Shown here: positions 1-64,000 of the stretch, piece by piece | Layout: each line of letters begins with the position of its first letter | Numbering within the stretch: position 1 is the first letter of the stretch | Assembly: GCF_002019735.1 (NCBI RefSeq) | Contig: NZ_KV917378.1 | Location: 1,049,869 to 1,113,868 of the forward strand | DNA from: Salipaludibacillus agaradhaerens | GTDB lineage: Bacteria > Bacillota > Bacilli > Bacillales > Salisediminibacteriaceae | Length of the DNA stretch: 64,000 nucleotides | Direction: 5' to 3' | Notes under the pieces: generated by a model | Databases searched by the model: none | Told to the model about the DNA's origin: nothing | Seen by the model: the letters and a program-made list of their open reading frames with translations, nothing else | Made by a program: the position numbers and the translations under genes

Positions 1-231
1 GTCAATCTCATCCAAGTAAGGAATAATCGACACTTTGTGAGGAATAGTAACATTTATTCCTCGTATCCCTAAAGCACGAATCCCATTAACAGCTTCTTTT
101 AAATCTTTCTCTTCCACATGGAAAGCGTGATAGTCAGCGTTAATCGATAGTTCTTCATACGCCGCTTTATGCATAACAGGTGAAAGACTGTGGCTGACAG
201 GACAGCCAATAACCCCATATAGTTGTTTCAA
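1..231 (-). CDS. aroE: Shikimate dehydrogenase, N-terminal 77 codons (cut by window edge)
   Basis: AroE reduces 3-dehydroshikimate to shikimate with NADPH in the chorismate pathway. The reverse strand reads [18 protein letters not shown] near the start (the SxS substrate-binding motif) and later NVTIPHK, whose lysine is the family's catalytic residue. Translation starts at a TTG eight bases after AGGAGG. The C-terminal two thirds lie beyond position 1. The gene follows yqeH by 30 bases, the order seen in B. subtilis (yqeG-yqeH-aroE), so it is probably the third gene of that operon. Confidence 0.93.
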
Positions 232-261
232 TTAAGATTCCTCCTCTGCCCATCAGCTCAC

Positions 262-1380
262 TTAAAAAATAGCCGGACGCATACTCACTGCAACCCCTTT
301 AGGGGCATGCGTTCTAACACTACTACCACTCCCACTAATAGTTACCCAGCCTAGTCCTGAGAAAACGAGATCCATTTTACCATTAGGCACTTTCCAATCT
401 TTCCCTACCAATGGTGGAAACTCTTCTTTATTTTTTTCAAAAGGTGGAGATAATAACTCACCTAAATGGTTCTCATAAAGACTGTCTGCTTTTTCAGTTT
501 TTGTTCGATGAATTATTAACTCGTTTGATATGTAAACAATGAGCGATTGAGGTTCACCACTGACAAAGTCAACACGCCCCATTCCCCCAAAAAATAGCGT
601 TTGTCCTGGATTAAGTTGAAAAACTTTCGGTTTAATTTCTTTACTAGGTGAAACCATTTTCAACTCATTTTTATCAAGCAAATGCGCTACTTGATGATGA
701 TTAATAATCCCAGGAGTGTCATACAAAAATGAACCATCATCTAAAGGAATATCAATCATATCTAACGTAGTGCCCGGAATATTAGAAGTTGTAATAAGCA
801 TCTCGTCTTCCGCACCAAATTCTTTTAATACTCTGTTAATGAAAGTTGACTTACCTGTATTGGTACATCCAACAATATAAACATCTTTCCCTTGACGTTC
901 TTGGTCAATTAAATTTGCTACCTCCATAATAGCCTCACCTGTTTTCGCACTCATTAAATGGACATTAGCAGGTTTTAGCCCATACTCTTTTGCCGCTTTT
1001 TTCATCCACTGAATGACTTTAGAATGTTTCACTGATTTAGGTAACAAATCAGCTTTGTTACCGATGAGAAGGACTGGATTTTTACCGGAAAAGCGATGAA
1101 GTCCAGGTAGCCAACTTCCGTCAAAATCAAAGATATCTACTATCTTAACAATTAATGCTTCTTTTTGCCCTAGCTCTGTTAATATTTTTAGAAAATCGTC
1201 ATCCGTTAACGGTACATCTTGCACGTCATTGTAGTGTTTCAAGCGGAAGCAGCGCTGACAAATAATCACATCTCTTTTCAATGCAGATGGCGGAGCATAT
1301 CCTAGGCCTTCCTTATTATTTGTCTGTATCTTAACACCACAGCCTGAACAAATCAGTTCTTCTCGTCTGAATTCTCCCAT
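262..1380 (-). CDS. yqeH: Circularly permuted ribosome-biogenesis GTPase YqeH
   Basis: YqeH is a GTPase needed for 30S subunit assembly. The 372-residue protein opens with a zinc finger (CSGC near residue 12 and CQRC near 41). The GTPase motifs then come in permuted order: NKAD (G4, about 108) and SAK (G5, about 144) precede the P-loop GCTNTGKST (about 171) and DTPG (G3, about 220). The C-terminal part is the RNA/protein-binding region of this family. The start overlaps the end of yqeG by 28 bases, implying translational coupling. Length and motif order match B. subtilis YqeH, so the call is secure. Confidence 0.96.
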   Translation of the reverse strand: MGEFRREELICSGCGVKIQTNNKEGLGYAPPSALKRDVIICQRCFRLKHYNDVQDVPLTDDDFLKILTELGQKEALIVKIVDIFDFDGSWLPGLHRFSGKNPVLLIGNKADLLPKSVKHSKVIQWMKKAAKEYGLKPANVHLMSAKTGEAIMEVANLIDQERQGKDVYIVGCTNTGKSTFINRVLKEFGAEDEMLITTSNIPGTTLDMIDIPLDDGSFLYDTPGIINHHQVAHLLDKNELKMVSPSKEIKPKVFQLNPGQTLFFGGMGRVDFVSGEPQSLIVYISNELIIHRTKTEKADSLYENHLGELLSPPFEKNKEEFPPLVGKDWKVPNGKMDLVFSGLGWVTISGSGSSVRTHAPKGVAVSMRPAIF

Positions 1381-1883
1381 TCGATCAACCCCCTTTTTTT
1401 CATTGTATGAAATACACGCCTTTCAATACGGCGATTAAATTTTGTTAGAAAGCCATCTGTTTGGGCCACAGGAACAACTAATATGGTTTGGAATCCTGCG
1501 CGATTCCCACCCAGAATATCAGTTAAAAGCTGATCTCCAATCACGACTGTCTCTTCTCTTTTTAAGTTCATTAATTTGCAAGCCGTTTTAAATGCTTTAC
1601 TTAGAGGCTTTCGAGCACTGTGAATAAATGTAATCTTGTGTGGATCAGCAAAGTGTTTAACACGCTTTTCATTATTATTTGACACAATGACAATCTGAAA
1701 GCCTTGCGCTCTTAAAAGGTCAAACCACTCAATGAGCCTTTCTGTAGCATCAGCTCTGTCCCATTCCACTAATGTATTATCAAGATCAGTTATGATCCCT
1801 TTTACCCCTTGTTCCTTAAGCTGTTCAACAGAAATCTCGAACACCGATTTAACGTACTGGTCTGGAATAAATTGTTTTAACAC
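1353..1883 (-). CDS. yqeG: HAD-superfamily (subclass IIIA) phosphatase YqeG
   Basis: A 176-residue HAD phosphatase. Motif I is DLDNTLVEWD (about residues 33-42, with the nucleophilic Asp first), motif II is the Ser in VSNNN (about 68), the motif III lysine lies in the ARKPLSKAF region, and motif IV is GDQLLTD (about 117). The physiological substrate of YqeG is not established. It is the first gene of the yqeG-yqeH-aroE operon and is preceded by a good sigma-A promoter (1935-1964). The ATG follows TAGGAGGCAT. Confidence 0.93.
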   Translation of the reverse strand: MLKQFIPDQYVKSVFEISVEQLKEQGVKGIITDLDNTLVEWDRADATERLIEWFDLLRAQGFQIVIVSNNNEKRVKHFADPHKITFIHSARKPLSKAFKTACKLMNLKREETVVIGDQLLTDILGGNRAGFQTILVVPVAQTDGFLTKFNRRIERRVFHTMKKRGLIEWENSDEKN

Positions 1884-1934
1884 TCATATGCCTCCTAGTT
1901 TATCGACAAATTAGCCATACAGTTGTTCTTGTCT

Positions 1935-1964
1935 ATAATACCTGTATTCAAACGTTAATTTCAA
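1935..1964 (-). promoter_or_regulatory. Sigma-A type promoter for yqeG-yqeH-aroE
   Basis: On the reverse strand, TTGAAA (1959-1964) and TATTAT (1935-1940) are separated by 18 bases, about 50 bases upstream of the yqeG start. The DnaA-box cluster begins about 57 bases further upstream. Confidence 0.6.
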
Positions 1965-2020
1965 ACAGAATAAAAAAAACGAAAAATAATTTTCGACAAT
2001 TCATAACACTCGTTCAAATC

Positions 2021-2119
2021 TGTGGATAAGTTTTTACACATTTTAACGCTTATAAGCATTAGTTAATTGATAGATATTAACATTCTATCCACAAAGATAC
2101 CCACCGAAAGTGTGGATAA
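2021..2119. promoter_or_regulatory. DnaA-box cluster between yqeG and sda
   Basis: Within 99 bases there are two perfect DnaA boxes (TGTGGATAA, the complement of TTATCCACA, at 2021-2029 and 2111-2119), one site with one mismatch (CTATCCACA, 2085-2093), and one relaxed TTWTNCACA site (TTTTACACA, 2032-2040). The yqeG-sda interval of B. subtilis is a known chromosomal DnaA-binding region, and sda expression is linked to DnaA. Conservation of both gene order and boxes makes the same role likely here. Confidence 0.8.
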
Positions 2120-2127
2120 TATGTTAT

Positions 2128-2156
2128 TTGAGATACTTTACAATTCATGGTAACAT
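2128..2156 (+). promoter_or_regulatory. Candidate sigma-A promoter for sda
   Basis: TTGAGA (2128-2133), a 17-base spacer and TAACAT (2151-2156). The -35 starts nine bases after the last DnaA box (2111-2119), so DnaA bound there could contact RNA polymerase. The implied leader is over 200 bases and contains an inverted repeat, CCTCGTA (2279-2285) with TACGAGG (2311-2317). The -10 is only a 4/6 match, so this is tentative. Confidence 0.4.
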
Positions 2157-2380
2157 CTATGCAACACACGCGTTAAAGTCGTTCCATAAAGGGACAACCC
2201 TTCTTAACTTCTTAAATCTAAACTATTGGGTTGCGTTATGATCTGCTACCTACAATAAGCTAAAACATCAAAAATAACCCTCGTATGTATCACTGATTAT
2301 CTCAGCATTCTACGAGGCAAGGGATAGAGGATTATTTAGTTTTCGAATACACTGACATATGATGAAATAGGGGTGGGCAC

Positions 2381-2536
2381 ATGAAAAAGTATGGCGCATT
2401 AGCCGATCTATCGGATGAGCTTCTAATAGAAACGTACGAAAAAGCTAAAGACTTAAACTTGGCAGAGGACTTCATAAATTTAATAGCTGAAGAAATTGAA
2501 CGACGTTCTAAATTTAATAAACAAATCCACTTATAA
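2381..2536 (+). CDS. sda: Sda, checkpoint inhibitor of the sporulation kinase KinA
   Basis: A 51-codon gene starting at ATG 2381 after a GGGGTGG ribosome site. The product contains [18 protein letters not shown], then DFINLI and EIERRSK, which aligns with B. subtilis Sda ([14 protein letters not shown]..., DFIELI..., EIKRRS). Sda is a helical hairpin that binds the KinA dimerisation domain and blocks autophosphorylation, delaying sporulation while replication is initiating or impaired. Its position opposite yqeG, behind DnaA boxes, matches B. subtilis. The N-terminus is a few residues longer than the short B. subtilis form. Confidence 0.92.
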
Positions 2537-2547
2537 GAAACCCACGA

Positions 2548-2763
2548 CTATCGTTCCTTAATAGGGATGACTTTAATATATTCTCTCGGAGAAAATCGTT
2601 GGTCATTCCTCAAAACGTCATTTAGAATAAAACCTTCATATCCTTCTTCATTTTCTTGCCTTTCAAGCATTTCTTTTGAAACGATACTTTGCCCAACTGC
2701 GCCTCCAAGGAAAATAAGTAGAAAGATACATATAGCTATAATAGCCTTCGTCTTTATTTTCAT
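2548..2763 (-). CDS. Small single-pass membrane protein, unknown function
   Basis: A 71-residue product with one hydrophobic segment (about residues 6-25) after a lysine-rich N-terminus, followed by a charged tail of about 45 residues. The N-in, C-out anchor topology is inferred. The ATG at 2763 follows GAGGAG at eight bases; an upstream in-frame GTG lacks a comparable ribosome site. It converges with sda, the two stop codons being 12 bases apart. I do not recognise the family. Confidence 0.6.
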   Translation of the reverse strand: MKIKTKAIIAICIFLLIFLGGAVGQSIVSKEMLERQENEEGYEGFILNDVLRNDQRFSPREYIKVIPIKER

Positions 2764-3147
2764 CCAAATCACTCCTCTTTATAAGGGTGGGACGGATGGT
2801 TTTTTTTTATACACTTTCAATGTAAACGTCTGCTCATACTGTCATTAATGTGATATAACTTTTATCATCTTACCCAATTATCACAATACGTCTATGGCAG
2901 CGTTCTCACTTTGATTTTTTACATTTAAAGAAAAAAAGTTTTTTTACCTATTTTTCTTAGTTTCTTCATATTTAAAAGAAAAAGTCTAATCCTTCTAAAT
3001 AGAGAGTCTCAGGGATGCAACAAAAATTGTTTTATATTATAATTTTATTTGAATTTAATACATAGGACTGAATGAATATTTGTCTGTACACTCCCAAAAG
3101 CCTATATATCATATCAGCATATGAATAAAATTAAGGAGGTTTATCAC
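2764..3147. other. Intergenic region upstream of the mrp operon
   Basis: AT-rich, with A and T tracts around 2920-2990 and no gene that I can support. A TATAAT at 3038-3043 is the best -10 for mrp transcription, but no convincing -35 lies 16-18 bases upstream, so the promoter is not assigned. An ATG at 3121 is in frame with mrpA but lacks a ribosome site. Confidence 0.4.
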
Positions 3148-5571
3148 TTGTCAACGCTTCATTTTGTTACTTTAGCACCATTTATTATGGCGATTTTTGT
3201 GCCGATTATTTACAAAAAATTCCGCCATCTTCATACAGGCTGGTTCATTTTACCGTTACCATTGATTTTATTTATTTACCTTTTTCAATATTTGCCATTA
3301 GATGGGTCACCTATGGAAACAGTCAGTTATTCTGTCGCTTGGGTTCCTTCTCTTGGCATCAATTTTACCGTCTACCTCGACGGTTTGAGCCTTCTTTTTG
3401 CTTTGTTAATTACCGGAATAGGAACGCTCGTCGTTCTTTATTCAATTTATTATATCGCCAACAAAAAAGAGGAGCCCCTTAACAACTTTTATGTTTATTT
3501 AATGATGTTTATGGGAGCTATGCTCGGCGTTGTGTTATCAGACAACTTGATTGTCTTATATGTATTTTGGGAAATTACCAGTCTTGCATCATCACTGCTT
3601 ATCGCATACTGGTTCCACAAAGAGAAATCCCGTTATGGCGCTCAAAAGTCTATGTTAATTACCGTAACTGGTGGATTCTCAATGCTCGCTGGTTTTACTT
3701 TGATGTATTTAATGACAGACACATTCAGTATAAGAGGAATTATTGCTATGGCTGACGTTATTGTCACAAGCCCTTTATTTATTCCTGCTATGCTATTAAT
3801 TTTATTAGGGGCCTTTACAAAATCAGCCCAATTTCCATTTCATATTTGGTTGCCTGATGCTATGGAAGCACCGACGCCTGTTAGTGCTTACTTACACTCA
3901 GCTACAATGGTTAAGGCTGGTATTTACTTAGTGGCTCGTATGACCCCGGTGTTTGGTGGTCAAGCTGAATGGTTTTGGATCATTTCTACCTTCGGCTTAT
4001 TTACGTTACTATGGGGATCAGTGTCAGCTGTTAGGCAAAAAGATTTGAAAGGAATCCTTGCATTTTCCACTATAAGTCAACTAGGGTTAATTATGAGCTT
4101 ATTAGGACTTGGATCTGCAGGCTATCATTATGAGATCATTGACGGCACTTCTTTACCGATAGTGGCTGTTCTTGCTGCAGTGTTCCACCTTATCAATCAC
4201 GCTACCTTTAAAGGAAGTCTGTTCATGGTCGTGGGTATCATTGATCACGAAACAGGCACGAGGGATATTAGAAAACTCGGCGGCCTCATGACGATCATGC
4301 CAATTACATTTACCGTCTCTCTGATTGGAATTGCTTCAATGGCTGGATTGCCGCCTTTTAATGGATTCTTGAGTAAAGAAATGTTTTTTACTGGAACATT
4401 GAATAGTGCCACTCTCGACGTTTTTAACGTTGGTAATTTCGGGGTGATTTTTCCTGTCGTCGCATGGATTGCCAGTGTGTTCACATTTATTTATTGCATG
4501 ATTATGCTATTCAAAACATTTACGGGAAAACATCAACCTGAAAAACTCGATAAAGCGGCTCATGAAGCTCCAATCGGTTTACTTATTTCGCCTATTATAT
4601 TGGCATCATTAGTGATTGTTTTTGGATTGTTCCCTAATTTACTTTCCTATACCATTATTGAGCCTGTTATGCAGTCGATTATGCCTGGCCTTACAGCGCC
4701 TGGCGAACAATTTTATGTGAACATTTACCATTGGCACGGTTTTAATACTGAATTATTCATGACAATGGGTGTTGTTTTCTTTGGAGCGTTCATATTCTTA
4801 AACCAAAAAAAGTGGCAAGACACCACTTTCTACTTACGAGAGAGAGACCCTTTGAATTGGTTTTATGACAATGGTCTGACAGGGTTAATTAATGGTTCAA
4901 CTGTAGTGAATAATGTACAAATGACAGGGCGTTTGCGCGATTACTTTTCATACATGTTTATTTTCTTAATTGCTATAGTCAGTTTCATGTTATGGCAGAG
5001 TAACGCTCTTGCAGTGGATTTTACAAACACGACTGAGATACCATCTTATATGTATTTTGTGTCCCTATCACTAATCTTGAGTACGATTGTTATTCCTTTT
5101 GTTTCAAAGCGTATTTCTGCTATTGTTTTAATGGGTGTAGTAGGCTTTCTCGTAGCCCTTCTTTTCGTGGTCTTCCGAGCACCTGATCTTGCGTTGACCC
5201 AACTGCTCGTAGAAACAGTCATGGTTGTTTTATTCTTGCTCGTGTTTTATCACTTGCCTGAATTGCGTAAAGAGACGTTTAAGCCTGTCTTCAGGTTATC
5301 TAATCTCATCATTTCAATCGGCGTTGGACTCGTAGTGACACTAACAGCCTTGAGTGTGCATGCGTATAGCTATGAGAACCCAATTAGCCCCATTTCTGAT
5401 TTCTTTGTAGAGAATTCTTATGCGTTAGCAGGTGGGAATAACATTGTTAACGTCATATTAGTGGACTTCCGTGGCCTTGATACGTTGTTAGAAGTTCTCG
5501 TTTTAGGGATCGTTGCCTTAGGAGTCGTTGTCCTTATTAAATTTAAAGCGCGGAAAGGAGAAGATGTCTAA
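3148..5571 (+). CDS. mrpA: Na+/H+ antiporter subunit MrpA
   Basis: The largest Mrp subunit (807 residues). The N-terminal two thirds resemble the complex I subunit NuoL family, and the C-terminal part carries the MrpB-like extension. Signature regions include FWEITS (about residues 139-144, holding the conserved membrane glutamate) and GAFTKSAQFPFHIWLPDA with APTPVSAYLHSATMVKAG (about 220-265, holding the conserved lysine and histidine). More than 15 hydrophobic segments are visible. I place the start at TTG 3148, eight bases after AAGGAGG, rather than at ATG 3121. The complex exchanges cytoplasmic Na+ for H+ and is central to alkaliphile pH homeostasis. Confidence 0.96.
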   Translation: MSTLHFVTLAPFIMAIFVPIIYKKFRHLHTGWFILPLPLILFIYLFQYLPLDGSPMETVSYSVAWVPSLGINFTVYLDGLSLLFALLITGIGTLVVLYSIYYIANKKEEPLNNFYVYLMMFMGAMLGVVLSDNLIVLYVFWEITSLASSLLIAYWFHKEKSRYGAQKSMLITVTGGFSMLAGFTLMYLMTDTFSIRGIIAMADVIVTSPLFIPAMLLILLGAFTKSAQFPFHIWLPDAMEAPTPVSAYLHSATMVKAGIYLVARMTPVFGGQAEWFWIISTFGLFTLLWGSVSAVRQKDLKGILAFSTISQLGLIMSLLGLGSAGYHYEIIDGTSLPIVAVLAAVFHLINHATFKGSLFMVVGIIDHETGTRDIRKLGGLMTIMPITFTVSLIGIASMAGLPPFNGFLSKEMFFTGTLNSATLDVFNVGNFGVIFPVVAWIASVFTFIYCMIMLFKTFTGKHQPEKLDKAAHEAPIGLLISPIILASLVIVFGLFPNLLSYTIIEPVMQSIMPGLTAPGEQFYVNIYHWHGFNTELFMTMGVVFFGAFIFLNQKKWQDTTFYLRERDPLNWFYDNGLTGLINGSTVVNNVQMTGRLRDYFSYMFIFLIAIVSFMLWQSNALAVDFTNTTEIPSYMYFVSLSLILSTIVIPFVSKRISAIVLMGVVGFLVALLFVVFRAPDLALTQLLVETVMVVLFLLVFYHLPELRKETFKPVFRLSNLIISIGVGLVVTLTALSVHAYSYENPISPISDFFVENSYALAGGNNIVNVILVDFRGLDTLLEVLVLGIVALGVVVLIKFKARKGEDV

Positions 5572-5996
5572 TGAAAAATACTCCCATTCAATTACATGTT
5601 ATTACAAGAATCGTGGCGTTTATCATCCTGGCATTTTCCATCTTTCTCTTTTTCGCTGGGCACAACAATCCTGGTGGTGGCTTTATCGGGGGCTTGATGA
5701 CGGCATCAGCACTGGTGCTACTTTTCTTAAGCTTTGATATTAAGACCATTAAAAAAGTATTGCCGTTTAATTACGCAAAAATCATTGCTTCCGGGTTACT
5801 ACTAGCTGTCTTGACCGGTATGGTCGGCATGTTTCTAGGTGACCCGTTCTTAAATCAGTTCTTTAGATATTATCAACTACCGATTTTAGGTAAAACGGAA
5901 TTAACGACTGCCCTTCCTTTTGATTTAGGGATATATTTAGTAGTCGTTGGATTTACTTTACTCGTTATTTTAACTATTGCGGAGGATGATAGCTGA
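5571..5996 (+). CDS. mrpB: Na+/H+ antiporter subunit MrpB
   Basis: A 141-residue membrane protein with four hydrophobic segments. It carries the family's HNNPGGGFIGGL signature (about residues 25-36). Its ATG overlaps the mrpA stop (TAATG), so translation is probably coupled. Length is close to that of B. subtilis MrpB, and it assembles with the other six subunits in the membrane. Confidence 0.95.
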   Translation: MKNTPIQLHVITRIVAFIILAFSIFLFFAGHNNPGGGFIGGLMTASALVLLFLSFDIKTIKKVLPFNYAKIIASGLLLAVLTGMVGMFLGDPFLNQFFRYYQLPILGKTELTTALPFDLGIYLVVVGFTLLVILTIAEDDS

Positions 5997-6334
5997 TGGA
6001 AATATTAATGATTTTGACGATCGGCGTCCTCTTTACTGTAGCAACCTACTTGATTTTGTCTAAAAGTTTATTAAGGGTTATCATTGGCGTCGTTGTTATT
6101 TCACACGGTGCCCACTTACTACTTTTAACATTGTCAGGACTACAACAAGGAGCTCCTCCCCTCTTAGGGGAAGAGGCGTCAACATATTCTGATCCGCTGC
6201 CACAAGCGCTCATTTTAACTGCGATTGTTATCGGCTTCGGGATCACTGCCTTTATGCTCGTATTGGCCTATCGAACATATAAAGAACACAAAACAGATAA
6301 TTTCGATGAATTAAGGGGAACTGAAGATGAATAA
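5996..6334 (+). CDS. mrpC: Na+/H+ antiporter subunit MrpC
   Basis: A 112-residue, three-helix membrane protein related to NuoK of complex I. The motif GxxxxSHGAHLLLL (about residues 32-45) and the stretch DPLPQALILTAIVIG (about 66-80) are typical of MrpC. The start overlaps the mrpB stop (TGATG). Confidence 0.95.
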   Translation: MEILMILTIGVLFTVATYLILSKSLLRVIIGVVVISHGAHLLLLTLSGLQQGAPPLLGEEASTYSDPLPQALILTAIVIGFGITAFMLVLAYRTYKEHKTDNFDELRGTEDE

Positions 6335-7808
6335 CTTAGTCATTCTACCAATACTCATACCACTTCTTGTCGGTATTATTTTAATATTCTTCAAGAACTC
6401 CAAACGCATTCAGCGCGTGGCCAGTGTCATTGCCACGAGCGCGATGCTTATAGTGGCAAGTTACATGACATATATTGTATATACCGATGGCATTCAAACC
6501 ATTGAATTGGGTGCATGGCCAGCACCTTTTGGTATTGTATTAGTAGCTGATTTACTATCCAGTTCACTCGTCACCCTCTCCGCCCTGCTTTCTATCGTCT
6601 GTCTATTGTTTGCTTTTCAGACGTTTTCTGCGGAGCGAGAAAAGAATTATTTCCATCCCTTTTTCCTCTTTTTAATGGTAGGGGTGAACGGTTCATTTTT
6701 AACTGGTGATCTATTTAACCTTTTTGTCTTTTTCGAGGTTATGCTCATTGCATCGTTTATACTCATATCAATGGGAAGTAAAAGGTACCAACTTCGTGAG
6801 TCTTTGAAATATGTCATCATAAACACTGTTTCATCTATGTTTTTCATTACAGCTGTGGCCTATCTTTACGGAGTCACTGGAACATTAAATATGGCAGATT
6901 TATCTCAAAAAGTAGCTGAATTAGAGCAGACTGGTGTTGTATCAGTTATTGCGGTAATCTTTCTATTTGTTTTCGGGACTAAAAGTGCGATTTTCCCATT
7001 GTACTACTGGCTTCCCCACTCTTACTTTGCTCCTCCTGCGGCCATCGCAGCGCTTTTTGGAGGATTGTTAACAAAAGTCGGCGTCTACACGCTCATGCGC
7101 ACGTATACACTTATTTTTCCGCATGATCAGCTCGTGTTTCAAATCTTACTCATTATCGGTGGTTTAACAATGTTTATCGGGGTACTCGGTGCCGTATCTC
7201 AATTTGACTTTAAACGTATCCTTGCTGTTCATATCGTTAGTCAGGTAGGCTATATGATTATGGGAATCGGGATCTTCACACCATTGGCTATTGCGGGAAC
7301 ATTCTATTTTCTCGTCCATAACATTATCGTAAAATCAGCGTTGTTTCTATATGCAGGAATTGCTGAAAAAATCACAGGCACTTCCCATTTAAAACAGATG
7401 AGCGGTTTACTCAAAACACACCCGTACGTCGGCTGGCTTTTCTTCATTGCCGCCTTCTCACTAGCAGGTATCCCACCTTTAAGTGGATTTTTTGGGAAAT
7501 TTGCTCTCGTTGTAGCTGGTTTAGAAGCGGGACATTACTTTATTATTGCAGTCAGTCTTATTACTGGGGTTTTAACATTGTTCTCCATGCTTAAGATTTT
7601 CATGACGTCCTTTTGGGGAGAAGTTAAAGCGCCTGATCCAGACGCAAAAAATAAAAAGGTTGGTAAACTATTAGTTACTACCCTACCATTAGTTGCTTTA
7701 ACCATTATCTTAGGGGTAGCAGCTGAACCATTTATCCAATTTTCATTGGAACTTGCTGAGCAACTTATGGATCCTTCCGACTATATTAATTCTGTGCTTA
7801 AGGAGTAG
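6327..7808 (+). CDS. mrpD: Na+/H+ antiporter subunit MrpD
   Basis: A 493-residue, NuoM/N-like transporter subunit with about 14 hydrophobic segments. It keeps the membrane glutamate in VFFEVMLIAS (about residue 137), the lysine in GTKSAIFPLYYWLPHSY (about 219), and a second lysine in LFGGLLTKVG. These residues form the proton path in homologues. It overlaps mrpC by eight bases. Confidence 0.95.
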   Translation: MNNLVILPILIPLLVGIILIFFKNSKRIQRVASVIATSAMLIVASYMTYIVYTDGIQTIELGAWPAPFGIVLVADLLSSSLVTLSALLSIVCLLFAFQTFSAEREKNYFHPFFLFLMVGVNGSFLTGDLFNLFVFFEVMLIASFILISMGSKRYQLRESLKYVIINTVSSMFFITAVAYLYGVTGTLNMADLSQKVAELEQTGVVSVIAVIFLFVFGTKSAIFPLYYWLPHSYFAPPAAIAALFGGLLTKVGVYTLMRTYTLIFPHDQLVFQILLIIGGLTMFIGVLGAVSQFDFKRILAVHIVSQVGYMIMGIGIFTPLAIAGTFYFLVHNIIVKSALFLYAGIAEKITGTSHLKQMSGLLKTHPYVGWLFFIAAFSLAGIPPLSGFFGKFALVVAGLEAGHYFIIAVSLITGVLTLFSMLKIFMTSFWGEVKAPDPDAKNKKVGKLLVTTLPLVALTIILGVAAEPFIQFSLELAEQLMDPSDYINSVLKE

Positions 7809-7813
7809 TAGCC

Positions 7814-8290
7814 ATGGCCTTTCAAATTTTATTAAATATAGGTTTAGCTTTAATATGGATGTTGTTAAGGACCGAGTATACTGTCGTAGAGTTTATGCTT
7901 GGTTATATCGTAGGTTTATTACTTTTATTTGTTCTAAGAAGGTTTTTACACTTCGATTTTTATTTCCGACGTGTTGTAGCAGTATTCAAGCTATTAGTGT
8001 TGTTTCTATATAAACTTATCTTGTCTAATATTGATATGACAAAAATCGTTTTAAGTCCGAATCCCGACATCCAACCAGGAATCATTGCTGTACCGACCAA
8101 ACTTAAAACAGATTGGGAAGTAACACTTTTAGCTAATCTGATTTCTCTTACTCCTGGAACTTTAACGATGAATTTTTCGGAAGATGGGCGAACTTTATTT
8201 GTTCACTCCATTCACGTACCTGACAAAGAAAAGGCTATTGCTGAGATTCATGATTCATTTGAAAAAGCGATTATGGAGGTGACACATTAA
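7814..8290 (+). CDS. mrpE: Na+/H+ antiporter subunit MrpE
   Basis: A 158-residue protein with two or three N-terminal hydrophobic segments, followed by a soluble domain containing TLLANLISLTPGTLT (about residues 110-124), the MrpE/MnhE signature. It begins five bases after the mrpD stop and ends overlapping the mrpF start. Confidence 0.95.
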   Translation: MAFQILLNIGLALIWMLLRTEYTVVEFMLGYIVGLLLLFVLRRFLHFDFYFRRVVAVFKLLVLFLYKLILSNIDMTKIVLSPNPDIQPGIIAVPTKLKTDWEVTLLANLISLTPGTLTMNFSEDGRTLFVHSIHVPDKEKAIAEIHDSFEKAIMEVTH

Positions 8291-8571
8291 TGTTAACGAC
8301 TGTTGCAATAATTGTACTAATATTAATGTCCCTTTCTATTTTTGCTTGTACTATTCGTGCTCTAATCGGCCCTAGCATGTCAGACCGACTAACAGCTTTG
8401 GATACAATCGGCATTAATCTCATTGGCTTCACTGCCATATTGCTATTAATTCAAGATACAATCGCTTATGCTGAAGTCGTCCTTGTTTTAGCTATCCTTG
8501 CTTTTATCGGCTCGGTAGCCATAGCTAAATTTATTGAGGGGGGTGTGGTTCTTGATAGAGATCATCATTAG
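8290..8571 (+). CDS. mrpF: Na+/H+ antiporter subunit MrpF
   Basis: A 93-residue, three-helix subunit with the family motif GPSMSDRLTALDTIG (about residues 28-42). The TAATG junction with mrpE suggests coupled translation. MrpF has been linked to Na+ and bile-salt efflux phenotypes in B. subtilis. Confidence 0.94.
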   Translation: MLTTVAIIVLILMSLSIFACTIRALIGPSMSDRLTALDTIGINLIGFTAILLLIQDTIAYAEVVLVLAILAFIGSVAIAKFIEGGVVLDRDHH

Positions 8572-8908
8572 TATCTTTCTTTTATTAGGAGGGCTTCTAA
8601 GTGTCTTAGGGTCTATAGGAATTCTTAGGTTACCTGATGTTTATGGACGCCTCCATGCTGCTACTAAAAGCGCCACACTCGGAGTTATCAGTGTGATCAT
8701 TGGTGTCTTTCTGTATTTTCTTGCGATTCATGGCATGTTTGTTGGTAAACTGCTACTCACAATCATCTTTGTATTTATGACAGCGCCAGTAGCTGCGTTC
8801 ATGATAGCTCGCTCAGCCTATAATGTTAACGTAAAAATGTCTGAAAAAAGCACGCAAGATGATTTAGCTGATGCGATTAATAAGCAAAAATCAGAAGCGG
8901 ACCATTAA
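8552..8908 (+). CDS. mrpG: Na+/H+ antiporter subunit MrpG
   Basis: The last gene of the operon (118 residues), with three hydrophobic segments. It has GILRLPDVYGRLHAATKSATLG (about residues 22-43) and a C-terminal EKSTQDDL, both characteristic of MrpG. The start chosen is TTG 8552, eight bases after AGGGGGG, which gives an N-terminus (MIEIIISIF) like that of B. subtilis. The ribosome site and start lie inside the end of mrpF. A terminator follows at 8943. Confidence 0.93.
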   Translation: MIEIIISIFLLLGGLLSVLGSIGILRLPDVYGRLHAATKSATLGVISVIIGVFLYFLAIHGMFVGKLLLTIIFVFMTAPVAAFMIARSAYNVNVKMSEKSTQDDLADAINKQKSEADH

Positions 8909-8942
8909 CACAGAACATATTTCCATAAAGGAAATAATTTTT

Positions 8943-8977
8943 AAAACGAGACGGGGCTTTATCCCGCCTCGTTTTTC
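8943..8977. terminator. Bidirectional terminator between mrpG and psd
   Basis: AAACGAG-A-CGGG pairs with CCCG-C-CTCGTTT across a short loop. T-rich tracts occur on both strands, which suits these convergent genes. Confidence 0.9.
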
Positions 8978-9005
8978 TATTTTTCCATTCTATGTGTCAG
9001 GACAA

Positions 9006-9809
9006 TCATTCTTCTTGATTAACCCATGAGGCGATCGTTTCACCTTGTTTAACTGGCACATTGCTTTTATTAGTGTCAGCAATCCATCGCGCTAATTCAA
9101 CCGTATTTTGTTGAAATAATAAAACGACCGTAGAACCAAACGAAAAATACCCTATTTCTTCACCCTTTTGACTATATGGCTCAGTATGTGACAAATGAAT
9201 ACTATTCACATTTAATGCGCCAATTTTTACGACAGCAAAACGATGTTTAGAGCTTTCAAACTCTGTAATCAGACGATAATTCGTGGCTAGTGGTTCTTGT
9301 CCGAAATAAAAGCCTAAGTGGTTGACCGGTTCTGAATACCTCCCTAGAGCCCAACGTCGTCTAACATGTCCCGAATAAGGAGCATGGATACGGTGGTAGT
9401 CTTTAGGTGATAGATAAAAGACGAAATATTTTCCTCCCAAATACGTATTCACAGCACCTGTAAGACCGAGCATCGTCTTTAAAGAATGGGGTTTCTGTTT
9501 AATATGCATAAGTGTTTTATCTGTAATATCTCCTACTTCCGATAGAACACCGTCAACCGGACTCACAATCTCATTGACAGCCTGACTAACCGGACGTGCA
9601 CCCTCTTTTAATTCCCTACTAAAAAAATCATTCAAATGTTGAAACTCTGCTGCCTGACGAGCTACCTCATTAGTATTAATATTAAACGTCTTGGAGAAGG
9701 AAGGAATAGCTTTCCGACTCCAAGAGTGTGTAGCTGCCTTTTTTAGCATATAGTTATATAATGGATTATGAGTGAGTTCAAGCATAAGTCGATATAACCT
9801 TTTTTTCAT
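9006..9809 (-). CDS. psd: Phosphatidylserine decarboxylase proenzyme
   Basis: Psd decarboxylates phosphatidylserine to phosphatidylethanolamine and matures by self-cleavage to form a pyruvoyl group. The 267-residue protein has the cleavage motif in GYFSFGSTVVLLF (about residues 223-235; cleavage expected before the Ser of GST). It also has the Asp/His elements PVDG (about 88-91) and YHRIHAP (about 137-143). The length is typical for Bacillaceae. It is transcribed divergently from pssA, which supplies its substrate; in B. subtilis the two genes are co-directional. Confidence 0.95.
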   Translation of the reverse strand: MKKRLYRLMLELTHNPLYNYMLKKAATHSWSRKAIPSFSKTFNINTNEVARQAAEFQHLNDFFSRELKEGARPVSQAVNEIVSPVDGVLSEVGDITDKTLMHIKQKPHSLKTMLGLTGAVNTYLGGKYFVFYLSPKDYHRIHAPYSGHVRRRWALGRYSEPVNHLGFYFGQEPLATNYRLITEFESSKHRFAVVKIGALNVNSIHLSHTEPYSQKGEEIGYFSFGSTVVLLFQQNTVELARWIADTNKSNVPVKQGETIASWVNQEE

Positions 9810-9866
9810 ACCTTATTAAACTTCCTTTCTCGGGTAACTAATTTTATAGTACCTCTCTACTTATTA

Positions 9867-9875
9867 TGGTATAAT
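9867..9875 (+). promoter_or_regulatory. Extended -10 promoter element upstream of pssA
   Basis: TGGTATAAT, a perfect -10 with the TG extension, about 50 bases before the pssA start. No good -35 is present 17 bases upstream, as is common for extended -10 promoters. Confidence 0.45.
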
Positions 9876-9925
9876 TAACATTTATTATAGCTTAGTGTTC
9901 TCAAATTACATAGGAGTGATCTTAG

Positions 9926-10468
9926 ATGGTCCTGTTGCAGCATTTTTTTGACAGTGCAGTTAAACGCTTACGTAGCCAGACGGCTAATGTGATTACAATT
10001 ATGAATTTGGGCTTTGGAAGTCTTGCGCTCCTTTCTCTACTTCAAGGGCATACAGGTTTGACAGTGGCGTTTATTAGCACAGCCGCTATCCTTGACCTGC
10101 TTGATGGTAAAGTTGCTAGAAAAATGAATATTCAATCGGAATTAGGTAAGCAATTGGACTCATTATGTGACTTAATATCTTTTGGGGTAGCCCCTTCGCT
10201 TCTTCTCTTTAATTCAGTACTCTATCAATTTGGAGCAGCTGGTGCAATGGCTTCAATTTTTTTTATCATTTGCGGTGCCATACGCCTCGCCCAGTTTAAC
10301 ATTTCTAATTCATCCGGATATTTTATCGGTCTTCCCATTACTGGAGCAGGATGCCTTCTAACTATAAGCTTCCTGTTTAGCTATTCTTTTTCGCCTCCCC
10401 TTTTCATGTTTCTCATTTTATCACTTTCTATTTTAATGATCAGCCATTTCCGGTTTAAAAAATTATAA
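9926..10468 (+). CDS. pssA: Phosphatidylserine synthase (CDP-alcohol phosphotransferase family)
   Basis: PssA condenses CDP-diacylglycerol with serine to form phosphatidylserine. The 180-residue membrane protein carries the complete family signature DGxxARx8GxxxDxxxD (DGKVAR at about residues 60-65, then GKQLDSLCD at 74-82) and about six hydrophobic segments. The length is close to that of B. subtilis PssA (177). The ATG follows TAGGAGTG. Together with psd it makes the cell's phosphatidylethanolamine. Confidence 0.94.
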   Translation: MVLLQHFFDSAVKRLRSQTANVITIMNLGFGSLALLSLLQGHTGLTVAFISTAAILDLLDGKVARKMNIQSELGKQLDSLCDLISFGVAPSLLLFNSVLYQFGAAGAMASIFFIICGAIRLAQFNISNSSGYFIGLPITGAGCLLTISFLFSYSFSPPLFMFLILSLSILMISHFRFKKL

Positions 10469-10553
10469 TAGCTTTAAAGAAAAAGATTCATACTAGGATT
10501 TTCACGATAACTACATGTTTTAACCTTCATTTAATTGTCTATCCTTTAAAAAC

Positions 10554-10577
10554 GCCTTCCTAATTAGGAAGGCTTTT
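10554..10577 (+). terminator. Terminator after pssA
   Basis: GCCTTCCTAATTAGGAAGGC is a perfect 20-base palindrome, followed by TTTT. Confidence 0.85.
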
Positions 10578-10587
10578 CATTCAAAAA

Positions 10588-10608
10588 TATGTTTAAATAG
10601 TAAACATA
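10588..10608. repeat. Short inverted repeat upstream of the DHH-CBS-nucleotidyltransferase gene
   Basis: TATGTTTA and TAAACATA flank a 5-base centre, ending 12 bases before the GGAGGAG ribosome site of the next gene. It could be an operator or a leader hairpin; nothing in the window decides which. Confidence 0.4.
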
Positions 10609-10632
10609 CTATCACAAGCTGGAGGAGATGAC

Positions 10633-13236
10633 ATGCAAACGATATTTTCTCACAGCAATCTGGATTTTGATGGGCTCGCCTCTTTGATTGCTGCTAAAAA
10701 ATTATATCCTGAAGCTGACATTATACTACCTGCCAAATTAGCCCCTGAAGTTAACCATTTTTTAGCTATTTATAAAGATACATTTACATTTAAACCATTG
10801 TCAGAGGTTCCATGGGCAAAAATTAACGTATTAATACTTGTTGATACTAACAGTATTAACAGGTTGGGTGACGTAGCTGATAAGCTACCTCCTGACGTGA
10901 CATATCACGTATATGATCATCACCCTCAGACAGAAGAAACGGTGTCATACACTGAAGGAAAGGTCGATGATGTTGGGGCGACCATCACTCTTTTAACTGA
11001 GTTAATCCAACAACAAGAACTCTCTGTCTCTCCTTTAGAGGCCACTCTTTTTGGCTTAGGTGTTTATTCAGATACAGGGGCTTTCACCTATGAAAATACA
11101 ACGTCACGAGACTTAGCTGCTGCTGCATTCCATTTAGAACAAGGGGCTAATTTGCGCGTCATTGAACAGTTCCGTGATGCGCCATTAACGGAGGAGCAAC
11201 TTTCTCTTTTTCAACAATTAGTAGATCATAATGACCTGATTTCAATTGATGGAACTGATATAATTATTGCCTATCACAGTCAAAAATCATACACTGGCCA
11301 CCTCTCTGTCATCACAAAGAAGTTGCTTCAAGTTACAGGGGCTGATGCTGTCTATTCCGTGGTCACAATGGGGAATAAAACATTCATAACGGCTAGAGCA
11401 GATAATGACAGAATCAACGTCCTTCCTGTTATTAGACACTTTAATGGTGGTGGACATGAAAAAGCTGCTTCCGCATCAATTAATGGAAAAGACCTTACGT
11501 CCATCATGACGGAGGTCAGAGCGCATCTTCCTGCTACCGTTGAAGATGCGATGACTGCTAAGCATATTATGTCATCACCTGTTCGCGTAGTCGCCCCAAA
11601 TACAACTATTGAAACAGTGTCTAAAATGCTGTATCGCTATGGACATACAGGCTTTCCGGTCGTAGAAGATAAAAAGGTTATCGGTATCATTTCCCGAAGA
11701 GATGTTGACAAAGCTCTTCATCACGATTTAGGACATGCACCTGTAAAAGGTTATATGAGCCACTCTCCTATTACAATTGATCTTCATGAAAAAATCAGTA
11801 CGATCAGGGAGTTTATGATTGAAGAACATGTTGGAAGATTGCCTGTTATTCATAAAGACCAGCTCATTGGCATCGTTTCAAGAACAGATATTATTCAAGC
11901 TATGCACGGAATTAATAAAAGTAGCGTACATGCTATTCAGCATACCTCTGTGCCTTTAAAAAGACAGCTGACACAGACGATGAAAAAACAATTGCCTTCT
12001 ACTATTTATAATGTGTTACAACTGCTTGGAAAGGAAGCCGGAAGGCTATCTATGCGTGCTTATTTAATCGGGGGTACGGTAAGAGATCTACTTCTTAACC
12101 GTCGTAATGAAGATATGGACATTGTTGTTGAAGGCGATGGCATTGACTTTGCACTTCATATGCAGGAACACTACGGTGGTCACGTTAGAACCCACGAAAC
12201 ATTTCGCACAGCTACTTGGAAGCATCCTAATGGTTACAAAGTCGATTTAACAAGTGCACGAACAGAATACTACGATTTCCCAGCCGCTCTACCTAATGTC
12301 GAACTTTCTACTATTAAGGAAGACTTATATAGACGGGATTTTACAATTAACGCTATGGCTATTTGCCTTCACGAAGAAGCTTTCGGTGAATTATTAGACC
12401 ACTTTAACGGTTTAAAGGACTTACAAAAGCAGCAATTGCTTGTTCTTTATAATTTAAGCTTTGTAGAAGATCCTACACGACTTTTGCGGGCCATTCGTTT
12501 TGAATCACGTTTTAACTTTCGCTTATCGAAAAATACCGAACGACTTGCCCATGAATCTGTGAGTCATATTCATTCTGTCTCAAAACCTCGTCTTGCAAGT
12601 GAACTCATACGTCTATTTAACGAAGAAGACCCGTTAATTTGTGTGATGCGTATGGATACCTTTTCATTATTAAATTATCTGTTCCAATCACCTTTAGACA
12701 TCAACCTATCAGCAAAACATATTAAAACTCTTGCAGGCTGGCAGGCAGTTCTTCAAGACAAAAATGTGGCTGTTCACTCATCTATATGGATTTGTTATAT
12801 GGCTTTACTAACCACTATGAATAAAGAGAGCTTTGCAGAGCTGTATGATTATTGCCTAAAAAAGGAAGACATTAAAACATTAGATACGTTCCAATCACTT
12901 ACAAAACAAAAAGTTGATCTACATTATTTATTAAATTTGTCGTTAATGGACTTACATATGACATTTTCTCAAATTAATAAAGAGCCACTCATAGCATGGT
13001 TTTCAATTTTTACTGAAAAAAATACAACGAAGCTGTTCAATTATATTCTTAAGCGGGAAACCTTGAGACGAACAATAAATGGGGAAGATTTAAAACAGGC
13101 TGGGTATAAGCCGAGCCCCCTGTTCAAAGACATGCTGTTATATAGCGAAGGCCTTGAATTAACCTCCCCTCATATCTCTAAAGAAGAGTTACTTAAAGCT
13201 ATTCATACTAAATACTCTGTAAATGAGAATCTGTAA
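10633..13236 (+). CDS. DHH phosphoesterase - CBS pair - tRNA nucleotidyltransferase fusion (probable A-adding type)
   Basis: An 867-residue multidomain protein. Residues 1 to about 300 form a DHH/DHHA1 phosphoesterase (SNLDFDGLAS near residue 8, YDHHPQ near 94, and a DHHA1 glycine motif FNGGGHEKAA near 273). Residues about 310-440 are two CBS repeats. From about 460 on lies a class II nucleotidyltransferase/poly(A) polymerase head, with GGTVRDLLLN, the catalytic DMDIVV, RRDFTINAMA and EDPTRLLRAIRFE. Proteins of this layout in alkaliphilic bacilli are related to split CC-adding/A-adding tRNA enzymes, so this one may add the terminal A of tRNA CCA ends. That activity is inferred; a second cca gene would be needed elsewhere. 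Confidence 0.85.
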   Translation: MQTIFSHSNLDFDGLASLIAAKKLYPEADIILPAKLAPEVNHFLAIYKDTFTFKPLSEVPWAKINVLILVDTNSINRLGDVADKLPPDVTYHVYDHHPQTEETVSYTEGKVDDVGATITLLTELIQQQELSVSPLEATLFGLGVYSDTGAFTYENTTSRDLAAAAFHLEQGANLRVIEQFRDAPLTEEQLSLFQQLVDHNDLISIDGTDIIIAYHSQKSYTGHLSVITKKLLQVTGADAVYSVVTMGNKTFITARADNDRINVLPVIRHFNGGGHEKAASASINGKDLTSIMTEVRAHLPATVEDAMTAKHIMSSPVRVVAPNTTIETVSKMLYRYGHTGFPVVEDKKVIGIISRRDVDKALHHDLGHAPVKGYMSHSPITIDLHEKISTIREFMIEEHVGRLPVIHKDQLIGIVSRTDIIQAMHGINKSSVHAIQHTSVPLKRQLTQTMKKQLPSTIYNVLQLLGKEAGRLSMRAYLIGGTVRDLLLNRRNEDMDIVVEGDGIDFALHMQEHYGGHVRTHETFRTATWKHPNGYKVDLTSARTEYYDFPAALPNVELSTIKEDLYRRDFTINAMAICLHEEAFGELLDHFNGLKDLQKQQLLVLYNLSFVEDPTRLLRAIRFESRFNFRLSKNTERLAHESVSHIHSVSKPRLASELIRLFNEEDPLICVMRMDTFSLLNYLFQSPLDINLSAKHIKTLAGWQAVLQDKNVAVHSSIWICYMALLTTMNKESFAELYDYCLKKEDIKTLDTFQSLTKQKVDLHYLLNLSLMDLHMTFSQINKEPLIAWFSIFTEKNTTKLFNYILKRETLRRTINGEDLKQAGYKPSPLFKDMLLYSEGLELTSPHISKEELLKAIHTKYSVNENL

Positions 13237-13346
13237 TCGCATTGAGAATTGGACCTTCATAGCTATATGAGCAAATTACTTGAAAACAACAGTTAGCTTT
13301 TTATATAATGGTTTTTAAGATTTAATAAGATAGTGAACCTTTTCAC

Positions 13347-13377
13347 TTGACATGTAGATACGTGGATGTAAGAATAA
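13347..13377 (+). promoter_or_regulatory. Possible promoter for ykuU-ykuV
   Basis: A perfect -35 TTGACA (13347-13352) lies about 70 bases before ykuU. The matching -10 (TAAGAA or AGAATA, depending on a 16-18 base spacer) is weak, so only the -35 is convincing. Confidence 0.3.
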
Positions 13378-13421
13378 AGTGCGTACAAAATAATAACTAT
13401 TATTATTAAGGAGAGATAACG

Positions 13422-13967
13422 ATGTCAGATAAGCGAATGGTAGCTAAACAGGCACCAAGATTTGAGATGGAAGCTGTCATGCCTAATAAGGAATTTAGTA
13501 AAGTGTCTTTAGAAGACTACATGAAAAAAGATCAATGGACGGTATTATTCTTTTATCCAATGGATTTTACCCATGTTTGTCCAACAGAAATAACATCATT
13601 AAGTGATCGATACGACGAATTTGAAGATTTAGATGCTGAAGTTATTGGTGTTTCAACTGACACCGTTCATACACATTTAGCATGGATCAACACCCACCGT
13701 GATAATAATGGTCTAGGCGACCTAAATTATCCACTGGCTGCTGATACTAACCATACTATTTCCCGTGAATATGGGGTTCTTATTGAGGACGAAGGTGTGG
13801 CACTACGGGGACTTTTCATCATCAGTCCTGAAGGCGAGCTGATGTATTCTGTTGTCAATCACAATAACATCGGCCGAGACGTAGATGAAACCTTACGTGT
13901 CCTTCAAGCGCTTCAAACTGGTGGGCTTTGTCCTGCAAATTGGAAGCCTGGACAAGCTACTTTATAA
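13422..13967 (+). CDS. ykuU: 2-Cys peroxiredoxin YkuU
   Basis: An AhpC/TSA-type peroxiredoxin of 181 residues that reduces peroxides using a peroxidatic cysteine in DFTHVCPTE (about Cys 52) and a resolving cysteine in GGLCPANWKPG (about Cys 169). It aligns almost end to end with B. subtilis YkuU. The next gene encodes the thioredoxin-like YkuV, a plausible electron donor, and the pair is conserved in B. subtilis. The ATG follows AAGGAGAG. Confidence 0.93.
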   Translation: MSDKRMVAKQAPRFEMEAVMPNKEFSKVSLEDYMKKDQWTVLFFYPMDFTHVCPTEITSLSDRYDEFEDLDAEVIGVSTDTVHTHLAWINTHRDNNGLGDLNYPLAADTNHTISREYGVLIEDEGVALRGLFIISPEGELMYSVVNHNNIGRDVDETLRVLQALQTGGLCPANWKPGQATL

Positions 13968-14030
13968 TAAAAGGAACCTATAATCAGTGAGTAATAAGTA
14001 GACGATTTTTAATTATGAGGAGTGTTTTGA

Positions 14031-14480
14031 ATGAAGCTACGTGAACCAATGCCAGAATTAGAAGGTGCAACCACTTGGTTAAATGGTGAAAAATCAAAAT
14101 CAGAGCTATTAGGTGACAAACCAACTCTTATTCATTTTTGGTCTGTAAGCTGCGGACTTTGTAAAGATGCCATGCCTGATGTAAATACTTTTCGTGATGA
14201 GTACAAAGATGAGTTGAATGTGATCGCTGTCCATATGCCTCGTTCTGAAAAGGATCTTGATTTAAGTACTATCGAAGCGACTGCCAAAGAACATGACATT
14301 AGCCAACCGATATACGTTGACAGTGAACATAAATTGACTGATGCGTTTGAAAATCAGTACGTGCCGGCCTATTACGTGTTTGATAAAGACGGTCAACTAC
14401 GCCACTTTCAAGCGGGCGGCGGTGGTATGAAGATGCTTCGTAAACGCGTAAATCGAGTTCTCGGTGTGGAACAAAAATAA
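14031..14480 (+). CDS. ykuV: Thioredoxin-like thiol-disulfide oxidoreductase YkuV
   Basis: A 149-residue thioredoxin-fold protein with active site WSVSCGLC (CxxC at about residues 41-44), a cis-proline region (YVPAYYVFD, about 115-123), and a C-terminal AGGGGMKMLRKRVNRVL like B. subtilis YkuV. There is no signal peptide, so it is cytoplasmic. It follows ykuU by 63 bases and shares its terminator, so the two are probably co-transcribed for peroxide defence. Confidence 0.92.
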   Translation: MKLREPMPELEGATTWLNGEKSKSELLGDKPTLIHFWSVSCGLCKDAMPDVNTFRDEYKDELNVIAVHMPRSEKDLDLSTIEATAKEHDISQPIYVDSEHKLTDAFENQYVPAYYVFDKDGQLRHFQAGGGGMKMLRKRVNRVLGVEQK

Positions 14481-14491
14481 TTTTTCATTAA

Positions 14492-14525
14492 CCTAAGTCC
14501 TCTCGTTATTCAGGACTTAGGTTTT
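14492..14525 (+). terminator. Terminator after ykuV
   Basis: CCTAAGTCCT and AGGACTTAGG form a perfect 10-bp stem, followed by TTTTCC. Confidence 0.88.
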
Positions 14526-14543
14526 CCTTCATCCATCCTGACA

Positions 14544-14573
14544 AAGAAAAAAACCCTGGCATGCCAAGGTTTT
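14544..14573 (-). terminator. Terminator of the HD-GYP gene
   Basis: On the reverse strand, AAACCTTGGCATGCCAGGGTTT (one G-U pair, tight centre) is followed by a T tract. Confidence 0.8.
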
Positions 14574-14585
14574 AAAATAAGAGAT

Positions 14586-15692
14586 TTATAGGTCTTCTTT
14601 ATTAGAGTTAAATGCAAAATTTTTATCTGGAATATAAACATCTTTTATATGAAGTTTTCGCTCTGTTTTTAAATCAATAAAATCGTCTCCTATTTTAACA
14701 AGAGGACGGTTAATTTCTTCCATAAATAGTTGAACAATTTCCCCTTTACTACCATCACTCAATTCCACTTCTTTTCCAATATAACCATTGAGAATGTGAG
14801 AGACAAATGGGAAAACGATTTCTCCATTAAGCTTATCCTTGTATACTTCCTGTACTAACTCATCAAGCGCTTCAAAAGGTGTAAATTTATCACGATAAAT
14901 TCTATCAGAAGAAATAGCGTCATACACGTCGGCTACTGCAATAATTTGCGCTAAAAATGGAATCTCCTCTTTCTTAATTCCAAAAGGATAGCCTGAACCG
15001 TTCATTCTTTCATGATGATAAAGAGCACCATTAATAATATCTTCACTAGTTCCGTACATTTCTTTCAAGATGTCCCGGCCATAAATCGTGTGATTTTGAA
15101 TTTCTTTAAACTCTTCCTCTGTGAGGGGATCTTCTTTATTCAGTATTTGCAACGACACCTTCATTTTACCAATATCATGTAAAAATCCCATTGTCCCTAA
15201 CTTTACTGTCTCACTATGCGAATAACGTAGAATTTTTCCAATAGTAGCCGAGAGGAGACCCACATTTAGACAATGGCGAAATGTATACTCATCATGCCCT
15301 TTTATATGTCGCAGCTCTAAAAAAATGTCTGGGCCTTTTAGTACAGTTTCCATTAAAGGTGTAAAAGGCACCATAAATTCCTGTAACGAAGGTACCTGTT
15401 TAGATATAGCATCCTGAAAAAGTCTTTTAATCTCTTTGATGTTTTCATAATAATGAGTAGACAGTGGTTCTTTATGTTTAAAAACTTGTTTTAATTCTAA
15501 ATTAACAGGTGGTTCTGTCTGTTCTTTTAGACGTATCTCTTCAATACTATGATTTTTTAAAATATTAAGATGCCAATGGGTTAAAACAGTCCCTCTTCTC
15601 AATAAAAAATGGCCTGACTGAGAAACGACATCATCAGCAAGTACTCGGCCAATAATGGTGTCTTCCCAATTTAAACTATTGATTACTTCCAT
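14586..15692 (-). CDS. HD-GYP domain protein, probable cyclic-di-GMP phosphodiesterase
   Basis: A 368-residue protein. The HD-GYP domain spans about residues 125-300: HDIGK (the HD pair, about 170), NHTIYGRD, YHHERMNGSGYP (the GYP motif, about 226-237) and VADVYDAI (about 254). The N-terminal ~110 residues are a separate region with no clear domain. HD-GYP proteins linearise cyclic-di-GMP; some are inactive regulators, but the metal ligands seen here look intact. There is no membrane segment. It is monocistronic, with GAGGTGG before the ATG. Confidence 0.85.
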   Translation of the reverse strand: MEVINSLNWEDTIIGRVLADDVVSQSGHFLLRRGTVLTHWHLNILKNHSIEEIRLKEQTEPPVNLELKQVFKHKEPLSTHYYENIKEIKRLFQDAISKQVPSLQEFMVPFTPLMETVLKGPDIFLELRHIKGHDEYTFRHCLNVGLLSATIGKILRYSHSETVKLGTMGFLHDIGKMKVSLQILNKEDPLTEEEFKEIQNHTIYGRDILKEMYGTSEDIINGALYHHERMNGSGYPFGIKKEEIPFLAQIIAVADVYDAISSDRIYRDKFTPFEALDELVQEVYKDKLNGEIVFPFVSHILNGYIGKEVELSDGSKGEIVQLFMEEINRPLVKIGDDFIDLKTERKLHIKDVYIPDKNFAFNSNKEDL

Positions 15693-15926
15693 CTTTCCAC
15701 CTCATTCGATCGTATCATATACGACTAATATACCATACCAAATAGGGAAATCCGCTTATTTTAGAGAGTTTATCAATAAGTCCTATGTCTCATTTTCTTT
15801 CCATAGGAAAAGCTACATCATGTTTGCAACGTTATATGAGCTATTTAGCTATTTATTTTGCTTTTTTCTGTATTTCTATGGTACGTTTAAAGTTGATCAT
15901 GAACTATGAGAAGGAGGCTACATGAG

Positions 15927-16631
15927 ATGAGTGTACATATTGGAGCAAAACAAGGTGACATAGCAGAGTCTATCTTATTACCAGGGGACCCTCTTCGCGC
16001 ACAATATATCGCAGAAAACTTTCTGACTGATGTGACGTGCTATAATGAAGTAAGAGGAATGCTTGGGTTTACAGGAACATATAAAGGTGAACGAATTTCT
16101 GTGCAAGGGACAGGCATGGGTGTCCCTTCAATTTCAATTTATGTCCATGAATTAATTAACAGCTACGGGGTTAAAAACCTCATTCGAGTAGGGACGTGTG
16201 GCGCAATTCAAAAGGATGTAAAAGTACGAGACGTTATCATTGCCATGAGTGCTACTTCCAATTCAGGCGTGAACCGCCATCATTTTAAAGGAATTGATTT
16301 TGCACCAACCGCTAACTTTGATTTACTTAAAAAAGCTTATGATGGCGCAACTGCTCATGAGCTAAATGTTAAAGTTGGCAGTGTTTTTACGAGCGATGTT
16401 TTTTATAATGAGGACAAAGATCTAATCCCGCTTCTTGCTAATCACCAAGTATTAGCAGTAGAAATGGAAACGTCTGCCCTTTACACCATTGCATCGCGCT
16501 TTGATGTCAATGCCTTGTCTGTACTGACAGTTAGTGATCATATTTTAACTGGTGAAGAAACAAGTTCTGAAGAACGCCAAAGCACGTTTAATGACATGGT
16601 AGACGTGGCACTTACCGCTGCTATTAAGTAA
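15927..16631 (+). CDS. deoD: Purine nucleoside phosphorylase DeoD type
   Basis: A 234-residue hexameric-type phosphorylase that splits purine (deoxy)nucleosides with phosphate. Diagnostic stretches are [14 protein letters not shown] at the start, [10 protein letters not shown] (about residues 18-27), GMGVPS (about 64), RVGTCGAI (about 87), VEMETSALY (about 178) and VSDH with the catalytic Asp (about 203). I start at ATG 15927, nine bases after AAGGAGG; an ATG 21 bases upstream contains the ribosome site itself. Upstream (15781-15808) is a TCCTATG/CATAGGA hairpin of unknown meaning. Confidence 0.95.
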
Positions 16632-16662
16632 AAATGGGTTTAATACTCGTATAAACGACTTT

Positions 16663-16709
16663 AAAAGGCGCGATCTTCAAAGAATGAGATTTGAAGACAG
16701 CGCCTTTTT
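16663..16709. terminator. Bidirectional terminator between deoD and lplJ
   Basis: AAAGGCGC...ATCTTCAAA pairs with TTTGAAGA...GCGCCTTT, giving an interrupted stem of about 17 bp, with T tracts on both strands. The genes converge here. Confidence 0.88.
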
Positions 16710-16711
16710 AA

Positions 16712-17698
16712 CTAATATATGAGTTCTATTAATCCTTCACGTGGAGCCTTCCCGAAGTAATAACTCATATCAACATCTGCCAAAGCCTCGTGAAGGGCAT
16801 TTTTTTCATATTTAACACCTATCAGTAATTCTTCCACATCACTTACTTCTCCTACACCAAAAAAGTCACCAAATATTTTACAATCAGTAATCTCCCCTTT
16901 GGACACGTTTAGGCGAACATCAATCGTGCCACCTTCAAATCGTTTAGAGCGATGCAAATCAAATTTAGGGGACTTGCCATAATTCCAATCCCAGTTACCA
17001 TATCTTTCATTTGATATTTGGTTAATCCCTTTCCAATCATTTTCCGTGAGTTTATATGTTTCCACATCGCCACCAGCAAAGATATCGTCTAATAGAACTT
17101 TCTTCAATTCATCTACTGTTAATTTATCTTCTAAAAACTCATTAATATTAGCTACTCGACTTCTAATGGATTTAATACCTTTAGAACGAATTTTCTCAGC
17201 GTTTACTTTTAATGCATCTACTACTTTTTCAATTTCAGAATCAAGTAATAACGTACCGTGACTAAACATTCGTCCTTTTGTCGTATACTGAGCGTTCCCC
17301 GAAATTTTCTTTTCACCCACTTGAATGTCGTTACGCCCACTTAATTGCGCATTAACACCTAGCTTTTGAAGCGCATTAATAACAGGAGAAGTGAATTTCT
17401 GAAAGTTAGAAAAACTTTTTCCATCATCCCTCGTCAAAAAGCTGAAATTTAAATTCCCTAAATCATGATACACCGCCCCGCCACCGGAAAGACGTCGAAC
17501 GACATGAATATGATTTTTTTCCACATACTCTTTATTTATTTCTTCAATGGTATTTTGGTTTTTGCCTACGATGATTGACGGCTCATTAACGTAAAAAAGT
17601 AAATACGTATCATCAATTGGTAGATGCCTTAAAGCGTATTCTTCAATTGCTAAATTAATTCTTGGATCGGTTACACCTTCATTATCAATAAATTTCAT
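16712..17698 (-). CDS. lplJ: Lipoate-protein ligase
   Basis: A 328-residue LplA-type ligase that activates scavenged lipoate with ATP and attaches it to lipoyl domains. Key motif: RRLSGGGAVYHDLGNLNFSF (about residues 69-88). Also visible are the lysine in the KISGNAQ segment (about 132) and a C-terminal accessory domain from about residue 250. The length matches B. subtilis LplJ. The ATG follows AGGAGG. Confidence 0.94.
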   Translation of the reverse strand: MKFIDNEGVTDPRINLAIEEYALRHLPIDDTYLLFYVNEPSIIVGKNQNTIEEINKEYVEKNHIHVVRRLSGGGAVYHDLGNLNFSFLTRDDGKSFSNFQKFTSPVINALQKLGVNAQLSGRNDIQVGEKKISGNAQYTTKGRMFSHGTLLLDSEIEKVVDALKVNAEKIRSKGIKSIRSRVANINEFLEDKLTVDELKKVLLDDIFAGGDVETYKLTENDWKGINQISNERYGNWDWNYGKSPKFDLHRSKRFEGGTIDVRLNVSKGEITDCKIFGDFFGVGEVSDVEELLIGVKYEKNALHEALADVDMSYYFGKAPREGLIELIY

Positions 17699-17850
17699 CG
17701 TTTAGCCTCCTGTTTCTACATCTTCCGTCATTATCTTATCATATTTTCTACGCGAATATTAACTAAGAGGTATCACGCCCAATATAAGACGAACCTACAA
17801 TTAAGATATTAGCATCCTTTATCCCGCTTAAATAGTTTTTTCTAATTATT

Positions 17851-17954
17851 AGTATTTGAGTCAATCAGGACATTAGCGAACGATAGTAACCACCACACAC
17901 AAATACTCCTCTCTATTTGAGCAGGGAGCTTTAAGGACGGTTATCTGTGATAAA
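17851..17954 (+). repeat. Dispersed structured repeat, copy A (5'-truncated)
   Basis: Shares TTGAGTCAATCAGGAC, a CTCC...GGGAG pairing, and TTTAAGGACGGTTATC-TGT-GATAAA with the copies at 32.5, 35.6 and 42.6 kb. The first hairpin of the unit is not recognisable here. It lies between divergent lplJ and a GerA-family gene, and its last bases abut a sigma-G-like -35. Confidence 0.75.
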
Positions 17955-17985
17955 TGAATAATTTTCATTTAATACAGGCACACTG
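17955..17985 (+). promoter_or_regulatory. Candidate sigma-G promoter for the GerA-family gene
   Basis: TGAATA (17955-17960), an 18-base spacer and CACACTG (17979-17985). The -35 is a perfect, and the -10 a 5/7, match to the B. subtilis forespore consensus TGAATA / CATACTA. Germination receptor genes belong to the sigma-G regulon, which supports the call. Confidence 0.45.
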
Positions 17986-18045
17986 AGTATATAAAAGTCT
18001 TTTCATATCATTTAAGTACCCCGACTTTATCCAAAGGAGAAAACC

Positions 18046-19503
18046 ATGAAACTCTTTAGCTGGTTTCATAAAAATGAGGAAGTAAAAAGCAACAATTTTA
18101 GAATGACAACGGACACACAGCCCTCATTTATCGTCACAACGTCCGCTAAAAAGAACAGCCTTTATGTAAAGGAAGCACTTAACGAGACAAATGAGTTGAG
18201 CATTAAGCACTACCATATCGTTTCTTATGAAAGTTGTGAAGTGATATATTTGGATTCTTTAGTATCTCAGAAGGACCAATTTGATTTAAATACTTACCTT
18301 GCCCAAATAACATCCCGCCTGACGATGCTTCAGTTATTTAACCAACTCGGTGCCAAAAGATTTTATGAAGCATCCGACATTATACAAGAAATACTTGCAG
18401 GGAATACGATCATTTTCGTCGATAGTCTCCCTTTATGTTTTTGTATCAAAACATCACACTTTAAACAAGATAACCACCATCAAAGTCCAGTAGAGCATTT
18501 CGTAAGAGAAAAGAAAGAAAATATTTTTCAGCTAAGAAAGCACGTTTCACAGGCACAATTAGTGATCCAGCACATGAATAGCGACAAAAATGGTAGTCTC
18601 ACCTTGGTATATAGAAAGGGTGCTGCTGATACTCAAGTTCTTCAAGAAGTGAAGAGACGTCTTAGTACATTGACTAGTACGAAAGCACTCACTACTGGAA
18701 TGGTAGAGGAGCATTTAGAAGACTTTCCTTTCTCTCCCTTTCCTCAATTTATGAAAACCGATCGGCTTAACCCATGTATTTCTCATTTATTAAAAGGGCG
18801 AGTCGTTCTTTTAATCGAGGGAGATTCACAAGCGCTTATTTTACCGATGACATTTTTGGCTTTTTATGAAACTCATAAAACGGCCATCAACCATTGTAAT
18901 AAAAAGAAAATGCTACTCCCGCCATTACGACTTATTAGCTTCATTACTTCTGTGACATTACCAAGCTTTTATATTGCACTAGTCAGTTTCCATTTTAATC
19001 TTTTTCCTTATATACTCTCTTCTATCGTAAAAGAAGCTCTTTTCTTCGTCACATACAGTCCATTTCTTGAAACGTTTATAGTTGAGCTTTTAATAGACGC
19101 CATTCAAGAAATAGGTGTTCTATTTCCAACTCCTATAGGTAAAATCATCGTCCTTGCTGGAGGATTAGTTATCGGTGACCTCGTGATTAGTACTGATTTA
19201 ATTTCACGTATCATGTTATTTGTCGTAGCATTGACAGCTTGTGCTTCTTTTATTGTACCTAATAAAGAAATGACTATGGCTATAAGACTTCTACGTTTTC
19301 CAATGATGATTATGGCGACCTTATTCGGATTTGCTGGTATCATCATATGCTTAAGCATTTATTGGCTTCATCTTAGTCAGCTAACTAGTATGGGCAAACC
19401 TTATTTTTCATTTAATACATCTGTGAAACTGATACATTTCTTCAAGAAATCTACGCGTAGCCTTTATGCCAGCCGAGAGGATGTTAAGAAGGTGAAAAAA
19501 TAA
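18046..19503 (+). CDS. Spore germination receptor subunit A (GerA/GerKA family), divergent and orphan
   Basis: A 485-residue protein. The N-terminal ~235 residues form the soluble GerA head. The C-terminal part carries the membrane domain: LLKGRVVLLIEGDSQALILP (about 245-264), LPSFYIALVSFH (about 305), FPTPIGKIIVLAGGLVIGD (about 361), and AIRLLRFPMMIMATLFGFAG (about 406-425), with about five hydrophobic segments. A-subunits normally form a nutrient receptor in the spore inner membrane with B and C partners; none lie nearby, so this copy would have to pair with partners encoded elsewhere. The loop after LLKGR is less conserved than in typical GerAA proteins. Confidence 0.85.
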   Translation: MKLFSWFHKNEEVKSNNFRMTTDTQPSFIVTTSAKKNSLYVKEALNETNELSIKHYHIVSYESCEVIYLDSLVSQKDQFDLNTYLAQITSRLTMLQLFNQLGAKRFYEASDIIQEILAGNTIIFVDSLPLCFCIKTSHFKQDNHHQSPVEHFVREKKENIFQLRKHVSQAQLVIQHMNSDKNGSLTLVYRKGAADTQVLQEVKRRLSTLTSTKALTTGMVEEHLEDFPFSPFPQFMKTDRLNPCISHLLKGRVVLLIEGDSQALILPMTFLAFYETHKTAINHCNKKKMLLPPLRLISFITSVTLPSFYIALVSFHFNLFPYILSSIVKEALFFVTYSPFLETFIVELLIDAIQEIGVLFPTPIGKIIVLAGGLVIGDLVISTDLISRIMLFVVALTACASFIVPNKEMTMAIRLLRFPMMIMATLFGFAGIIICLSIYWLHLSQLTSMGKPYFSFNTSVKLIHFFKKSTRSLYASREDVKKVKK

Positions 19504-19562
19504 TGATTAAACATCCACTTAATTTTATACCTTTATGTAAATTTGTCTAAAGTTACTTTTAT

Positions 19563-19606
19563 TAAAAAACGCCTCCATGTGACAACTTTAGTCGATGAAG
19601 GCGTTT
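19563..19606 (-). terminator. Terminator of sigK, possibly bidirectional
   Basis: AAACGCCT and AGGCGTTT arms flank an inner CAT/ATG pairing. The T run is on the reverse strand, serving sigK; it also faces the convergent GerA-type gene. Confidence 0.75.
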
Positions 19607-19625
19607 AACGTCGCTCTCTTATAAA

Positions 19626-20348
19626 TTATTCCTTTCCTTTTCGAAGACCTTTTTTATGATCACGATAGAACTCATGGAACAACTTCATAAGTGCTCTTTT
19701 TTCAATACGAGATACATAACTTCTTGAAATCCCCAATTCTTTTGAAATTTCTCGCTGAGTTTTTTCCTTCTTCATATCTAAACCAAAACGACCAACAATC
19801 ACTTCTTTTTCCCGACTATCAAGGACGTGAATGTATTTATATATTTGCTTTTTTTCCATATTCAACTGAATTTGATCCACAAGATCCTCGGTTTCTGCTT
19901 GAAGAACATCAATGAGGCTAATTTCATTTCCTTCTTTATCTTGACCTATCGGATCATGCAACGACACATCTTTTCTTACTTTCTTTAATGCCCGTAAATG
20001 CATTAAAATTTCATTTTCAATACAGCGGGCCGCATACGTTGCAAGCTTTGTCCCTTTACCAGATGAATAGCTTTCAATCGCCTTAATAAGTCCAATTGTA
20101 CCGATGGAAATAAGATCTTCTGTGTCTTCACGGGTATTCTCAAATTTCTTCACGATATGAGCCACTAAGCGCAGGTTATGTTCAATGAGTAAATTGCGGG
20201 CGTGTTCGTCTCCTTCCTTCATTAATTCAATGTATTTTTTTTCATCCTGCTGGCTTAATGGCTGTGGAAAGGCATTGTTCTTTACAAATGACACAAAGAC
20301 TAGCAGCTCTTTCACCACGTGAGTGATAGCTGCCAAAATGGTGGACAT
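19626..20348 (-). CDS. sigK: Late mother-cell sporulation sigma factor, pro-sigma-K
   Basis: A 240-residue sigma-70 family protein, nearly identical in layout to B. subtilis sigma-K. It has a hydrophobic pro-sequence of about 20 residues (removed by SpoIVFB), NNAFPQPLS, region 2 with [16 protein letters not shown] and [37 protein letters not shown], and region 4 with [10 protein letters not shown] and [21 protein letters not shown]. It directs coat and mother-cell lysis genes. The reading frame is uninterrupted: no skin-type prophage splits it. An upstream CATATAAA resembles a sigma-E -10, but no good -35 is seen. Confidence 0.96.
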
Positions 20349-20663
20349 GTGTAAACACTCCCTCCTTTAACTCGTTTTCTATTTATATGCCCACCATCAT
20401 GTTAGAGTGTCTGTCTTACACCAATTTAGCAAAGTTCAGTTGCATACCCCGAATAATGACATGTCAGTTAGTTCAGCTCCCACCTACTTTAGCCCCTCAC
20501 ATATCACGGAAAACATTGTTTTTTCAATTGCGTAATTAAAATTACATACTTATGACATTTGATCATATTTGTTTAAAGAACTTAATTCATGGTGTTAAAG
20601 ACTTTATCCTTACTAATTTATGCTATACTTTTGGGTGTAATATAATCTATAAGGAGTGGTTAG
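20349..20663. other. Intergenic region between sigK and the aldo/keto reductase gene
   Basis: 315 bases separating divergent genes. It should hold the sigK promoter (weak sigma-E-like CATATAAA on the reverse strand near 20380) and the promoter of the reductase gene (an extended -10-like TGCTATACT at 20631-20639). No coding sequence is supported. Confidence 0.4.
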
Positions 20664-21488
20664 ATGAGGAATGTAACGTTAAATAATGGATTGTCTATGC
20701 CGCAATTAGGCTTCGGTGTTTGGCAAGTTAATAATGATGAAGCAGCATCTGTCGTTTTGAAAGCGATTGAAACTGGCTACCGCTCCATTGACACAGCCAT
20801 GATTTACAAGAACGAAATAGGTGTCGGGCAAGGCATTAAGGATAGTCTTATTCCCCGAGAAGACCTGTTTATTACGACCAAAGTATGGAACGCTGATCAA
20901 GGTTATGAAACGACTTTAAAAGCATTTGATGCTAGTCTTGAACGATTAAATCTTGACTACATCGACCTTTATCTTATTCATTGGCCAACACCACAATTTG
21001 ATCAGTACGTCGATACTTACAAAGCTCTTGAAAAGCTTTATCATGAAGGGCGGGCTAAAGCGATAGGTGTTTGTAATTTTGATAGTGAGCATTTACAACG
21101 GCTTCTGGATGAATGTGACCTCCCTCCAGCTGTTAACCAAGTGGAATGTCACCCATTTCTAGCCCAAAATGAATTAAAAACATTTTGCAAGAAGCATAAT
21201 ATTTACATCGAATCCTGGAGCCCACTTATGCAAGGAGGAGAAGTTCTAAATCATCCCGTCGTTCAAGGTATCGCTCGAGATCATCAAAAGACAGGCGCAC
21301 AAGTTATTATACGGTGGCATCTACAAAATGACTCTATCGTCATTCCTAAATCAGTCACGCCATCTCGTATAGAAGAGAATTTTAATGTGTTCGATTTTGA
21401 GTTAACAGATGATGAAATTGAATTAATAAATAATTTAGACCGTGGTGTACGGAAAGGACCAAAGCCTTCGGAAATGAATAGGAGATAA
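20664..21488 (+). CDS. Aldo/keto reductase (YvgN/YtbE-like glyoxal reductase family)
   Basis: A 274-residue NADPH-dependent reductase. The catalytic tetrad is visible: Asp in SIDTA, Tyr in MIYKNE (about residue 48), Lys in TTKVWN (about 73) and His in LIHWP (about 106). The cofactor signature IPKSVTPSRIEENF is at about residues 231-244. It resembles B. subtilis YvgN and YtbE, which reduce glyoxal, methylglyoxal and other aldehydes; the actual substrate cannot be told from sequence. The ATG follows AAGGAGTGG. Confidence 0.9.
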   Translation: MRNVTLNNGLSMPQLGFGVWQVNNDEAASVVLKAIETGYRSIDTAMIYKNEIGVGQGIKDSLIPREDLFITTKVWNADQGYETTLKAFDASLERLNLDYIDLYLIHWPTPQFDQYVDTYKALEKLYHEGRAKAIGVCNFDSEHLQRLLDECDLPPAVNQVECHPFLAQNELKTFCKKHNIYIESWSPLMQGGEVLNHPVVQGIARDHQKTGAQVIIRWHLQNDSIVIPKSVTPSRIEENFNVFDFELTDDEIELINNLDRGVRKGPKPSEMNRR

Positions 21489-21500
21489 GGACATTAATAT

Positions 21501-21540
21501 GGAAGGCGCTCCAAATGAGCTATTTCTGGGCGCTTTCCTC
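21501..21540 (+). terminator. Probable terminator after the aldo/keto reductase gene
   Basis: GGAAGGCGC pairs with GCGCTTTCC (one G-U), with an extra CCA/TGG. The following tract (CTCTTAG) is T-poor, so termination may be weak. Confidence 0.5.
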
Positions 21541-21655
21541 TTAGCCTTCATCTTTCTTAAAGAGAATACACTCTCCCCTAAATGAACAAGCTAGTTCTTT
21601 TCCCTCCAACTATTCCCCGTTTTCCAAATAATTCAGACTAATTCCATTTTTTATA

Positions 21656-21684
21656 TTGACGCCTCTTCTAATGTTCGTTATAAT
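21656..21684 (+). promoter_or_regulatory. Sigma-A promoter of the sulfate-assimilation operon
   Basis: TTGACG (21656-21661), a 17-base spacer and TATAAT (21679-21684), about 160 bases before cysP. AATTCC occurs on either side (21640-21645 and 21732-21737); whether a regulator such as CymR binds there is unknown. I looked for an S-box (SAM riboswitch) in the leader and see none. Confidence 0.7.
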
Positions 21685-21842
21685 CCAACTAACTTTAATA
21701 ACACACTTGCAAATCTTCTTTTTAAATCATTAATTCCGATTAAACTACTTTGTATTATAAGAATAATTGAATTAGCCTATTTTTGAGGAATATTGTCGAT
21801 TAAAGCTTTGACTAAATCCGTAAAGGGCCAGGAGTGACTAAG

Positions 21843-22910
21843 ATGATCTTAACTTATTTAGCATTTATTCTTGCCATGTTTTTCGCTATGAATATTGGAG
21901 CAAGCGGGGCTGCTGCAACGATGGGGCCGGCCTATGGCAGTCAGGCGATTAAACGTAAGCAAGTAGCTCTTGTAATCGCAGGTATCGGTGCTTTTCTCGG
22001 AGCAACTCTTGGCGGCGGGCAGGTAGTCAAAACTGTAGGTGAAGGCATCATCCCTACTCATATATTTAGCGTAGAAGTGGCCATTGTAATCCTTTTATCA
22101 GCTACACTCACCCTTTTTTTAGCCAATGTGATCGGAATCCCTCTTTCAACAAGTGAAGTGACAATCGGAGCTGTTGTAGGAGTAGGAATGGCTTTTCAAG
22201 TATTATTCGTAAATAACGTTCTATATATCATCTCTTTTTGGGTCATCGTTCCAGTCGTTGCCTTTATAGCATGTTTTATTTTCGGAAAACTCATTCAATT
22301 TAGCGACCATCGGTTTCCTCAACTCAAAGGTGAAGGAAAGTGGAAAAAATGGTTGTCTCTCCTCCTGATTATAACGGGCTTCACAGAAGCGTTTGCAGCT
22401 GGGATGAATAATGTGGCCAATGCCATCGGGCCCCTTGTTGGGGCACAACTTATCGATGGCACATCAGGGATTATCATGGGGGCTTTCTTCGTTTTTCTAG
22501 GTGCCTGCTTTCTCGGAGGAAAAGTGCTTGAAACAAACGGTAAAAAAATCACTTCTTTTAGTCTTCTTCAAGGAACAGCTGTCTCAGGAACTGGTGGTGG
22601 ACTCGTCATCATTGCATCTATTTTCGGAATCCCTGTTCCATTAACTCAAGCGACTACTGCTGGCATCGTAGGTGTAGGCTGTGCCGAAAATGGTTTTCAA
22701 TTATGGCAGAAGGATGTGATAAAGAAGATTATTAAAGTTTGGCTCGTTTCGCCTGTGTTGTCCCTCGTCATGTCTTACACATTAATTCATTTATTTTTAC
22801 TGCCTAATCCCTATATCGTCGCAGTGATGATATTCATGATCATTTCAACGATTGGAACAATCAGTTTATACCGATCTGTGAAGATTGAAAAAGAAACACT
22901 CGATCATTAA
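21843..22910 (+). CDS. cysP: Sulfate permease CysP (PiT family)
   Basis: A 355-residue membrane protein of the inorganic phosphate transporter family that imports sulfate in Bacillus. It has the two internal repeats with signature motifs: NIGASGAAATMGPAYGS (about residues 16-32) with GIPLSTSEVTIGAVVG (about 99-114), and GMNNVANAIGPLVG (about 183) with GTAVSGTGGG and IPVPLTQATTAGIVG. About ten hydrophobic segments are present. The start is ATG 21843 after CCAGGAG; a GTG nine bases upstream overlaps the ribosome site. It leads the cys operon, matching the B. subtilis content but with cysP before cysH. Confidence 0.93.
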   Translation: MILTYLAFILAMFFAMNIGASGAAATMGPAYGSQAIKRKQVALVIAGIGAFLGATLGGGQVVKTVGEGIIPTHIFSVEVAIVILLSATLTLFLANVIGIPLSTSEVTIGAVVGVGMAFQVLFVNNVLYIISFWVIVPVVAFIACFIFGKLIQFSDHRFPQLKGEGKWKKWLSLLLIITGFTEAFAAGMNNVANAIGPLVGAQLIDGTSGIIMGAFFVFLGACFLGGKVLETNGKKITSFSLLQGTAVSGTGGGLVIIASIFGIPVPLTQATTAGIVGVGCAENGFQLWQKDVIKKIIKVWLVSPVLSLVMSYTLIHLFLLPNPYIVAVMIFMIISTIGTISLYRSVKIEKETLDH

Positions 22911-22932
22911 TCTCACGTCAGGAGGTCAAACA

Positions 22933-23673
22933 ATGAATGAGAAAGAAAGGTATTCCTACCACACACTATCACAGCAAGATTATCGTAGCTTTAATGAACA
23001 CTTAGCTGAAGGAAAGGCCCTTGATATTATTCGTTGGGCATATGACACTTTTTCTCACCAGCTCGTGTATGCCTGTAGCTTCGGCGCCGAAGGAATCGTT
23101 CTTATTGATTTAATCTCGCGCGCCAAACAGGATGCAACAATTATTTTCCTCGATACTCACGTCCATTTTAAAGAAACGTATGAATTAATTGAAGACATGC
23201 AGGCTCGTTATCCATCTATCCAACTAAAGATGATCGAGCCTGAGCTCACGTTGGCAGACCAGGCAGCCAAGCATGGAGAAAAGCTTTGGGAAACGAATCC
23301 GGACTTGTGTTGCTATATAAGAAAAAACAAACCGTTGAAGCAAGCGCTTGAAGGGTACACTGCATGGCTTTCCGGTTTAAGAAGAGCTCAATCACCAACG
23401 AGAGCAAAAACTGAGTTTGTTAATAAAGATGATAAATTTCAAATGATTAAAATATGTCCCCTGATCCATTGGAGTTGGGACGATGTTTGGCAGTATATTA
23501 AAGATCACAATTTACCTTATAACCCGCTCCACGATCAAGACTATCCGAGTATCGGCTGTGAACCATGTACAAAGCCCGTGAAAGAAGGTGATGATTTACG
23601 AGCTGGCAGATGGACAGGATTGCAAAAAACCGAATGTGGTTTACACATTAATACACCTATTTCTAAGGAGTGA
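22933..23673 (+). CDS. cysH: (Phospho)adenylylsulfate reductase
   Basis: CysH reduces APS/PAPS to sulfite with thioredoxin. The 246-residue protein has the PP-loop-like start YACSFGAEG (about residues 39-47), SGLRRAQSPTRA (about 149), and the paired cysteines CC (about 120) and CxxC in GCEPCTKPV (about 205) that ligate a [4Fe-4S] cluster in APS-using enzymes. A C-terminal catalytic Cys lies in ECGLH. The start is ATG 22933 after AGGAGG. The cysteine set argues for APS (or dual) specificity. Confidence 0.94.
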   Translation: MNEKERYSYHTLSQQDYRSFNEHLAEGKALDIIRWAYDTFSHQLVYACSFGAEGIVLIDLISRAKQDATIIFLDTHVHFKETYELIEDMQARYPSIQLKMIEPELTLADQAAKHGEKLWETNPDLCCYIRKNKPLKQALEGYTAWLSGLRRAQSPTRAKTEFVNKDDKFQMIKICPLIHWSWDDVWQYIKDHNLPYNPLHDQDYPSIGCEPCTKPVKEGDDLRAGRWTGLQKTECGLHINTPISKE

Positions 23674-23679
23674 CTTAAG

Positions 23680-24819
23680 ATGACGGTAAGCATCCCTCAT
23701 GGAGGAACATTAATTAATTTAGTAGATGAAACCATCACATCACAAGACATCACACAGGAAGTAGCACTAGATTTAACGAGTTTATCAGATTTAGAATTAA
23801 TAGCGAATGGGGCATATAGTCCATTAACAGGTTTTCTCGGCCAGACTGACTACGAGCACGTTGTCAATAACATGCGTTTAGCTGATGGAACCGTCTGGAG
23901 CTTACCTATTACTCTTCCGGTTTCAGAAAAAGTTGCCTCAGAACTCACACTAAATCAATTAGTAAAATTAAATTACGACGGGGTCACCTATGGCATTCTT
24001 TCGCTTAAAGAAATATTTACCCCAGACCAAACGAGAGAAGCCTTGTCTGTTTATAAAACAAGTGATATCGCTCATCCGGGAGTTAAACGTTTATACGAAC
24101 GAGGAAATACGTATTTAGCTGGGGATGTGACCTTAATCAGAAAGCCGAAAAAATTACAATTTTCTTCATACTATTTAGCGCCATCTGAAACACGTCAACT
24201 GTTCAAAGAAAAGAATTGGAAAACAGTTGTGGGTTTTCAAACAAGAAATCCAGTTCACCGTGCCCATGAATATATTCAAAAGTCGGCGTTAGAAATCGTT
24301 GACGGTCTCTTTTTAAATCCATTAGTGGGCGAAACCAAAGCTGATGACATCCCTGCTGATGTCAGGATGAAAAGTTATCATGTGTTATTAGACCATTACT
24401 ATCCGAAGGAACGTGTTTCATTAGCTGTTTTTCCCGCTGCAATGCGTTATGCTGGGCCTCGAGAAGCTATTTTTCATGCGTTAGTAAGGAAAAACTTCGG
24501 TTGTACGCACTTTATCGTTGGAAGAGACCATGCAGGAGTAGGCGATTACTATGGAACATATGAGGCACAAGATATTTTCAAACAATTTACTGAAGAAGAA
24601 TTAGGAATCACTCCCCTCTTTTTTGAGCATAGCTTTTACTGCAATAAATGTGAGAATATGGCCTCAACTAAAACATGTCCTCACGACAAGGATGACAGAG
24701 TGATTCTTTCAGGGACAAAGGTGAGAGAGCTCCTACGAAATGGTGACACACCCCCACCAGAATTCAGCCGCCCTGAAGTGGTCAAAGTATTAATTGAAGG
24801 GATGAACGTAAACGTATGA
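23680..24819 (+). CDS. sat: Sulfate adenylyltransferase
   Basis: A 379-residue homo-oligomeric ATP sulfurylase that makes APS from sulfate and ATP. Motifs: [14 protein letters not shown] (about residues 185-198, containing the QTRNP and HxxH ATP-binding elements), [10 protein letters not shown] (about 257), GRDHAGVG (about 283), and a zinc-type CNKC...CPH (about 321-334). It lies 6 bases after cysH and overlaps cysC by 4 bases. Confidence 0.95.
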
Positions 24820-25424
24820 CACAATCTGTACCCAACAATGTCCATTGGCATGATACAACGATAACTAAGGAACAACGTCAACGCCTAACAGGCCATAAAA
24901 GTTTTACACTTTGGTTCACCGGCTTATCAGGTTCCGGGAAATCAACACTGGCTAACAGGCTTGATCAACGCCTCTATGAATCTAATATTAAAAGCTATGT
25001 TCTTGACGGAGACAACATTCGACACGGATTAAACAAAGATCTTGGCTTTAGCCCCGATGATCGACAGGAGAATATTCGTCGTATTGGAGAAGTGGCTAAT
25101 CTGTTTGTAGACAGTGGTACCGTCGTTCTAACCGCCTTCGTCTCTCCTTATCAATCGGACAGACAATTGGCTAGAGAGTTATTATCGCACGATGAATTCA
25201 TTGAAATTTACGTTAAATGTGCTTTAGAGGAATGTGAGAAACGCGACCCGAAGGGCCTATATGAAAAAGCTAGAGAAGGCAAAATTCCTGAATTCACAGG
25301 AATAAGTGCACCTTATGAAGCACCTGAAAACCCTGAGCTAATCGTTTCAACAGATGAATTATCTATCCCGGAAGCGGTGGATAAAATCTTCAATTATTTA
25401 AAAAATCGCAATCTGATTTCATAG
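24816..25424 (+). CDS. cysC: Adenylylsulfate kinase
   Basis: A 202-residue APS kinase that phosphorylates APS to PAPS. It has the P-loop [11 protein letters not shown] (about residues 31-41), [20 protein letters not shown] (about 64-83), and FVSPY (about 108). It overlaps sat by four bases (ATGA junction), so translation is coupled. Because the CysH here looks APS-capable, CysC may mainly serve PAPS homeostasis. Confidence 0.94.
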
Positions 25425-25472
25425 AAGTGTCAATAGCTATTCTCTCTAAAACATTGGAAAGGAGATATCATA

Positions 25473-27089
25473 ATGACTTACAAAAAAGTTTGGGCTAATA
25501 ATGAAAAGTTAACAAAAGAAGAAACATTAAAACTCGAAAAAGATGGCCTAGATATATTGAATGATATTCCAACATACGCAAAAGAAGGTTTTGAGTCCAT
25601 TCCTAAAGAGCATTGGTCACTTTTTAAATGGGCAGGCCTATACTTACAGAAGCCGAAGGAAGACGGCTACTTTATGATGAGAGTTAACGTCCCCTCCGGT
25701 ATTTTAAATTATGATCAGGCGTTAACATTAGCCAACATATCCAAAGACTACGGACGGGACGTTGTAGATATTACAACACGTCAAGCGATACAATTTCACT
25801 GGCTTGAAATTGAAAACATCCCGGATATTTTTAAACGCTTAGAAAAAGTCGGACTTTCCTCTGTAGGGGCCTGTGGAGATATTTTAAGGACAATCGTCGG
25901 GAATCCCCTTACAGGTATTGACCCTAATGAGCTAATCGAGACGAAATCAATTGTCGATGATGTTTATTGGTTTTTCCAGCGTAACGAAAATTATTCGAAC
26001 TTGCCCCGTAAATATAAACTCTCTATTTCAGCTAATGTAAACAACGCACAAAATGCTGAGATTAATTGTTTATCTTTTACTCCCGCTACGAAAGAAGTTA
26101 ACGGTGAGGTCGTTAACGGATTTCATGTTTATGTAGGAGGAGGACTTGCCGCTAAACCTTATTTAGCTCAAGAATTGGATGTTTTCGTTAAGCCGGAACA
26201 AGTAAAAGAAGTCACTGAAGCCATCACAATTATTTTTAGAGATAATGGCTATCGAGATAAACGCCACCGTGCACGTTTAAAATTCCTTATGGCTGACTGG
26301 GGACCAGATAAATTTAAAGAAAAACTTCTCGAATTTATCGACTTACCTTCAAAAGGTGAAAATAAATTTGGTACTTGGAATGCCGGCTACTTTTATGGTG
26401 TCCATCCTCAAAAGCAAAAGGGCTATCAGTATGTGGGGCTGAATATTCCTGTTGGCCGACTTCATTCAAGCGAATTAATTGAATTAGCCAACCTCTCAAA
26501 AAAATATGGAAATGGCGAAATTAGAACTTGTAATTCACAAAATATTGTCATTCCCTATATTAAAGACGAGGATGTTGACTCTTTTCTTAAGGAAAACATT
26601 TTGCAGCGACTTAACATCGAACCGAAAGCCTTTATCGGTTACTCTGTCTCTTGTACAGGAATTGAATATTGCAATTTAGCATTAGTTGAAACAAAAGAAC
26701 GTATGAGACATATTGCAGAATATTTAGACGAAAATATAACCATTGATGTGCCAGTGCGTATTCATATGGTCGGTTGTCCAAATGCCTGTGGTCAGCGGCA
26801 AATAGCTGATATTGGACTTCAAGGAATCAAAATGAAAAATAAAGATAAAAAGTTAGTTGAAGCCTTTGAAATATACGTCGGAGGGACATTAAATGATGTG
26901 CCTGAATTTAATAAAAAGTTAAAAGGGAAAATTGAAGCAAATGACTTAAATGAAGTCCTATTAAAATTCATTGAAGCCTTTAAAGTGGAAAAAGAACAAG
27001 GGGAAAACTTCCATGACTATTATGAACGGAAAGGGACAGACCATTTACAAGCGATCCTCACCGACATATTACAAAGTCAAGCTTCTTAA
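25473..27089 (+). CDS. Assimilatory sulfite reductase, ferredoxin-nitrite/sulfite reductase family
   Basis: A 538-residue siroheme/[4Fe-4S] enzyme with the duplicated nitrite/sulfite reductase fold. Siroheme-cluster cysteines lie in SCTGIEYCN (Cx5C, about residues 390-396) and GCPNACGQ (Cx3C, about 429-433). The N-terminal part contains RVNVPSGIL and TTRQAIQFHW. Its place in a sulfate operon, directly upstream of a siroheme methyltransferase, points to sulfite rather than nitrite. It differs from the NADPH-type CysI/CysJ of B. subtilis, so electrons probably come from ferredoxin or flavodoxin. That donor is an inference. Confidence 0.88.
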   Translation: MTYKKVWANNEKLTKEETLKLEKDGLDILNDIPTYAKEGFESIPKEHWSLFKWAGLYLQKPKEDGYFMMRVNVPSGILNYDQALTLANISKDYGRDVVDITTRQAIQFHWLEIENIPDIFKRLEKVGLSSVGACGDILRTIVGNPLTGIDPNELIETKSIVDDVYWFFQRNENYSNLPRKYKLSISANVNNAQNAEINCLSFTPATKEVNGEVVNGFHVYVGGGLAAKPYLAQELDVFVKPEQVKEVTEAITIIFRDNGYRDKRHRARLKFLMADWGPDKFKEKLLEFIDLPSKGENKFGTWNAGYFYGVHPQKQKGYQYVGLNIPVGRLHSSELIELANLSKKYGNGEIRTCNSQNIVIPYIKDEDVDSFLKENILQRLNIEPKAFIGYSVSCTGIEYCNLALVETKERMRHIAEYLDENITIDVPVRIHMVGCPNACGQRQIADIGLQGIKMKNKDKKLVEAFEIYVGGTLNDVPEFNKKLKGKIEANDLNEVLLKFIEAFKVEKEQGENFHDYYERKGTDHLQAILTDILQSQAS

Positions 27090-27141
27090 AGCCTAAGATG
27101 CATTTTTCCATACTAAAAAGCTAAAGGAGGCGTGACTACTT

Positions 27142-27345
27142 TTGAAATTATATCGATTTGAAGCTCTTATTAATTCCAGTGAAAATGTTTCCATCATTGT
27201 AGTTGCCTCAGACGAACTGAGTGCCTTTGAGGCAGCAGAACTAGAGTTGGAAAAAACTTATCTGAAGTTACCTATTATAGAAGAACTGTCATTAATAGAT
27301 ACACGGGCTATTAGAAAAAAAGCTGGATTTGTCATCAATTCTTAA
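27142..27345 (+). CDS. Small DUF3906-like protein in the sulfate operon
   Basis: A 67-residue protein beginning KLYRFEALI, with a central EAAELELEKTYLKLP and a C-terminal KKAGFVI. It fits my recollection of DUF3906 proteins, found next to sulfite reductase genes in several bacilli; the function is unknown. The start is TTG 27142, eleven bases after AAAGGAGG, a rather long spacing. Its place between the sulfite reductase and sumT suggests a role in, or regulation of, sulfite reduction. Confidence 0.65.
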   Translation: MKLYRFEALINSSENVSIIVVASDELSAFEAAELELEKTYLKLPIIEELSLIDTRAIRKKAGFVINS

Positions 27346-27369
27346 GAATAGCGGAGAGGGGTAGCACGT

Positions 27370-28164
27370 ATGGGACAAAACAAAGGGATCATCTATTTTG
27401 TCGGGGCCGGTCCAGGTGACCCGAAATTAATTACTGTTCGAGGAGCAGAATTACTCCAACAAGCAGATGTCATTATTTACGACAGACTTGTCAACCCTCA
27501 ACTCCTGTCACACGCAAAGAAAGACGTTGATTTAGTGTACTGCGGTAAAACACCTGATGAGCCATCTATTAGTCAAGAAGCCATCAATAATTTAATCGTC
27601 TTTCACGGTTTAAAAGGCCAAACAGTCGTGAGATTGAAAGGTGGCGATCCCGGCATTTTCGGCAGGGTTGGAGAAGAAGCTGCCTTTTGCCAAAGACATC
27701 ACTTAAAGTTTGAAATTGTACCTGGTATAACTTCTGGTATCGCTGCACCTATATACGCTGGAATCCCTCTTACCCACCGAGATTTCAGCTCCTCATTCGC
27801 CGTCATAACAGCACATAGGCGGAAAAATTGTGAAACGGATGATATTAATTGGAATAGCCTTGCTAAAGGGATTGACACATTGGTATTTTATATGGGAGTT
27901 AAACAAATCGACCACATCCAGCAAAAACTCATTTTACACGGACGCTCTCCAGAGACACCGGTAGCTATCATTCGCTGGGGAACATGTGATAATCAAGAAA
28001 CTGTTATAAGTACTTTGTCTGCGATGCCTGACGTTGTGAAAAATCGTCGTATTAAAGCCCCAGCTATAATCGTAGTGGGCAACGTTGTAAAAGTGCGGGA
28101 GCAGCTTTCTTGGTTTGAGGATAAACTTTCTTCTTCTGAGTTAACTGAGGTAATGAGTTACTAA
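27370..28164 (+). CDS. sumT: Uroporphyrinogen-III C-methyltransferase
   Basis: A 264-residue SAM-dependent methylase that converts uroporphyrinogen III to precorrin-2, the first step to siroheme. Motifs: VGAGPGDPKLITVRG (about residues 11-25), IYDRLV (about 39), RLKGGDPGIFGR (about 87-98), and PGITSGIAAPIYAGIPLTHRD (about 117-137). It corresponds to B. subtilis YlnD. Unlike B. subtilis, no chelatase or precorrin-2 dehydrogenase gene follows; a terminator comes next. A TAATGAGTT/AACTCATTA hairpin (28151-28175) spans its stop codon. Confidence 0.93.
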   Translation: MGQNKGIIYFVGAGPGDPKLITVRGAELLQQADVIIYDRLVNPQLLSHAKKDVDLVYCGKTPDEPSISQEAINNLIVFHGLKGQTVVRLKGGDPGIFGRVGEEAAFCQRHHLKFEIVPGITSGIAAPIYAGIPLTHRDFSSSFAVITAHRRKNCETDDINWNSLAKGIDTLVFYMGVKQIDHIQQKLILHGRSPETPVAIIRWGTCDNQETVISTLSAMPDVVKNRRIKAPAIIVVGNVVKVREQLSWFEDKLSSSELTEVMSY

Positions 28165-28195
28165 ACAACTCATTAACCTCCGCATTCGAAATACG

Positions 28196-28236
28196 AAAAC
28201 AGGCTCCTTTGCCATTATAGAAGGAGCCTGTTTTAA
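28196..28236. terminator. Terminator closing the sulfate operon
   Basis: AAACAGGCTCCTTT and AAGGAGCCTGTTT form a stem of at least 13 bp, flanked by A and T tracts. Confidence 0.92.
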
Positions 28237-28342
28237 TTAGGACAGGCAAGCCACTTCCTCAATTTGTGCTCACATTTTTTCTCCTCTTGTTCTCTACAGA
28301 TAACTATTATGTATAAAAAAATATTTATGACTGGCAGCCAAT

Positions 28343-29161
28343 TCAGGAAATAATCCCCATATGATGAAGTGCCTGTTGCACATTTCGATAGATTTTAAGC
28401 TGTTTAAATGTGACATTTTGCTCAATAGCGGTGATAGCAACGTTTGAACGAACGCCTGTGAGGGTAATATTAACACCAATTAGGCTTAAAGCTTTCGCCA
28501 TATAATTAATATAACTTGCCACAAGATCATCAATTCTAGGTACGCCTGACATGTCAACTATCACTTTACTCAAACGTCTATGTTTACACTGCTCGAGTGT
28601 ATTTTGGATAAGTTGTCGACCACGTGTTTCATCAATTCCACCTATCAACGGACAAACGGCAATTTTATCAGTCACATTAATAATTGGCGATGAAAGCTCA
28701 TTTAGCCTGGTTATGTATTTATTTTCGGTTGAAGGAGATATACACGCATAGGCATCAAATACTTCTTTCACAGCATCGTTAATTTCACTATTTAATCGTT
28801 CATGGATATGTAGTAAATCATACGTAGTTAAACGACTATTTTCTATTAGTTCTATTTGTAAGCTCAATCTTATTATTTTTGCCATACTATAGATGCCGTC
28901 AATAACGACTGTGGGATAGACACTCTTTTCTAGTTCTTCCACTAACAACACAACGACTTCTTCATGCTTTTGTCGTTTCATAGGCTGTGTTAAGCAGCGC
29001 TTAAAGCGATAAATAAAACGAGTAAAAACCAGTCTAAGCTGTTCTTTATTTTGATGTTGAAGCAAGTTTTCTTCAGTCATCATTTGATAGATTAAAGCCG
29101 TTTCATGCTTCGTCAAGTAATCAGCAACGGATTGCAGCATTTCTTGCTCGTATTTGTCCAT
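28343..29161 (-). CDS. RsbR-like STAS-domain protein with acidic residues at both phosphosite positions
   Basis: A 272-residue protein. A variable all-alpha N-terminal half (about 1-150) precedes a C-terminal STAS domain: ELSSPIINVTDKIAVCPLIGGID, then VIVDMSGVPRIDDLVASYI and ITLTGVRSNVAITAI. RsbR co-antagonists build the stressosome with RsbS and RsbT and control sigma-B-type responses. By eye, the position of RsbRA Thr171 is Glu here (GGIDE) and that of Thr205 is Asp (RIDD), so switching by RsbT phosphorylation may be lost. No rsbS or rsbT lies nearby. The N-terminus is not recognisably a globin, LOV or PAS sensor. Confidence 0.8.
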   Translation of the reverse strand: MDKYEQEMLQSVADYLTKHETALIYQMMTEENLLQHQNKEQLRLVFTRFIYRFKRCLTQPMKRQKHEEVVVLLVEELEKSVYPTVVIDGIYSMAKIIRLSLQIELIENSRLTTYDLLHIHERLNSEINDAVKEVFDAYACISPSTENKYITRLNELSSPIINVTDKIAVCPLIGGIDETRGRQLIQNTLEQCKHRRLSKVIVDMSGVPRIDDLVASYINYMAKALSLIGVNITLTGVRSNVAITAIEQNVTFKQLKIYRNVQQALHHMGIIS

Positions 29162-29280
29162 AAACTAGTTTGTCTCCCCCCTGTGTCGATTAAATGGTAA
29201 TCACTGCCTTAGTTTATAGTGTGTCATATAATCTAGTCATTTGTAAGACGTATATTAAAATATACCTGGAGGATAACATT

Positions 29281-29640
29281 ATGAAAATAAAACAAATTAA
29301 AGCTATTAAAGCAACACTAGACATTGTTTGCGGAAAATGGAAGGCTGCAATCCTTCTCGTCTTAGTTGACAAAACTTTACGTTTCAGCGAGATTAAAGCC
29401 AGGTTGCCTAAGGTCAATCATCAAACACTCATTAAACAATTAAAAGACTTAGAAAGAGATGGTTTGATTACGAGAACAAAATATGATGACATCCCCCCGA
29501 GAGTAGAATACACGCTAACTGAATACGGTAAAGAGTTGGAACAGCTTCTGAAAGATATGATGGATTGGGGTGAAAAACACCTGGACTTAAAAAACAAAAA
29601 ATATATTGATGACGATATTCTCGTGAAAGAAGAGTCATAA
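29281..29640 (+). CDS. HxlR-family transcriptional regulator
   Basis: A 119-residue winged-helix protein with the HxlR signature: ATLDIVCGKWKAAILLVL (about residues 11-28), LRFSEIKARLP (about 33), QTLIKQLKDLERDGLI (about 50) and PPRVEYTLTEYGKEL (about 71). The start is ATG 29281 after TGGAGG; longer frames lack a ribosome site. HxlR proteins often sense reactive electrophiles or disulfide stress through a conserved N-terminal Cys; one Cys is present near residue 17. The target is unknown. The neighbouring STAS gene is divergent. Confidence 0.85.
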   Translation: MKIKQIKAIKATLDIVCGKWKAAILLVLVDKTLRFSEIKARLPKVNHQTLIKQLKDLERDGLITRTKYDDIPPRVEYTLTEYGKELEQLLKDMMDWGEKHLDLKNKKYIDDDILVKEES

Positions 29641-29811
29641 AATGTCAGGTGTCACTCCTTACAGAGTTAGTAATAGTAGAGACTGTTCAGAGTGGTTTTT
29701 GAGACCTTAAACAAATGGCTAGGACAAAAAACATTAATGAAAGTAATTGAGTGTCATAATGTTATGTCGTGCTGAAATACCGACATCATGATTTATAACA
29801 TCTATTCAAGT

Positions 29812-29850
29812 AAAAAACTTGCCCTTCCTTGTAGAAGAGGCAAGTTTTTT
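29812..29850. terminator. Bidirectional terminator between the HxlR gene and dapF
   Basis: AAAAAACTTGCC and GGCAAGTTTTTT arms surround a short loop. Just upstream (29758-29800) a second imperfect hairpin pairs ATGTTATGTCG with CGACAT and ATAACAT. Confidence 0.85.
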
Positions 29851-29857
29851 ATAATAT

Positions 29858-30826
29858 TTAAATCAAATTCTTTGCTGCCTTTGCAAGAGCGGCATAGTTA
29901 GCCGTTTCGTCTTCGTAATGAGTTATGTCACTCATCTCTGAGCTTTCAGGATCTGTGAAATCAAAATTCACTGTAGCTGAATACTCATACGTAGCATTGC
30001 CACGTAATTTAATATAGAACTGACCTTCATCACCTTTCTGAACAAGGCATTGGACCATACCACCGCGATTTAATACGAGAATCTTTTCATTAAATGTATT
30101 TAGTCCGAGCAAACACGATACAAGGCTTGAAGCAGACATAGCGGTACCACAAGCATTCGTTAAGCCAACACCACGCTCATATGTTTGCACGAAAATTTTA
30201 GAGTCGCCTACCTTTTTTAGAAAACTAACATTGACACCGTTTGGAAGAATATTCTTTAGGTTATTCGCTTCCTTTCCGACAGCCTCAACTTCTTTCTCAT
30301 CCACATCGCCTACAAGTGTCACAATGTGTGGATTGGGTACACTTAAAGCCGTAAAAGTTAAATGTTCAGGCAACCCTTTAATCGGTTTGTTTATATGATC
30401 CGTATCGTCTGATATTAGTGGGATCGTTTTGGGCTTTAATGATACTGGTTCTATCGCTACTTCATATGTAGGATTATTAGGAAATATCTCTTCCACTTTT
30501 CTCACTTCTAGATTTGCTTTCATTGTTTCAATTATCATGCTCTTGCGCCCAAGCTTCTCTCCTACATAACGCGCTACACATCTTAAGCCATTTCCACACA
30601 TTTCTGCCTCAGAACCGTCTGTGTTAAACATTCGCATCGCAGCATCTGCAGATGTACTGTTTTGTACGAACAAAATCCCATCAGATCCAATGAGATGATC
30701 TTTACCTGCTAATTCTTTAGAAATCATAATTCGTTGTCGTTCAGAGAACGCATAATCATGCGCCATCTCATCAATAATAATAAAATCATTTCCGGAACCA
30801 TGGCATTTCAAAATGTCTAAATTCAT
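29858..30826 (-). CDS. dapF: Diaminopimelate epimerase
   Basis: DapF interconverts LL- and meso-diaminopimelate for lysine and peptidoglycan. It has the two catalytic cysteines in EMCGNGLRCVARY (about residues 75-87) and TNACGTAMSASS (about 228-239), plus the N-terminal CHGSGNDF. At 322 residues it is longer than the usual ~280, mainly through an acidic C-terminal extension after the last core strand. The ATG start is preceded by GGAG. Confidence 0.93.
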   Translation of the reverse strand: MNLDILKCHGSGNDFIIIDEMAHDYAFSERQRIMISKELAGKDHLIGSDGILFVQNSTSADAAMRMFNTDGSEAEMCGNGLRCVARYVGEKLGRKSMIIETMKANLEVRKVEEIFPNNPTYEVAIEPVSLKPKTIPLISDDTDHINKPIKGLPEHLTFTALSVPNPHIVTLVGDVDEKEVEAVGKEANNLKNILPNGVNVSFLKKVGDSKIFVQTYERGVGLTNACGTAMSASSLVSCLLGLNTFNEKILVLNRGGMVQCLVQKGDEGQFYIKLRGNATYEYSATVNFDFTDPESSEMSDITHYEDETANYAALAKAAKNLI

Positions 30827-30879
30827 TATTTAACGCTCCATTTCTCTTTATCTACTCTATCCTCACTCGTTTCTTTCTT

Positions 30880-30909
30880 ATTATACCAAACGCTACATTG
30901 GTACGTAAA
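30880..30909 (-). promoter_or_regulatory. Promoter of dapF
   Basis: On the reverse strand, TGGTATAAT (an extended -10 with a perfect hexamer) lies 18 bases from a 4/6 -35 TTTACG, about 55 bases before the start codon. Confidence 0.55.
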
Positions 30910-31143
30910 AAAAAGTAAATCTCCCTCTAAAAAAATCATTTTGGACATGCTATTTTAACCCCGTAGTCTCACTTTATTAAAATGAACCACTTTTATCATT
31001 CAGTTTTATTAAACTAATACATCAGAATACTGTCATGAGCCATTTTTAGAGGTGCTCCATATCTCCTTTAAGCTTAATGTTATATATATGAAATAACACT
31101 TTATAGTTAGTGCCTTTTATAACTAACGTCCCTTTAGCTTTTT

Positions 31144-31172
31144 TTGCAAAAATGATACACTTAACATAAAAT
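31144..31172 (+). promoter_or_regulatory. Sigma-A promoter of the XRE repressor gene
   Basis: TTGCAA (31144-31149), a 17-base spacer and TAAAAT (31167-31172), leaving a leader of about 20 bases. A GTTAGT/ACTAAC inverted repeat lies just upstream near 31105-31130 and could be an operator. The rest of the 30910-31143 gap shows no gene. Confidence 0.6.
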
Positions 31173-31200
31173 AAGGGACACGATGATGGAGGAAATAACC

Positions 31201-31605
31201 ATGGATAATGTGCTCGGTAAGCGATTAAGGTTGCAGCGAGAGAAGTATGAATTAACTCAAAAAAAAGCTGCTACTATCTTTGGCTTAACAAATTTCCAAC
31301 TTTCTCGATACGAGAGCGGCCAATCAAACCCAGATCCTGACATAATTGCTAAGTTTGCAGAATACTACGATGTATCAACAGATTATCTTCTTGGGCGTAC
31401 CCATATACCTACTACTGAAAATTATGATCCCCTTGAAGATTTGAAACAGTATATGATTGATAACCAATTGGAAGATATAGATCTGGGTTTTTATGACATT
31501 GATCAAATGAAAAAATTAAACCGTGAACAAATTCAAGAATTAAAAGACCATTTCGATTGGGTAGTAGCTAAAGCTGAGAAGCTGGAACAAGAGTCTAAAA
31601 AATGA
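31201..31605 (+). CDS. XRE-family helix-turn-helix regulator (phage-repressor-like)
   Basis: A 134-residue protein. An N-terminal HTH domain (LGKRLRLQREKYELTQKKAA, then SRYESGQSNPD and DVSTDYLLGRT, about residues 5-66) is followed by a charged helical tail. The start is ATG 31201 after GATGGAGG. HTH proteins of this kind next to an ImmA-type protease act as repressors cleaved under stress in ICEBs1 (ImmR/ImmA) and related elements. Here the pair stands alone, with no integrase or transfer genes. Confidence 0.85.
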   Translation: MDNVLGKRLRLQREKYELTQKKAATIFGLTNFQLSRYESGQSNPDPDIIAKFAEYYDVSTDYLLGRTHIPTTENYDPLEDLKQYMIDNQLEDIDLGFYDIDQMKKLNREQIQELKDHFDWVVAKAEKLEQESKK

Positions 31606-31609
31606 CGCC

Positions 31610-31638
31610 TAAAAAAGAGGCAGCTTCTCTTTTTTTTT
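31610..31638 (+). terminator. Terminator after the XRE regulator gene
   Basis: AAAAGAG and CTCTTTT arms around a 7-base loop, followed by a long T run. Confidence 0.75.
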
Positions 31639-31640
31639 AC

Positions 31641-31671
31641 ACACAAATAGAACGTATGTTCTTATTTGTGT
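31641..31671. promoter_or_regulatory. 31-bp palindrome with a LexA-like core, upstream of the ImmA-type gene
   Basis: ACACAAATA and TATTTGTGT flank GAACGTATGTTC (31650-31661), which matches the Bacillus LexA/DinR core GAACRNRYGTTC, although the outer C and G of the full CGAAC...GTTCG site are absent. A possible promoter, TTGTGT (31666-31671)-17-TATGTT, overlaps its right arm. It may be a LexA site, the operator of the adjacent XRE protein, or both. Confidence 0.5.
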
Positions 31672-31734
31672 AAAGGACCTAGTTAAAATATGTTATCATG
31701 TAAATAACGAAATGAGGTTAATGAGGATGATGTT

Positions 31735-32292
31735 ATGAAATATATCCATACACACAGAGAAGAATATGTCATGTCCTTTTATAAAAAGTTAAATATTCAG
31801 CAACCACGTGAGATCATTCCCAGTGATATTGCCCAGGCGTTGCACATTTATATAAAATATCACGATAAGCCGTCTAACTTTCAATGTGTCGGTAGGTACA
31901 AGGCAATCATGCTACAGCAGGGCCTTCCAAGGGAAGAAGAACGGTTACATTTTTTTCATGAATTAGGTCATTTATTAAGACATGCTGGCTCACAACTGTT
32001 CATGCCAAATGAATTTACGGAGCTACAAGAGTGGGATGCAAATCACTTTCAATTCTATGCAGCCATGCCATGGCACATGATGCGACAATTTGATTTTCAA
32101 AGTATCACCATTGTAGAAGAATTAAGTGATTCCTTTCAAGTCCCTCCCTCTTTTGCTGAAAGAAAATTAGCTTTCGTTCTTCATAAAGCACAAGAATATC
32201 AAGCCCACCTGAATGACACTTATGATTATAAAAATACCCATCATTTAAAAGAACAGTTCATCACCGATAAACAAGCTTACTATGAAGACTAA
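31735..32292 (+). CDS. ImmA/IrrE-type zinc metallopeptidase
   Basis: A 185-residue protein with the zinc motif HELGH in LHFFHELGHLLRH (about residues 76-88) and a downstream acidic ligand candidate in LQEWDANHFQFYAAMP. Members such as ImmA cleave a cognate HTH repressor to derepress mobile elements; IrrE of Deinococcus cleaves the DdrO repressor after DNA damage. The natural partner is the XRE protein just upstream. Its own promoter region carries a LexA-like palindrome. The ATG follows GAGG at eight bases. Confidence 0.88.
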   Translation: MKYIHTHREEYVMSFYKKLNIQQPREIIPSDIAQALHIYIKYHDKPSNFQCVGRYKAIMLQQGLPREEERLHFFHELGHLLRHAGSQLFMPNEFTELQEWDANHFQFYAAMPWHMMRQFDFQSITIVEELSDSFQVPPSFAERKLAFVLHKAQEYQAHLNDTYDYKNTHHLKEQFITDKQAYYED

Positions 32293-32397
32293 TTAAAAAA
32301 TACGTAAGAGAAACATGTTACTTCTGGCACCAAATCTATTATAAAGCTAAGCTTCAATTAGTGGGGTTTTACTGCCTCTTAAGAGGGGGATAAATAT

Positions 32398-32436
32398 AAA
32401 ACGAGACAGGAGTTTAGACTCTCTGTCTCGTTTTTC
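32398..32436. terminator. Terminator after the ImmA-type gene
   Basis: AAACGAGACAG pairs with CTGTCTCGTTT around a loop that itself contains GAGT/ACTC pairing; TTTTT follows. Confidence 0.88.
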
Positions 32437-32471
32437 ATCATAATTGGCTTATAGCATGTATAGAAAATAAT

Positions 32472-32614
32472 AAAACGAACCTTCAATTTCGTACTCTCTC
32501 ACTGATTGATAGTTTTGAGTGTGCATCAGAACATTAGCGTCCGTTAGCTCCTACCTAAATAGATGTGGCCTTTTTTGAACGGGCGTTTTACAGACGGTTA
32601 TCTTCTGTTGATAT
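32472..32614 (+). repeat. Dispersed structured repeat, copy B
   Basis: Contains AAACGAACCTTCAAT, CACTGATTGATAG, ATTAGCGTCCGTTAGCT, CCTAAATAGAT, and TTTTACAGACGGTTATC with a GATA partner, in the same order and spacing as copies C and D. It lies between convergent genes, which argues against a purely promoter or leader role. Confidence 0.8.
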
Positions 32615-32627
32615 ACATCTATTAGGT

Positions 32628-33554
32628 TCACTCTGTCGTTAAACCATCCACGAACGTTTCTGCATTATGCCTCATCATCTCTATATAAGTTTCTGCGCCA
32701 GATCCTTCTGTTCCTACAGCGTCTGTGTACACTTCGCCAGCAATTTCTACATCCGAATTTTCTGAGACAGTTTCCATATATCGTTTGTCAACAGTTGTCT
32801 CCACAAACACAGCAGGGATACCTTCTTCTCGTAAAATATCTATAACACGATTTATTTGGCCAGATGTTCCCTCTTCATGAGAGTTGATTTCCCATATACC
32901 TTCTGTAGCAAAACCATAGTCTTCTCCAAAATACTTAAAGGCATTCTCACTAATCACGATCGTTCGATGAGCTTCATCAATATTGTCAACTTGTTCTTCA
33001 ATCCAAGCATCTAACTCTTCTATTTCTGCGAGGAATGCCTCTGCATTAGCACGATATTCTTCTTCCCCTTCTGGATCCCTTTCAATTAAGTCCTCAACAA
33101 TATTTTCCACGTAATAAGGGGCGTTTTTTGGACTTAACCAAGCGTGTGGATCAGCTTCATCCTCTCCTACTAGTGGAATGGCTTCAACACCATCAGATAA
33201 CGAGACAACTTCCGTATCTGAGGCATTATCAACAACTCGTTCCAACCACTCTTCAAGCCCTAGTCCATTGACATAGAAAACATCTGCATCATTCACATTC
33301 CGAAAATCATTAGGCACCGGTTCATACTCATGAGGTTCTTCCCCTATTGGGACAATATAATCCACTGTCCCACGATCCCCGAGCACGTGTTCAATCATGT
33401 CCGCAAGCACAGAAAAGCTTGCCGTTACATAAATCCCATCCTCGGCTGAGGCATTATCTTGGTTTCCATTCTCATTATTCGCATTTCCCCCACACGCTGT
33501 TAAAAATAACGCTGTTGATAAAGATAACATGAAAGTAGATACTATTTTTTTCAT
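32628..33554 (-). CDS. Metal (Mn2+/Zn2+) ABC transporter substrate-binding lipoprotein
   Basis: A 308-residue TroA/PsaA-family protein. A lipoprotein signal (LFLTACGG, lipidated Cys at about 21) is followed by metal ligands in EPHEYEP (His, about 75), DPHAWLSP (His, about 136), the ENAFKYFGEDYGF region (Glu, about 202) and YTDAVGTEGSGAETY (Asp, about 277). A His-His-Glu-Asp set favours manganese, and there is no His-rich zinc loop. No ATPase or permease gene lies beside it, so it must work with a transporter encoded elsewhere. The mature protein is very acidic, as expected for an exported protein of an alkaliphile. Confidence 0.9.
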   Translation of the reverse strand: MKKIVSTFMLSLSTALFLTACGGNANNENGNQDNASAEDGIYVTASFSVLADMIEHVLGDRGTVDYIVPIGEEPHEYEPVPNDFRNVNDADVFYVNGLGLEEWLERVVDNASDTEVVSLSDGVEAIPLVGEDEADPHAWLSPKNAPYYVENIVEDLIERDPEGEEEYRANAEAFLAEIEELDAWIEEQVDNIDEAHRTIVISENAFKYFGEDYGFATEGIWEINSHEEGTSGQINRVIDILREEGIPAVFVETTVDKRYMETVSENSDVEIAGEVYTDAVGTEGSGAETYIEMMRHNAETFVDGLTTE

Positions 33555-33665
33555 TCTAACCTCTCCTCACTGATGGAAAATTTAGTATCGACCATACTAT
33601 ATGTACAAAAGCACAAAAAATGAATATGTCGAACTAAGTTTCTACTATATCATTTTTTTAGTTAC

Positions 33666-33701
33666 AGCTATAAAAGTTGCGCAAAGGAAACTTTTGTAGC
33701 T
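33666..33701. other. Stable hairpin upstream of the metal-binding lipoprotein gene
   Basis: AGCTATAAAAGTT and AACTTTTGTAGCT form a 13-bp stem (one G-U) around a 10-base loop, about 110-150 bases before the start codon. No T tract follows on either strand, so it is not an ordinary terminator. It may be an operator or a 5' leader structure. Confidence 0.5.
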
Positions 33702-33763
33702 ATTGATTATTATACATAGGCAAGGACCCGATGTAAACCATTAATTTCATTATCATTTAAACG

Positions 33764-33794
33764 ATAAACAGCACCTCTAGCGAAGAGGTGCTGT
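33764..33794 (-). terminator. Terminator of the PRC-barrel gene
   Basis: ACAGCACCTCT and AGAGGTGCTGT form a perfect 11-bp stem with a 5-base loop. A TTTAT tract follows on the reverse strand. Confidence 0.82.
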
Positions 33795-33801
33795 GAAAGG
33801 T

Positions 33802-34536
33802 CTATTTTCCATAATAGAGCCATAATTCACTTTCTCGTTTGTCATCTAAGTCAAGTTCTGGTAGATATTCCGGAGCTTTTTCAAGCTGTTCACGTGTCAC
33901 ATCAATCGAAAATTGAGCTTTTTCCCAACTTATCTCCTCAATCCACTTCGGTGAGATGAGAATTTTTTTACCTCCTGGCAACCACTTTTTTGTATCTGCA
34001 ATGTAATATTTTATTTCGAATGACGATTCATCTATAAGAAAGTCATCTATTTTTCCGAAGGTATCATTTTTAGTTGCTAACTTATAGCCAATTACGTTTT
34101 CAGCATCATAAACGTGCGATTGGTGGTGATCATGTTCTCGCTCAAGAGGTAGCTCACTTAAATCTTCAACAAGCAATTCGTGCGGTAATGCTGCTGGCCC
34201 CCATATCCCATGACCTACCCAATAAGGTGACATCCTATAATAAGTGTGCATGTCTTTTTCATATTGGCGTGACAAAGGTTCTTTTTCTGGAACTGGCGCT
34301 TTATCCACCTCTTTACTAGATATAGAAAGCCTTATAACGTTGTTCTTGTGATCGATTTTGGCAATAGAGGCCGGTGATATAAAGACGCGTTCAGCTAGAA
34401 ATGTAGCGCCTGTTTTAACGATAAAATAACGGACCGTCCAACGCTCAGTATCAAAATAAACATTGGTAACCGGTCCTATTTCACTATCACTCCCATATAT
34501 CGTGTAAGAGGACAGCCAACTGTAATGGAGCATCAT
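33802..34536 (-). CDS. Two-domain PRC-barrel protein
   Basis: A 244-residue protein with two PRC-barrel-like halves. The first (about residues 5-85) has IGPVTNVYFDTERWTVRYFIV and VFISPASI. The second (about 140-215) has FGKIDDFLIDESSFEIKYYIAD and KILISPKWI. A Tyr/His-rich linker lies between them. PRC barrels bind RNA or protein partners; the role of this family is unknown. The start is ATG 34536 after AAAGGGTGG; an upstream GTG adds 12 residues without a better ribosome site. Confidence 0.8.
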   Translation of the reverse strand: MMLHYSWLSSYTIYGSDSEIGPVTNVYFDTERWTVRYFIVKTGATFLAERVFISPASIAKIDHKNNVIRLSISSKEVDKAPVPEKEPLSRQYEKDMHTYYRMSPYWVGHGIWGPAALPHELLVEDLSELPLEREHDHHQSHVYDAENVIGYKLATKNDTFGKIDDFLIDESSFEIKYYIADTKKWLPGGKKILISPKWIEEISWEKAQFSIDVTREQLEKAPEYLPELDLDDKRESELWLYYGK

Positions 34537-34599
34537 GTTTACCACCCTTTCACGGAATTTGAGTTTAGTCACTCTATTCCCTTCCTCAGAATGATAAAA

Positions 34600-35412
34600 C
34601 TATTTTTCTCCTATCAACCGTAAAACAAGATTTTTTTGCTGATGAGTATGAAGAAACATCGCCATCCCAGCTTGATTAAGAACACGATGTTTGACCACCC
34701 CCATCATTTCTTTTGCCATATCCGCGTCCCTAATGCGAGATTCCGCTGCTGTCATCGTCAATTCATAATTCGTTAAATGACGATAAGTATGAGCTAAACG
34801 ATTTTCATAGGCACCAAGTCGTGAACGATCACGCGATAATGCCATTATAGCTACATCTAGAAGCGAGATAGCCGTGTTTGCTCCTTCTGGTGTTAATACA
34901 TTCATGTCACTAATACCAAGGATGTTCACATGAGTGTCAGGCAGCTGAAGTGTTAATGATTGTTTTCTGTTAGCTCCGATCTGCAATGTGGCAGTCCCCC
35001 CTTTAAGAAGCGACTTTCTATTATACTCTGCGCGTTCTCTTAAAGCACCCATTTCATCGATTAACTGATCTACCTCCCGTTGCATAGAGTTTCTTTCTTC
35101 AGCGGAATATGTACCGTTAGCTGATTGTACACTCAGCTCCCGTAGTCGTTGAAGAATAGCATGCTGTTCATGAAGTGATCCTTCTGCTGTTCTAACTAAT
35201 GACACACCATCAAGCACATTTCGCTGCGCCTGTTGTCCCCCTCTAATTTGGGCACGCATTTTTTCTGAAATTGCTAAACCAGCAGCATCATCAGCTGCTC
35301 GATTAATACGCTGCCCCGATGATAGCTTTTCCATATGTTTTAGTACTTGACCTTGGTGAAAATTCATGTACCTTAATGTAAATCGCTGCATCATGCCAAT
35401 ATGTCTTATCAT
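34600..35412 (-). CDS. Divergent flagellin paralogue, solitary
   Basis: A 270-residue protein with flagellin D0/D1 ends. The N-terminal half has MEKLSSGQRINRAADDAAGLAISEKMRAQIRG in order (about residues 27-58) and RTAEGSLHEQHAILQRLRELSVQS. The C-terminal half has LGAYENRLAHT, TAAESRIRDADMAKEM and NQAGMAMFLHTHQQ. The extreme N-terminus (MIRHIGMMQRFTLRYM) and several C-terminal residues depart from canonical hag, and the variable D2/D3 domain is nearly absent. No flagellar genes are near. It could be a minor filament subunit, or decaying. The start is uncertain because no strong ribosome site precedes it. Confidence 0.85.
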   Translation of the reverse strand: MIRHIGMMQRFTLRYMNFHQGQVLKHMEKLSSGQRINRAADDAAGLAISEKMRAQIRGGQQAQRNVLDGVSLVRTAEGSLHEQHAILQRLRELSVQSANGTYSAEERNSMQREVDQLIDEMGALRERAEYNRKSLLKGGTATLQIGANRKQSLTLQLPDTHVNILGISDMNVLTPEGANTAISLLDVAIMALSRDRSRLGAYENRLAHTYRHLTNYELTMTAAESRIRDADMAKEMMGVVKHRVLNQAGMAMFLHTHQQKNLVLRLIGEK

Positions 35413-35444
35413 AGGTCATCGCTCTTTTCCTTTGTTTACATTAT

Positions 35445-35452
35445 ATATCGGC
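35445..35452 (-). promoter_or_regulatory. Sigma-D-like -10 element upstream of the flagellin paralogue
   Basis: GCCGATAT on the reverse strand is a perfect sigma-D -10, 33 bases before the start. The expected TAAA at 15 bases upstream is missing, so activity is uncertain. Confidence 0.35.
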
Positions 35453-35540
35453 AATTAATGAATCATTCAGGACTGTTTTTTTTGACTTTTTTCTTTTTTA
35501 TTCCTAGTTGAACCAATTTCACCATACATAACACACCTAT

Positions 35541-35698
35541 ATAACGTTTCTTCAATCAATGGGCGTTTTCGCCCTTCTCCCACTGATTGTTAGTTGAGTC
35601 AATCAGGACATGAGCGGCCGTTAGCTCTCATCTAAATAGATTTAGCTCCCTCTCTATTTTGGGAGGCGGGAGCTTTACGGACGGATATTTGTGATAAA
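35541..35698 (+). repeat. Dispersed structured repeat, copy C (most complete)
   Basis: Order of elements: a hairpin CAATCAATGGG...CCCACTGATTG; the box TTGAGTCAATCAGGAC; AGCGGCCGTTAGCT, whose CCGTTAGCT can pair with AGCTTTACGG about 50 bases later; CTAAATAGATTTAG; GCTCCC paired with GGGAGC; and a 3' TTTGTGATAAA end. It ends about 70 bases before the S9 peptidase start, in a divergent intergenic region. Confidence 0.85.
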
Positions 35699-35768
35699 AT
35701 TATTTCGGAAATCGAATTTTTTTGATACGATAATATTTATAATTACATCATTATGAGAGGAGTCATTC

Positions 35769-37751
35769 ATGGTTAAAAAAAGACGTATCACTCCCTTTGA
35801 TTTGCGAAATATGAATGTGTTAAGTGAACCTCAATTTTCCCCTCAAGGTGACAAAGTTGCGTTTATTCGGCAATATATCACCGAAGATGATGAGTATCTC
35901 TCTCACTTATTTATGCAGGATACTTCTCAAGAAGTGGCTAAACAATGGACGTTTGGCAATGGCACTGTGTTAAATCCACGTTTTTCTCCGGACGGCAACT
36001 GGCTCGTATATGTCGCTATACATGAAAAAAATCAACAGCCTCAACTCTATTTAATGGCTGTGGACGGCGGCGAAGGGAAATGTATTACAAACCTTGTAGG
36101 CGGAGCCACGCAACCTGTATGGTCACCTGATTCTTCAAAAATTTTATTTGCTACAAAATTTGAAAAAGGCCGTGCAACAGTTAAGGGAGAGGCTCCTTTA
36201 CGTGATGAAAAGCCTCAGCCTCTCGTTGTGGACAATATTAAATATAAGTCGGATGCGGACGGTTTTTTCGATAATAAGTATAAACAGCTAGCTCTTTATA
36301 ATATGGTAGATGAAACGGTTCATTTCTTAACAGATGACAATGTTCATCACGAACCCGGACACTGGTCTCCAGACAGCCAATTGATCACGTATACCTCTAA
36401 TAAACACGGAGAAGAGTATCTATTATCAGATGTTTATGTGCTAGATATTTCCAAGTTAGAGCGCCGCTGTCTTACTAATGGAGTCGGATTGTTTAAGCAC
36501 GGCAACTTCTCTCCTGACGGTCAGTATGTCGCTTGTATCGGACACGAAAAAGACTATGCAGGAGCTACTCAATCAAAACTATGGCTTATTGAACTTGCAT
36601 CATTACATCGCATATGTCTCACCGCTGATTGGGATGTACATATTGGTGATGTAGCTATCGGTGATCTCAGCTCTGGACATCCTTCCCTTGGCCCTCTATG
36701 GTCAGAAGATAATACATGTCTTTACGTGCTATCAAGTACAGCAGGAAATACGAATTTATTTCAAGTTTCCTTAAATAAGGAAATTAAGAAGATAACGACT
36801 GGCGAACACCACATGTATGCCTTTCATATCCATGAAAGAACAAATCAAGCTGTAGCTGCCATCAGTTCACCTACCAACCCCGGTGAATTATTTCTTATAA
36901 ATTTAACTGCTTGTGACATGGCCGCTTTTACAACGATGAATAAACCATTATTAGATTCAGTTTATTTACAAGAACCTGAAGAAATAGTATGTAAAAGTCG
37001 TGATGGTTTGGCTGTTCAAGGATGGCTATTAAAGCCATATAACTATAAAGAAGGCGAAAGTTATCCAGGGATTCTTCAGATCCACGGTGGCCCTCATGCT
37101 ATGTATGCTAATACTTTTTTTCATGAATTTCAGCTTCTAGCGGCCGAAGGTTATACCGTTTTCTATTGTAACCCCCGTGGAAGTCACGGTTATGGGCAAG
37201 CTTTCGTCAATGCTTGCCGCGGGGATTATGGGGGTATGGATTATGAAGATATAATGGCTTTTACTGATACTATTCTTGCAAAATATCCTTGGATAGATAA
37301 AGAGCGTCTTGGCGTGACAGGTGGTAGCTACGGCGGCTTTATGACAAATTGGATAACGAGCCATACTCACCGTTTTAAAGCTGCCGCTACTCTTCGGTGT
37401 ATTTCTAATTGGATCAGTTTCTACGGGGTTAGTGACATAGGCTATTTCTTTACAGAGTGGGAAATTGGCGCTGACTTTCTCGATGATCCTGATAAACTGT
37501 GGAAGCATTCCCCACTAAAATATGTTAATGATATTGAAACACCCTTATTAATTATGCATGGAGAACACGATTATCGCTGTCCGATAGATCAAGCGGAACA
37601 ACTATTCATATCATTAAAGCAACGTGGGAAGGAGACGAGGTTTGTAAGATTTCCTGAGGCCAATCATGAATTATCTCGGAGTGGCCCTCCTCATTTACGA
37701 TTTGCACGACTAGAAGAGCTTATAAATTGGTTCAACACACACTTAAACTAA
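35769..37751 (+). CDS. S9 family peptidase (acylaminoacyl-peptidase/prolyl-oligopeptidase type)
   Basis: A 660-residue protein. An N-terminal beta-propeller (about 1-390) has repeated DPD-type motifs such as FSPDGNWLVYVA, WSPDSSKILFAT and FSPDGQYVACIG. The C-terminal alpha/beta-hydrolase domain has the nucleophile in GGSYGGFM (about Ser 521), Asp in HGEHDYRCP (about 602) and His in EANHELSR (about 634). Such enzymes trim N-acylated or small peptides in the cytoplasm; no signal peptide is present. The ATG follows AGAGGAG. It is monocistronic, with a terminator after it. Confidence 0.93.
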   Translation: MVKKRRITPFDLRNMNVLSEPQFSPQGDKVAFIRQYITEDDEYLSHLFMQDTSQEVAKQWTFGNGTVLNPRFSPDGNWLVYVAIHEKNQQPQLYLMAVDGGEGKCITNLVGGATQPVWSPDSSKILFATKFEKGRATVKGEAPLRDEKPQPLVVDNIKYKSDADGFFDNKYKQLALYNMVDETVHFLTDDNVHHEPGHWSPDSQLITYTSNKHGEEYLLSDVYVLDISKLERRCLTNGVGLFKHGNFSPDGQYVACIGHEKDYAGATQSKLWLIELASLHRICLTADWDVHIGDVAIGDLSSGHPSLGPLWSEDNTCLYVLSSTAGNTNLFQVSLNKEIKKITTGEHHMYAFHIHERTNQAVAAISSPTNPGELFLINLTACDMAAFTTMNKPLLDSVYLQEPEEIVCKSRDGLAVQGWLLKPYNYKEGESYPGILQIHGGPHAMYANTFFHEFQLLAAEGYTVFYCNPRGSHGYGQAFVNACRGDYGGMDYEDIMAFTDTILAKYPWIDKERLGVTGGSYGGFMTNWITSHTHRFKAAATLRCISNWISFYGVSDIGYFFTEWEIGADFLDDPDKLWKHSPLKYVNDIETPLLIMHGEHDYRCPIDQAEQLFISLKQRGKETRFVRFPEANHELSRSGPPHLRFARLEELINWFNTHLN

Positions 37752-37784
37752 ATCGACTAGAAAGACGGTGACTCAAGCTAACTT

Positions 37785-37822
37785 AAGAGCTAGGCTCACT
37801 TTTAAGTGAGCTTCTAGCTCTT
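37785..37822. terminator. Bidirectional hairpin between the S9 peptidase gene and thiF
   Basis: AAGAGCTAG/CTAGCTCTT outer arms and CTCACTT/AAGTGAG inner arms form a 16-bp interrupted stem, with an additional CTAAC/GTTAG pair outside. The T tract is weak, but the convergent position supports termination. Confidence 0.75.
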
Positions 37823-37849
37823 TAATGTTAGTTGTCCAATGGCTACCGT

Positions 37850-38869
37850 TTAATCTAGCAATTGATAATAAAGAATTTTAGCTTCTAATAAGGAAGAAGT
37901 ACCATGTATGAACACCCGTCCATCTTTAAACAGAACTAAACGAAATTTACCTAATGAACAAAAAAGTAAATGTCTATTCTTTGAAACATGGCCTCCCCAC
38001 ATCACTAATATACGTTCACTGTCATCAAAATTGCGTTCAACCGTGACTGGCGGACGAATTTGAACCGTATTTCTTCCACACAATACTGCTACCTTCGTTT
38101 GGAAATGATAGTTTAAATAAGGATAAATACGTTTCTTACCGCAAGAAGTACACGACTCTTTCTTTAATTTATTGACCTGTAAATAAGAATGCTCATTTTT
38201 CCACAAATCAAAAGAAGCGAGAGTGGATCTAAAAGTCGTCTGATCACCAATCAAGAGTTTAAGTGCTTCTGTTGTTTGATAAGCTGTTACCATATGCACG
38301 ACTGGATTGACAATTCCTTGTGTATCACAAGTAGCTCCTCCTATTTCAAGAGAATCTAGTAGACAATTTAAACAGGGTGTAACACCAGGAATAATGGTGA
38401 AGCTTAATCCATAGCTTCCAACACATGCGCCAAAGATCCAAGGAATATTGTACTTAATCGCTGTATCATTAATAATAAAACGGGTTTGAAAATTGTCGCA
38501 GCTATCAATGATTAAATCTACTCCTCTGATCAATTCCGCTAATTCCTCTACGCCAACATCTGAAACAAAGGCATTTATGGTCACTTCAGAATTAATTGCT
38601 TCTAATCTTTGTTTTGCTGCAATAGCCTTAGGTAATCTATTAGCCACATCTTTCTCATCATAAAGGGATTGTCGTTGAAGATTACTCATCTCTACGTAAT
38701 CACGATCAACAATTGTTAATTCTCCTACCCCGCTTCTCACGAGATTTTCAGCATTAACACTCCCTAATGCTCCAAGACCAATACATAAAACATGCTTATT
38801 TTTTAATCTCTCTTGACCTTGTTCACCAATTGGTTCAAAAAACATCTGTCTTGAATAACGACTTGACAT
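37850..38869 (-). CDS. thiF: ThiF, sulfur-carrier adenylyltransferase
   Basis: A 339-residue E1-like enzyme that adenylates the C-terminus of ThiS for sulfur transfer in thiazole synthesis. It has the nucleotide loop CIGLGALGSVNAENLVRSGVG (in parts, about residues 30-50), DRDYVEMSNLQRQ (about 55-67) and DSCDNFQTRF (about 121). Zinc-binding CxxC pairs lie at CLNCL (about 169) and CTSCGKK (about 242). The C-terminal ~90 residues extend beyond the core domain. It is the last gene of the thiG-thiH-tenI-thiS-thiF operon. Confidence 0.93.
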   Translation of the reverse strand: MSSRYSRQMFFEPIGEQGQERLKNKHVLCIGLGALGSVNAENLVRSGVGELTIVDRDYVEMSNLQRQSLYDEKDVANRLPKAIAAKQRLEAINSEVTINAFVSDVGVEELAELIRGVDLIIDSCDNFQTRFIINDTAIKYNIPWIFGACVGSYGLSFTIIPGVTPCLNCLLDSLEIGGATCDTQGIVNPVVHMVTAYQTTEALKLLIGDQTTFRSTLASFDLWKNEHSYLQVNKLKKESCTSCGKKRIYPYLNYHFQTKVAVLCGRNTVQIRPPVTVERNFDDSERILVMWGGHVSKNRHLLFCSLGKFRLVLFKDGRVFIHGTSSLLEAKILYYQLLD

Positions 38870-38884
38870 GGTTCCCCTCTCCTT

Positions 38885-39085
38885 TTAGCCGCCCCCAACG
38901 AATTGCACAATCTCTATTACATCTTGCTCAGAAATAACTGTTGTCTCTCGTTCATTTGTAGTTAATATTGAGCGATTCAGTTCAATGACAACTTGTTTAT
39001 TACTTAATTTGAGATAATCAAGTAATTCTTCTGCCGTCATGCCTCGTGGCAGTTCTTCTTCTTTTCCATTAATGTGTACTAGCAT
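38885..39085 (-). CDS. thiS: ThiS sulfur carrier
   Basis: A 66-residue ubiquitin-fold protein ending in FVGGG, whose terminal Gly-Gly is thiocarboxylated by ThiF. The start is ATG 39085, seven bases after AGGAGGAGG; the longer frame to 39163 would lie within tenI. The start overlaps the end of tenI by 17 bases. Confidence 0.92.
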   Translation of the reverse strand: MLVHINGKEEELPRGMTAEELLDYLKLSNKQVVIELNRSILTTNERETTVISEQDVIEIVQFVGGG

Positions 39086-39698
39086 GTGGCATCCTCCTCC
39101 TAAAATCTTTGACAGCTGAAAGCAGGTCAGCACTCTCCCATATCCCGGACATGACCGCAACACCTTTTGCCCCCATGTAAAAAACCTTCTTTACATTATC
39201 TGGTCTAATCCCTCCAATAGCAATAACAGGAATAGCCACTTCTTTAGTTATCTCTTGTAAAGAGGTCAGACCACGAGGTAAAAGAGCTCTTTTTGATGGA
39301 GAGTCAAAAATGTGGCCAAACATGATGCTGTCTGCACCGTTTTCTTCCTCTTTCATCGCTTCTCTTAATGAGTGAACAGACTTCCCTACATGTAAAGTGG
39401 GAAATGTTCGCTTAACATCCGCCGTATCAATACTTTGGTAATTAAGCTGAACCCTCTTTACTTGCTTTGTCAGAGCGACATCAACACGATCATTTACAAT
39501 AATCTTGTCTAACTGGATGCCCGCTTGCAGCATATGATCTATGCAGTGAGACAGATCCTTCGCTGAAGTTGCTTTTTCTCTTAAATGAAAGTAATCAACA
39601 TACGAATCAATTAAAGTAGCTTTTTCCACAAATTTTGTTAACGGCATTTTCCCATTTGAAATGACATGGATCTCGTTATTTATTAATGTCTTTTTCAT
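39069..39698 (-). CDS. tenI: Thiazole tautomerase TenI
   Basis: A 209-residue TIM-barrel protein related to ThiE. It carries HLREK (about residues 38-42), IIVNDRVDVAL (about 64), VGKSVHSLREA (about 102), FGHIFDSPSKR (about 126) and PVIAIGGIRPDNV (about 151), with the catalytic His region typical of TenI rather than of thiamine-phosphate synthase. TenI aromatises the ThiG product. It overlaps thiH through an ATGA junction. Confidence 0.87.
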   Translation of the reverse strand: MKKTLINNEIHVISNGKMPLTKFVEKATLIDSYVDYFHLREKATSAKDLSHCIDHMLQAGIQLDKIIVNDRVDVALTKQVKRVQLNYQSIDTADVKRTFPTLHVGKSVHSLREAMKEEENGADSIMFGHIFDSPSKRALLPRGLTSLQEITKEVAIPVIAIGGIRPDNVKKVFYMGAKGVAVMSGIWESADLLSAVKDFRRRMPHASTH

Positions 39699-40798
39699 AT
39701 AAGCTGCCAGTCTTTCATTACAGGTGAATAATTGGCTTGCTGTAAATGTTCTTTGACTTCTTTCACAGATCGCTCATCAGAGATGTCAAATTGACTTTGT
39801 GTAACATCAGGTTCAGAATATCCGCCTACTACTGTCGAGGACTCTGCTGACATTTTTGTAACCCCAAGTGGAATCAAATTATTTCGCAATGTTGCTCGCT
39901 CTCTTGTAGAAAGGGTAATGCCAGCCCTCGGTAAAAATAATCTTGCTGCCACAATAGCTTGAACTAAATGTTTGTCGGTAATCATCACTTTCGGTTTATA
40001 GCTTCCTGCATGAGGGCGAAGCCTAGGAAATGAGACACTTACTTCTGTTTCAGGAAAGGTTTGTTGAAGGTATGCTGCATGGAGCCCTGTTATAAAGCAC
40101 TCTTTTCGCCACTCATCAAGCCCAAGTAAAGCACCAATATTGACTGTCCTCATACCAGCAGCTGCTGCCCGTTCAGGTGTTTGCAAACGATAACGGAAAT
40201 CTCTTTTTGGTCCAGCAGTATGAATCTCACTGTAAACCTTCTCATCATAAACTTCTTGATAAACGGTAACACCATCTATCCCTGCTTTCACTAATTTCTG
40301 ATAATCTAACGTGTCCATCGGTTGAATTTCAATTGAGATAGACGCAAAATAGTCTTTTAAAATTGACATGCTTTCTATTAAATACGCCACTGAAGAATGA
40401 TTTCTAGACTCTCCAGATAATAAAATAATGTGTTGAATTCCTCTATCGGAAATGATCTCTGCTTCTTTTCTTACTTCATCCATCGTCAGACGTCTTCGAG
40501 GAAAAGAATTATCTACACTAAAACTACAATATTTACAAATATTCACACAGTAGTCAGACAAATATAATGGTTGAAAAAGCAACATCGTTTTACCAAAATG
40601 CTGAACAGTTAACTGATGTGCTTTCTGAGCCATAACTTCTAAGTACGCTTCTGCCGCAGGAGACAGAAGTTTTAAAAAATCATGTTCATCTATTCTTGAT
40701 TTAGTTAAAATCGTCTCAATCTCACTGGGAGATATTGATGCGAGATGATCAGCGATAGGCAACCCTTTTAAGTGTTGTAGTTTGTCATAAAAACTCAC
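39695..40798 (-). CDS. thiH: 2-Iminoacetate synthase ThiH (radical SAM)
   Basis: A 367-residue radical-SAM enzyme that splits tyrosine to give dehydroglycine for thiazole synthesis. The cluster motif is CVNICKYC (Cx3Cx2C, about residues 85-92), followed by LLSGES (about 127) and the C-terminal thiamine-type radical-SAM domain. The GTG start follows AGGAG at seven bases. Most bacilli use the oxygen-dependent ThiO instead, so ThiH suggests thiazole synthesis that can run without oxygen. Confidence 0.93.
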   Translation of the reverse strand: MSFYDKLQHLKGLPIADHLASISPSEIETILTKSRIDEHDFLKLLSPAAEAYLEVMAQKAHQLTVQHFGKTMLLFQPLYLSDYCVNICKYCSFSVDNSFPRRRLTMDEVRKEAEIISDRGIQHIILLSGESRNHSSVAYLIESMSILKDYFASISIEIQPMDTLDYQKLVKAGIDGVTVYQEVYDEKVYSEIHTAGPKRDFRYRLQTPERAAAAGMRTVNIGALLGLDEWRKECFITGLHAAYLQQTFPETEVSVSFPRLRPHAGSYKPKVMITDKHLVQAIVAARLFLPRAGITLSTRERATLRNNLIPLGVTKMSAESSTVVGGYSEPDVTQSQFDISDERSVKEVKEHLQQANYSPVMKDWQLI

Positions 40799-41046
40799 AA
40801 TATGTCTCCTCTCTCCTGTTTTTTAAGAGCCATTTTCACAATACATACCACTAAATGTTTTTCGCCATTAGCTCTTCAGACAGTCAGCTGATCCTTCGGG
40901 GCATCATCTTTTACTGGATGCCTTTTTAGAGTGTGTGCAGAGACGATATAGCACGTTAGGCTTGTTCACGTTAAGATTTCAATTCTGCCGTTCATATAGC
41001 TTAATCTCATATTTGCCTCTTCATTTTTACAGGGAGCGATAATTTT
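40799..41046. other. Unusually long gap between thiG and thiH
   Basis: 248 bases inside an otherwise tight operon. No gene is visible. A GGCATC...GATGCC hairpin (about 40901-40922) is followed by TTTTT on the plus strand, i.e. opposite to the operon. An antisense or small plus-strand transcript ending there is possible but has no other support. Confidence 0.4.
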
Positions 41047-41820
41047 TTAATCTAAAAACCCTGTTAATGGTGACGAAGCTTGAGCTTTTAAAGAGGTAGA
41101 GCCAAAACCTGATAAATAGCTTATCCTCCCTGCTTTAACTGCTAAATCAAATGCTCGCGCCATCTGAACTGGATCACCTGCTGTAGCAATTGCCGTATTA
41201 ACAAGAACAGCATCAGCTCCCATTTCCATCGCCTCTGCAGCTTCTGATGGCTTTCCAATACCTGCATCCACAATAATTGGTACTGACAATTCATCAATCA
41301 TCATTTGGATCATCTCTTTCATACGGAGTCCTCTATTGGACCCTATTGGTGATCCTAAGGGCATAACAACTTCGGCTCCCGCTTCTATCATTCTCTTACC
41401 TGCCATCAAATCAGGACTCATATAGGGTAGGACCACAAATCCCTCCTTTACTAAAGTATCTGTCGCCTTTAACGTCTCCTGGTTATCAGGTAATAAATAT
41501 TTCTGATCTGAAATGACCTCAATCTTCACCCAATTTCCTAAGCCAGAAGCTCTCGCAAGCCTTGCGATTCTTATTGCTTCTTCCGCAGTTCGAGCACCTG
41601 ACGTATTAGGCATCAGTATGATATTATCTGGTATTAATCTAACGATATCCTCTTCCTCGTTTTCAAAATTCACCCGTCTCATTGCTACAGTTACAACTTG
41701 AGTAGCTGCATGCTTAATCGCTTCCTCCATAACACGATGATCCCCATACTTGCCCGTGCCTAGAAACAAACGATTCTTAAGTTTTTTTCCACCAATAATT
41801 AGCGTGTCTTCATTCGTCAT
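41047..41820 (-). CDS. thiG: Thiazole synthase ThiG
   Basis: A 257-residue TIM-barrel enzyme that builds the thiazole phosphate from DXP, dehydroglycine and ThiS thiocarboxylate. Motifs: FLGTGKYG (about residues 19-26), VTVAMRRVN (about 43), [13 protein letters not shown]-like [12 protein letters not shown] (about 71), [14 protein letters not shown] (about 98, with the Schiff-base Lys), [11 protein letters not shown] (about 155) and [21 protein letters not shown] (in parts, about 180-200). It is the first gene of the operon, directly under TPP riboswitch control. Confidence 0.95.
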
Positions 41821-41851
41821 CGTTATATCACCATCCTTAATTTACTGCATT

Positions 41852-41882
41852 AAAAAAAGCGCCCTTGCAAAAAGGTGCGCTT
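41852..41882 (-). terminator. Riboswitch-controlled terminator upstream of thiG
   Basis: On the reverse strand, AAGCGCACCTT pairs with AAGGGCGCTT, followed by TTTTTTT, about 30 bases before thiG. This is the expression platform of the TPP riboswitch. Confidence 0.85.
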
Positions 41883-41909
41883 AAATAAACATTAAACTCT
41901 TAAACTAAC

Positions 41910-42006
41910 GTCTATTAAGCTTCCCTCCGCTGGTATTACCCATTTCAGGTTCAAAGAGTTGGAAAAATTCCTCTCAGCCGTCCTGTAGAACGGCACCCCT
42001 AGCTAG
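41910..42006 (-). ncRNA. TPP riboswitch (THI element)
   Basis: Reading the reverse strand: AGGGGTGCC, a variable helix, GGCTGAGAGG, then TTTGAACCTGAA, and GGGTAATACCAGCGGAGGGA, all in the consensus order of the TPP aptamer. Binding of thiamine pyrophosphate should favour the terminator at 41852-41882 and lower expression of the whole thi operon. The sequence between aptamer and terminator can act as anti-terminator (GTTAGTTTAAGAG). Confidence 0.96.
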
Positions 42007-42044
42007 TAAATCTATTCATTTAAGTATGGAAAAAAAAATAAGTT

Positions 42045-42287
42045 CTACTGTTCAAAAAGATCTTCTTCAGTGATTCTTTTTAGAAATTGACTACTTTCTG
42101 ACTCGTCCATCTCTAAATCAATTTCTTGTCCCGGCTGGAGAGACAATGCCAAAACACCTAAAAGACTTTTTGCATCAATCACCCAGTGATCTTTTTTTAT
42201 AATAACCTTTCCGGAGACTTGACTGGCTTGGTTGACAAAAAAGCTTGCAGACTCAGCAAAAATAGGCTTTTTAACTGTTAACTTCAT
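42045..42287 (-). CDS. HPr-like protein lacking the active-site histidine
   Basis: An 80-residue protein with the HPr fold pattern. The region that is GIHARPA in HPr reads PIFAESA here, so both the phosphorylated His15 and the Arg17 are gone. The regulatory-serine region is kept as AKSLLGVLALSLQPGQEI (compare LKSIMGVMSLGIAKGAEI in HPr), with the Ser46 equivalent at about residue 41. Like Crh it cannot carry phosphate for sugar uptake, but it might be phosphorylated on serine. The gene follows a CGGAGGTG ribosome site. Confidence 0.75.
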   Translation of the reverse strand: MKLTVKKPIFAESASFFVNQASQVSGKVIIKKDHWVIDAKSLLGVLALSLQPGQEIDLEMDESESSQFLKRITEEDLFEQ

Positions 42288-42555
42288 CCTTACACCTCCG
42301 TTCTGTTCTGCTCACATTATATCCAAAATTTGCCCAGATGCCAAGTGGAATTTTCCAATTGTATCTAATATTTAACCCTTTCTCAGCTAAAGTTTGATAT
42401 GATGACATTAATAAGTCCATATGTATGAGGAATTTTTCTGTTATAACTTTTATTCCCACCCAGTGACTGACAAATATAAACATCGCTCCTTCATTCATGA
42501 GATTTCTTACACTTTCCTTGATAAGCGATAATAACGCAGTTTTCCTCTCCTATCA

Positions 42556-42712
42556 TAAAACGAACCTTTAATCAGTGGGTGTATTGGTTCTTTCCCCACC
42601 AATTTGTAGTTGAGTCAATCAGGACTCTAGCGGCCGTTAGCTACCGCTAAATATATTTATCTCCCCTCTCATTTTTGAAGCGGGGGTTTTACGGACGATT
42701 ATCTCTGATAAA
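42556..42712 (+). repeat. Dispersed structured repeat, copy D
   Basis: Elements: AAACGAACCTTTAATCAGTGGG, a CCCCACC partner, TTGAGTCAATCAGGAC, TAGCGGCCGTTAGCT, CTAAATATATTTA, CTCCCC paired with GGGGG, TTTTACGGACG, and TTATC-TCT-GATAA. It ends 25 bases before the NUDIX gene start. The other part of the 42288-42737 gap shows no supported gene. Confidence 0.85.
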
Positions 42713-42737
42713 TTGAATGAAAGGATGACTTATCAAC

Positions 42738-43367
42738 ATGGAACTCATGCCTCAATCATTAAGAGAACATTTTAGACAAAAGAAAGCAAAGTTATTAGAC
42801 ATGAATAATTTTGTTTCAGCTGCTATTACAGTACCATTTATCGAACGGGACAATGAACTACATCTTGTATTTCAAATTCGATCACAACATGTTTCTCAGC
42901 CAGGGGAAATTTGTTTTCCTGGGGGAAAAGTAGAAGAGGGTGATACCTCTCTCAAGGAAACCGCTGTGAGAGAGTTAACCGAAGAATTAGGAATAGAAGA
43001 AAATAATGTGAGTATAATGGGGGAACTTGACTATATCGTCACACCTTTTAAATTAATCGTTTATCCTTTTTCAGGTATTATCTCTTCAGAAGCAACCTTC
43101 CAAGTGAGTAAAAAAGAGGTGGAAGATATTATTATAGCACCTGTAAGTGAATTACTAGTATTACCACGAGAAGAACATTATATAAGATTAAGTTTAAAGC
43201 CTGATAACAGCTTTCCTTATCATCTTATTCCAGAAGGAGAAAATTACAAATGGCGCACAGGTTACGTTACAGAACACTTTTATAACTATAATGGCCATAT
43301 CATTTGGGGGTTGACTGCGAGAATTTTAACACATGTACTTGACGAGATAAAAGAAGCTAATACGTAA
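42738..43367 (+). CDS. NUDIX hydrolase, probable CoA pyrophosphatase
   Basis: A 209-residue protein. The NUDIX box reads GGKVEEGDTSLKETAVRELTEELGI in parts (about residues 62-86). It is preceded by the CoA-specific element QIRSQHVSQPGEICFPGG (about 46-63), as in NudL/YeaB enzymes that split coenzyme A into phosphopantetheine and adenosine 3',5'-diphosphate. The ribosome site (AAAGGATG) is about ten bases from the ATG. Confidence 0.88.
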   Translation: MELMPQSLREHFRQKKAKLLDMNNFVSAAITVPFIERDNELHLVFQIRSQHVSQPGEICFPGGKVEEGDTSLKETAVRELTEELGIEENNVSIMGELDYIVTPFKLIVYPFSGIISSEATFQVSKKEVEDIIIAPVSELLVLPREEHYIRLSLKPDNSFPYHLIPEGENYKWRTGYVTEHFYNYNGHIIWGLTARILTHVLDEIKEANT

Positions 43368-43444
43368 CTAACTATATCCTAAACGGTAGCAATCAACTAA
43401 ATTATTTACTGACTCAAAAAAGCATTTCGTACAATGGATTAAAA

Positions 43445-43485
43445 ACTATGAAAACGAGTCTATCCTTTATGAAGGATAAACTCGT
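43445..43485 (-). terminator. Terminator of the yrhC-like gene
   Basis: ACGAGT-TATCCTT pairs with AAGGATA-ACTCGT around a 4-base loop. TTTTCATAGTTTTT follows on the reverse strand. Confidence 0.8.
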
Positions 43486-43509
43486 GGTAGGATCTATCTA
43501 TTTATTAAG

Positions 43510-43743
43510 CTAGTCCTCTTCCTTCAAGAGCAACTGTTGCGTTTTAACTGCTACACCATGTAGGGAAACCGATAAGACTAACAATCCACCTACAGCTGCT
43601 AACAGCCAACCTTGTGACATTACTGCTTGTTTGGGCAAAACAGTACCGATCATCAAAAAACCAGAAAGGGCAATTAATATAAAAGCAAAGCGACGGTAAT
43701 CGTCAACTTTATCTTTCAATTGCTTTATTTGACTGTCTGTCAT
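43510..43743 (-). CDS. yrhC: YrhC-like small membrane protein
   Basis: A 77-residue protein with two hydrophobic segments (about residues 17-36 and 46-63) and charged ends. The size, topology and position downstream of mtnN match YrhC, the last gene of the B. subtilis yrrT-mtnN-mccA-mccB-yrhC operon, whose function is unknown. In this window mccA and mccB are missing between the two. The start is ATG 43743, six bases after GAGGTG. Confidence 0.7.
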   Translation of the reverse strand: MTDSQIKQLKDKVDDYRRFAFILIALSGFLMIGTVLPKQAVMSQGWLLAAVGGLLVLSVSLHGVAVKTQQLLLKEED

Positions 43744-43848
43744 GCTATTCACCTCAATCAACTTCAAGATTGTTTTAAACTAGATTAAGTATAACATGAC
43801 AAAACAGTCGCTTACTCTTGTAATTTTTCCCTCTATTATTTTACGCCT

Positions 43849-44553
43849 TTACTTCTGGGAACACCGTAATTCTTCCAGCATTAGCATAACCATTTTGGCT
43901 GAATGGACTGACGCTTTAACGAGAAACTGATCGTACGATACTTTTGCATCTTTTCCTGCAATATCAGATAAAGATCTAATAATAACAAAAGGGGTTTGAA
44001 ATTGGTGACACACTTGAGCAATTGCTCCAGCTTCCATTTCAGAGCAATAAGGATTGTTAAAACGTTGACGAATATCCTCTACTCTATCATGATCACTCAT
44101 AAAAGAATCGCCTGATAATATAAGACCTTTCGCTGATTGTACACCTATTTCTGAAGCACACTCTTCTGCTACAGCAATAAGTTTTTCATCTGGTTCATAA
44201 AAGGCGGGCATACGCGGAACTTGTCCAAATTCATAACCAAAGACGGTTGCATCTACATCATTGTAACGAACCTGAGTCGAAATAACGATATCACCTACAG
44301 CCATCCCTTGATGGAAACCTCCAGCTGACCCTGTATTAATAATCATATCTGGAAAATAGAGTTGATTCATTAACGTTGTACTTATTGCTGCGTTCACCTT
44401 ACCTATACCAGATTTTGACAACACAATTTCAACGTTATTTAGCCGGCCTAAAAAGAACTCACAACCGGCAATAACCGCTTCATCAACTATTGTCATTTTC
44501 GATTTTAACAATTCTACTTCTTCTTCCATGGCACCTATAATTCCAATCCGCAT
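43849..44553 (-). CDS. mtnN: 5'-Methylthioadenosine/S-adenosylhomocysteine nucleosidase
   Basis: A 234-residue enzyme that removes adenine from MTA and SAH, clearing methylation by-products and feeding the methionine cycle. Motifs: [10 protein letters not shown] (about residues 4-13, with the catalytic Glu), GSAGGFH (about 78), [18 protein letters not shown] (about 97-114), SGDSFM (about 149), and [11 protein letters not shown] (about 171) with the terminal RSLSDIAG (Asp, about 196). The start is ATG 44553 after AAAGGATG. Confidence 0.95.
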
Positions 44554-44758
44554 TTTAACATCCTTTCTTTTCACTATCATCCCTTTATATCATATATGAT
44601 GCTCTACAACTGAACAAGTCATTTTACGTCACACCTTATTTTTCTCACTTAAAGTTTTTTATACATTGGAAAATACCGATATAGCTTCTCTTTTTAAAAT
44701 CGTTCATATTTGCTACTATATAATCAAACATATATTAGTTTCAGAATGGAGAATAAAC

Positions 44759-44968
44759 ATGATTTTTCAACCCGATAGTCTAAAAGATAAAGTGGAATTT
44801 TTTGAATCTGGTTCGCTTATTGAGTTAGAAAAGTATATTACTAAAAAAATTGAAGAGAATCAGGCTCTCATGCTTGAAGTACATCACGTTTCACATAACG
44901 TGACTTTTACACCCACAGGAAAAAAATTTTACACAGCTGTTATCCATTTTAAACAGCCTTCAAAATAG
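44759..44968 (+). CDS. yrzA: YrzA-like DUF2536 protein
   Basis: A 69-residue protein containing LKDKVEFFESGSLIELEKYI and VHHVSHNVTFTPTGKKFYTAVIHF in parts, which matches B. subtilis YrzA (DUF2536), a small protein of unknown function. The start is ATG 44759 after TGGAG; the longer upstream frame has no ribosome site. In B. subtilis it also lies near greA and mtnN. Confidence 0.8.
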   Translation: MIFQPDSLKDKVEFFESGSLIELEKYITKKIEENQALMLEVHHVSHNVTFTPTGKKFYTAVIHFKQPSK

Positions 44969-44971
44969 GTA

Positions 44972-45010
44972 AAGAAAAGATCAAGGAGACACCTCCTTGA
45001 TCTTTTCTTA
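44972..45010. terminator. Strong bidirectional terminator between yrzA and yrrS
   Basis: AAGAAAAGATCAAGGAG pairs with CTCCTTGATCTTTTCTT, a perfect 17-bp stem with an ACAC loop. It overlaps the yrrS stop codon. Confidence 0.88.
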
Positions 45011-45658
45011 ATTATTAATGTATGGATTTGAATTTTTCTTTTCAACAGAGACAGGCATCCAACCTTCATTTTCAACCCACGAGAGCGTCACTTCATACGG
45101 ACTATGCCTATTCTCTGACGTACTGACAGTCCCAACAGCTGTTTGGTGATCTCCACCATTCCCAATATACCACACCGTCATGTCATTTTCACTTAGCCCT
45201 GTGGCATATTGTAAAGCACGCGTCATTTCATCCCAGTTCACATGGCTTTTTTCATAAACAGCTGTGAAAGGCTCTTCCTGAACCGTTCCAATTGGTCCCC
45301 ATTCGCCATCCTCACTATTGTCATTAGCCTCATTGTCATTATCAAAGTCATTATTACTGTTATCTTCAGCATCTGAATTGTCTTCGTTTGGTTCCTCTAC
45401 CTCATTACTGTCGTTAGTATTAATAGATATATCTCCACCGTCGTTTTCTGTATCATTTCCATCCACATTCATATTGTCATCATTTTGTTGTTCTGTATCA
45501 GCCGGCACCGCTTCTTCCGAGCCACCGCTGAAAAACAAAGTCCCTCCGACGACAATAATTAACAAGGCAACAAGGCCTATGGACACATTCAAAATAACGT
45601 TTAGTTTCCTTTTCTTTCTATTATCTGAGCGCATAGGCGTATAATCATTATAACTCAT
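45008..45658 (-). CDS. yrrS: YrrS-like membrane-anchored DUF1510 protein
   Basis: A 216-residue protein: a basic N-terminus, one membrane segment (about residues 21-43), a long Asp/Asn/Glu-rich linker (about 47-120), and a C-terminal DUF1510 domain beginning WGPIGTVQ. YrrS of B. subtilis is encoded next to pbpI near greA; pbpI itself is absent here. The ectodomain is exceptionally acidic. I start at ATG 45658 after AAGGAGG, because the earlier ATG would sit almost at the predicted transcription start. Confidence 0.85.
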   Translation of the reverse strand: MSYNDYTPMRSDNRKKRKLNVILNVSIGLVALLIIVVGGTLFFSGGSEEAVPADTEQQNDDNMNVDGNDTENDGGDISINTNDSNEVEEPNEDNSDAEDNSNNDFDNDNEANDNSEDGEWGPIGTVQEEPFTAVYEKSHVNWDEMTRALQYATGLSENDMTVWYIGNGGDHQTAVGTVSTSENRHSPYEVTLSWVENEGWMPVSVEKKNSNPYINN

Positions 45659-45698
45659 TAGATGAGCTTCCTCCTTTTTCGTACCCATTCTACTATTA

Positions 45699-45727
45699 TT
45701 ATATGCTATTTTATAAATAATTTCGAG
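45699..45727 (-). promoter_or_regulatory. Promoter of yrrS
   Basis: On the reverse strand, TCGAAA (45722-45727), 17 bases and TATAAT (45699-45704). The predicted start of transcription near 45692 supports translation from 45658. Confidence 0.5.
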
Positions 45728-45924
45728 TTCATACAGGAATATTTGACCGTATTTGAGGTTTTATTTGGGTTTTAACGCACTCTCAATCATTTATTTGAAA
45801 AATGCTGTAAATTATTATCACACTAAGTTGTATAATGAGTGTGGATAAATGTAAGAACAAGCCTTTTCACTGCTTCTCTAGCCATTTTTATAATAATGTA
45901 TGACAATTATAGTAAAACATGCCT

Positions 45925-45974
45925 AAAAAAGAACGGTCACCCGGTAAATCATCGACTGGGTGACCGTTCTTTTT
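45925..45974 (-). terminator. Terminator of greA
   Basis: AAAGAACGGTCACCC pairs with GGGTGACCGTTCTTT, a 15-bp stem with T tracts on both strands. It overlaps the greA stop codon by two bases. Confidence 0.92.
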
Positions 45975-46443
45975 ATTGTACTTCTGTGATTTCAACTTTC
46001 ATATCTCCACCAGGTGTTGAGACAATCACTTGATCTCCTGTCCCTTTTCCAATGAGGCTTTGGGCCATTGGTGATTCATTTGAAATTTTACCTTCTAATG
46101 GATCAGCCTCAGCCCGACCAACGATAACATATTGCTCTTCTTCACCGTCAGGTAGTTCTTTAAATGTAACTTTTTTACCTAGTGATACAACTGAGCTATC
46201 TTTATCTTCTTCAATTATTTCTGCATTACGAATCATCGTTTCAATTTGTTGAATTCGTCCTTCTACAAAGGCTTGCTCTTCTTTCGCTGAGTCATACTCT
46301 GAGTTTTCCGATAGATCACCAAAACTTCTTGCTACTTTTATACGTTCAACGACTTCTTTTCGTCGTTCCGTTTTCAGAAATTCTAATTCTTTTTCTAGTT
46401 TTTCTTTACCTTCTAATGTCATATAATGCTTCTCTTCTGCCAT
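45973..46443 (-). CDS. greA: Transcription elongation factor GreA
   Basis: A 156-residue factor that rescues backtracked RNA polymerase by stimulating transcript cleavage. The N-terminal coiled coil contains the tip residues in [16 protein letters not shown] (about 43-58, the DxxxNxE acidic pair). The C-terminal globular domain ends [19 protein letters not shown]. The start is ATG 46443, eight bases after AAGGAG. Confidence 0.95.
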
Positions 46444-47060
46444 TGTTCCCACTCCTTAGAAAATAATGCCTTAAAAGAACGCTTTCATGTTTACTTAGTT
46501 CATAAAAGTACTTCTTGATTTAGAAACGGATTGGTTAACCATATAAAAAGGTGATTGAATAAAGCCTTGTTCGATTATGTTCATCGCATAAGGAGACCAA
46601 ATGTACTTAAATAAGCTCTCAGGAGGTCACGTGTAGCTGAAGAAAAGGCTTCAACGTCTAATTTCCCTTCTTTGAATGAAGGCTGCTCATGGTATAGCAA
46701 CAGCACTCACTTCTCTTAAGTGAAAAGAAAAGGATGAATCTAAGTGATTCGTCTCGCTCACTGAGGTCTTTTATTTTATACTACTGAACTGATATGCTAA
46801 TGACATAAACCGTAAGCGCCCACTCTGTTCAGAAAACATCCTCTAAACAGATCAGGGCGCTGTAACTATTTATATCCAATTCAAACCGCTTCTTTAACTT
46901 GGTAATGTTCCTGCTTGCTATTATATACAAAAACTGTCTTCCCGCCAAGCTTTTTTATCACAGACAAAAAAAGCTGAAAGGCATTAATTAAATTGTATAT
47001 AGTTAGACAGTATACATAAAAATATCGTTTACGCCAAGTATCATTTAAAAATCATACGTA
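46444..47060. other. 617-base gene-poor interval between greA and udk
   Basis: In B. subtilis udk and greA are adjacent, so this gap is long. It contains a hairpin with AGCGCCC/GGGCGCT outer and TCTGTT/AACAGA inner arms (46815-46861), a TCACTT/AAGTGA hairpin near 46708-46724, an AAGCTTTTTT/AAAAAAGCT AT-rich hairpin (46947-46975), and an 11-codon frame with a ribosome-site-like AAGGAG near 46590. The greA promoter must lie here but is not obvious. Confidence 0.5.
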
Positions 47061-47696
47061 TTAAATCATGGTCTTCTCTTCAAGAACTGTTTTAATTTTT
47101 GTTACCATTAAGTCGATAGCTACACGGTTGTGTCCACCTTCAGGGACGATGATATCTGCGTACCGCTTAGTAGGTTCTATAAATTGGAGATGCATAGGCC
47201 TTACTACCGATGTATATTGATCAATAACAGAATCAATTGTTCTCCCACGCTCTTGAATATCCCTCATGAGCCTACGGATTATACGAAGGTCCGAATCAGC
47301 GTCTACGAACAACTTAATGTCCATCATATCACGTAAGGCCTCATCTTCCAAAATTAAGATCCCTTCTAAAATAATAACATCACGTGGCTCAACCATGACC
47401 ACATCATTAGAGCGAGTATGATTCGCATAATCATACACCGGTTTTGCTACTGTTTGTCGTTGCAATAATTGTTGTAAATGGTCTAATAGTAATTGATTAT
47501 CAAAAGCCAGTGGGTGATCATAATTTGTCTTTAGTCTCTCTTCCATCGGGAGATGACTTTGATCTTTATAATAAGCATCTTGCTCGAGCATTAAAATAGA
47601 CTGCTCGGGAAATTGACAGTAAATTTCATTGGCAACAGTCGTTTTCCCAGATCCTGAACCGCCCGCTACGCCAATGATGACAGGTTTTTCACTCAT
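47061..47696 (-). CDS. udk: Uridine kinase
   Basis: A 211-residue kinase that phosphorylates uridine and cytidine in pyrimidine salvage. It has the P-loop [14 protein letters not shown] (about residues 9-22), DAYYKDQ (about 41), NYDHPLAFD (about 58) and YDYANHTR (about 83). The start overlaps the trhP2 stop by four bases (ATGA-type coupling). Confidence 0.95.
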
Positions 47697-48976
47697 GTTA
47701 ATTGTTCCTTTCGCATCATATTATATGGTTTTACAGGCTTTTCAACTTTAAAGGACACAATTTGCAGCGGGTGACGAGCTGCATCTATTTCATGACCTTC
47801 TTCATCCCAAATAGTGCCTACTTTCTGAGAAAAGTCATCGATGTCCGGACCAAAAAACTCTATCATATCTCCTGGTCGAAAATGATTTCTCTGTTGAAGT
47901 GTCACCATTTGTGTCTTCTCGTTGTAATCTAATACGACTCCAGCAAAATCAAAGATGGTTTTTTGACTGTGTGTACGAAACATTTGTTCTTCATGACCAG
48001 GCGTATTTTCAAAAAAGGCAGGTGCTGTCGGTCTATTCGCACATTTATCAAGCTCCGTTAACCATCTGGGATCGATTGTAAAGTTATCAGGATCAGCGCA
48101 GTAAGCATCAATAACTTTCCTATAAACACTCACAACCGTAGCTACATAATGAATGGATTTCATTCTACCTTCTACTTTTAAACTATCTATACCTGCGTCA
48201 ACGAGTTTTGGAATTGCTTCAATTAAGTTCAAATCTTTTGGAGACATGGCAAAAGGTGCGTCCTCGTCTGCAAACAACGGTTTACCTTCTCCTTCTTTTG
48301 TAGCATTTTCGCCCTCTTCATACAGAAAATAATCCCAACGACACGATTGACAGCAGCCACCTCGGTTAGAGTCTCTCGCTGTCATGTGGTTACTTAATAC
48401 ACATCGGCCCGAATACGAAATACACATGGCCCCATGAATAAATGTTTCAATTTCTATATCCACGTTTTTTTTCATTTCTAGCATTTCTTGCAATCCTACT
48501 TCACGAGCCAATACGACACGTTCGAGTCCTTCTTCTTTCCAAAATTGAACAGCCTGCCAGTTTGAAAGGGATTGCTGTGTAGACAAATGAATTTCTAATT
48601 TAGGCGCTGTTTGTTTACACGTTTCAATAATTAATGGGTCAGCTACGATAATACCTTTTACCCCAACTCGCTCTAAGTCTTTCAAATATTCTTGAAGACC
48701 TGCCATGTTTTCATTATGAGCAAAAATATTTGTTGTCACATAAATGTGGGCTCCATATTGATTAGCAAAACGGACACCTTCTGCCATTTCTTCAATTGAA
48801 AAGTTGTCTGCATTCGAACGTAAGCCAAACTCTCTTCCACCGATAAAAACAGCATCTGCACCATAATGTACAGCAATTTTCAATTTTTCTAAATTTCCTG
48901 CCGGCGCTAAAAGCTCAGGCTTTTTTTTAATGACCCGCTTGCTTGTAGTTTCTTTTTCCACCATTTGCTGATTCAT
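47693..48976 (-). CDS. trhP2: tRNA 5-hydroxyuridine synthesis protein TrhP2 (U32 family)
   Basis: A 427-residue U32-family protein, orthologue of B. subtilis YrrO. The U32 core runs from [28 protein letters not shown] in parts (about residues 20-47) to [18 protein letters not shown] (about 181-198). Cluster-type cysteines lie in CCQSCRWDY (about 207), and a C-terminal beta domain follows. With TrhP1 it makes ho5U34 in tRNA by the prephenate-dependent route. The start is ATG 48976 after AAGGAG; the earlier ATG has no ribosome site. Confidence 0.92.
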
Positions 48977-49028
48977 GGGTGAATCACTCCTTAATGAATC
49001 GTTACTTTTTGTCATGACGCAGCCAGCT

Positions 49029-49967
49029 TTAATAGACTGTTTCTTTAAAGAAAAAGCCTGTGTCTAGATCCCTATTAGACGGCTGAACAGCTTTTATTTC
49101 ATTGAGTAGACTATCTTTCGCTTCATCATATGAAGCAGGATCATTCATATATAAGTCGATTGCCTTTCGATACAAGGCTGTCACAGAACATAAATAAGAG
49201 GTGTTCTTTAAAATGCCGTCTATTTTAAGTGAATCAATGTTTGCTTCAAGCAAGTCTTCCAGTTCATCAATAATACACATATCCTTAGGACTCATAATGT
49301 GTGTGCCATTTTTATCTTCCCATATTGGGTACGTGGCATCTCTTTCTGGATCGTGTAAAATTAAACTTCGATCTTTACTCCGGCCCTCTACTTTTAAATC
49401 TTTCCCCTGGAAAGACATATAATTACCTACAAGCATACGTTTTGATTGAAACATACAGGTCATACCGTGAACTTGCACCTCAATTTCCACCTCGGCCGCC
49501 TCTTTAATTTCAATAATAGCATCCATGTTCAATTCTCTAGCAAGAACTGCCCTTGAGGCACCTTTTCTTCCCCAGTAATTTGCCGTATACCAATTTGTTG
49601 CAGTCGTTTCTGTGTTCCAATGCAGCTTCATTGAGGGTGCGTATTTCCTCACATTCATAAGGACTGCTGGATCACCAAAAACGATAGCATCGACTCCTAC
49701 TTTATCCAGGAACTTTATATAGTCAGGCAACAGCGGTAATATTTCATTATGAAATAAAGCATTCATGGCTACATATACTTTTACCCCTCTATTGTGGGCA
49801 ATCCTTACTGCTTCTTCTATGTCATGCCGTTTAAACTCACCCGCTAACCGTAAGCCAAATGTCTCTTCTCCGATCATGATAGCTGTAGCCCCAGCATCTA
49901 TGAGAGAAGTAATGTCTTCAACAGCTGGAGGTGTCACTAATAGCTCAGGTGTCTTCATACTGCTCAC
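49029..49967 (-). CDS. trhP1: tRNA 5-hydroxyuridine synthesis protein TrhP1 (U32 family)
   Basis: A 312-residue U32-family paralogue, orthologue of YrrN: PELLVTPPAVEDITSLIDAGATAIMIG in parts, ALFHNEILPLLPDYI, and VQVHGMTCMFQSKRML (about residues 161-176). It lacks the second cysteine set of TrhP2 and is shorter at the C-terminus. It overlaps trmR by 23 bases. The start may be GTG 49967 or the ATG three codons later; the ribosome site (GAGAGAGG) does not decide. Confidence 0.92.
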   Translation of the reverse strand: MSSMKTPELLVTPPAVEDITSLIDAGATAIMIGEETFGLRLAGEFKRHDIEEAVRIAHNRGVKVYVAMNALFHNEILPLLPDYIKFLDKVGVDAIVFGDPAVLMNVRKYAPSMKLHWNTETTATNWYTANYWGRKGASRAVLARELNMDAIIEIKEAAEVEIEVQVHGMTCMFQSKRMLVGNYMSFQGKDLKVEGRSKDRSLILHDPERDATYPIWEDKNGTHIMSPKDMCIIDELEDLLEANIDSLKIDGILKNTSYLCSVTALYRKAIDLYMNDPASYDEAKDSLLNEIKAVQPSNRDLDTGFFFKETVY

Positions 49968-50631
49968 AGTCCTCTCTCTTCATTTCTTCATTCTTAATCG
50001 TAACCATCAAGCCGTCTCCTACAGGCAAAAGAACGGACGTAAACCGTGGATGATTCATTAACTTCTTATTGAAGGAACGAATCTTTTTTACCATGGAAGT
50101 TACAGCTCTAGTTGTCGTCTCCACCTCACCAGCTACCATCCCTTTAAACAGCACATTATCAGAAAAAATAAGCCCGTCTTTTTTTAGCATTGGCTCATAA
50201 AGAGAAAAAAACGAGGAATATTGTCCTTTAGCCGCATCTATAAATAAGACATCGAATGGTGCATAAGTTTGAACTGTTTCATATACATTAAGAGCATCAC
50301 CAGGTATGATGTGAAAGCGACTGCCCACACCGCATTTATTGGCATTTTCAACAGCATCTGCCACTCTCATTTCATCGCGCTCAATTGTATAAAGTTCGGC
50401 CTTAGAAAGAGTTTGTAACATTCTAATTCCGGAATAGCCAATGGCTGTACCAATTTCTAAAATTCTTTGTGATTGATGAATTCTTAGAAATTGTAGCATT
50501 GTCTCAATACCATCGATCTCCATTATTGGAATATTGTCTTTTTGGGCTATCTGTTCTAACGCCATAATGTCATCTGCTCTTTTACGAATGAGTGATGTGT
50601 GATAATCAACTACCTTGTCATTTTTTTTCAT
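49945..50631 (-). CDS. trmR: tRNA 5-hydroxyuridine O-methyltransferase TrmR
   Basis: A 228-residue class I methyltransferase of the caffeoyl-CoA O-methyltransferase type. It has the SAM loop ILEIGTAIGYSGIRML (about residues 54-69), YTIERDEMRV (about 81), PGDALNV (about 110) and DVLFIDAAKGQY (about 128, metal-binding Asp). It is the orthologue of YrrM, which methylates ho5U34 to mo5U34; the next two genes make the hydroxylated substrate. Its ribosome site AAGGGAGG lies inside a hairpin (50632-50660). Confidence 0.92.
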   Translation of the reverse strand: MKKNDKVVDYHTSLIRKRADDIMALEQIAQKDNIPIMEIDGIETMLQFLRIHQSQRILEIGTAIGYSGIRMLQTLSKAELYTIERDEMRVADAVENANKCGVGSRFHIIPGDALNVYETVQTYAPFDVLFIDAAKGQYSSFFSLYEPMLKKDGLIFSDNVLFKGMVAGEVETTTRAVTSMVKKIRSFNKKLMNHPRFTSVLLPVGDGLMVTIKNEEMKREDCEQYEDT

Positions 50632-50660
50632 AAAAAAAGCGCCTCCCTTAGGTGCTTTTT
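50632..50660 (-). promoter_or_regulatory. Terminator-like hairpin overlapping the trmR ribosome site
   Basis: On the reverse strand, AAAGC-A-CCT pairs with AGG-C-GCTTT. The GGGAGG ribosome site occupies the loop and 3' arm, and TTTTTTT directly precedes the trmR ATG. The structure could attenuate read-through, hide the ribosome site, or both. Confidence 0.6.
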
Positions 50661-50696
50661 AGGATAAATTTCAATCTTTGACCGATATATTTTATC

Positions 50697-50737
50697 ATAA
50701 AAACAAGGAGAATGCTATTACAAGCTTCTCCTTGTTT
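50697..50737 (-). terminator. Terminator after mltG
   Basis: AAACAAGGAGAA pairs with TTCTCCTTGTTT, a perfect 12-bp stem. TTTTTAT follows on the reverse strand. Confidence 0.88.
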
Positions 50738-50743
50738 AACTTA

Positions 50744-51865
50744 CTAATCTCTATACTGACTTACAATAGCTTCATGTTCTGACAGGTTTTCATTAAAATA
50801 AATGTCTCCTTCAGGGGAGTGATAAAAATATAAGTAGTTATGTGACTCAGGTGATAACGCTGCTGAGATTGATGCTTCCCCAGGATTATTGATCGGTCCA
50901 GGCATAAGCCCTGTAACATTATACGTGTTGTAAGGTGATTCAATATCAAGATGCTCATACAGTGTACGTGACAAATGTTCCCCATGGGCATAAGCAATGG
51001 TTGGGTCCATTTGTAGCGGCATTCCTGCTTGGAGACGATTTTCTATGACACCTGATATAGTCGTTCTCTCTTCATCAGTAATCGCTTCTCCTTCAATAAT
51101 AGAAGCTTTTGTCATCAATTCATGAAACGTATCATCCATATTTTCGATCGGTAAGCTTGCAAGGACAGAGCTAGTACGATCTAGCATGGCTTCAATCACT
51201 TCTTCGGGCTCCAGTTCTTCATTAACAAAGTCATATCTCGCTGGAAATAAATAGCCTTCTAATGGTTCTCTAATCGCTTCATCAAGAATAGATTCATCAA
51301 GAAAATCGTAATTTTCAATAAGTTCGTTCAAATAATCTTCATCTCTGGCAAGTGTCAATAATTCATCTTGTTCTAAGTCTGTTTCCGACGCAACTCTTTC
51401 AAAGACATCTTCAACCCAAAGACCCTCTGGAATAGTAAACGAAATCGCATAATCTTCAAAGACACGACCTTCTTTTAATTGATCAATAATTTCCTCCATG
51501 CTCATTGACCTTGTTAAATGATATTCACCTGCTTGAAAGCCAGACTCATTTTGAAAACGGACATAATAAGTAAACATCGTTGCACTATTAATAACACCGG
51601 CTTCCTCAAGTACATCAGCTATAGTAGAGGTATTCGAACCGATTGGGATCGTAACCTCAATCACGTTTTCATCATTTTCATCCACAGGGCCAATACTGCC
51701 GATGATGTAACGATAACCAACAAATACAGCTATAATGCCAATGACGATAATACTCATAAAGAAAATGAGGACAATTTTTCTTACTAGACTTGCCTCTTTC
51801 TTATTTTCTTCCATTTTTAATTTATGTTTTTCTTTCAATTTTTTCTTATTTGACACATGGGCCAC
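50744..51865 (-). CDS. mltG: Endolytic murein transglycosylase MltG (YrrL)
   Basis: A 373-residue membrane-anchored enzyme that cleaves nascent glycan strands. One membrane segment (about residues 30-52) is followed by a LysM-like region and the YceG domain. The domain has the catalytic Glu in ASIIEGEA (about 255) and PLQMDPTIAYAHG, SPYNTYNVTGLMPGPINNPG, and AALSPESHNYLYFYHSPEGDIYF in parts. The start chosen is GTG 51865, eight bases after GGGGAGG. The frame extends 54 codons further upstream without a ribosome site. The exported part is acidic. Confidence 0.9.
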   Translation of the reverse strand: MAHVSNKKKLKEKHKLKMEENKKEASLVRKIVLIFFMSIIVIGIIAVFVGYRYIIGSIGPVDENDENVIEVTIPIGSNTSTIADVLEEAGVINSATMFTYYVRFQNESGFQAGEYHLTRSMSMEEIIDQLKEGRVFEDYAISFTIPEGLWVEDVFERVASETDLEQDELLTLARDEDYLNELIENYDFLDESILDEAIREPLEGYLFPARYDFVNEELEPEEVIEAMLDRTSSVLASLPIENMDDTFHELMTKASIIEGEAITDEERTTISGVIENRLQAGMPLQMDPTIAYAHGEHLSRTLYEHLDIESPYNTYNVTGLMPGPINNPGEASISAALSPESHNYLYFYHSPEGDIYFNENLSEHEAIVSQYRD

Positions 51866-52168
51866 CCCTTTCACCTCCCCTATTATACTATATATTTGAC
51901 AAAATTCGATGAATTCATTTAAAAACATCATTGCGAAGTTTGTTTTTATTTTCTTCGTTAATATTTTTCGTGACGTTAAACCTAAACATTTGTTTAATTG
52001 TGTAGAAATATAGCGCATTATTTGCAAAGACGTTTTAGAGAAGAGAATGAATATTATTTAGGTATTCATTCTACTTCATGACTTTTATACACTAGTAAAG
52101 GTCATAGAACTTGTCTCTTTTATTCCCCCCTCTATCTTGATGGCATAGGGCACGTTATTTCGTCAAAA
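51866..52168. other. Upstream region of mltG
   Basis: Separates mltG from the alaS-yrzB group. A TATAAT on the reverse strand (near 51882) lies just before the mltG ribosome site, with a weak TCGAAT 16 bases upstream. If used, it would give a very short leader. No gene is supported. Confidence 0.35.
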
Positions 52169-52201
52169 ATAAAAAACCTGACAGCAGATAGCTATCAGGT
52201 T
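52169..52201 (-). terminator. Terminator after yrzB
   Basis: AACCTGA-C-AGC pairs with GCT-A-TCAGGTT (one mismatch). TTTTTTATTTTTG follows on the reverse strand. Confidence 0.85.
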
Positions 52202-52253
52202 CTACGAACTCGTTTCAGCAAGTGAAACATCGAAACTCTTAAACATTTAAGGC

Positions 52254-52565
52254 TTAATTTTCCTCTTCTAGTTCACCGTCAGCAAATGTATTTAAGAGCT
52301 CTTCAACCATGTTCCATTCTTCATCTGTTTCAATAGCATAGAGGGAAAGTTCTCCACCTTCAGGTTCCTCATACCGAAAGGCATGCACTTCAACCTCATC
52401 TTCTTCACTCTCATTTGATCCCTCGGGAGCTAATACCATGTATGAGTTACCTGTGGAATCCACATCAAAGGTGAACAAAACTTGAAATAAATGCTCATCA
52501 CCATTTTCATCTGGAATAACGATTCGATCATCATCACTAGCTTCATTCATTCGATATTCTACCAT
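52254..52565 (-). CDS. yrzB: DUF1292 protein YrzB
   Basis: A 103-residue, very acidic protein with IVIPDENGDEHLFQVLFTFDVD in parts (about residues 15-36) and YMVLAPEG (about 42), the DUF1292 pattern. The function is unknown. The alaS-ireB-ruvX-yrzB order is conserved across Firmicutes. The ATG follows AAGGAGG. Confidence 0.88.
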   Translation of the reverse strand: MVEYRMNEASDDDRIVIPDENGDEHLFQVLFTFDVDSTGNSYMVLAPEGSNESEEDEVEVHAFRYEEPEGGELSLYAIETDEEWNMVEELLNTFADGELEEEN

Positions 52566-52578
52566 ATTAGTTGCCTCC

Positions 52579-52995
52579 TTAATTTTGTCTATCCAAATAG
52601 CCTTGTAATATCATCACTGCAGCCATCTTATCAATAACTTTTTTTCTTTTTTTACGACTTACATCTGCGCTAACAAGCATACGTTCAGCAGCCACTGTAG
52701 ACAAACGTTCATCCCACATCTCCACCTTTAAACCAGTACGTTGACTTAGCTCTTTAGCAAACTGCTGACACGCTTCACCGCTCGGCCCAATAGTTCCATT
52801 CATATTTTTTGGGAGACCTACCACAATTTTTGCAATATGGTGCTCTGCAATAAGTTCCTCAAGCCTTTCAAATGCCTTATCAAGGTCATTTTCTTCTCTC
52901 TTTATTGTCTCGACACCTTGAGCAGTCCAGCCTAATTCGTCACTTACTGCTACACCGATCGTTTTCGTGCCTACATCCAGGCCTAAAATCTTCAT
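52579..52995 (-). CDS. ruvX: YqgF/RuvX-family nuclease
   Basis: A 138-residue RNase H-fold protein: [18 protein letters not shown] (about residues 4-21, with the first catalytic Asp), [12 protein letters not shown] (about 58), and [14 protein letters not shown] (about 98). Homologues act in 16S rRNA 5'-end maturation and, by prediction, on Holliday junctions. It overlaps the ireB stop by four bases. Confidence 0.94.
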
Positions 52996-53264
52996 GATTT
53001 CTCCTTTTGATGTTGCGCAAGATAGGAGCGTACGAGCTCTTCAATTAATTCATCTCGTTCAATTTTACGAATGAGTGTCCTAGCATCTTTATGACGCGGA
53101 ATGTAGGCAGGATCCCCAGATAATAAATACCCGACAATTTGATTGATAGGGTTATATCCTTTTTCTTCTAATGACGTATAAACTGTTAGAAGAACATCTT
53201 TCACATCCTCATCCATTGAATCATCATTAAAATTGAATTTCATTGTTCTGTCCATTGAACTCAT
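52992..53264 (-). CDS. ireB: IreB-family protein (YrzL)
   Basis: A 90-residue protein of the IreB (UPF0297) family: MKFNFNDDS near the start, then [28 protein letters not shown] in parts (about 35-62) and LVRSYLAQH. In enterococci IreB is a substrate of the Ser/Thr kinase IreK and dampens cephalosporin resistance; the threonine-rich N-terminal region seen there is short here. It sits between alaS and ruvX, as in B. subtilis. Confidence 0.93.
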
Positions 53265-53362
53265 TATACCCTCACCTTTCTTTCCTATTAAAGAAAAGGT
53301 TAATTACCCGTTCCATTATGAGTTTATATGTCTATCTACTATTGTACACGATTGTTGTACAT

Positions 53363-55999
53363 TTAGACATTTCTTTTTACTAATTCAGGAACTATGTCTA
53401 ACGCTTCTGCTAACTTTGATGGGTCCTTAGCACCAGCTTGGGCCATATCAGGACGCCCACCTCCGCCGCCACCACACATTGAAGCCACTTCTTTAACAAT
53501 AGATCCTGCATGGTGTCCGTCTTTTATTAAATCCTTCGAGACGCTCGCCACAATACTGACTTTTTCTCCATTAACTGTGGCAAGCACTAATATACCTGAT
53601 TCAAGCTTTTCCTTCAAGGAATCGGCCATCTTCCTCAATGAATTCATATCAGAAACAGATACTTGCTTTACAAGCAACTTCACTCCACTGATTTCTTGTA
53701 AATCATCCATAAGGTTTCCAGCTTGGAATTGAGCTAATTTACTCGATAAAGATTCATTTTCTTTTTCTTTTTCTTTTAATTGTTTTTGAAGTTGCTCAAC
53801 GCGTAAAGGCAATTCATTAACATTCGTTTTTAATAAGCTTGCTGCTTTCTTTAGTTGCTCTAATTGAGTCGTCATATATTCGTATGCTTTTTTCCCGGTA
53901 ACGGCTTCTACACGGCGGACTCCTGCTCCAATACCTGCCTCGGAAACAATTTTAAATAAACCAATTTCTGCGGTATTATTCACATGACAGCCTCCACAAA
54001 GCTCTAAGCTATAATTATCTACTTGGACGACTCTAACTGTTTCTCCATATTTCTCACCGAAAAGAGCCATAGCCCCCATTTCCTTCGCTTCAGACAATGT
54101 TTTCACCATTGTCTCAACAGCAATTCCTTCCCATATCTTTTCATTGACAATCGTTTCAATCTGTTCTAATTCACTTTCAGTTAATTGCCCTAAGTGTGAG
54201 AAATCAAATCTTAAGCGATCTTCTTGCACAAGAGAACCTGCTTGATTCACATGATCGCCTAACACATCTTTTAATGCTTGATGAAGTAAATGAGTTGCTG
54301 TATGATTTTTCACAATAGCTGCTCGTGCTCGGTCATCAATTGAGGCTATTAATTCCTCACGAACGTTTAATACGCCTGATACGACGTGGACAAGGTGAAG
54401 ATTTTGCCCGTTCGGTGCTTTTTGAACATCCTTGACCTTTAATGTCACATTACGATTAGATAACGTGCCATTATCTGCCACTTGCCCACCACTTTCCGCA
54501 TAAAAAGGAGTCCTGTCCAAAATAACATGAACGTCATCACCTTCAGTCGCCACATCTGTCAACTTTTTATCTTTGACAATTGCTTTTACGATGGCTGGGC
54601 TCTCTTTCTGAGAGTATCCAATAAATTCACTTTCATCTGTGATATGCCCTAAAACATCATCCTGTAATTGCATCGAGCCAGAATCTTGTCTAGCAGCTCT
54701 CGCACGTTCTCGTTGCTTTTCCATTTCGCTATCAAACTCTTCTCGATTAAGTGTTAAACCGGCATCCGCTACATACTCTTCTGTTAAATCAACTGGGAAG
54801 CCGTAAGTATCATATAATCGGAAGCCATCTCTACCAGAAATAGTCGTTGTGTTTTCGGCTTTTGCTTTATCGATGAGTGTATTTAACATCCCAAGCCCTT
54901 CATTTAGCGTCTCATGAAATCTTTCTTCCTCGATGCGGACAACTCGTTCAATAAACTCTTGCTTATTAACAACTTCTGGATAAAAATCTTGCATAATACT
55001 TCCCACTACAGGCACGAGCTTATACATAAACGGTTCATGAATATTAAGATGTTTTGCATAACGTACTGCTCTTCTCAATAATCGACGCAATACGTACCCA
55101 CGACCTTCATTAGAAGGCAAGGCCCCATCAGAAACAGCAAATGTCACTGTACGAATATGATCAGCGATTACTTTAAAAGCTGTATCGTTTTCTGTATCCT
55201 TACCGTACTTTTGTCTAGAAATTTCTTCAGTTAATTTAATGATCGGTAAAAATAAATCGGTATCAAAGTTCGTTTTCGCATCCTGAATCACAGACACCAT
55301 TCTTTCCAAACCCATTCCCGTATCAATATTCTTTTTAGGAAGTGGTGTATAACTTCCATCGGGATTATGATTAAATTGAGAAAAAACAAGGTTCCATACT
55401 TCTAAATGACGCTCATTTTCTCCACCAGGAAACATTTCTGGATCATTCGGATCATCTCCGTACTCAGCACCACGATCATAGAAAATTTCTGTATTCGGTC
55501 CACATGGGCCTTCCCCTATATCCCAAAAATTTTCTTCTAATCGAATAATTCGGGCTTCTGGCAAACCGATATCATTATGCCAAATGTTATAGGCTTCTTC
55601 GTCTTCCGGATAGATTGTCACAGCTAATTTTTCTGGATCAAATCCTATCCACTTCTCACTTGTAAGAAATTCCCACGCCCAATGAATCGCTTCTTTTTTA
55701 AAATAATCTCCAATAGAAAAGTTACCTAGCATTTCAAAAAAAGTATGGTGACGCGCTGTCTTACCCACATTCTCAATATCATTTGTCCGAATAGATTTTT
55801 GCGCGTTTACGATCCGTGGATTATCTGGGATCACTCTTCCATCAAAATATTTTTTTAACGTGGCGACACCACTGTTGATCCATAATAACGATGGATCTTC
55901 ATGCGGAACTAGAGAAGCACTAGGCTCAACATTATGTCCCTTCTCCTTAAAAAAATCGAGATACATTTGTCTTACTTCAGCAGATGTTAAATGTCTCAT
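53363..55999 (-). CDS. alaS: Alanyl-tRNA synthetase
   Basis: An 878-residue class II synthetase. The catalytic domain begins [19 protein letters not shown], with [18 protein letters not shown] in parts (motif 2) and [12 protein letters not shown] (motif 3). The editing domain has [11 protein letters not shown] and the zinc ligands in [13 protein letters not shown]. The C-terminal C-Ala domain ends with [14 protein letters not shown]. The start is ATG 55999, seven bases after AAGGAGG; the frame upstream runs through the T-box leader and is not coding. The length equals that of B. subtilis AlaS. Confidence 0.97.
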
Positions 56000-56093
56000 A
56001 TTCTTTCCTCCTTCTTTTATATACAAAAATGAGTATGTCCTTCCTCGATACACATTTAGCATGTCTAAGACTGCCTTCTTGTTAGTTAAAAAC

Positions 56094-56345
56094 AAAAAAA
56101 CTCCTCCCTCTAAAAAAGGGACGAGAATTATTATCACGCGGTACCACCCTAGTTACAGACATACACAATGTCTATCACCTTGTCACATTGTAACGGTTGT
56201 GCACCGGCAGGTTTTCTCTGCTTTCAGGAGTAGCTAATAATTACCCTTCATTCGAAATTTCTTTCAGCCATGGAAATCTCTCTCTGAGATACAGTATTAT
56301 CCGTATCCTGAATGGACTGCAATTATGTGGGCTCCGTCATCAAGT
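56094..56345 (-). ncRNA. T-box leader of alaS (alanine tRNA-sensing riboswitch)
   Basis: On the reverse strand, stem I runs from about 56345. Its lower helix pairs GGAG (56332-56335) with CTCC, immediately after a specifier-loop codon GCT (56232-56234), an alanine codon. The apical part holds CAGAGAGAG and GGCTGAAAG. The T-box motif TAGGGTGGTACCGCG is at 56137-56151, followed by a terminator hairpin (TCCCT/AGGGA) and seven Ts at 56094-56100. Uncharged tRNA-Ala should stabilise the anti-terminator and switch alaS on. Confidence 0.95.
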
Positions 56346-56397
56346 TTTAATTATGTAGCGTTTATACACGTAATTATAGAAATGTAGCAGCTATTTG

Positions 56398-57477
56398 TCA
56401 ATCATATATACCTCTCCTTTCTCTAATAAGCCGCCTGAAATGAAGCAAGAGAATTTTTATGACAGCTAACAACGGCACAGCAATAATGAGACCGATAATA
56501 CCCCCTATTTCATTTCCAGCCACAAGGGCAAGAATGATAAGAAGAGGGTGAGTATGAATGCTCTTTCCTATAATGACAGGAGCAAGTATATTTCCCTCTA
56601 CTAATTGGATAATTAAAATAACTGCTAAGCCACTAACAACCAATAGGGGTGATTCCGTTAAAGCTAATAAGACTACAGGAACTGTTCCTAGCACAGGTCC
56701 AAAATAAGGAATAACATTCGTAATACCAATCACGATTGCTAACAGTATGCCATAGGGCATATTAATAATCCAGAATCCTAGCCACGCTAAAAGACCCACA
56801 ATGAGACAGATGATAAGCTGCCCACGAATATAAGAACCCAGTGTCTGATCCACTTCTTTTATGAGTTGCTTTCCTTCTGGTCGCATTTTCTTCGGGGTTA
56901 AGTACCAGACAGTTTTCTTTAGTAAAGGATAATCTTTCAAGCCGTAAAATGCTATAAAAGGGATAACAACTAAAAACAGCACCCAATCCAGTAAATTTAA
57001 CAACAGTATCCCGAATTGTTCAACTGAAGCAGCGACCCAAGATTCTCCTCGTTGAATCCATTGGTCCATTCTTCTTTGAAACGTTTCAGGTAAATAGGAA
57101 GATTGATCACTGAGTGAGGCAGATAATTGCCTATATGTATTCGCCAATTCTGGTAGTTGTTCTAAAAGTTCTTTCCCTTCATTAATAATGTAAGGTGTAG
57201 CTTTAAAAATAGCTGCTGCAATTCCTAACAATAAAATGACAAATATAATAAGGATTGATAAAGGTCTTGGAATACCATGAGATTCTAACTTTTCAACAAG
57301 AGGATGCAGTAAGTAAACGATAAAACCTGAAAGCAAAAACGGTGCTATAATTTTCAAAGTAGGCTTTAAAATAGGTGAAAGGTACCTATATAGAAAAATG
57401 AGAGAAACGACCAATAAAATGATTAATAAAACAAAGACAAGGGAGAAAATACGCCGTTTAAGCTCGATATTTGTCAT
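56398..57477 (-). CDS. yrrI: AI-2E family membrane protein YrrI
   Basis: A 359-residue protein with about seven or eight hydrophobic segments. It has the family pattern of PFLLSGFIVYLLHPLVEKLE (about residues 47-66) near the start and GITNVIPYFGPVLGTVPV (about 249-266) with PLLAVIKI near the end. The family was named for autoinducer-2 export, but many members have other or unknown roles, including Na+/H+ exchange. The start is ATG 57477 after GGAGAG. A terminator-like hairpin lies upstream at 57530. Confidence 0.88.
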   Translation of the reverse strand: MTNIELKRRIFSLVFVLLIILLVVSLIFLYRYLSPILKPTLKIIAPFLLSGFIVYLLHPLVEKLESHGIPRPLSILIIFVILLLGIAAAIFKATPYIINEGKELLEQLPELANTYRQLSASLSDQSSYLPETFQRRMDQWIQRGESWVAASVEQFGILLLNLLDWVLFLVVIPFIAFYGLKDYPLLKKTVWYLTPKKMRPEGKQLIKEVDQTLGSYIRGQLIICLIVGLLAWLGFWIINMPYGILLAIVIGITNVIPYFGPVLGTVPVVLLALTESPLLVVSGLAVILIIQLVEGNILAPVIIGKSIHTHPLLIILALVAGNEIGGIIGLIIAVPLLAVIKILLLHFRRLIRERRGIYD

Positions 57478-57529
57478 GAGACAAGCTCTCCTCCTTTTAA
57501 AGCTTAACCTTCTCATTAGAAGTATGTAG

Positions 57530-57560
57530 AAAGAGGCAGTGTCTGGGACGACTGCCTCTA
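57530..57560 (-). terminator. Hairpin between the yrzQ-like gene and yrrI
   Basis: AGAGGCAGT and ACTGCCTCT form a perfect 9-bp stem with a 10-base loop. Only a short T tract follows, so termination may be partial. Confidence 0.6.
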
Positions 57561-57656
57561 TTAATGATCACACATTAGAAAACGTATCGCTTTCTCGAAT
57601 ATAAGTGGTGAAAATGAGATAAAGCGTTTCTACTTATACTTTTTAGAAAAAGATCT

Positions 57657-57851
57657 TTATGAAAAAGCTTTATTCATCTGCCTTCTCATTTGCCTCATAG
57701 TACGCTTTCTAGGCATGATGTCTTCCATAAAACGAAAATTAATCATAGAAGGCATCCTTCTCTTCCACCGGTTTTTCGTTTTGCTATTCATAGAAGCAGC
57801 GTAAGCAAAAGCGCCTGCTCCGATTATAGCTAATGATGCTAGGGTTCTCAC
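57657..57851 (-). CDS. Small YrzQ-like (DUF3918-type) membrane protein
   Basis: A 64-residue protein with one N-terminal hydrophobic segment (ASLAIIGAGAFAYAAS, about residues 4-19) and a very basic Arg/Lys/Met-rich tail. The start chosen is GTG 57851, nine bases after GGGGG; an ATG three codons upstream lies closer to the ribosome site. It resembles small proteins found between yrrI and yrrD in bacilli. The function is unknown and the family assignment is tentative. Confidence 0.6.
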   Translation of the reverse strand: MRTLASLAIIGAGAFAYAASMNSKTKNRWKRRMPSMINFRFMEDIMPRKRTMRQMRRQMNKAFS

Positions 57852-57875
57852 GATGATCATCCCCCATCTTTTGAA

Positions 57876-58064
57876 TTATAAGTCAATCTGTCTTTCGTCT
57901 TCTGTAAATAAATCGTCAAGGGAGCTTAACGATCCGTCTGCTTCCACCTGGTGGAGGTGTAATTGTCCATTCGAGATGGATAGTTCAATATAACAGCTCC
58001 AGCAATAGTATTGGTTAGTGCCAATTTTACCAATATCCCTGCCGCTACAATTCGGGCACTTCAT
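57876..58064 (-). CDS. Small zinc-ribbon protein
   Basis: A 62-residue protein with CPNC (residues 3-6) and CWSC (about 21-24), a zinc-ribbon arrangement, followed by an acidic tail. In B. subtilis a comparable small gene lies near yrrD. The function is unknown. It ends 24 bases before the upstream end of the yrzQ-like frame and starts 25 bases after yrrD, so it is probably co-transcribed. Confidence 0.7.
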   Translation of the reverse strand: MKCPNCSGRDIGKIGTNQYYCWSCYIELSISNGQLHLHQVEADGSLSSLDDLFTEDERQIDL

Positions 58065-58089
58065 AGTCAGTCACTCCACTCTGGGTAAG

Positions 58090-58563
58090 TTAATTATGAA
58101 GGAGAAGTTCCTGCCCGTGCTTGGTGACAGTCATATCCCCTGTCTTTTTGACGAAAAAACCGCGTTGAATATCTTCAAACAACCCTTCCGTCAGTTCATA
58201 CCCTAAAATTCTCCCCGAATCTGGTAAAAAATATACATCCTCAACGATACCTATGATGTCTCCTTCCTCATTGTATACCGCACGACCTGTCAGTCGATCA
58301 GTGCCGTGGAAGACACGTCGGTCAGAATCATTCATAGGTAACAACCGTTGCGATTCATGAAGAATAAAGCTTGACTGTGAACGTGTAAATGTAGCTGACA
58401 AAGGAAGAAATGTGTTTTTTGCCCACCAATTGCGTCGCTGGATCAAGTAACCTGAAATATGACCCGTGCTCTCATTGTAAGCAAGGTCAGCTATCTTACC
58501 GAGCAGACGGCGTTTTTGCCCATGAAAAACGGGTGCACCCTTGACCTTCTCAAATGTTCTCAA
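58090..58563 (-). CDS. yrrD: PRC-barrel protein YrrD
   Basis: A 157-residue protein with two PRC-barrel-like halves: an N-terminal KVKGAPVFHGQKRRLLGKIADL in parts, and a second half with GRAVYNEEGDIIGIVEDVYF and GRILGYELTEG. The start is TTG 58563, about eight bases after GGGAG; a GTG three codons upstream overlaps the ribosome site. Function unknown. It is the second PRC-barrel gene of the window (the other is at 33.8 kb). Confidence 0.85.
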   Translation of the reverse strand: MRTFEKVKGAPVFHGQKRRLLGKIADLAYNESTGHISGYLIQRRNWWAKNTFLPLSATFTRSQSSFILHESQRLLPMNDSDRRVFHGTDRLTGRAVYNEEGDIIGIVEDVYFLPDSGRILGYELTEGLFEDIQRGFFVKKTGDMTVTKHGQELLLHN

Positions 58564-58587
58564 GGACCCCACTCCCTTCGAACATTC

Positions 58588-60903
58588 TTAGTCTTTCATC
58601 GCACCCTTTGATTCATTCGTGTATTCAATTTCCAATGATTGATCGGCTAGTTTTTCTTTTAATGTTGTTTGTCTGTTTTCCTCTGTATTTGTTTCTACAG
58701 CTAGCTGCAAAGACTCCCAACTTCCACACAGAAGAAGAAAATTCTTAGCTCGTGTCACTCCCGTATAAATCAATTTTTTTCTGAGCATACGATAATAGCC
58801 CCGGACAACAGGCATGATAACAATAGGAAATTCACTTCCTTGTGATTTGTGAATTGAACAACAATAGGCATGCGTTATCTGGGTTAAATCAGGTCGCGTA
58901 TAACTGACCTCTTCACCATCAAATGATATAATAATTTCTGTATGCTTCTCACCAGCTTCTTTACCCGTTTTAATGGCGATAATTTCGCCCCTATCACCGT
59001 TAAACACATTCTCTTCTGGGTTATTAACTAGCTGTAAGACCATATCGCCACTCCGGTAAACGACATCACCGAATGGCACTTCCTTTTTTTTGTCCGACTT
59101 AGGATTGAATAAAGTTTGTAGCATATCATTTAAATTTTCCACACCTGCCACACCTCTATACATAGGTGCTAACACTTGAATATCTTTAGCAGAGAATCCT
59201 TTCTCAATTGCGCGCTCACAGATTTGTTTAACCGCTTTAGGAACATCTGATTGTTCACATGGAAAAAAGCGTAAATCATCACTTGAACGGTCTATAAAGT
59301 CTGGTAAGGTTCCTTCTTTAATTTGATGGGAAAATTCAATAATTTGAGACCCTTCTGATTGGCGATAAATATCTGTCAGCCGTACTGCTGGAATGCAGTC
59401 AGATGTAAGTAAATCTGCCAACACTTGTCCAGGCCCAACAGATGGCAGTTGATCTTCATCTCCAACTAAAATCACTTGCATACCATCTGGAATCGCTTTT
59501 AACAGCTGATTTGCAAGCCATGTATCCACCATTGACATTTCGTCTACGATAATCATTTTTCCTTCTAATTGCTCACCCTCACCTTTTTCAAACCAAGTAC
59601 TATCTTCTCCTTTATACCCAAGTAAACGGTGAATCGTAGAGGCAGGTAAACCCGTCGATTCGCTCATACGTTTTGCGGCTCGTCCGGTAGGCGCAGCCAT
59701 AAGAATTGGAAAAGGTTCTTTCTTCCTTTTATAATCTTCTGGATCAATCGACACGCCCTTAAGCATGCCAAATACTTCAACTAATCCTTTAATGACGGTC
59801 GTTTTACCAGTGCCAGGTCCCCCGGTTAATATTAACATTGGAGATTGTAACGCTTGTTGTATACCTTCTTTTTGAGATGAAGCATAAGTAATCCCTAGCA
59901 TTTCTTCCACTTGGCCTAGTGCCTTCAAAAATTCTGATTCTGGAAATTCATCTAAATCGGTTTCAAAGGCCATAAGCCGGTGTAAATTAGTGACAATCCC
60001 TTGTTCTGCAAAATATAGCGATGGAAGGAACATTCTGTCCCCTTCAACGATAATTTTGCCTTCCTCGCCGAGAGCAATCACTTCATTTGCAATATCTAAA
60101 GGGGAAATATCGTCCTGTGTATCTTTTTCTAACAGCCATTTTGCTTCTTTAACGATTGTTTCATTTTTGGAATAAACATGCCCAGCACTTAGAGATTCGT
60201 CATGAAGAACGTAATGGATAGCTGCTTTTAGGCGGTCAGGATGACTACCGATTATACCTTGTTTCCTGCCTATTAAATCAGCACGCCCAAAACCTATCCC
60301 TTCTACATCTTCAACCATTCGATACGGATTTGTTTGAATAATGTCTAACGCTTCAGTCTGATATGCTTTGTAAACTTTCATAGCTAATTGAACGCCAAAA
60401 CCAAACTCATAGAGCTTCAATAAAATTTGTTCAATCCCTTGATCTTCTAGCAGTGTTTTATACACATGCTGAGCTTTATCTTTGGCTAACTTAGGGACCT
60501 CATCTAAAACAGCAGGATTCTCTAGAATTTTCGAAATACAAGTAATTCCCAATTGTTCTACGATCACTTGAGCTGTTTTACGTCCAATCCCTGGAAATCG
60601 ATCGCTTGATAAGTATAAAATGATCCCTTGCTCTGTTTCTGGCAATACTTTTTTGAATTGAACAAACTTAAACTGCCGACCAAATCGTGGATGCTCTGAC
60701 ATGGCACCTTTAAACTCGTAAGTGACTTCTTGATCTGGCTCTGTCATCATACCGACTACTGTTATCTCTTTGTCGTCTATTTTCTGAGAAGCTTCATTAA
60801 CTCTTACTTTGGCCACTGTATAAAGGGACTCTTCGTTATGAAAAATTAGATGAAGAAGTTCACCTTTAATATAATCTTCACGACCCTCATTTAAGTGATT
60901 CAT
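58588..60903 (-). CDS. recD2: RecD2-type DNA helicase
   Basis: A 771-residue SF1B helicase (B. subtilis YrrC). The N-terminal OB-like and helix-hairpin-helix region (FPGIGRKTAQVI, about residues 104-115) is followed by Walker A LTGGPGTGKTTVIKG (about 358-372), Walker B IVDEMSMVD (about 443), VGDEDQLPSVGPGQ (about 470) and the C-terminal CSIHKSQGSEFPIV (about 697). It unwinds 5' to 3' and limits replication-fork problems and mutagenesis. It lacks a RecBC partner, as is usual for RecD2. Confidence 0.94.
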   Translation of the reverse strand: MNHLNEGREDYIKGELLHLIFHNEESLYTVAKVRVNEASQKIDDKEITVVGMMTEPDQEVTYEFKGAMSEHPRFGRQFKFVQFKKVLPETEQGIILYLSSDRFPGIGRKTAQVIVEQLGITCISKILENPAVLDEVPKLAKDKAQHVYKTLLEDQGIEQILLKLYEFGFGVQLAMKVYKAYQTEALDIIQTNPYRMVEDVEGIGFGRADLIGRKQGIIGSHPDRLKAAIHYVLHDESLSAGHVYSKNETIVKEAKWLLEKDTQDDISPLDIANEVIALGEEGKIIVEGDRMFLPSLYFAEQGIVTNLHRLMAFETDLDEFPESEFLKALGQVEEMLGITYASSQKEGIQQALQSPMLILTGGPGTGKTTVIKGLVEVFGMLKGVSIDPEDYKRKKEPFPILMAAPTGRAAKRMSESTGLPASTIHRLLGYKGEDSTWFEKGEGEQLEGKMIIVDEMSMVDTWLANQLLKAIPDGMQVILVGDEDQLPSVGPGQVLADLLTSDCIPAVRLTDIYRQSEGSQIIEFSHQIKEGTLPDFIDRSSDDLRFFPCEQSDVPKAVKQICERAIEKGFSAKDIQVLAPMYRGVAGVENLNDMLQTLFNPKSDKKKEVPFGDVVYRSGDMVLQLVNNPEENVFNGDRGEIIAIKTGKEAGEKHTEIIISFDGEEVSYTRPDLTQITHAYCCSIHKSQGSEFPIVIMPVVRGYYRMLRKKLIYTGVTRAKNFLLLCGSWESLQLAVETNTEENRQTTLKEKLADQSLEIEYTNESKGAMKD

Positions 60904-60925
60904 CCTAATGCCCCTTTTACTTTAA

Positions 60926-61591
60926 CTATTGTCCTTTATGAAGAAACTCCTCCATACGCTGCTTACCATTTGATGCAAGTGCATGGTTAGGTTGAATCTC
61001 AAGCGCTTTATTAAACATGGCCAAGGCTCCTGACACATCCTCGTTGTAGGCATATGCTACACCTAAGTTAAAGTGGCTATCTGCATGGCCTGGATCTAAC
61101 TCATTTACTTTCTCGAAATGAGGAATAGCATCAGTGATTTGGTCTGTTTGAGCTAAGCATAAAGCATAATGAAAGCGAGCATCCACATCTTCAGGATTTA
61201 ATTCTACAGCCCTGCTTAAACTAGGTAAAGCTCTTAAAAAATCACTTAGATGATAAAAGCTCATTCCTGTCATGTAATATACATCGCCCTCATGAAGACC
61301 GTGAGACATCGCTTTCTGATAACTATCAATAGCCCCTTTATAATCTTCCTGATTGTACAAGACATTTCCTTTTCCATAATACGCAGTTGCCTGTTGTTCA
61401 TCTAACGCCATTGCTTTTTCAAAAAAGATAATGGCCTTTTCTTCTTCGCCTACTGCAGCTAGTAAATTTCCGAAATTTGTATACGCAATAGCATCTTCAG
61501 GATTTTCTTCAATAGCTTCATTAAGTAGTTTCGCCGCTTCTTCCAAATTCCCTTCCTGCATTTCTTTAACAGCACGTTCGTTTTTTGTCAT
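60926..61591 (-). CDS. yrrB: TPR-repeat protein YrrB
   Basis: A 221-residue protein composed of about six tetratricopeptide repeats (for example AIAYTNFGNLLAAVGEEEKA, ATAYYGKGNVLYNQEDYKGA and ADSHFNLGVAYAYNEDVSGA). TPRs mediate protein contacts. B. subtilis YrrB lies in the same place, between mnmA and recD2, and has been suggested to link these tRNA and DNA factors. The start is ATG 61591 after GAGGGGG. Confidence 0.9.
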   Translation of the reverse strand: MTKNERAVKEMQEGNLEEAAKLLNEAIEENPEDAIAYTNFGNLLAAVGEEEKAIIFFEKAMALDEQQATAYYGKGNVLYNQEDYKGAIDSYQKAMSHGLHEGDVYYMTGMSFYHLSDFLRALPSLSRAVELNPEDVDARFHYALCLAQTDQITDAIPHFEKVNELDPGHADSHFNLGVAYAYNEDVSGALAMFNKALEIQPNHALASNGKQRMEEFLHKGQ

Positions 61592-61655
61592 TCCATATTC
61601 CCCCTCTAATATCCTAAATAAAAATCTCAAAAGCGAAAAGGACTGACTCGCTTTA

Positions 61656-63928
<2,273 letters not shown>

Positions 63929-63954
63929 AGAACTTGTTCACACCTTTATATAAC

Positions 63955-64000
63955 TTAAATGTAAAACATATAATATTCCTGATCACCTTTATCTTCAAAG
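63955..64000 (-). CDS. cymR: CymR, C-terminal end only (cut by window edge)
   Basis: The last 14 codons plus stop read FEDKGDQEYYMFYI. B. subtilis CymR ends in ...DGEQEAYMFYI, and cymR precedes the iscS (yrvO) gene there as here. CymR is an Rrf2-family repressor of cysteine and sulfur genes that acts in complex with CysK. The rest of the gene lies beyond position 64000. Confidence 0.85.
   Translation of the reverse strand, partial: FEDKGDQEYYMFYI

What the first reader, a model, noticed from the sequence alone, without database searches (positions are those of the whole stretch)
17851..42712. A structured intergenic repeat family: four copies in 25 kb, same orientation
Four intergenic segments (17851-17954, 32472-32614, 35541-35698, 42556-42712) share ordered boxes: TTGAGTCAATCAGGAC, AGCGGCCGTTAGCT, CTAAATAGATTTAG, TTTACGGACGGTTATC and a terminal GATAA. 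Arms of internal hairpins differ between copies while keeping pairing (GCTCCC/GGGAGC in C, CTCCCC/GGGGG in D; TTATC-TGT-GATAA in A, TTATC-TCT-GATAA in D), which suggests selection on structure. CCGTTAGCT can also pair long-range with AGCTTTACGG. Two full copies end 25-70 bases before a gene start, and one lies between convergent genes. I do not recognise it as a named family, and I see no terminal inverted repeats or target duplication. It could be a small RNA, a protein-binding element or a non-autonomous mobile repeat.
Basis: seen in the sequence. Interest (0 to 1): 0.78.

Follow-up and report, generated by a model that had tools for sequence, protein, structure and literature searches.

The report
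Widespread hairpin mobile repeat in Bacillales
The four repeats are copies of a roughly 157-base mobile DNA element without a gene, folded into two hairpins and present in at least 150 places in this chromosome; it lands on the short site ATAAA, is oriented as if it inserts into the lagging strand at replication forks, and looks like a repeat that was thought to belong only to the Bacillus cereus group.

Summary
The four segments are end-to-end copies (146-171 bp) of one element; a 54-bp shortened one lies nearby. The own 4.32-Mb chromosome holds at least 150 (scoring cap). Relatives, many matched over one end only, occur in 101 of 397 sampled genomes of the order and in 12 from other classes. 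Two stems show compensatory change: 127 double-change cells against 36.7 +/- 4.2 in shuffles. Both ends carry ATAAA; three clean empty sites in a sister species hold one ATAAA. Copies read against the replication fork (132 of 150; 18 of 19 where flanking genes disagree). Best reading: a non-autonomous single-strand transposon working like an IS200/IS605 derivative. Against it: 18 of 101 carriers, the own genome included, show no Y1 transposase, and no parent element was found. It resembles bcr1 of the B. cereus group (TTTAT ends), reported as group-specific; sequence identity could not be tested. A small RNA is not supported: G.U and A.C cells are about equal (34 and 25).

The parts
17784..17954 (+). 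copy A, end to end, diverged; ATAAG...GATAAA ends; between divergent genes (lipoate-protein ligase 16712-17698 -, GerA-type germination protein 18046-19503 +)
   Evidence: empty in sister species G004
32341..32394 (+). 54-bp mini copy of the second subfamily (ATAAAGCTAAGCTTC...GGGGGATAAA), internal deletion
   Evidence: read; weak covariance-model match, E 0.025; same subfamily at full length in G006 and G000
32470..32615 (+). copy B, most of one arm of hairpin 1 deleted; between convergent genes (M78 peptidase, ZnuA)
   Evidence: not present in G004, where about 30 bases stand between the matching flanks
35539..35698 (+). copy C, end to end; between divergent genes (flagellin, S9 peptidase)
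   Evidence: decayed copy at the same place in G004
42555..42712 (+). copy D, end to end; between divergent genes (HPr-like, NUDIX)
42555..42559 (+). left terminal ATAAA of copy D (TTTAT on the other strand)
42708..42712 (+). right terminal ATAAA of copy D

Best explanation
It is a non-autonomous mobile DNA element. Shown: typically 155-160 bp, no gene, ATAAA at both ends, insertion at an ATAAA (TTTAT) site, head-to-tail arrays that share the ATAAA, two hairpins kept by compensatory change, and an orientation that places the strand reading TTTAT-element-TTTAT in the lagging-strand template. Inferred: a transposase supplied in trans acts on single-stranded DNA at the fork. Because the element itself ends in TTTAT, a new copy can land directly behind an old one, which would give the arrays. 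Not shown: which enzyme does this. In the own genome no Y1 transposase was found, and among 44 copies examined the nearest neighbours at other places are at most 95.6% identical, so activity there looks old.
For: Copy number and spread. Empty sites with one ATAAA: copy A, G000:1789900 and G000:1797395; the last splits a reading frame that is open in G004. Sequence information drops sharply outside ATAAA in 175 left and 171 right non-tandem flanks (the profile demanded complete ends, which inflates the ends themselves). Orientation against the fork, origin set by dnaA and terminus assumed opposite: 132 of 150 in G000 (arrays collapsed 116 of 134, p 1e-18); collapsed, among copies listed: G004 26 of 30, G026 31 of 40, G019 27 of 40 (p 0.04), G006 26 of 39 (p 0.053). 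Where one flanking ORF runs with and one against the fork, 18 of 19 copies follow the rule. Target supply does not explain it: in window intergenic DNA ATAAA is rarer on the strand used (33 against 53). Stems vary with compensation while the TTA beside them does not: T73 46, T74 53, A75 48 of 53; T180 51, T181 53, A182 49 of 53. Of three Y1 insertion sequences compared in pairs, one (G030, same family) has a left boundary at TTTAT in both copies, one (G006) at TTTAT in one copy and TTTTT in the other, one (G112) at TTGAT (the right boundary of the G030 one lies outside the fetched stretch). Layout and guide logic of IS200/IS605: passages of PMC6006769 and PMC7290912.
Against: Y1_Tnp (PF01797) gives no match in 18 of 101 carriers and is only weakly enriched: 83 of 101 carriers against 210 of 296 non-carriers, p 0.027; strong hits (E below 1e-30) 36 of 101 against 68 of 296, p 0.018. 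Two carriers without Y1, G331 and G350, each hold a copy identical to the other's in different flanks, which suggests recent activity without it. Stems are longer than the 20-25 nt hairpins described for IS608-type ends, and the right-end hairpin holds a further nested stem. No autonomous copy with these ends was found: among 533 left and 572 right end matches in the fetched loci, 11 left-right pairs 260-6000 bases apart held nested repeats, an extra module or a host gene, no transposase seen by eye. The strand bias is weak in G019 and not significant in G006. PMC7290912 found no leading/lagging preference in one real IS605 set (10 of 22), so the bias is no proof of family.
Confidence: 0.52

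Rival explanations
1. Non-autonomous element moved by a different, unrecognised enzyme (host Xer-type or other site-specific recombinase, or a new single-strand transposase) that recombines folded DNA with a 5-bp ATAAA site.
For: 18 of 101 carriers without a Y1 match; the own genome gives no match to Y1, IS110 or reverse-transcriptase families. [quoted passage not shown]
Against: No recombinase was seen by eye to recur among the 25 largest ORF clusters of 120 array stretches (no family scan was run on them). Sister species of one genus with and without the element argue against a universal host enzyme alone.
Confidence: 0.32
2. Regulatory RNA or mRNA-stability element selected for function at the RNA level.
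For: Three of four window copies lie upstream of a gene in the same direction; covarying stems. PMC3446304 reports 84 of 165 and 62 of 155 bcr copies within transcripts of two B. cereus strains (passages).
Against: Orientation follows the fork, not genes; upstream/downstream gene relative to the element: opposite/opposite 17, opposite/same 11, same/opposite 8, same/same 4, one unknown, of 41. G.U 34 against A.C 25 cells, p 0.30. Presence is patchy within a genus.
Confidence: 0.07
3. A MITE with cryptic terminal inverted repeats moved by a DDE transposase with a 5-bp target duplication.
For: Five bases doubled at empty sites.
Against: Ends are not inverted repeats (alignments); the doubled bases are ATAAA in the three clean cases; strong replication-strand bias in G000.
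Confidence: 0.05

Closest known systems
bcr1 repeat of the Bacillus cereus group (Okstad 2004: not held, abstract recalled; passages of PMC6542083, PMC8725734, PMC3446304, PMC2267715 seen)
   Same: 147-167 bp in the table of PMC2267715, 11-130 copies and mostly chromosomal (PMC6542083), structured, TTTAT motif tied to its possible mobility (at both ends: recalled).
   Different: Stated to be confined to the B. cereus group; this family is in 101 of 397 sampled genomes of the order and in other classes. Sequence identity with bcr1 was not testable; none of the plasmid hits was a B. cereus-group plasmid.
PATE: palindrome-ends-only derivatives of IS200/IS605 (PMC7290912, passages)
   Same: Short, gene-free, subterminal hairpins, short fixed target at one end, often lagging-strand template.
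   Different: No parent IS200/IS605 with these ends was found; identical TTTAT at both ends and head-to-tail arrays; longer stems; carriers without a Y1 match.
REP/BIME with TnpA-REP (PMC6006769, passages)
   Same: Hairpins with a conserved short foot sequence, many intergenic copies.
   Different: REP foot is GTAG/GTGG and units are 21-65 nt; here about 157 nt with foot TAA, directly repeated.
Bacillaceae-1 RNA (Rfam RF01690)
   Same: Structured repeat in Bacillaceae; found nested inside a long copy (L176).
   Different: Different sequence; the element itself matched no Rfam family where scanned.

Membership tests
bcr1 | Length about 155 bp, many intergenic chromosomal copies | tested here: met
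   of 41 copies none lies within an intact predicted ORF, though one of them splits a reading frame
bcr1 | TTTAT motif at both ends | tested here: met
bcr1 | Sequence similarity to the bcr1 consensus | not testable with these tools
bcr1 | Restricted to the B. cereus group | tested here: not met
   named carriers include Ornithinibacillus, Oceanobacillus, Peribacillus, Lysinibacillus, Sporosarcina; bears on bcr1 only if it is the same family
IS200/IS605-type non-autonomous element (PATE) | Subterminal hairpin near each end | tested here: met
IS200/IS605-type non-autonomous element (PATE) | Insertion beside a fixed short target | tested here: met
   which side belongs to the target cannot be told, both being ATAAA
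IS200/IS605-type non-autonomous element (PATE) | Guide sequence 5' of each hairpin foot able to pair with the cleavage site | tested here: inconclusive
   TAA conserved at both feet; its pairing with TTTAT is inferred
IS200/IS605-type non-autonomous element (PATE) | Insertion into the lagging-strand template | tested here: met
   strong in G000 and G004, present in G026, weak in G019, not significant in G006
IS200/IS605-type non-autonomous element (PATE) | Autonomous Y1 parent with the same ends | tested here: not met
   none found in the material fetched; whole genomes could not be read through
MITE of a DDE transposon | Terminal inverted repeats | tested here: not met
   alignments

The most novel reading that the evidence does not exclude
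A single mobile-repeat family, spread over about a quarter of the sampled species of the order and into other classes of the phylum, moves as folded single-stranded DNA into TTTAT of the lagging-strand template by a dedicated enzyme that is not a Y1 transposase, an IS110 recombinase or a reverse transcriptase.
Probability: 0.22. Interest if true: 0.82.

Novelty: new variant of a known kind. Interest (0 to 1): 0.62.

Why it matters
Short structured repeats such as bcr1 have been treated as a peculiarity of one species group with an unknown way of moving. If this family includes bcr1, the repeat is one of the commoner mobile elements of its order, and its target, strand bias and foot motif give a concrete, testable mechanism. 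It also forms tandem arrays, hosts other nested repeats, and can interrupt a reading frame.

Tried and rejected
Rfam: no family for the element in the window or in L063, L051, L265. Phage and plasmid carriage: no match in 50,697 phage records; 4 of 72,556 plasmid records at E 1e-3; 2 viral-contig stretches with the left-end pattern, none with the array junction. Y1 transposase as strict partner: not borne out; one copy near a G006 TnpA (L103) was not seen beside the second copy of that insertion sequence (L121). IS110: no match in carriers G000, G004, G019, G088. Reverse transcriptase: no match in carriers G000, G004, G331, G350, G077, G114, G165, G181. Recombinase beside arrays: 1,768 ORFs of 120 stretches were clustered; the 25 largest clusters were read by eye, one looking like an IS1182 transposase (recalled) in two stretches. 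Longer forms as autonomous copies: 11 pairs were nested repeats, an extra module, or an sr1P-like gene (name recalled) amplified within one array. Text search for sequence words: 41 papers, the 20 listed irrelevant. G201 as a B. cereus-group genome: judged unlikely from gene names recalled. Rows dropped: of 64 dereplicated copies 13 were left out by eye (length outliers and a few others) before alignment A2, and two window copies added; the third helix (three pairs) hardly varies and supports nothing, 41 own copies with flanks were used, duplicates and tandem neighbours left out, G019 and G026 lists leave out short palindromic matches, and G004 and G006 lists are those printed, a cut list, 13 copies were tried: 2 clean empty sites, 6 with a copy, remnant or unclear sequence at the place, 5 not placed on both sides.
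Full report
CHECK. The four segments are real and in one orientation. A profile from 31 copies, these four among them, finds exactly four places in the window. Covariance model R1, which contains C and D but not A and B, still finds A and B at E 4.3e-8 and 6.2e-9. Coordinates are 17784-17954, 32470-32615, 35539-35698 and 42555-42712. A fifth, 54-bp copy of a second subfamily lies at 32341-32394 (read; weak match). The organism was not identified.

ANATOMY. On 53 copies (51 of 64 dereplicated ones, plus C and D) 15 of 19 predicted pairs have a change on both sides; 127 double-change cells against 36.7 +/- 4.2 in shuffles, and 24 or fewer when partners are slid by 1 to 3 columns. The third helix of three pairs hardly varies and gives no such support. 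One copy folded as DNA is 6 standard deviations better than shuffles. The TTA after each stem is nearly invariant although the stem bases change.

COPY NUMBER AND SPREAD. BLAST gave 45 matches in the own chromosome; the covariance model matched 150, the number scored of 1,659 candidates, so 150 is a floor. Three of eight genomes of the own genus carry it (own included), two of nine of genus g4, 101 of 397 of the order in 54 of 135 genera, many by the left half only, and 16 of 398 of the phylum. Twelve of those 16 belong to other classes, several by weak or partial matches; two were read end to end (L295, L296).

MOBILITY. Copy A is absent from sister species G004, where one ATAAA stands in place of the element. 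Of 13 further own copies tried, two have the same clean empty site, six show a copy, remnant or unclear sequence, and five could not be placed. One of the two splits a reading frame that is open in G004. Array units share the ATAAA. Two subfamilies share the target in G006. Flanks carry little information beyond ATAAA.

STRAND. With dnaA at 2.876 Mb in the own genome and the terminus taken as opposite, 132 of 150 copies read against the fork, 116 of 134 with arrays collapsed. Collapsed counts elsewhere, over the copies listed: G004 26 of 30, G026 31 of 40, G019 27 of 40 (weak), G006 26 of 39 (not significant). In 41 own copies with flanks, 19 have flanking ORFs in conflict; 18 of those still follow the fork. 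The ATAAA target itself is commoner on the strand that is not used (33 against 53). So the strand that reads TTTAT-element-TTTAT is mostly the lagging-strand template.

MECHANISM. The sum (asymmetric ends, subterminal hairpins, a fixed short site, lagging-strand template, a conserved triplet at each hairpin foot complementary to part of TTTAT) is the layout of IS200/IS605 ends as described in PMC6006769 (passages). Of three Y1 insertion sequences compared, one starts at TTTAT in both copies, one at TTTAT and TTTTT, one at TTGAT. Against: no Y1 match in 18 of 101 carriers and no parent element found. In the own genome the 44 copies examined look old, so loss of the enzyme is possible there, but two other carriers without Y1 each hold a copy identical to the other's in different flanks. 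IS110 and reverse transcriptase are also missing from several carriers. The enzyme is open.

KNOWN RELATIVES. The closest published repeat is bcr1, about 155 bp with TTTAT at each end (recalled from Okstad 2004, not held), described as specific to the B. cereus group in PMC6542083 (passages) and PMC8725734 (passages). I could not obtain its sequence, so membership stays open. Searches for print on a Bacillales-wide family were made; none listed one, in a library that lacks most subscription journals.

Noticed in passing
L176 2547-2612 (and 2631-2734, below the cut-off): Bacillaceae-1 RNA (RF01690, 42.7 bits, gathering 35; second match 32.3) sits inside a long copy of the element; like inserts by BLAST in L182, L218, L186, L231, L139 and by eye in L245, L257, L066 and a G004 copy. 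Bacillaceae-1 may itself be a mobile repeat that lands in such hairpins.
   Followed up: partly
L169 2412-4500 (Peribacillus huizhouensis): Three units of about 630 bp with element ends enclose an sr1P-like small gene (name recalled), 97.7-98.5% alike, within one array: array amplification or cargo.
   Followed up: partly
L093 2001-2090 (Klebsiella grimontii pNY3A): A shortened copy of this repeat in a record labelled Klebsiella plasmid; possible contamination or transfer.
   Followed up: no
G006 stretches L263/L264: A second subfamily (ATAAAGCTAAGCTTC...CTGCCCCTTAAGAGTGGGATAAA) coexists with the first and stands beside it at a shared ATAAA.
   Followed up: partly
copy A site in G000, G004, G006: G000 and G006 seem to share the insertion while G004 has a clean site: precise loss or independent use of the same ATAAA.
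   Followed up: no
window 41905-42010 -: TPP riboswitch (RF00059, 69 bits).
   Followed up: no
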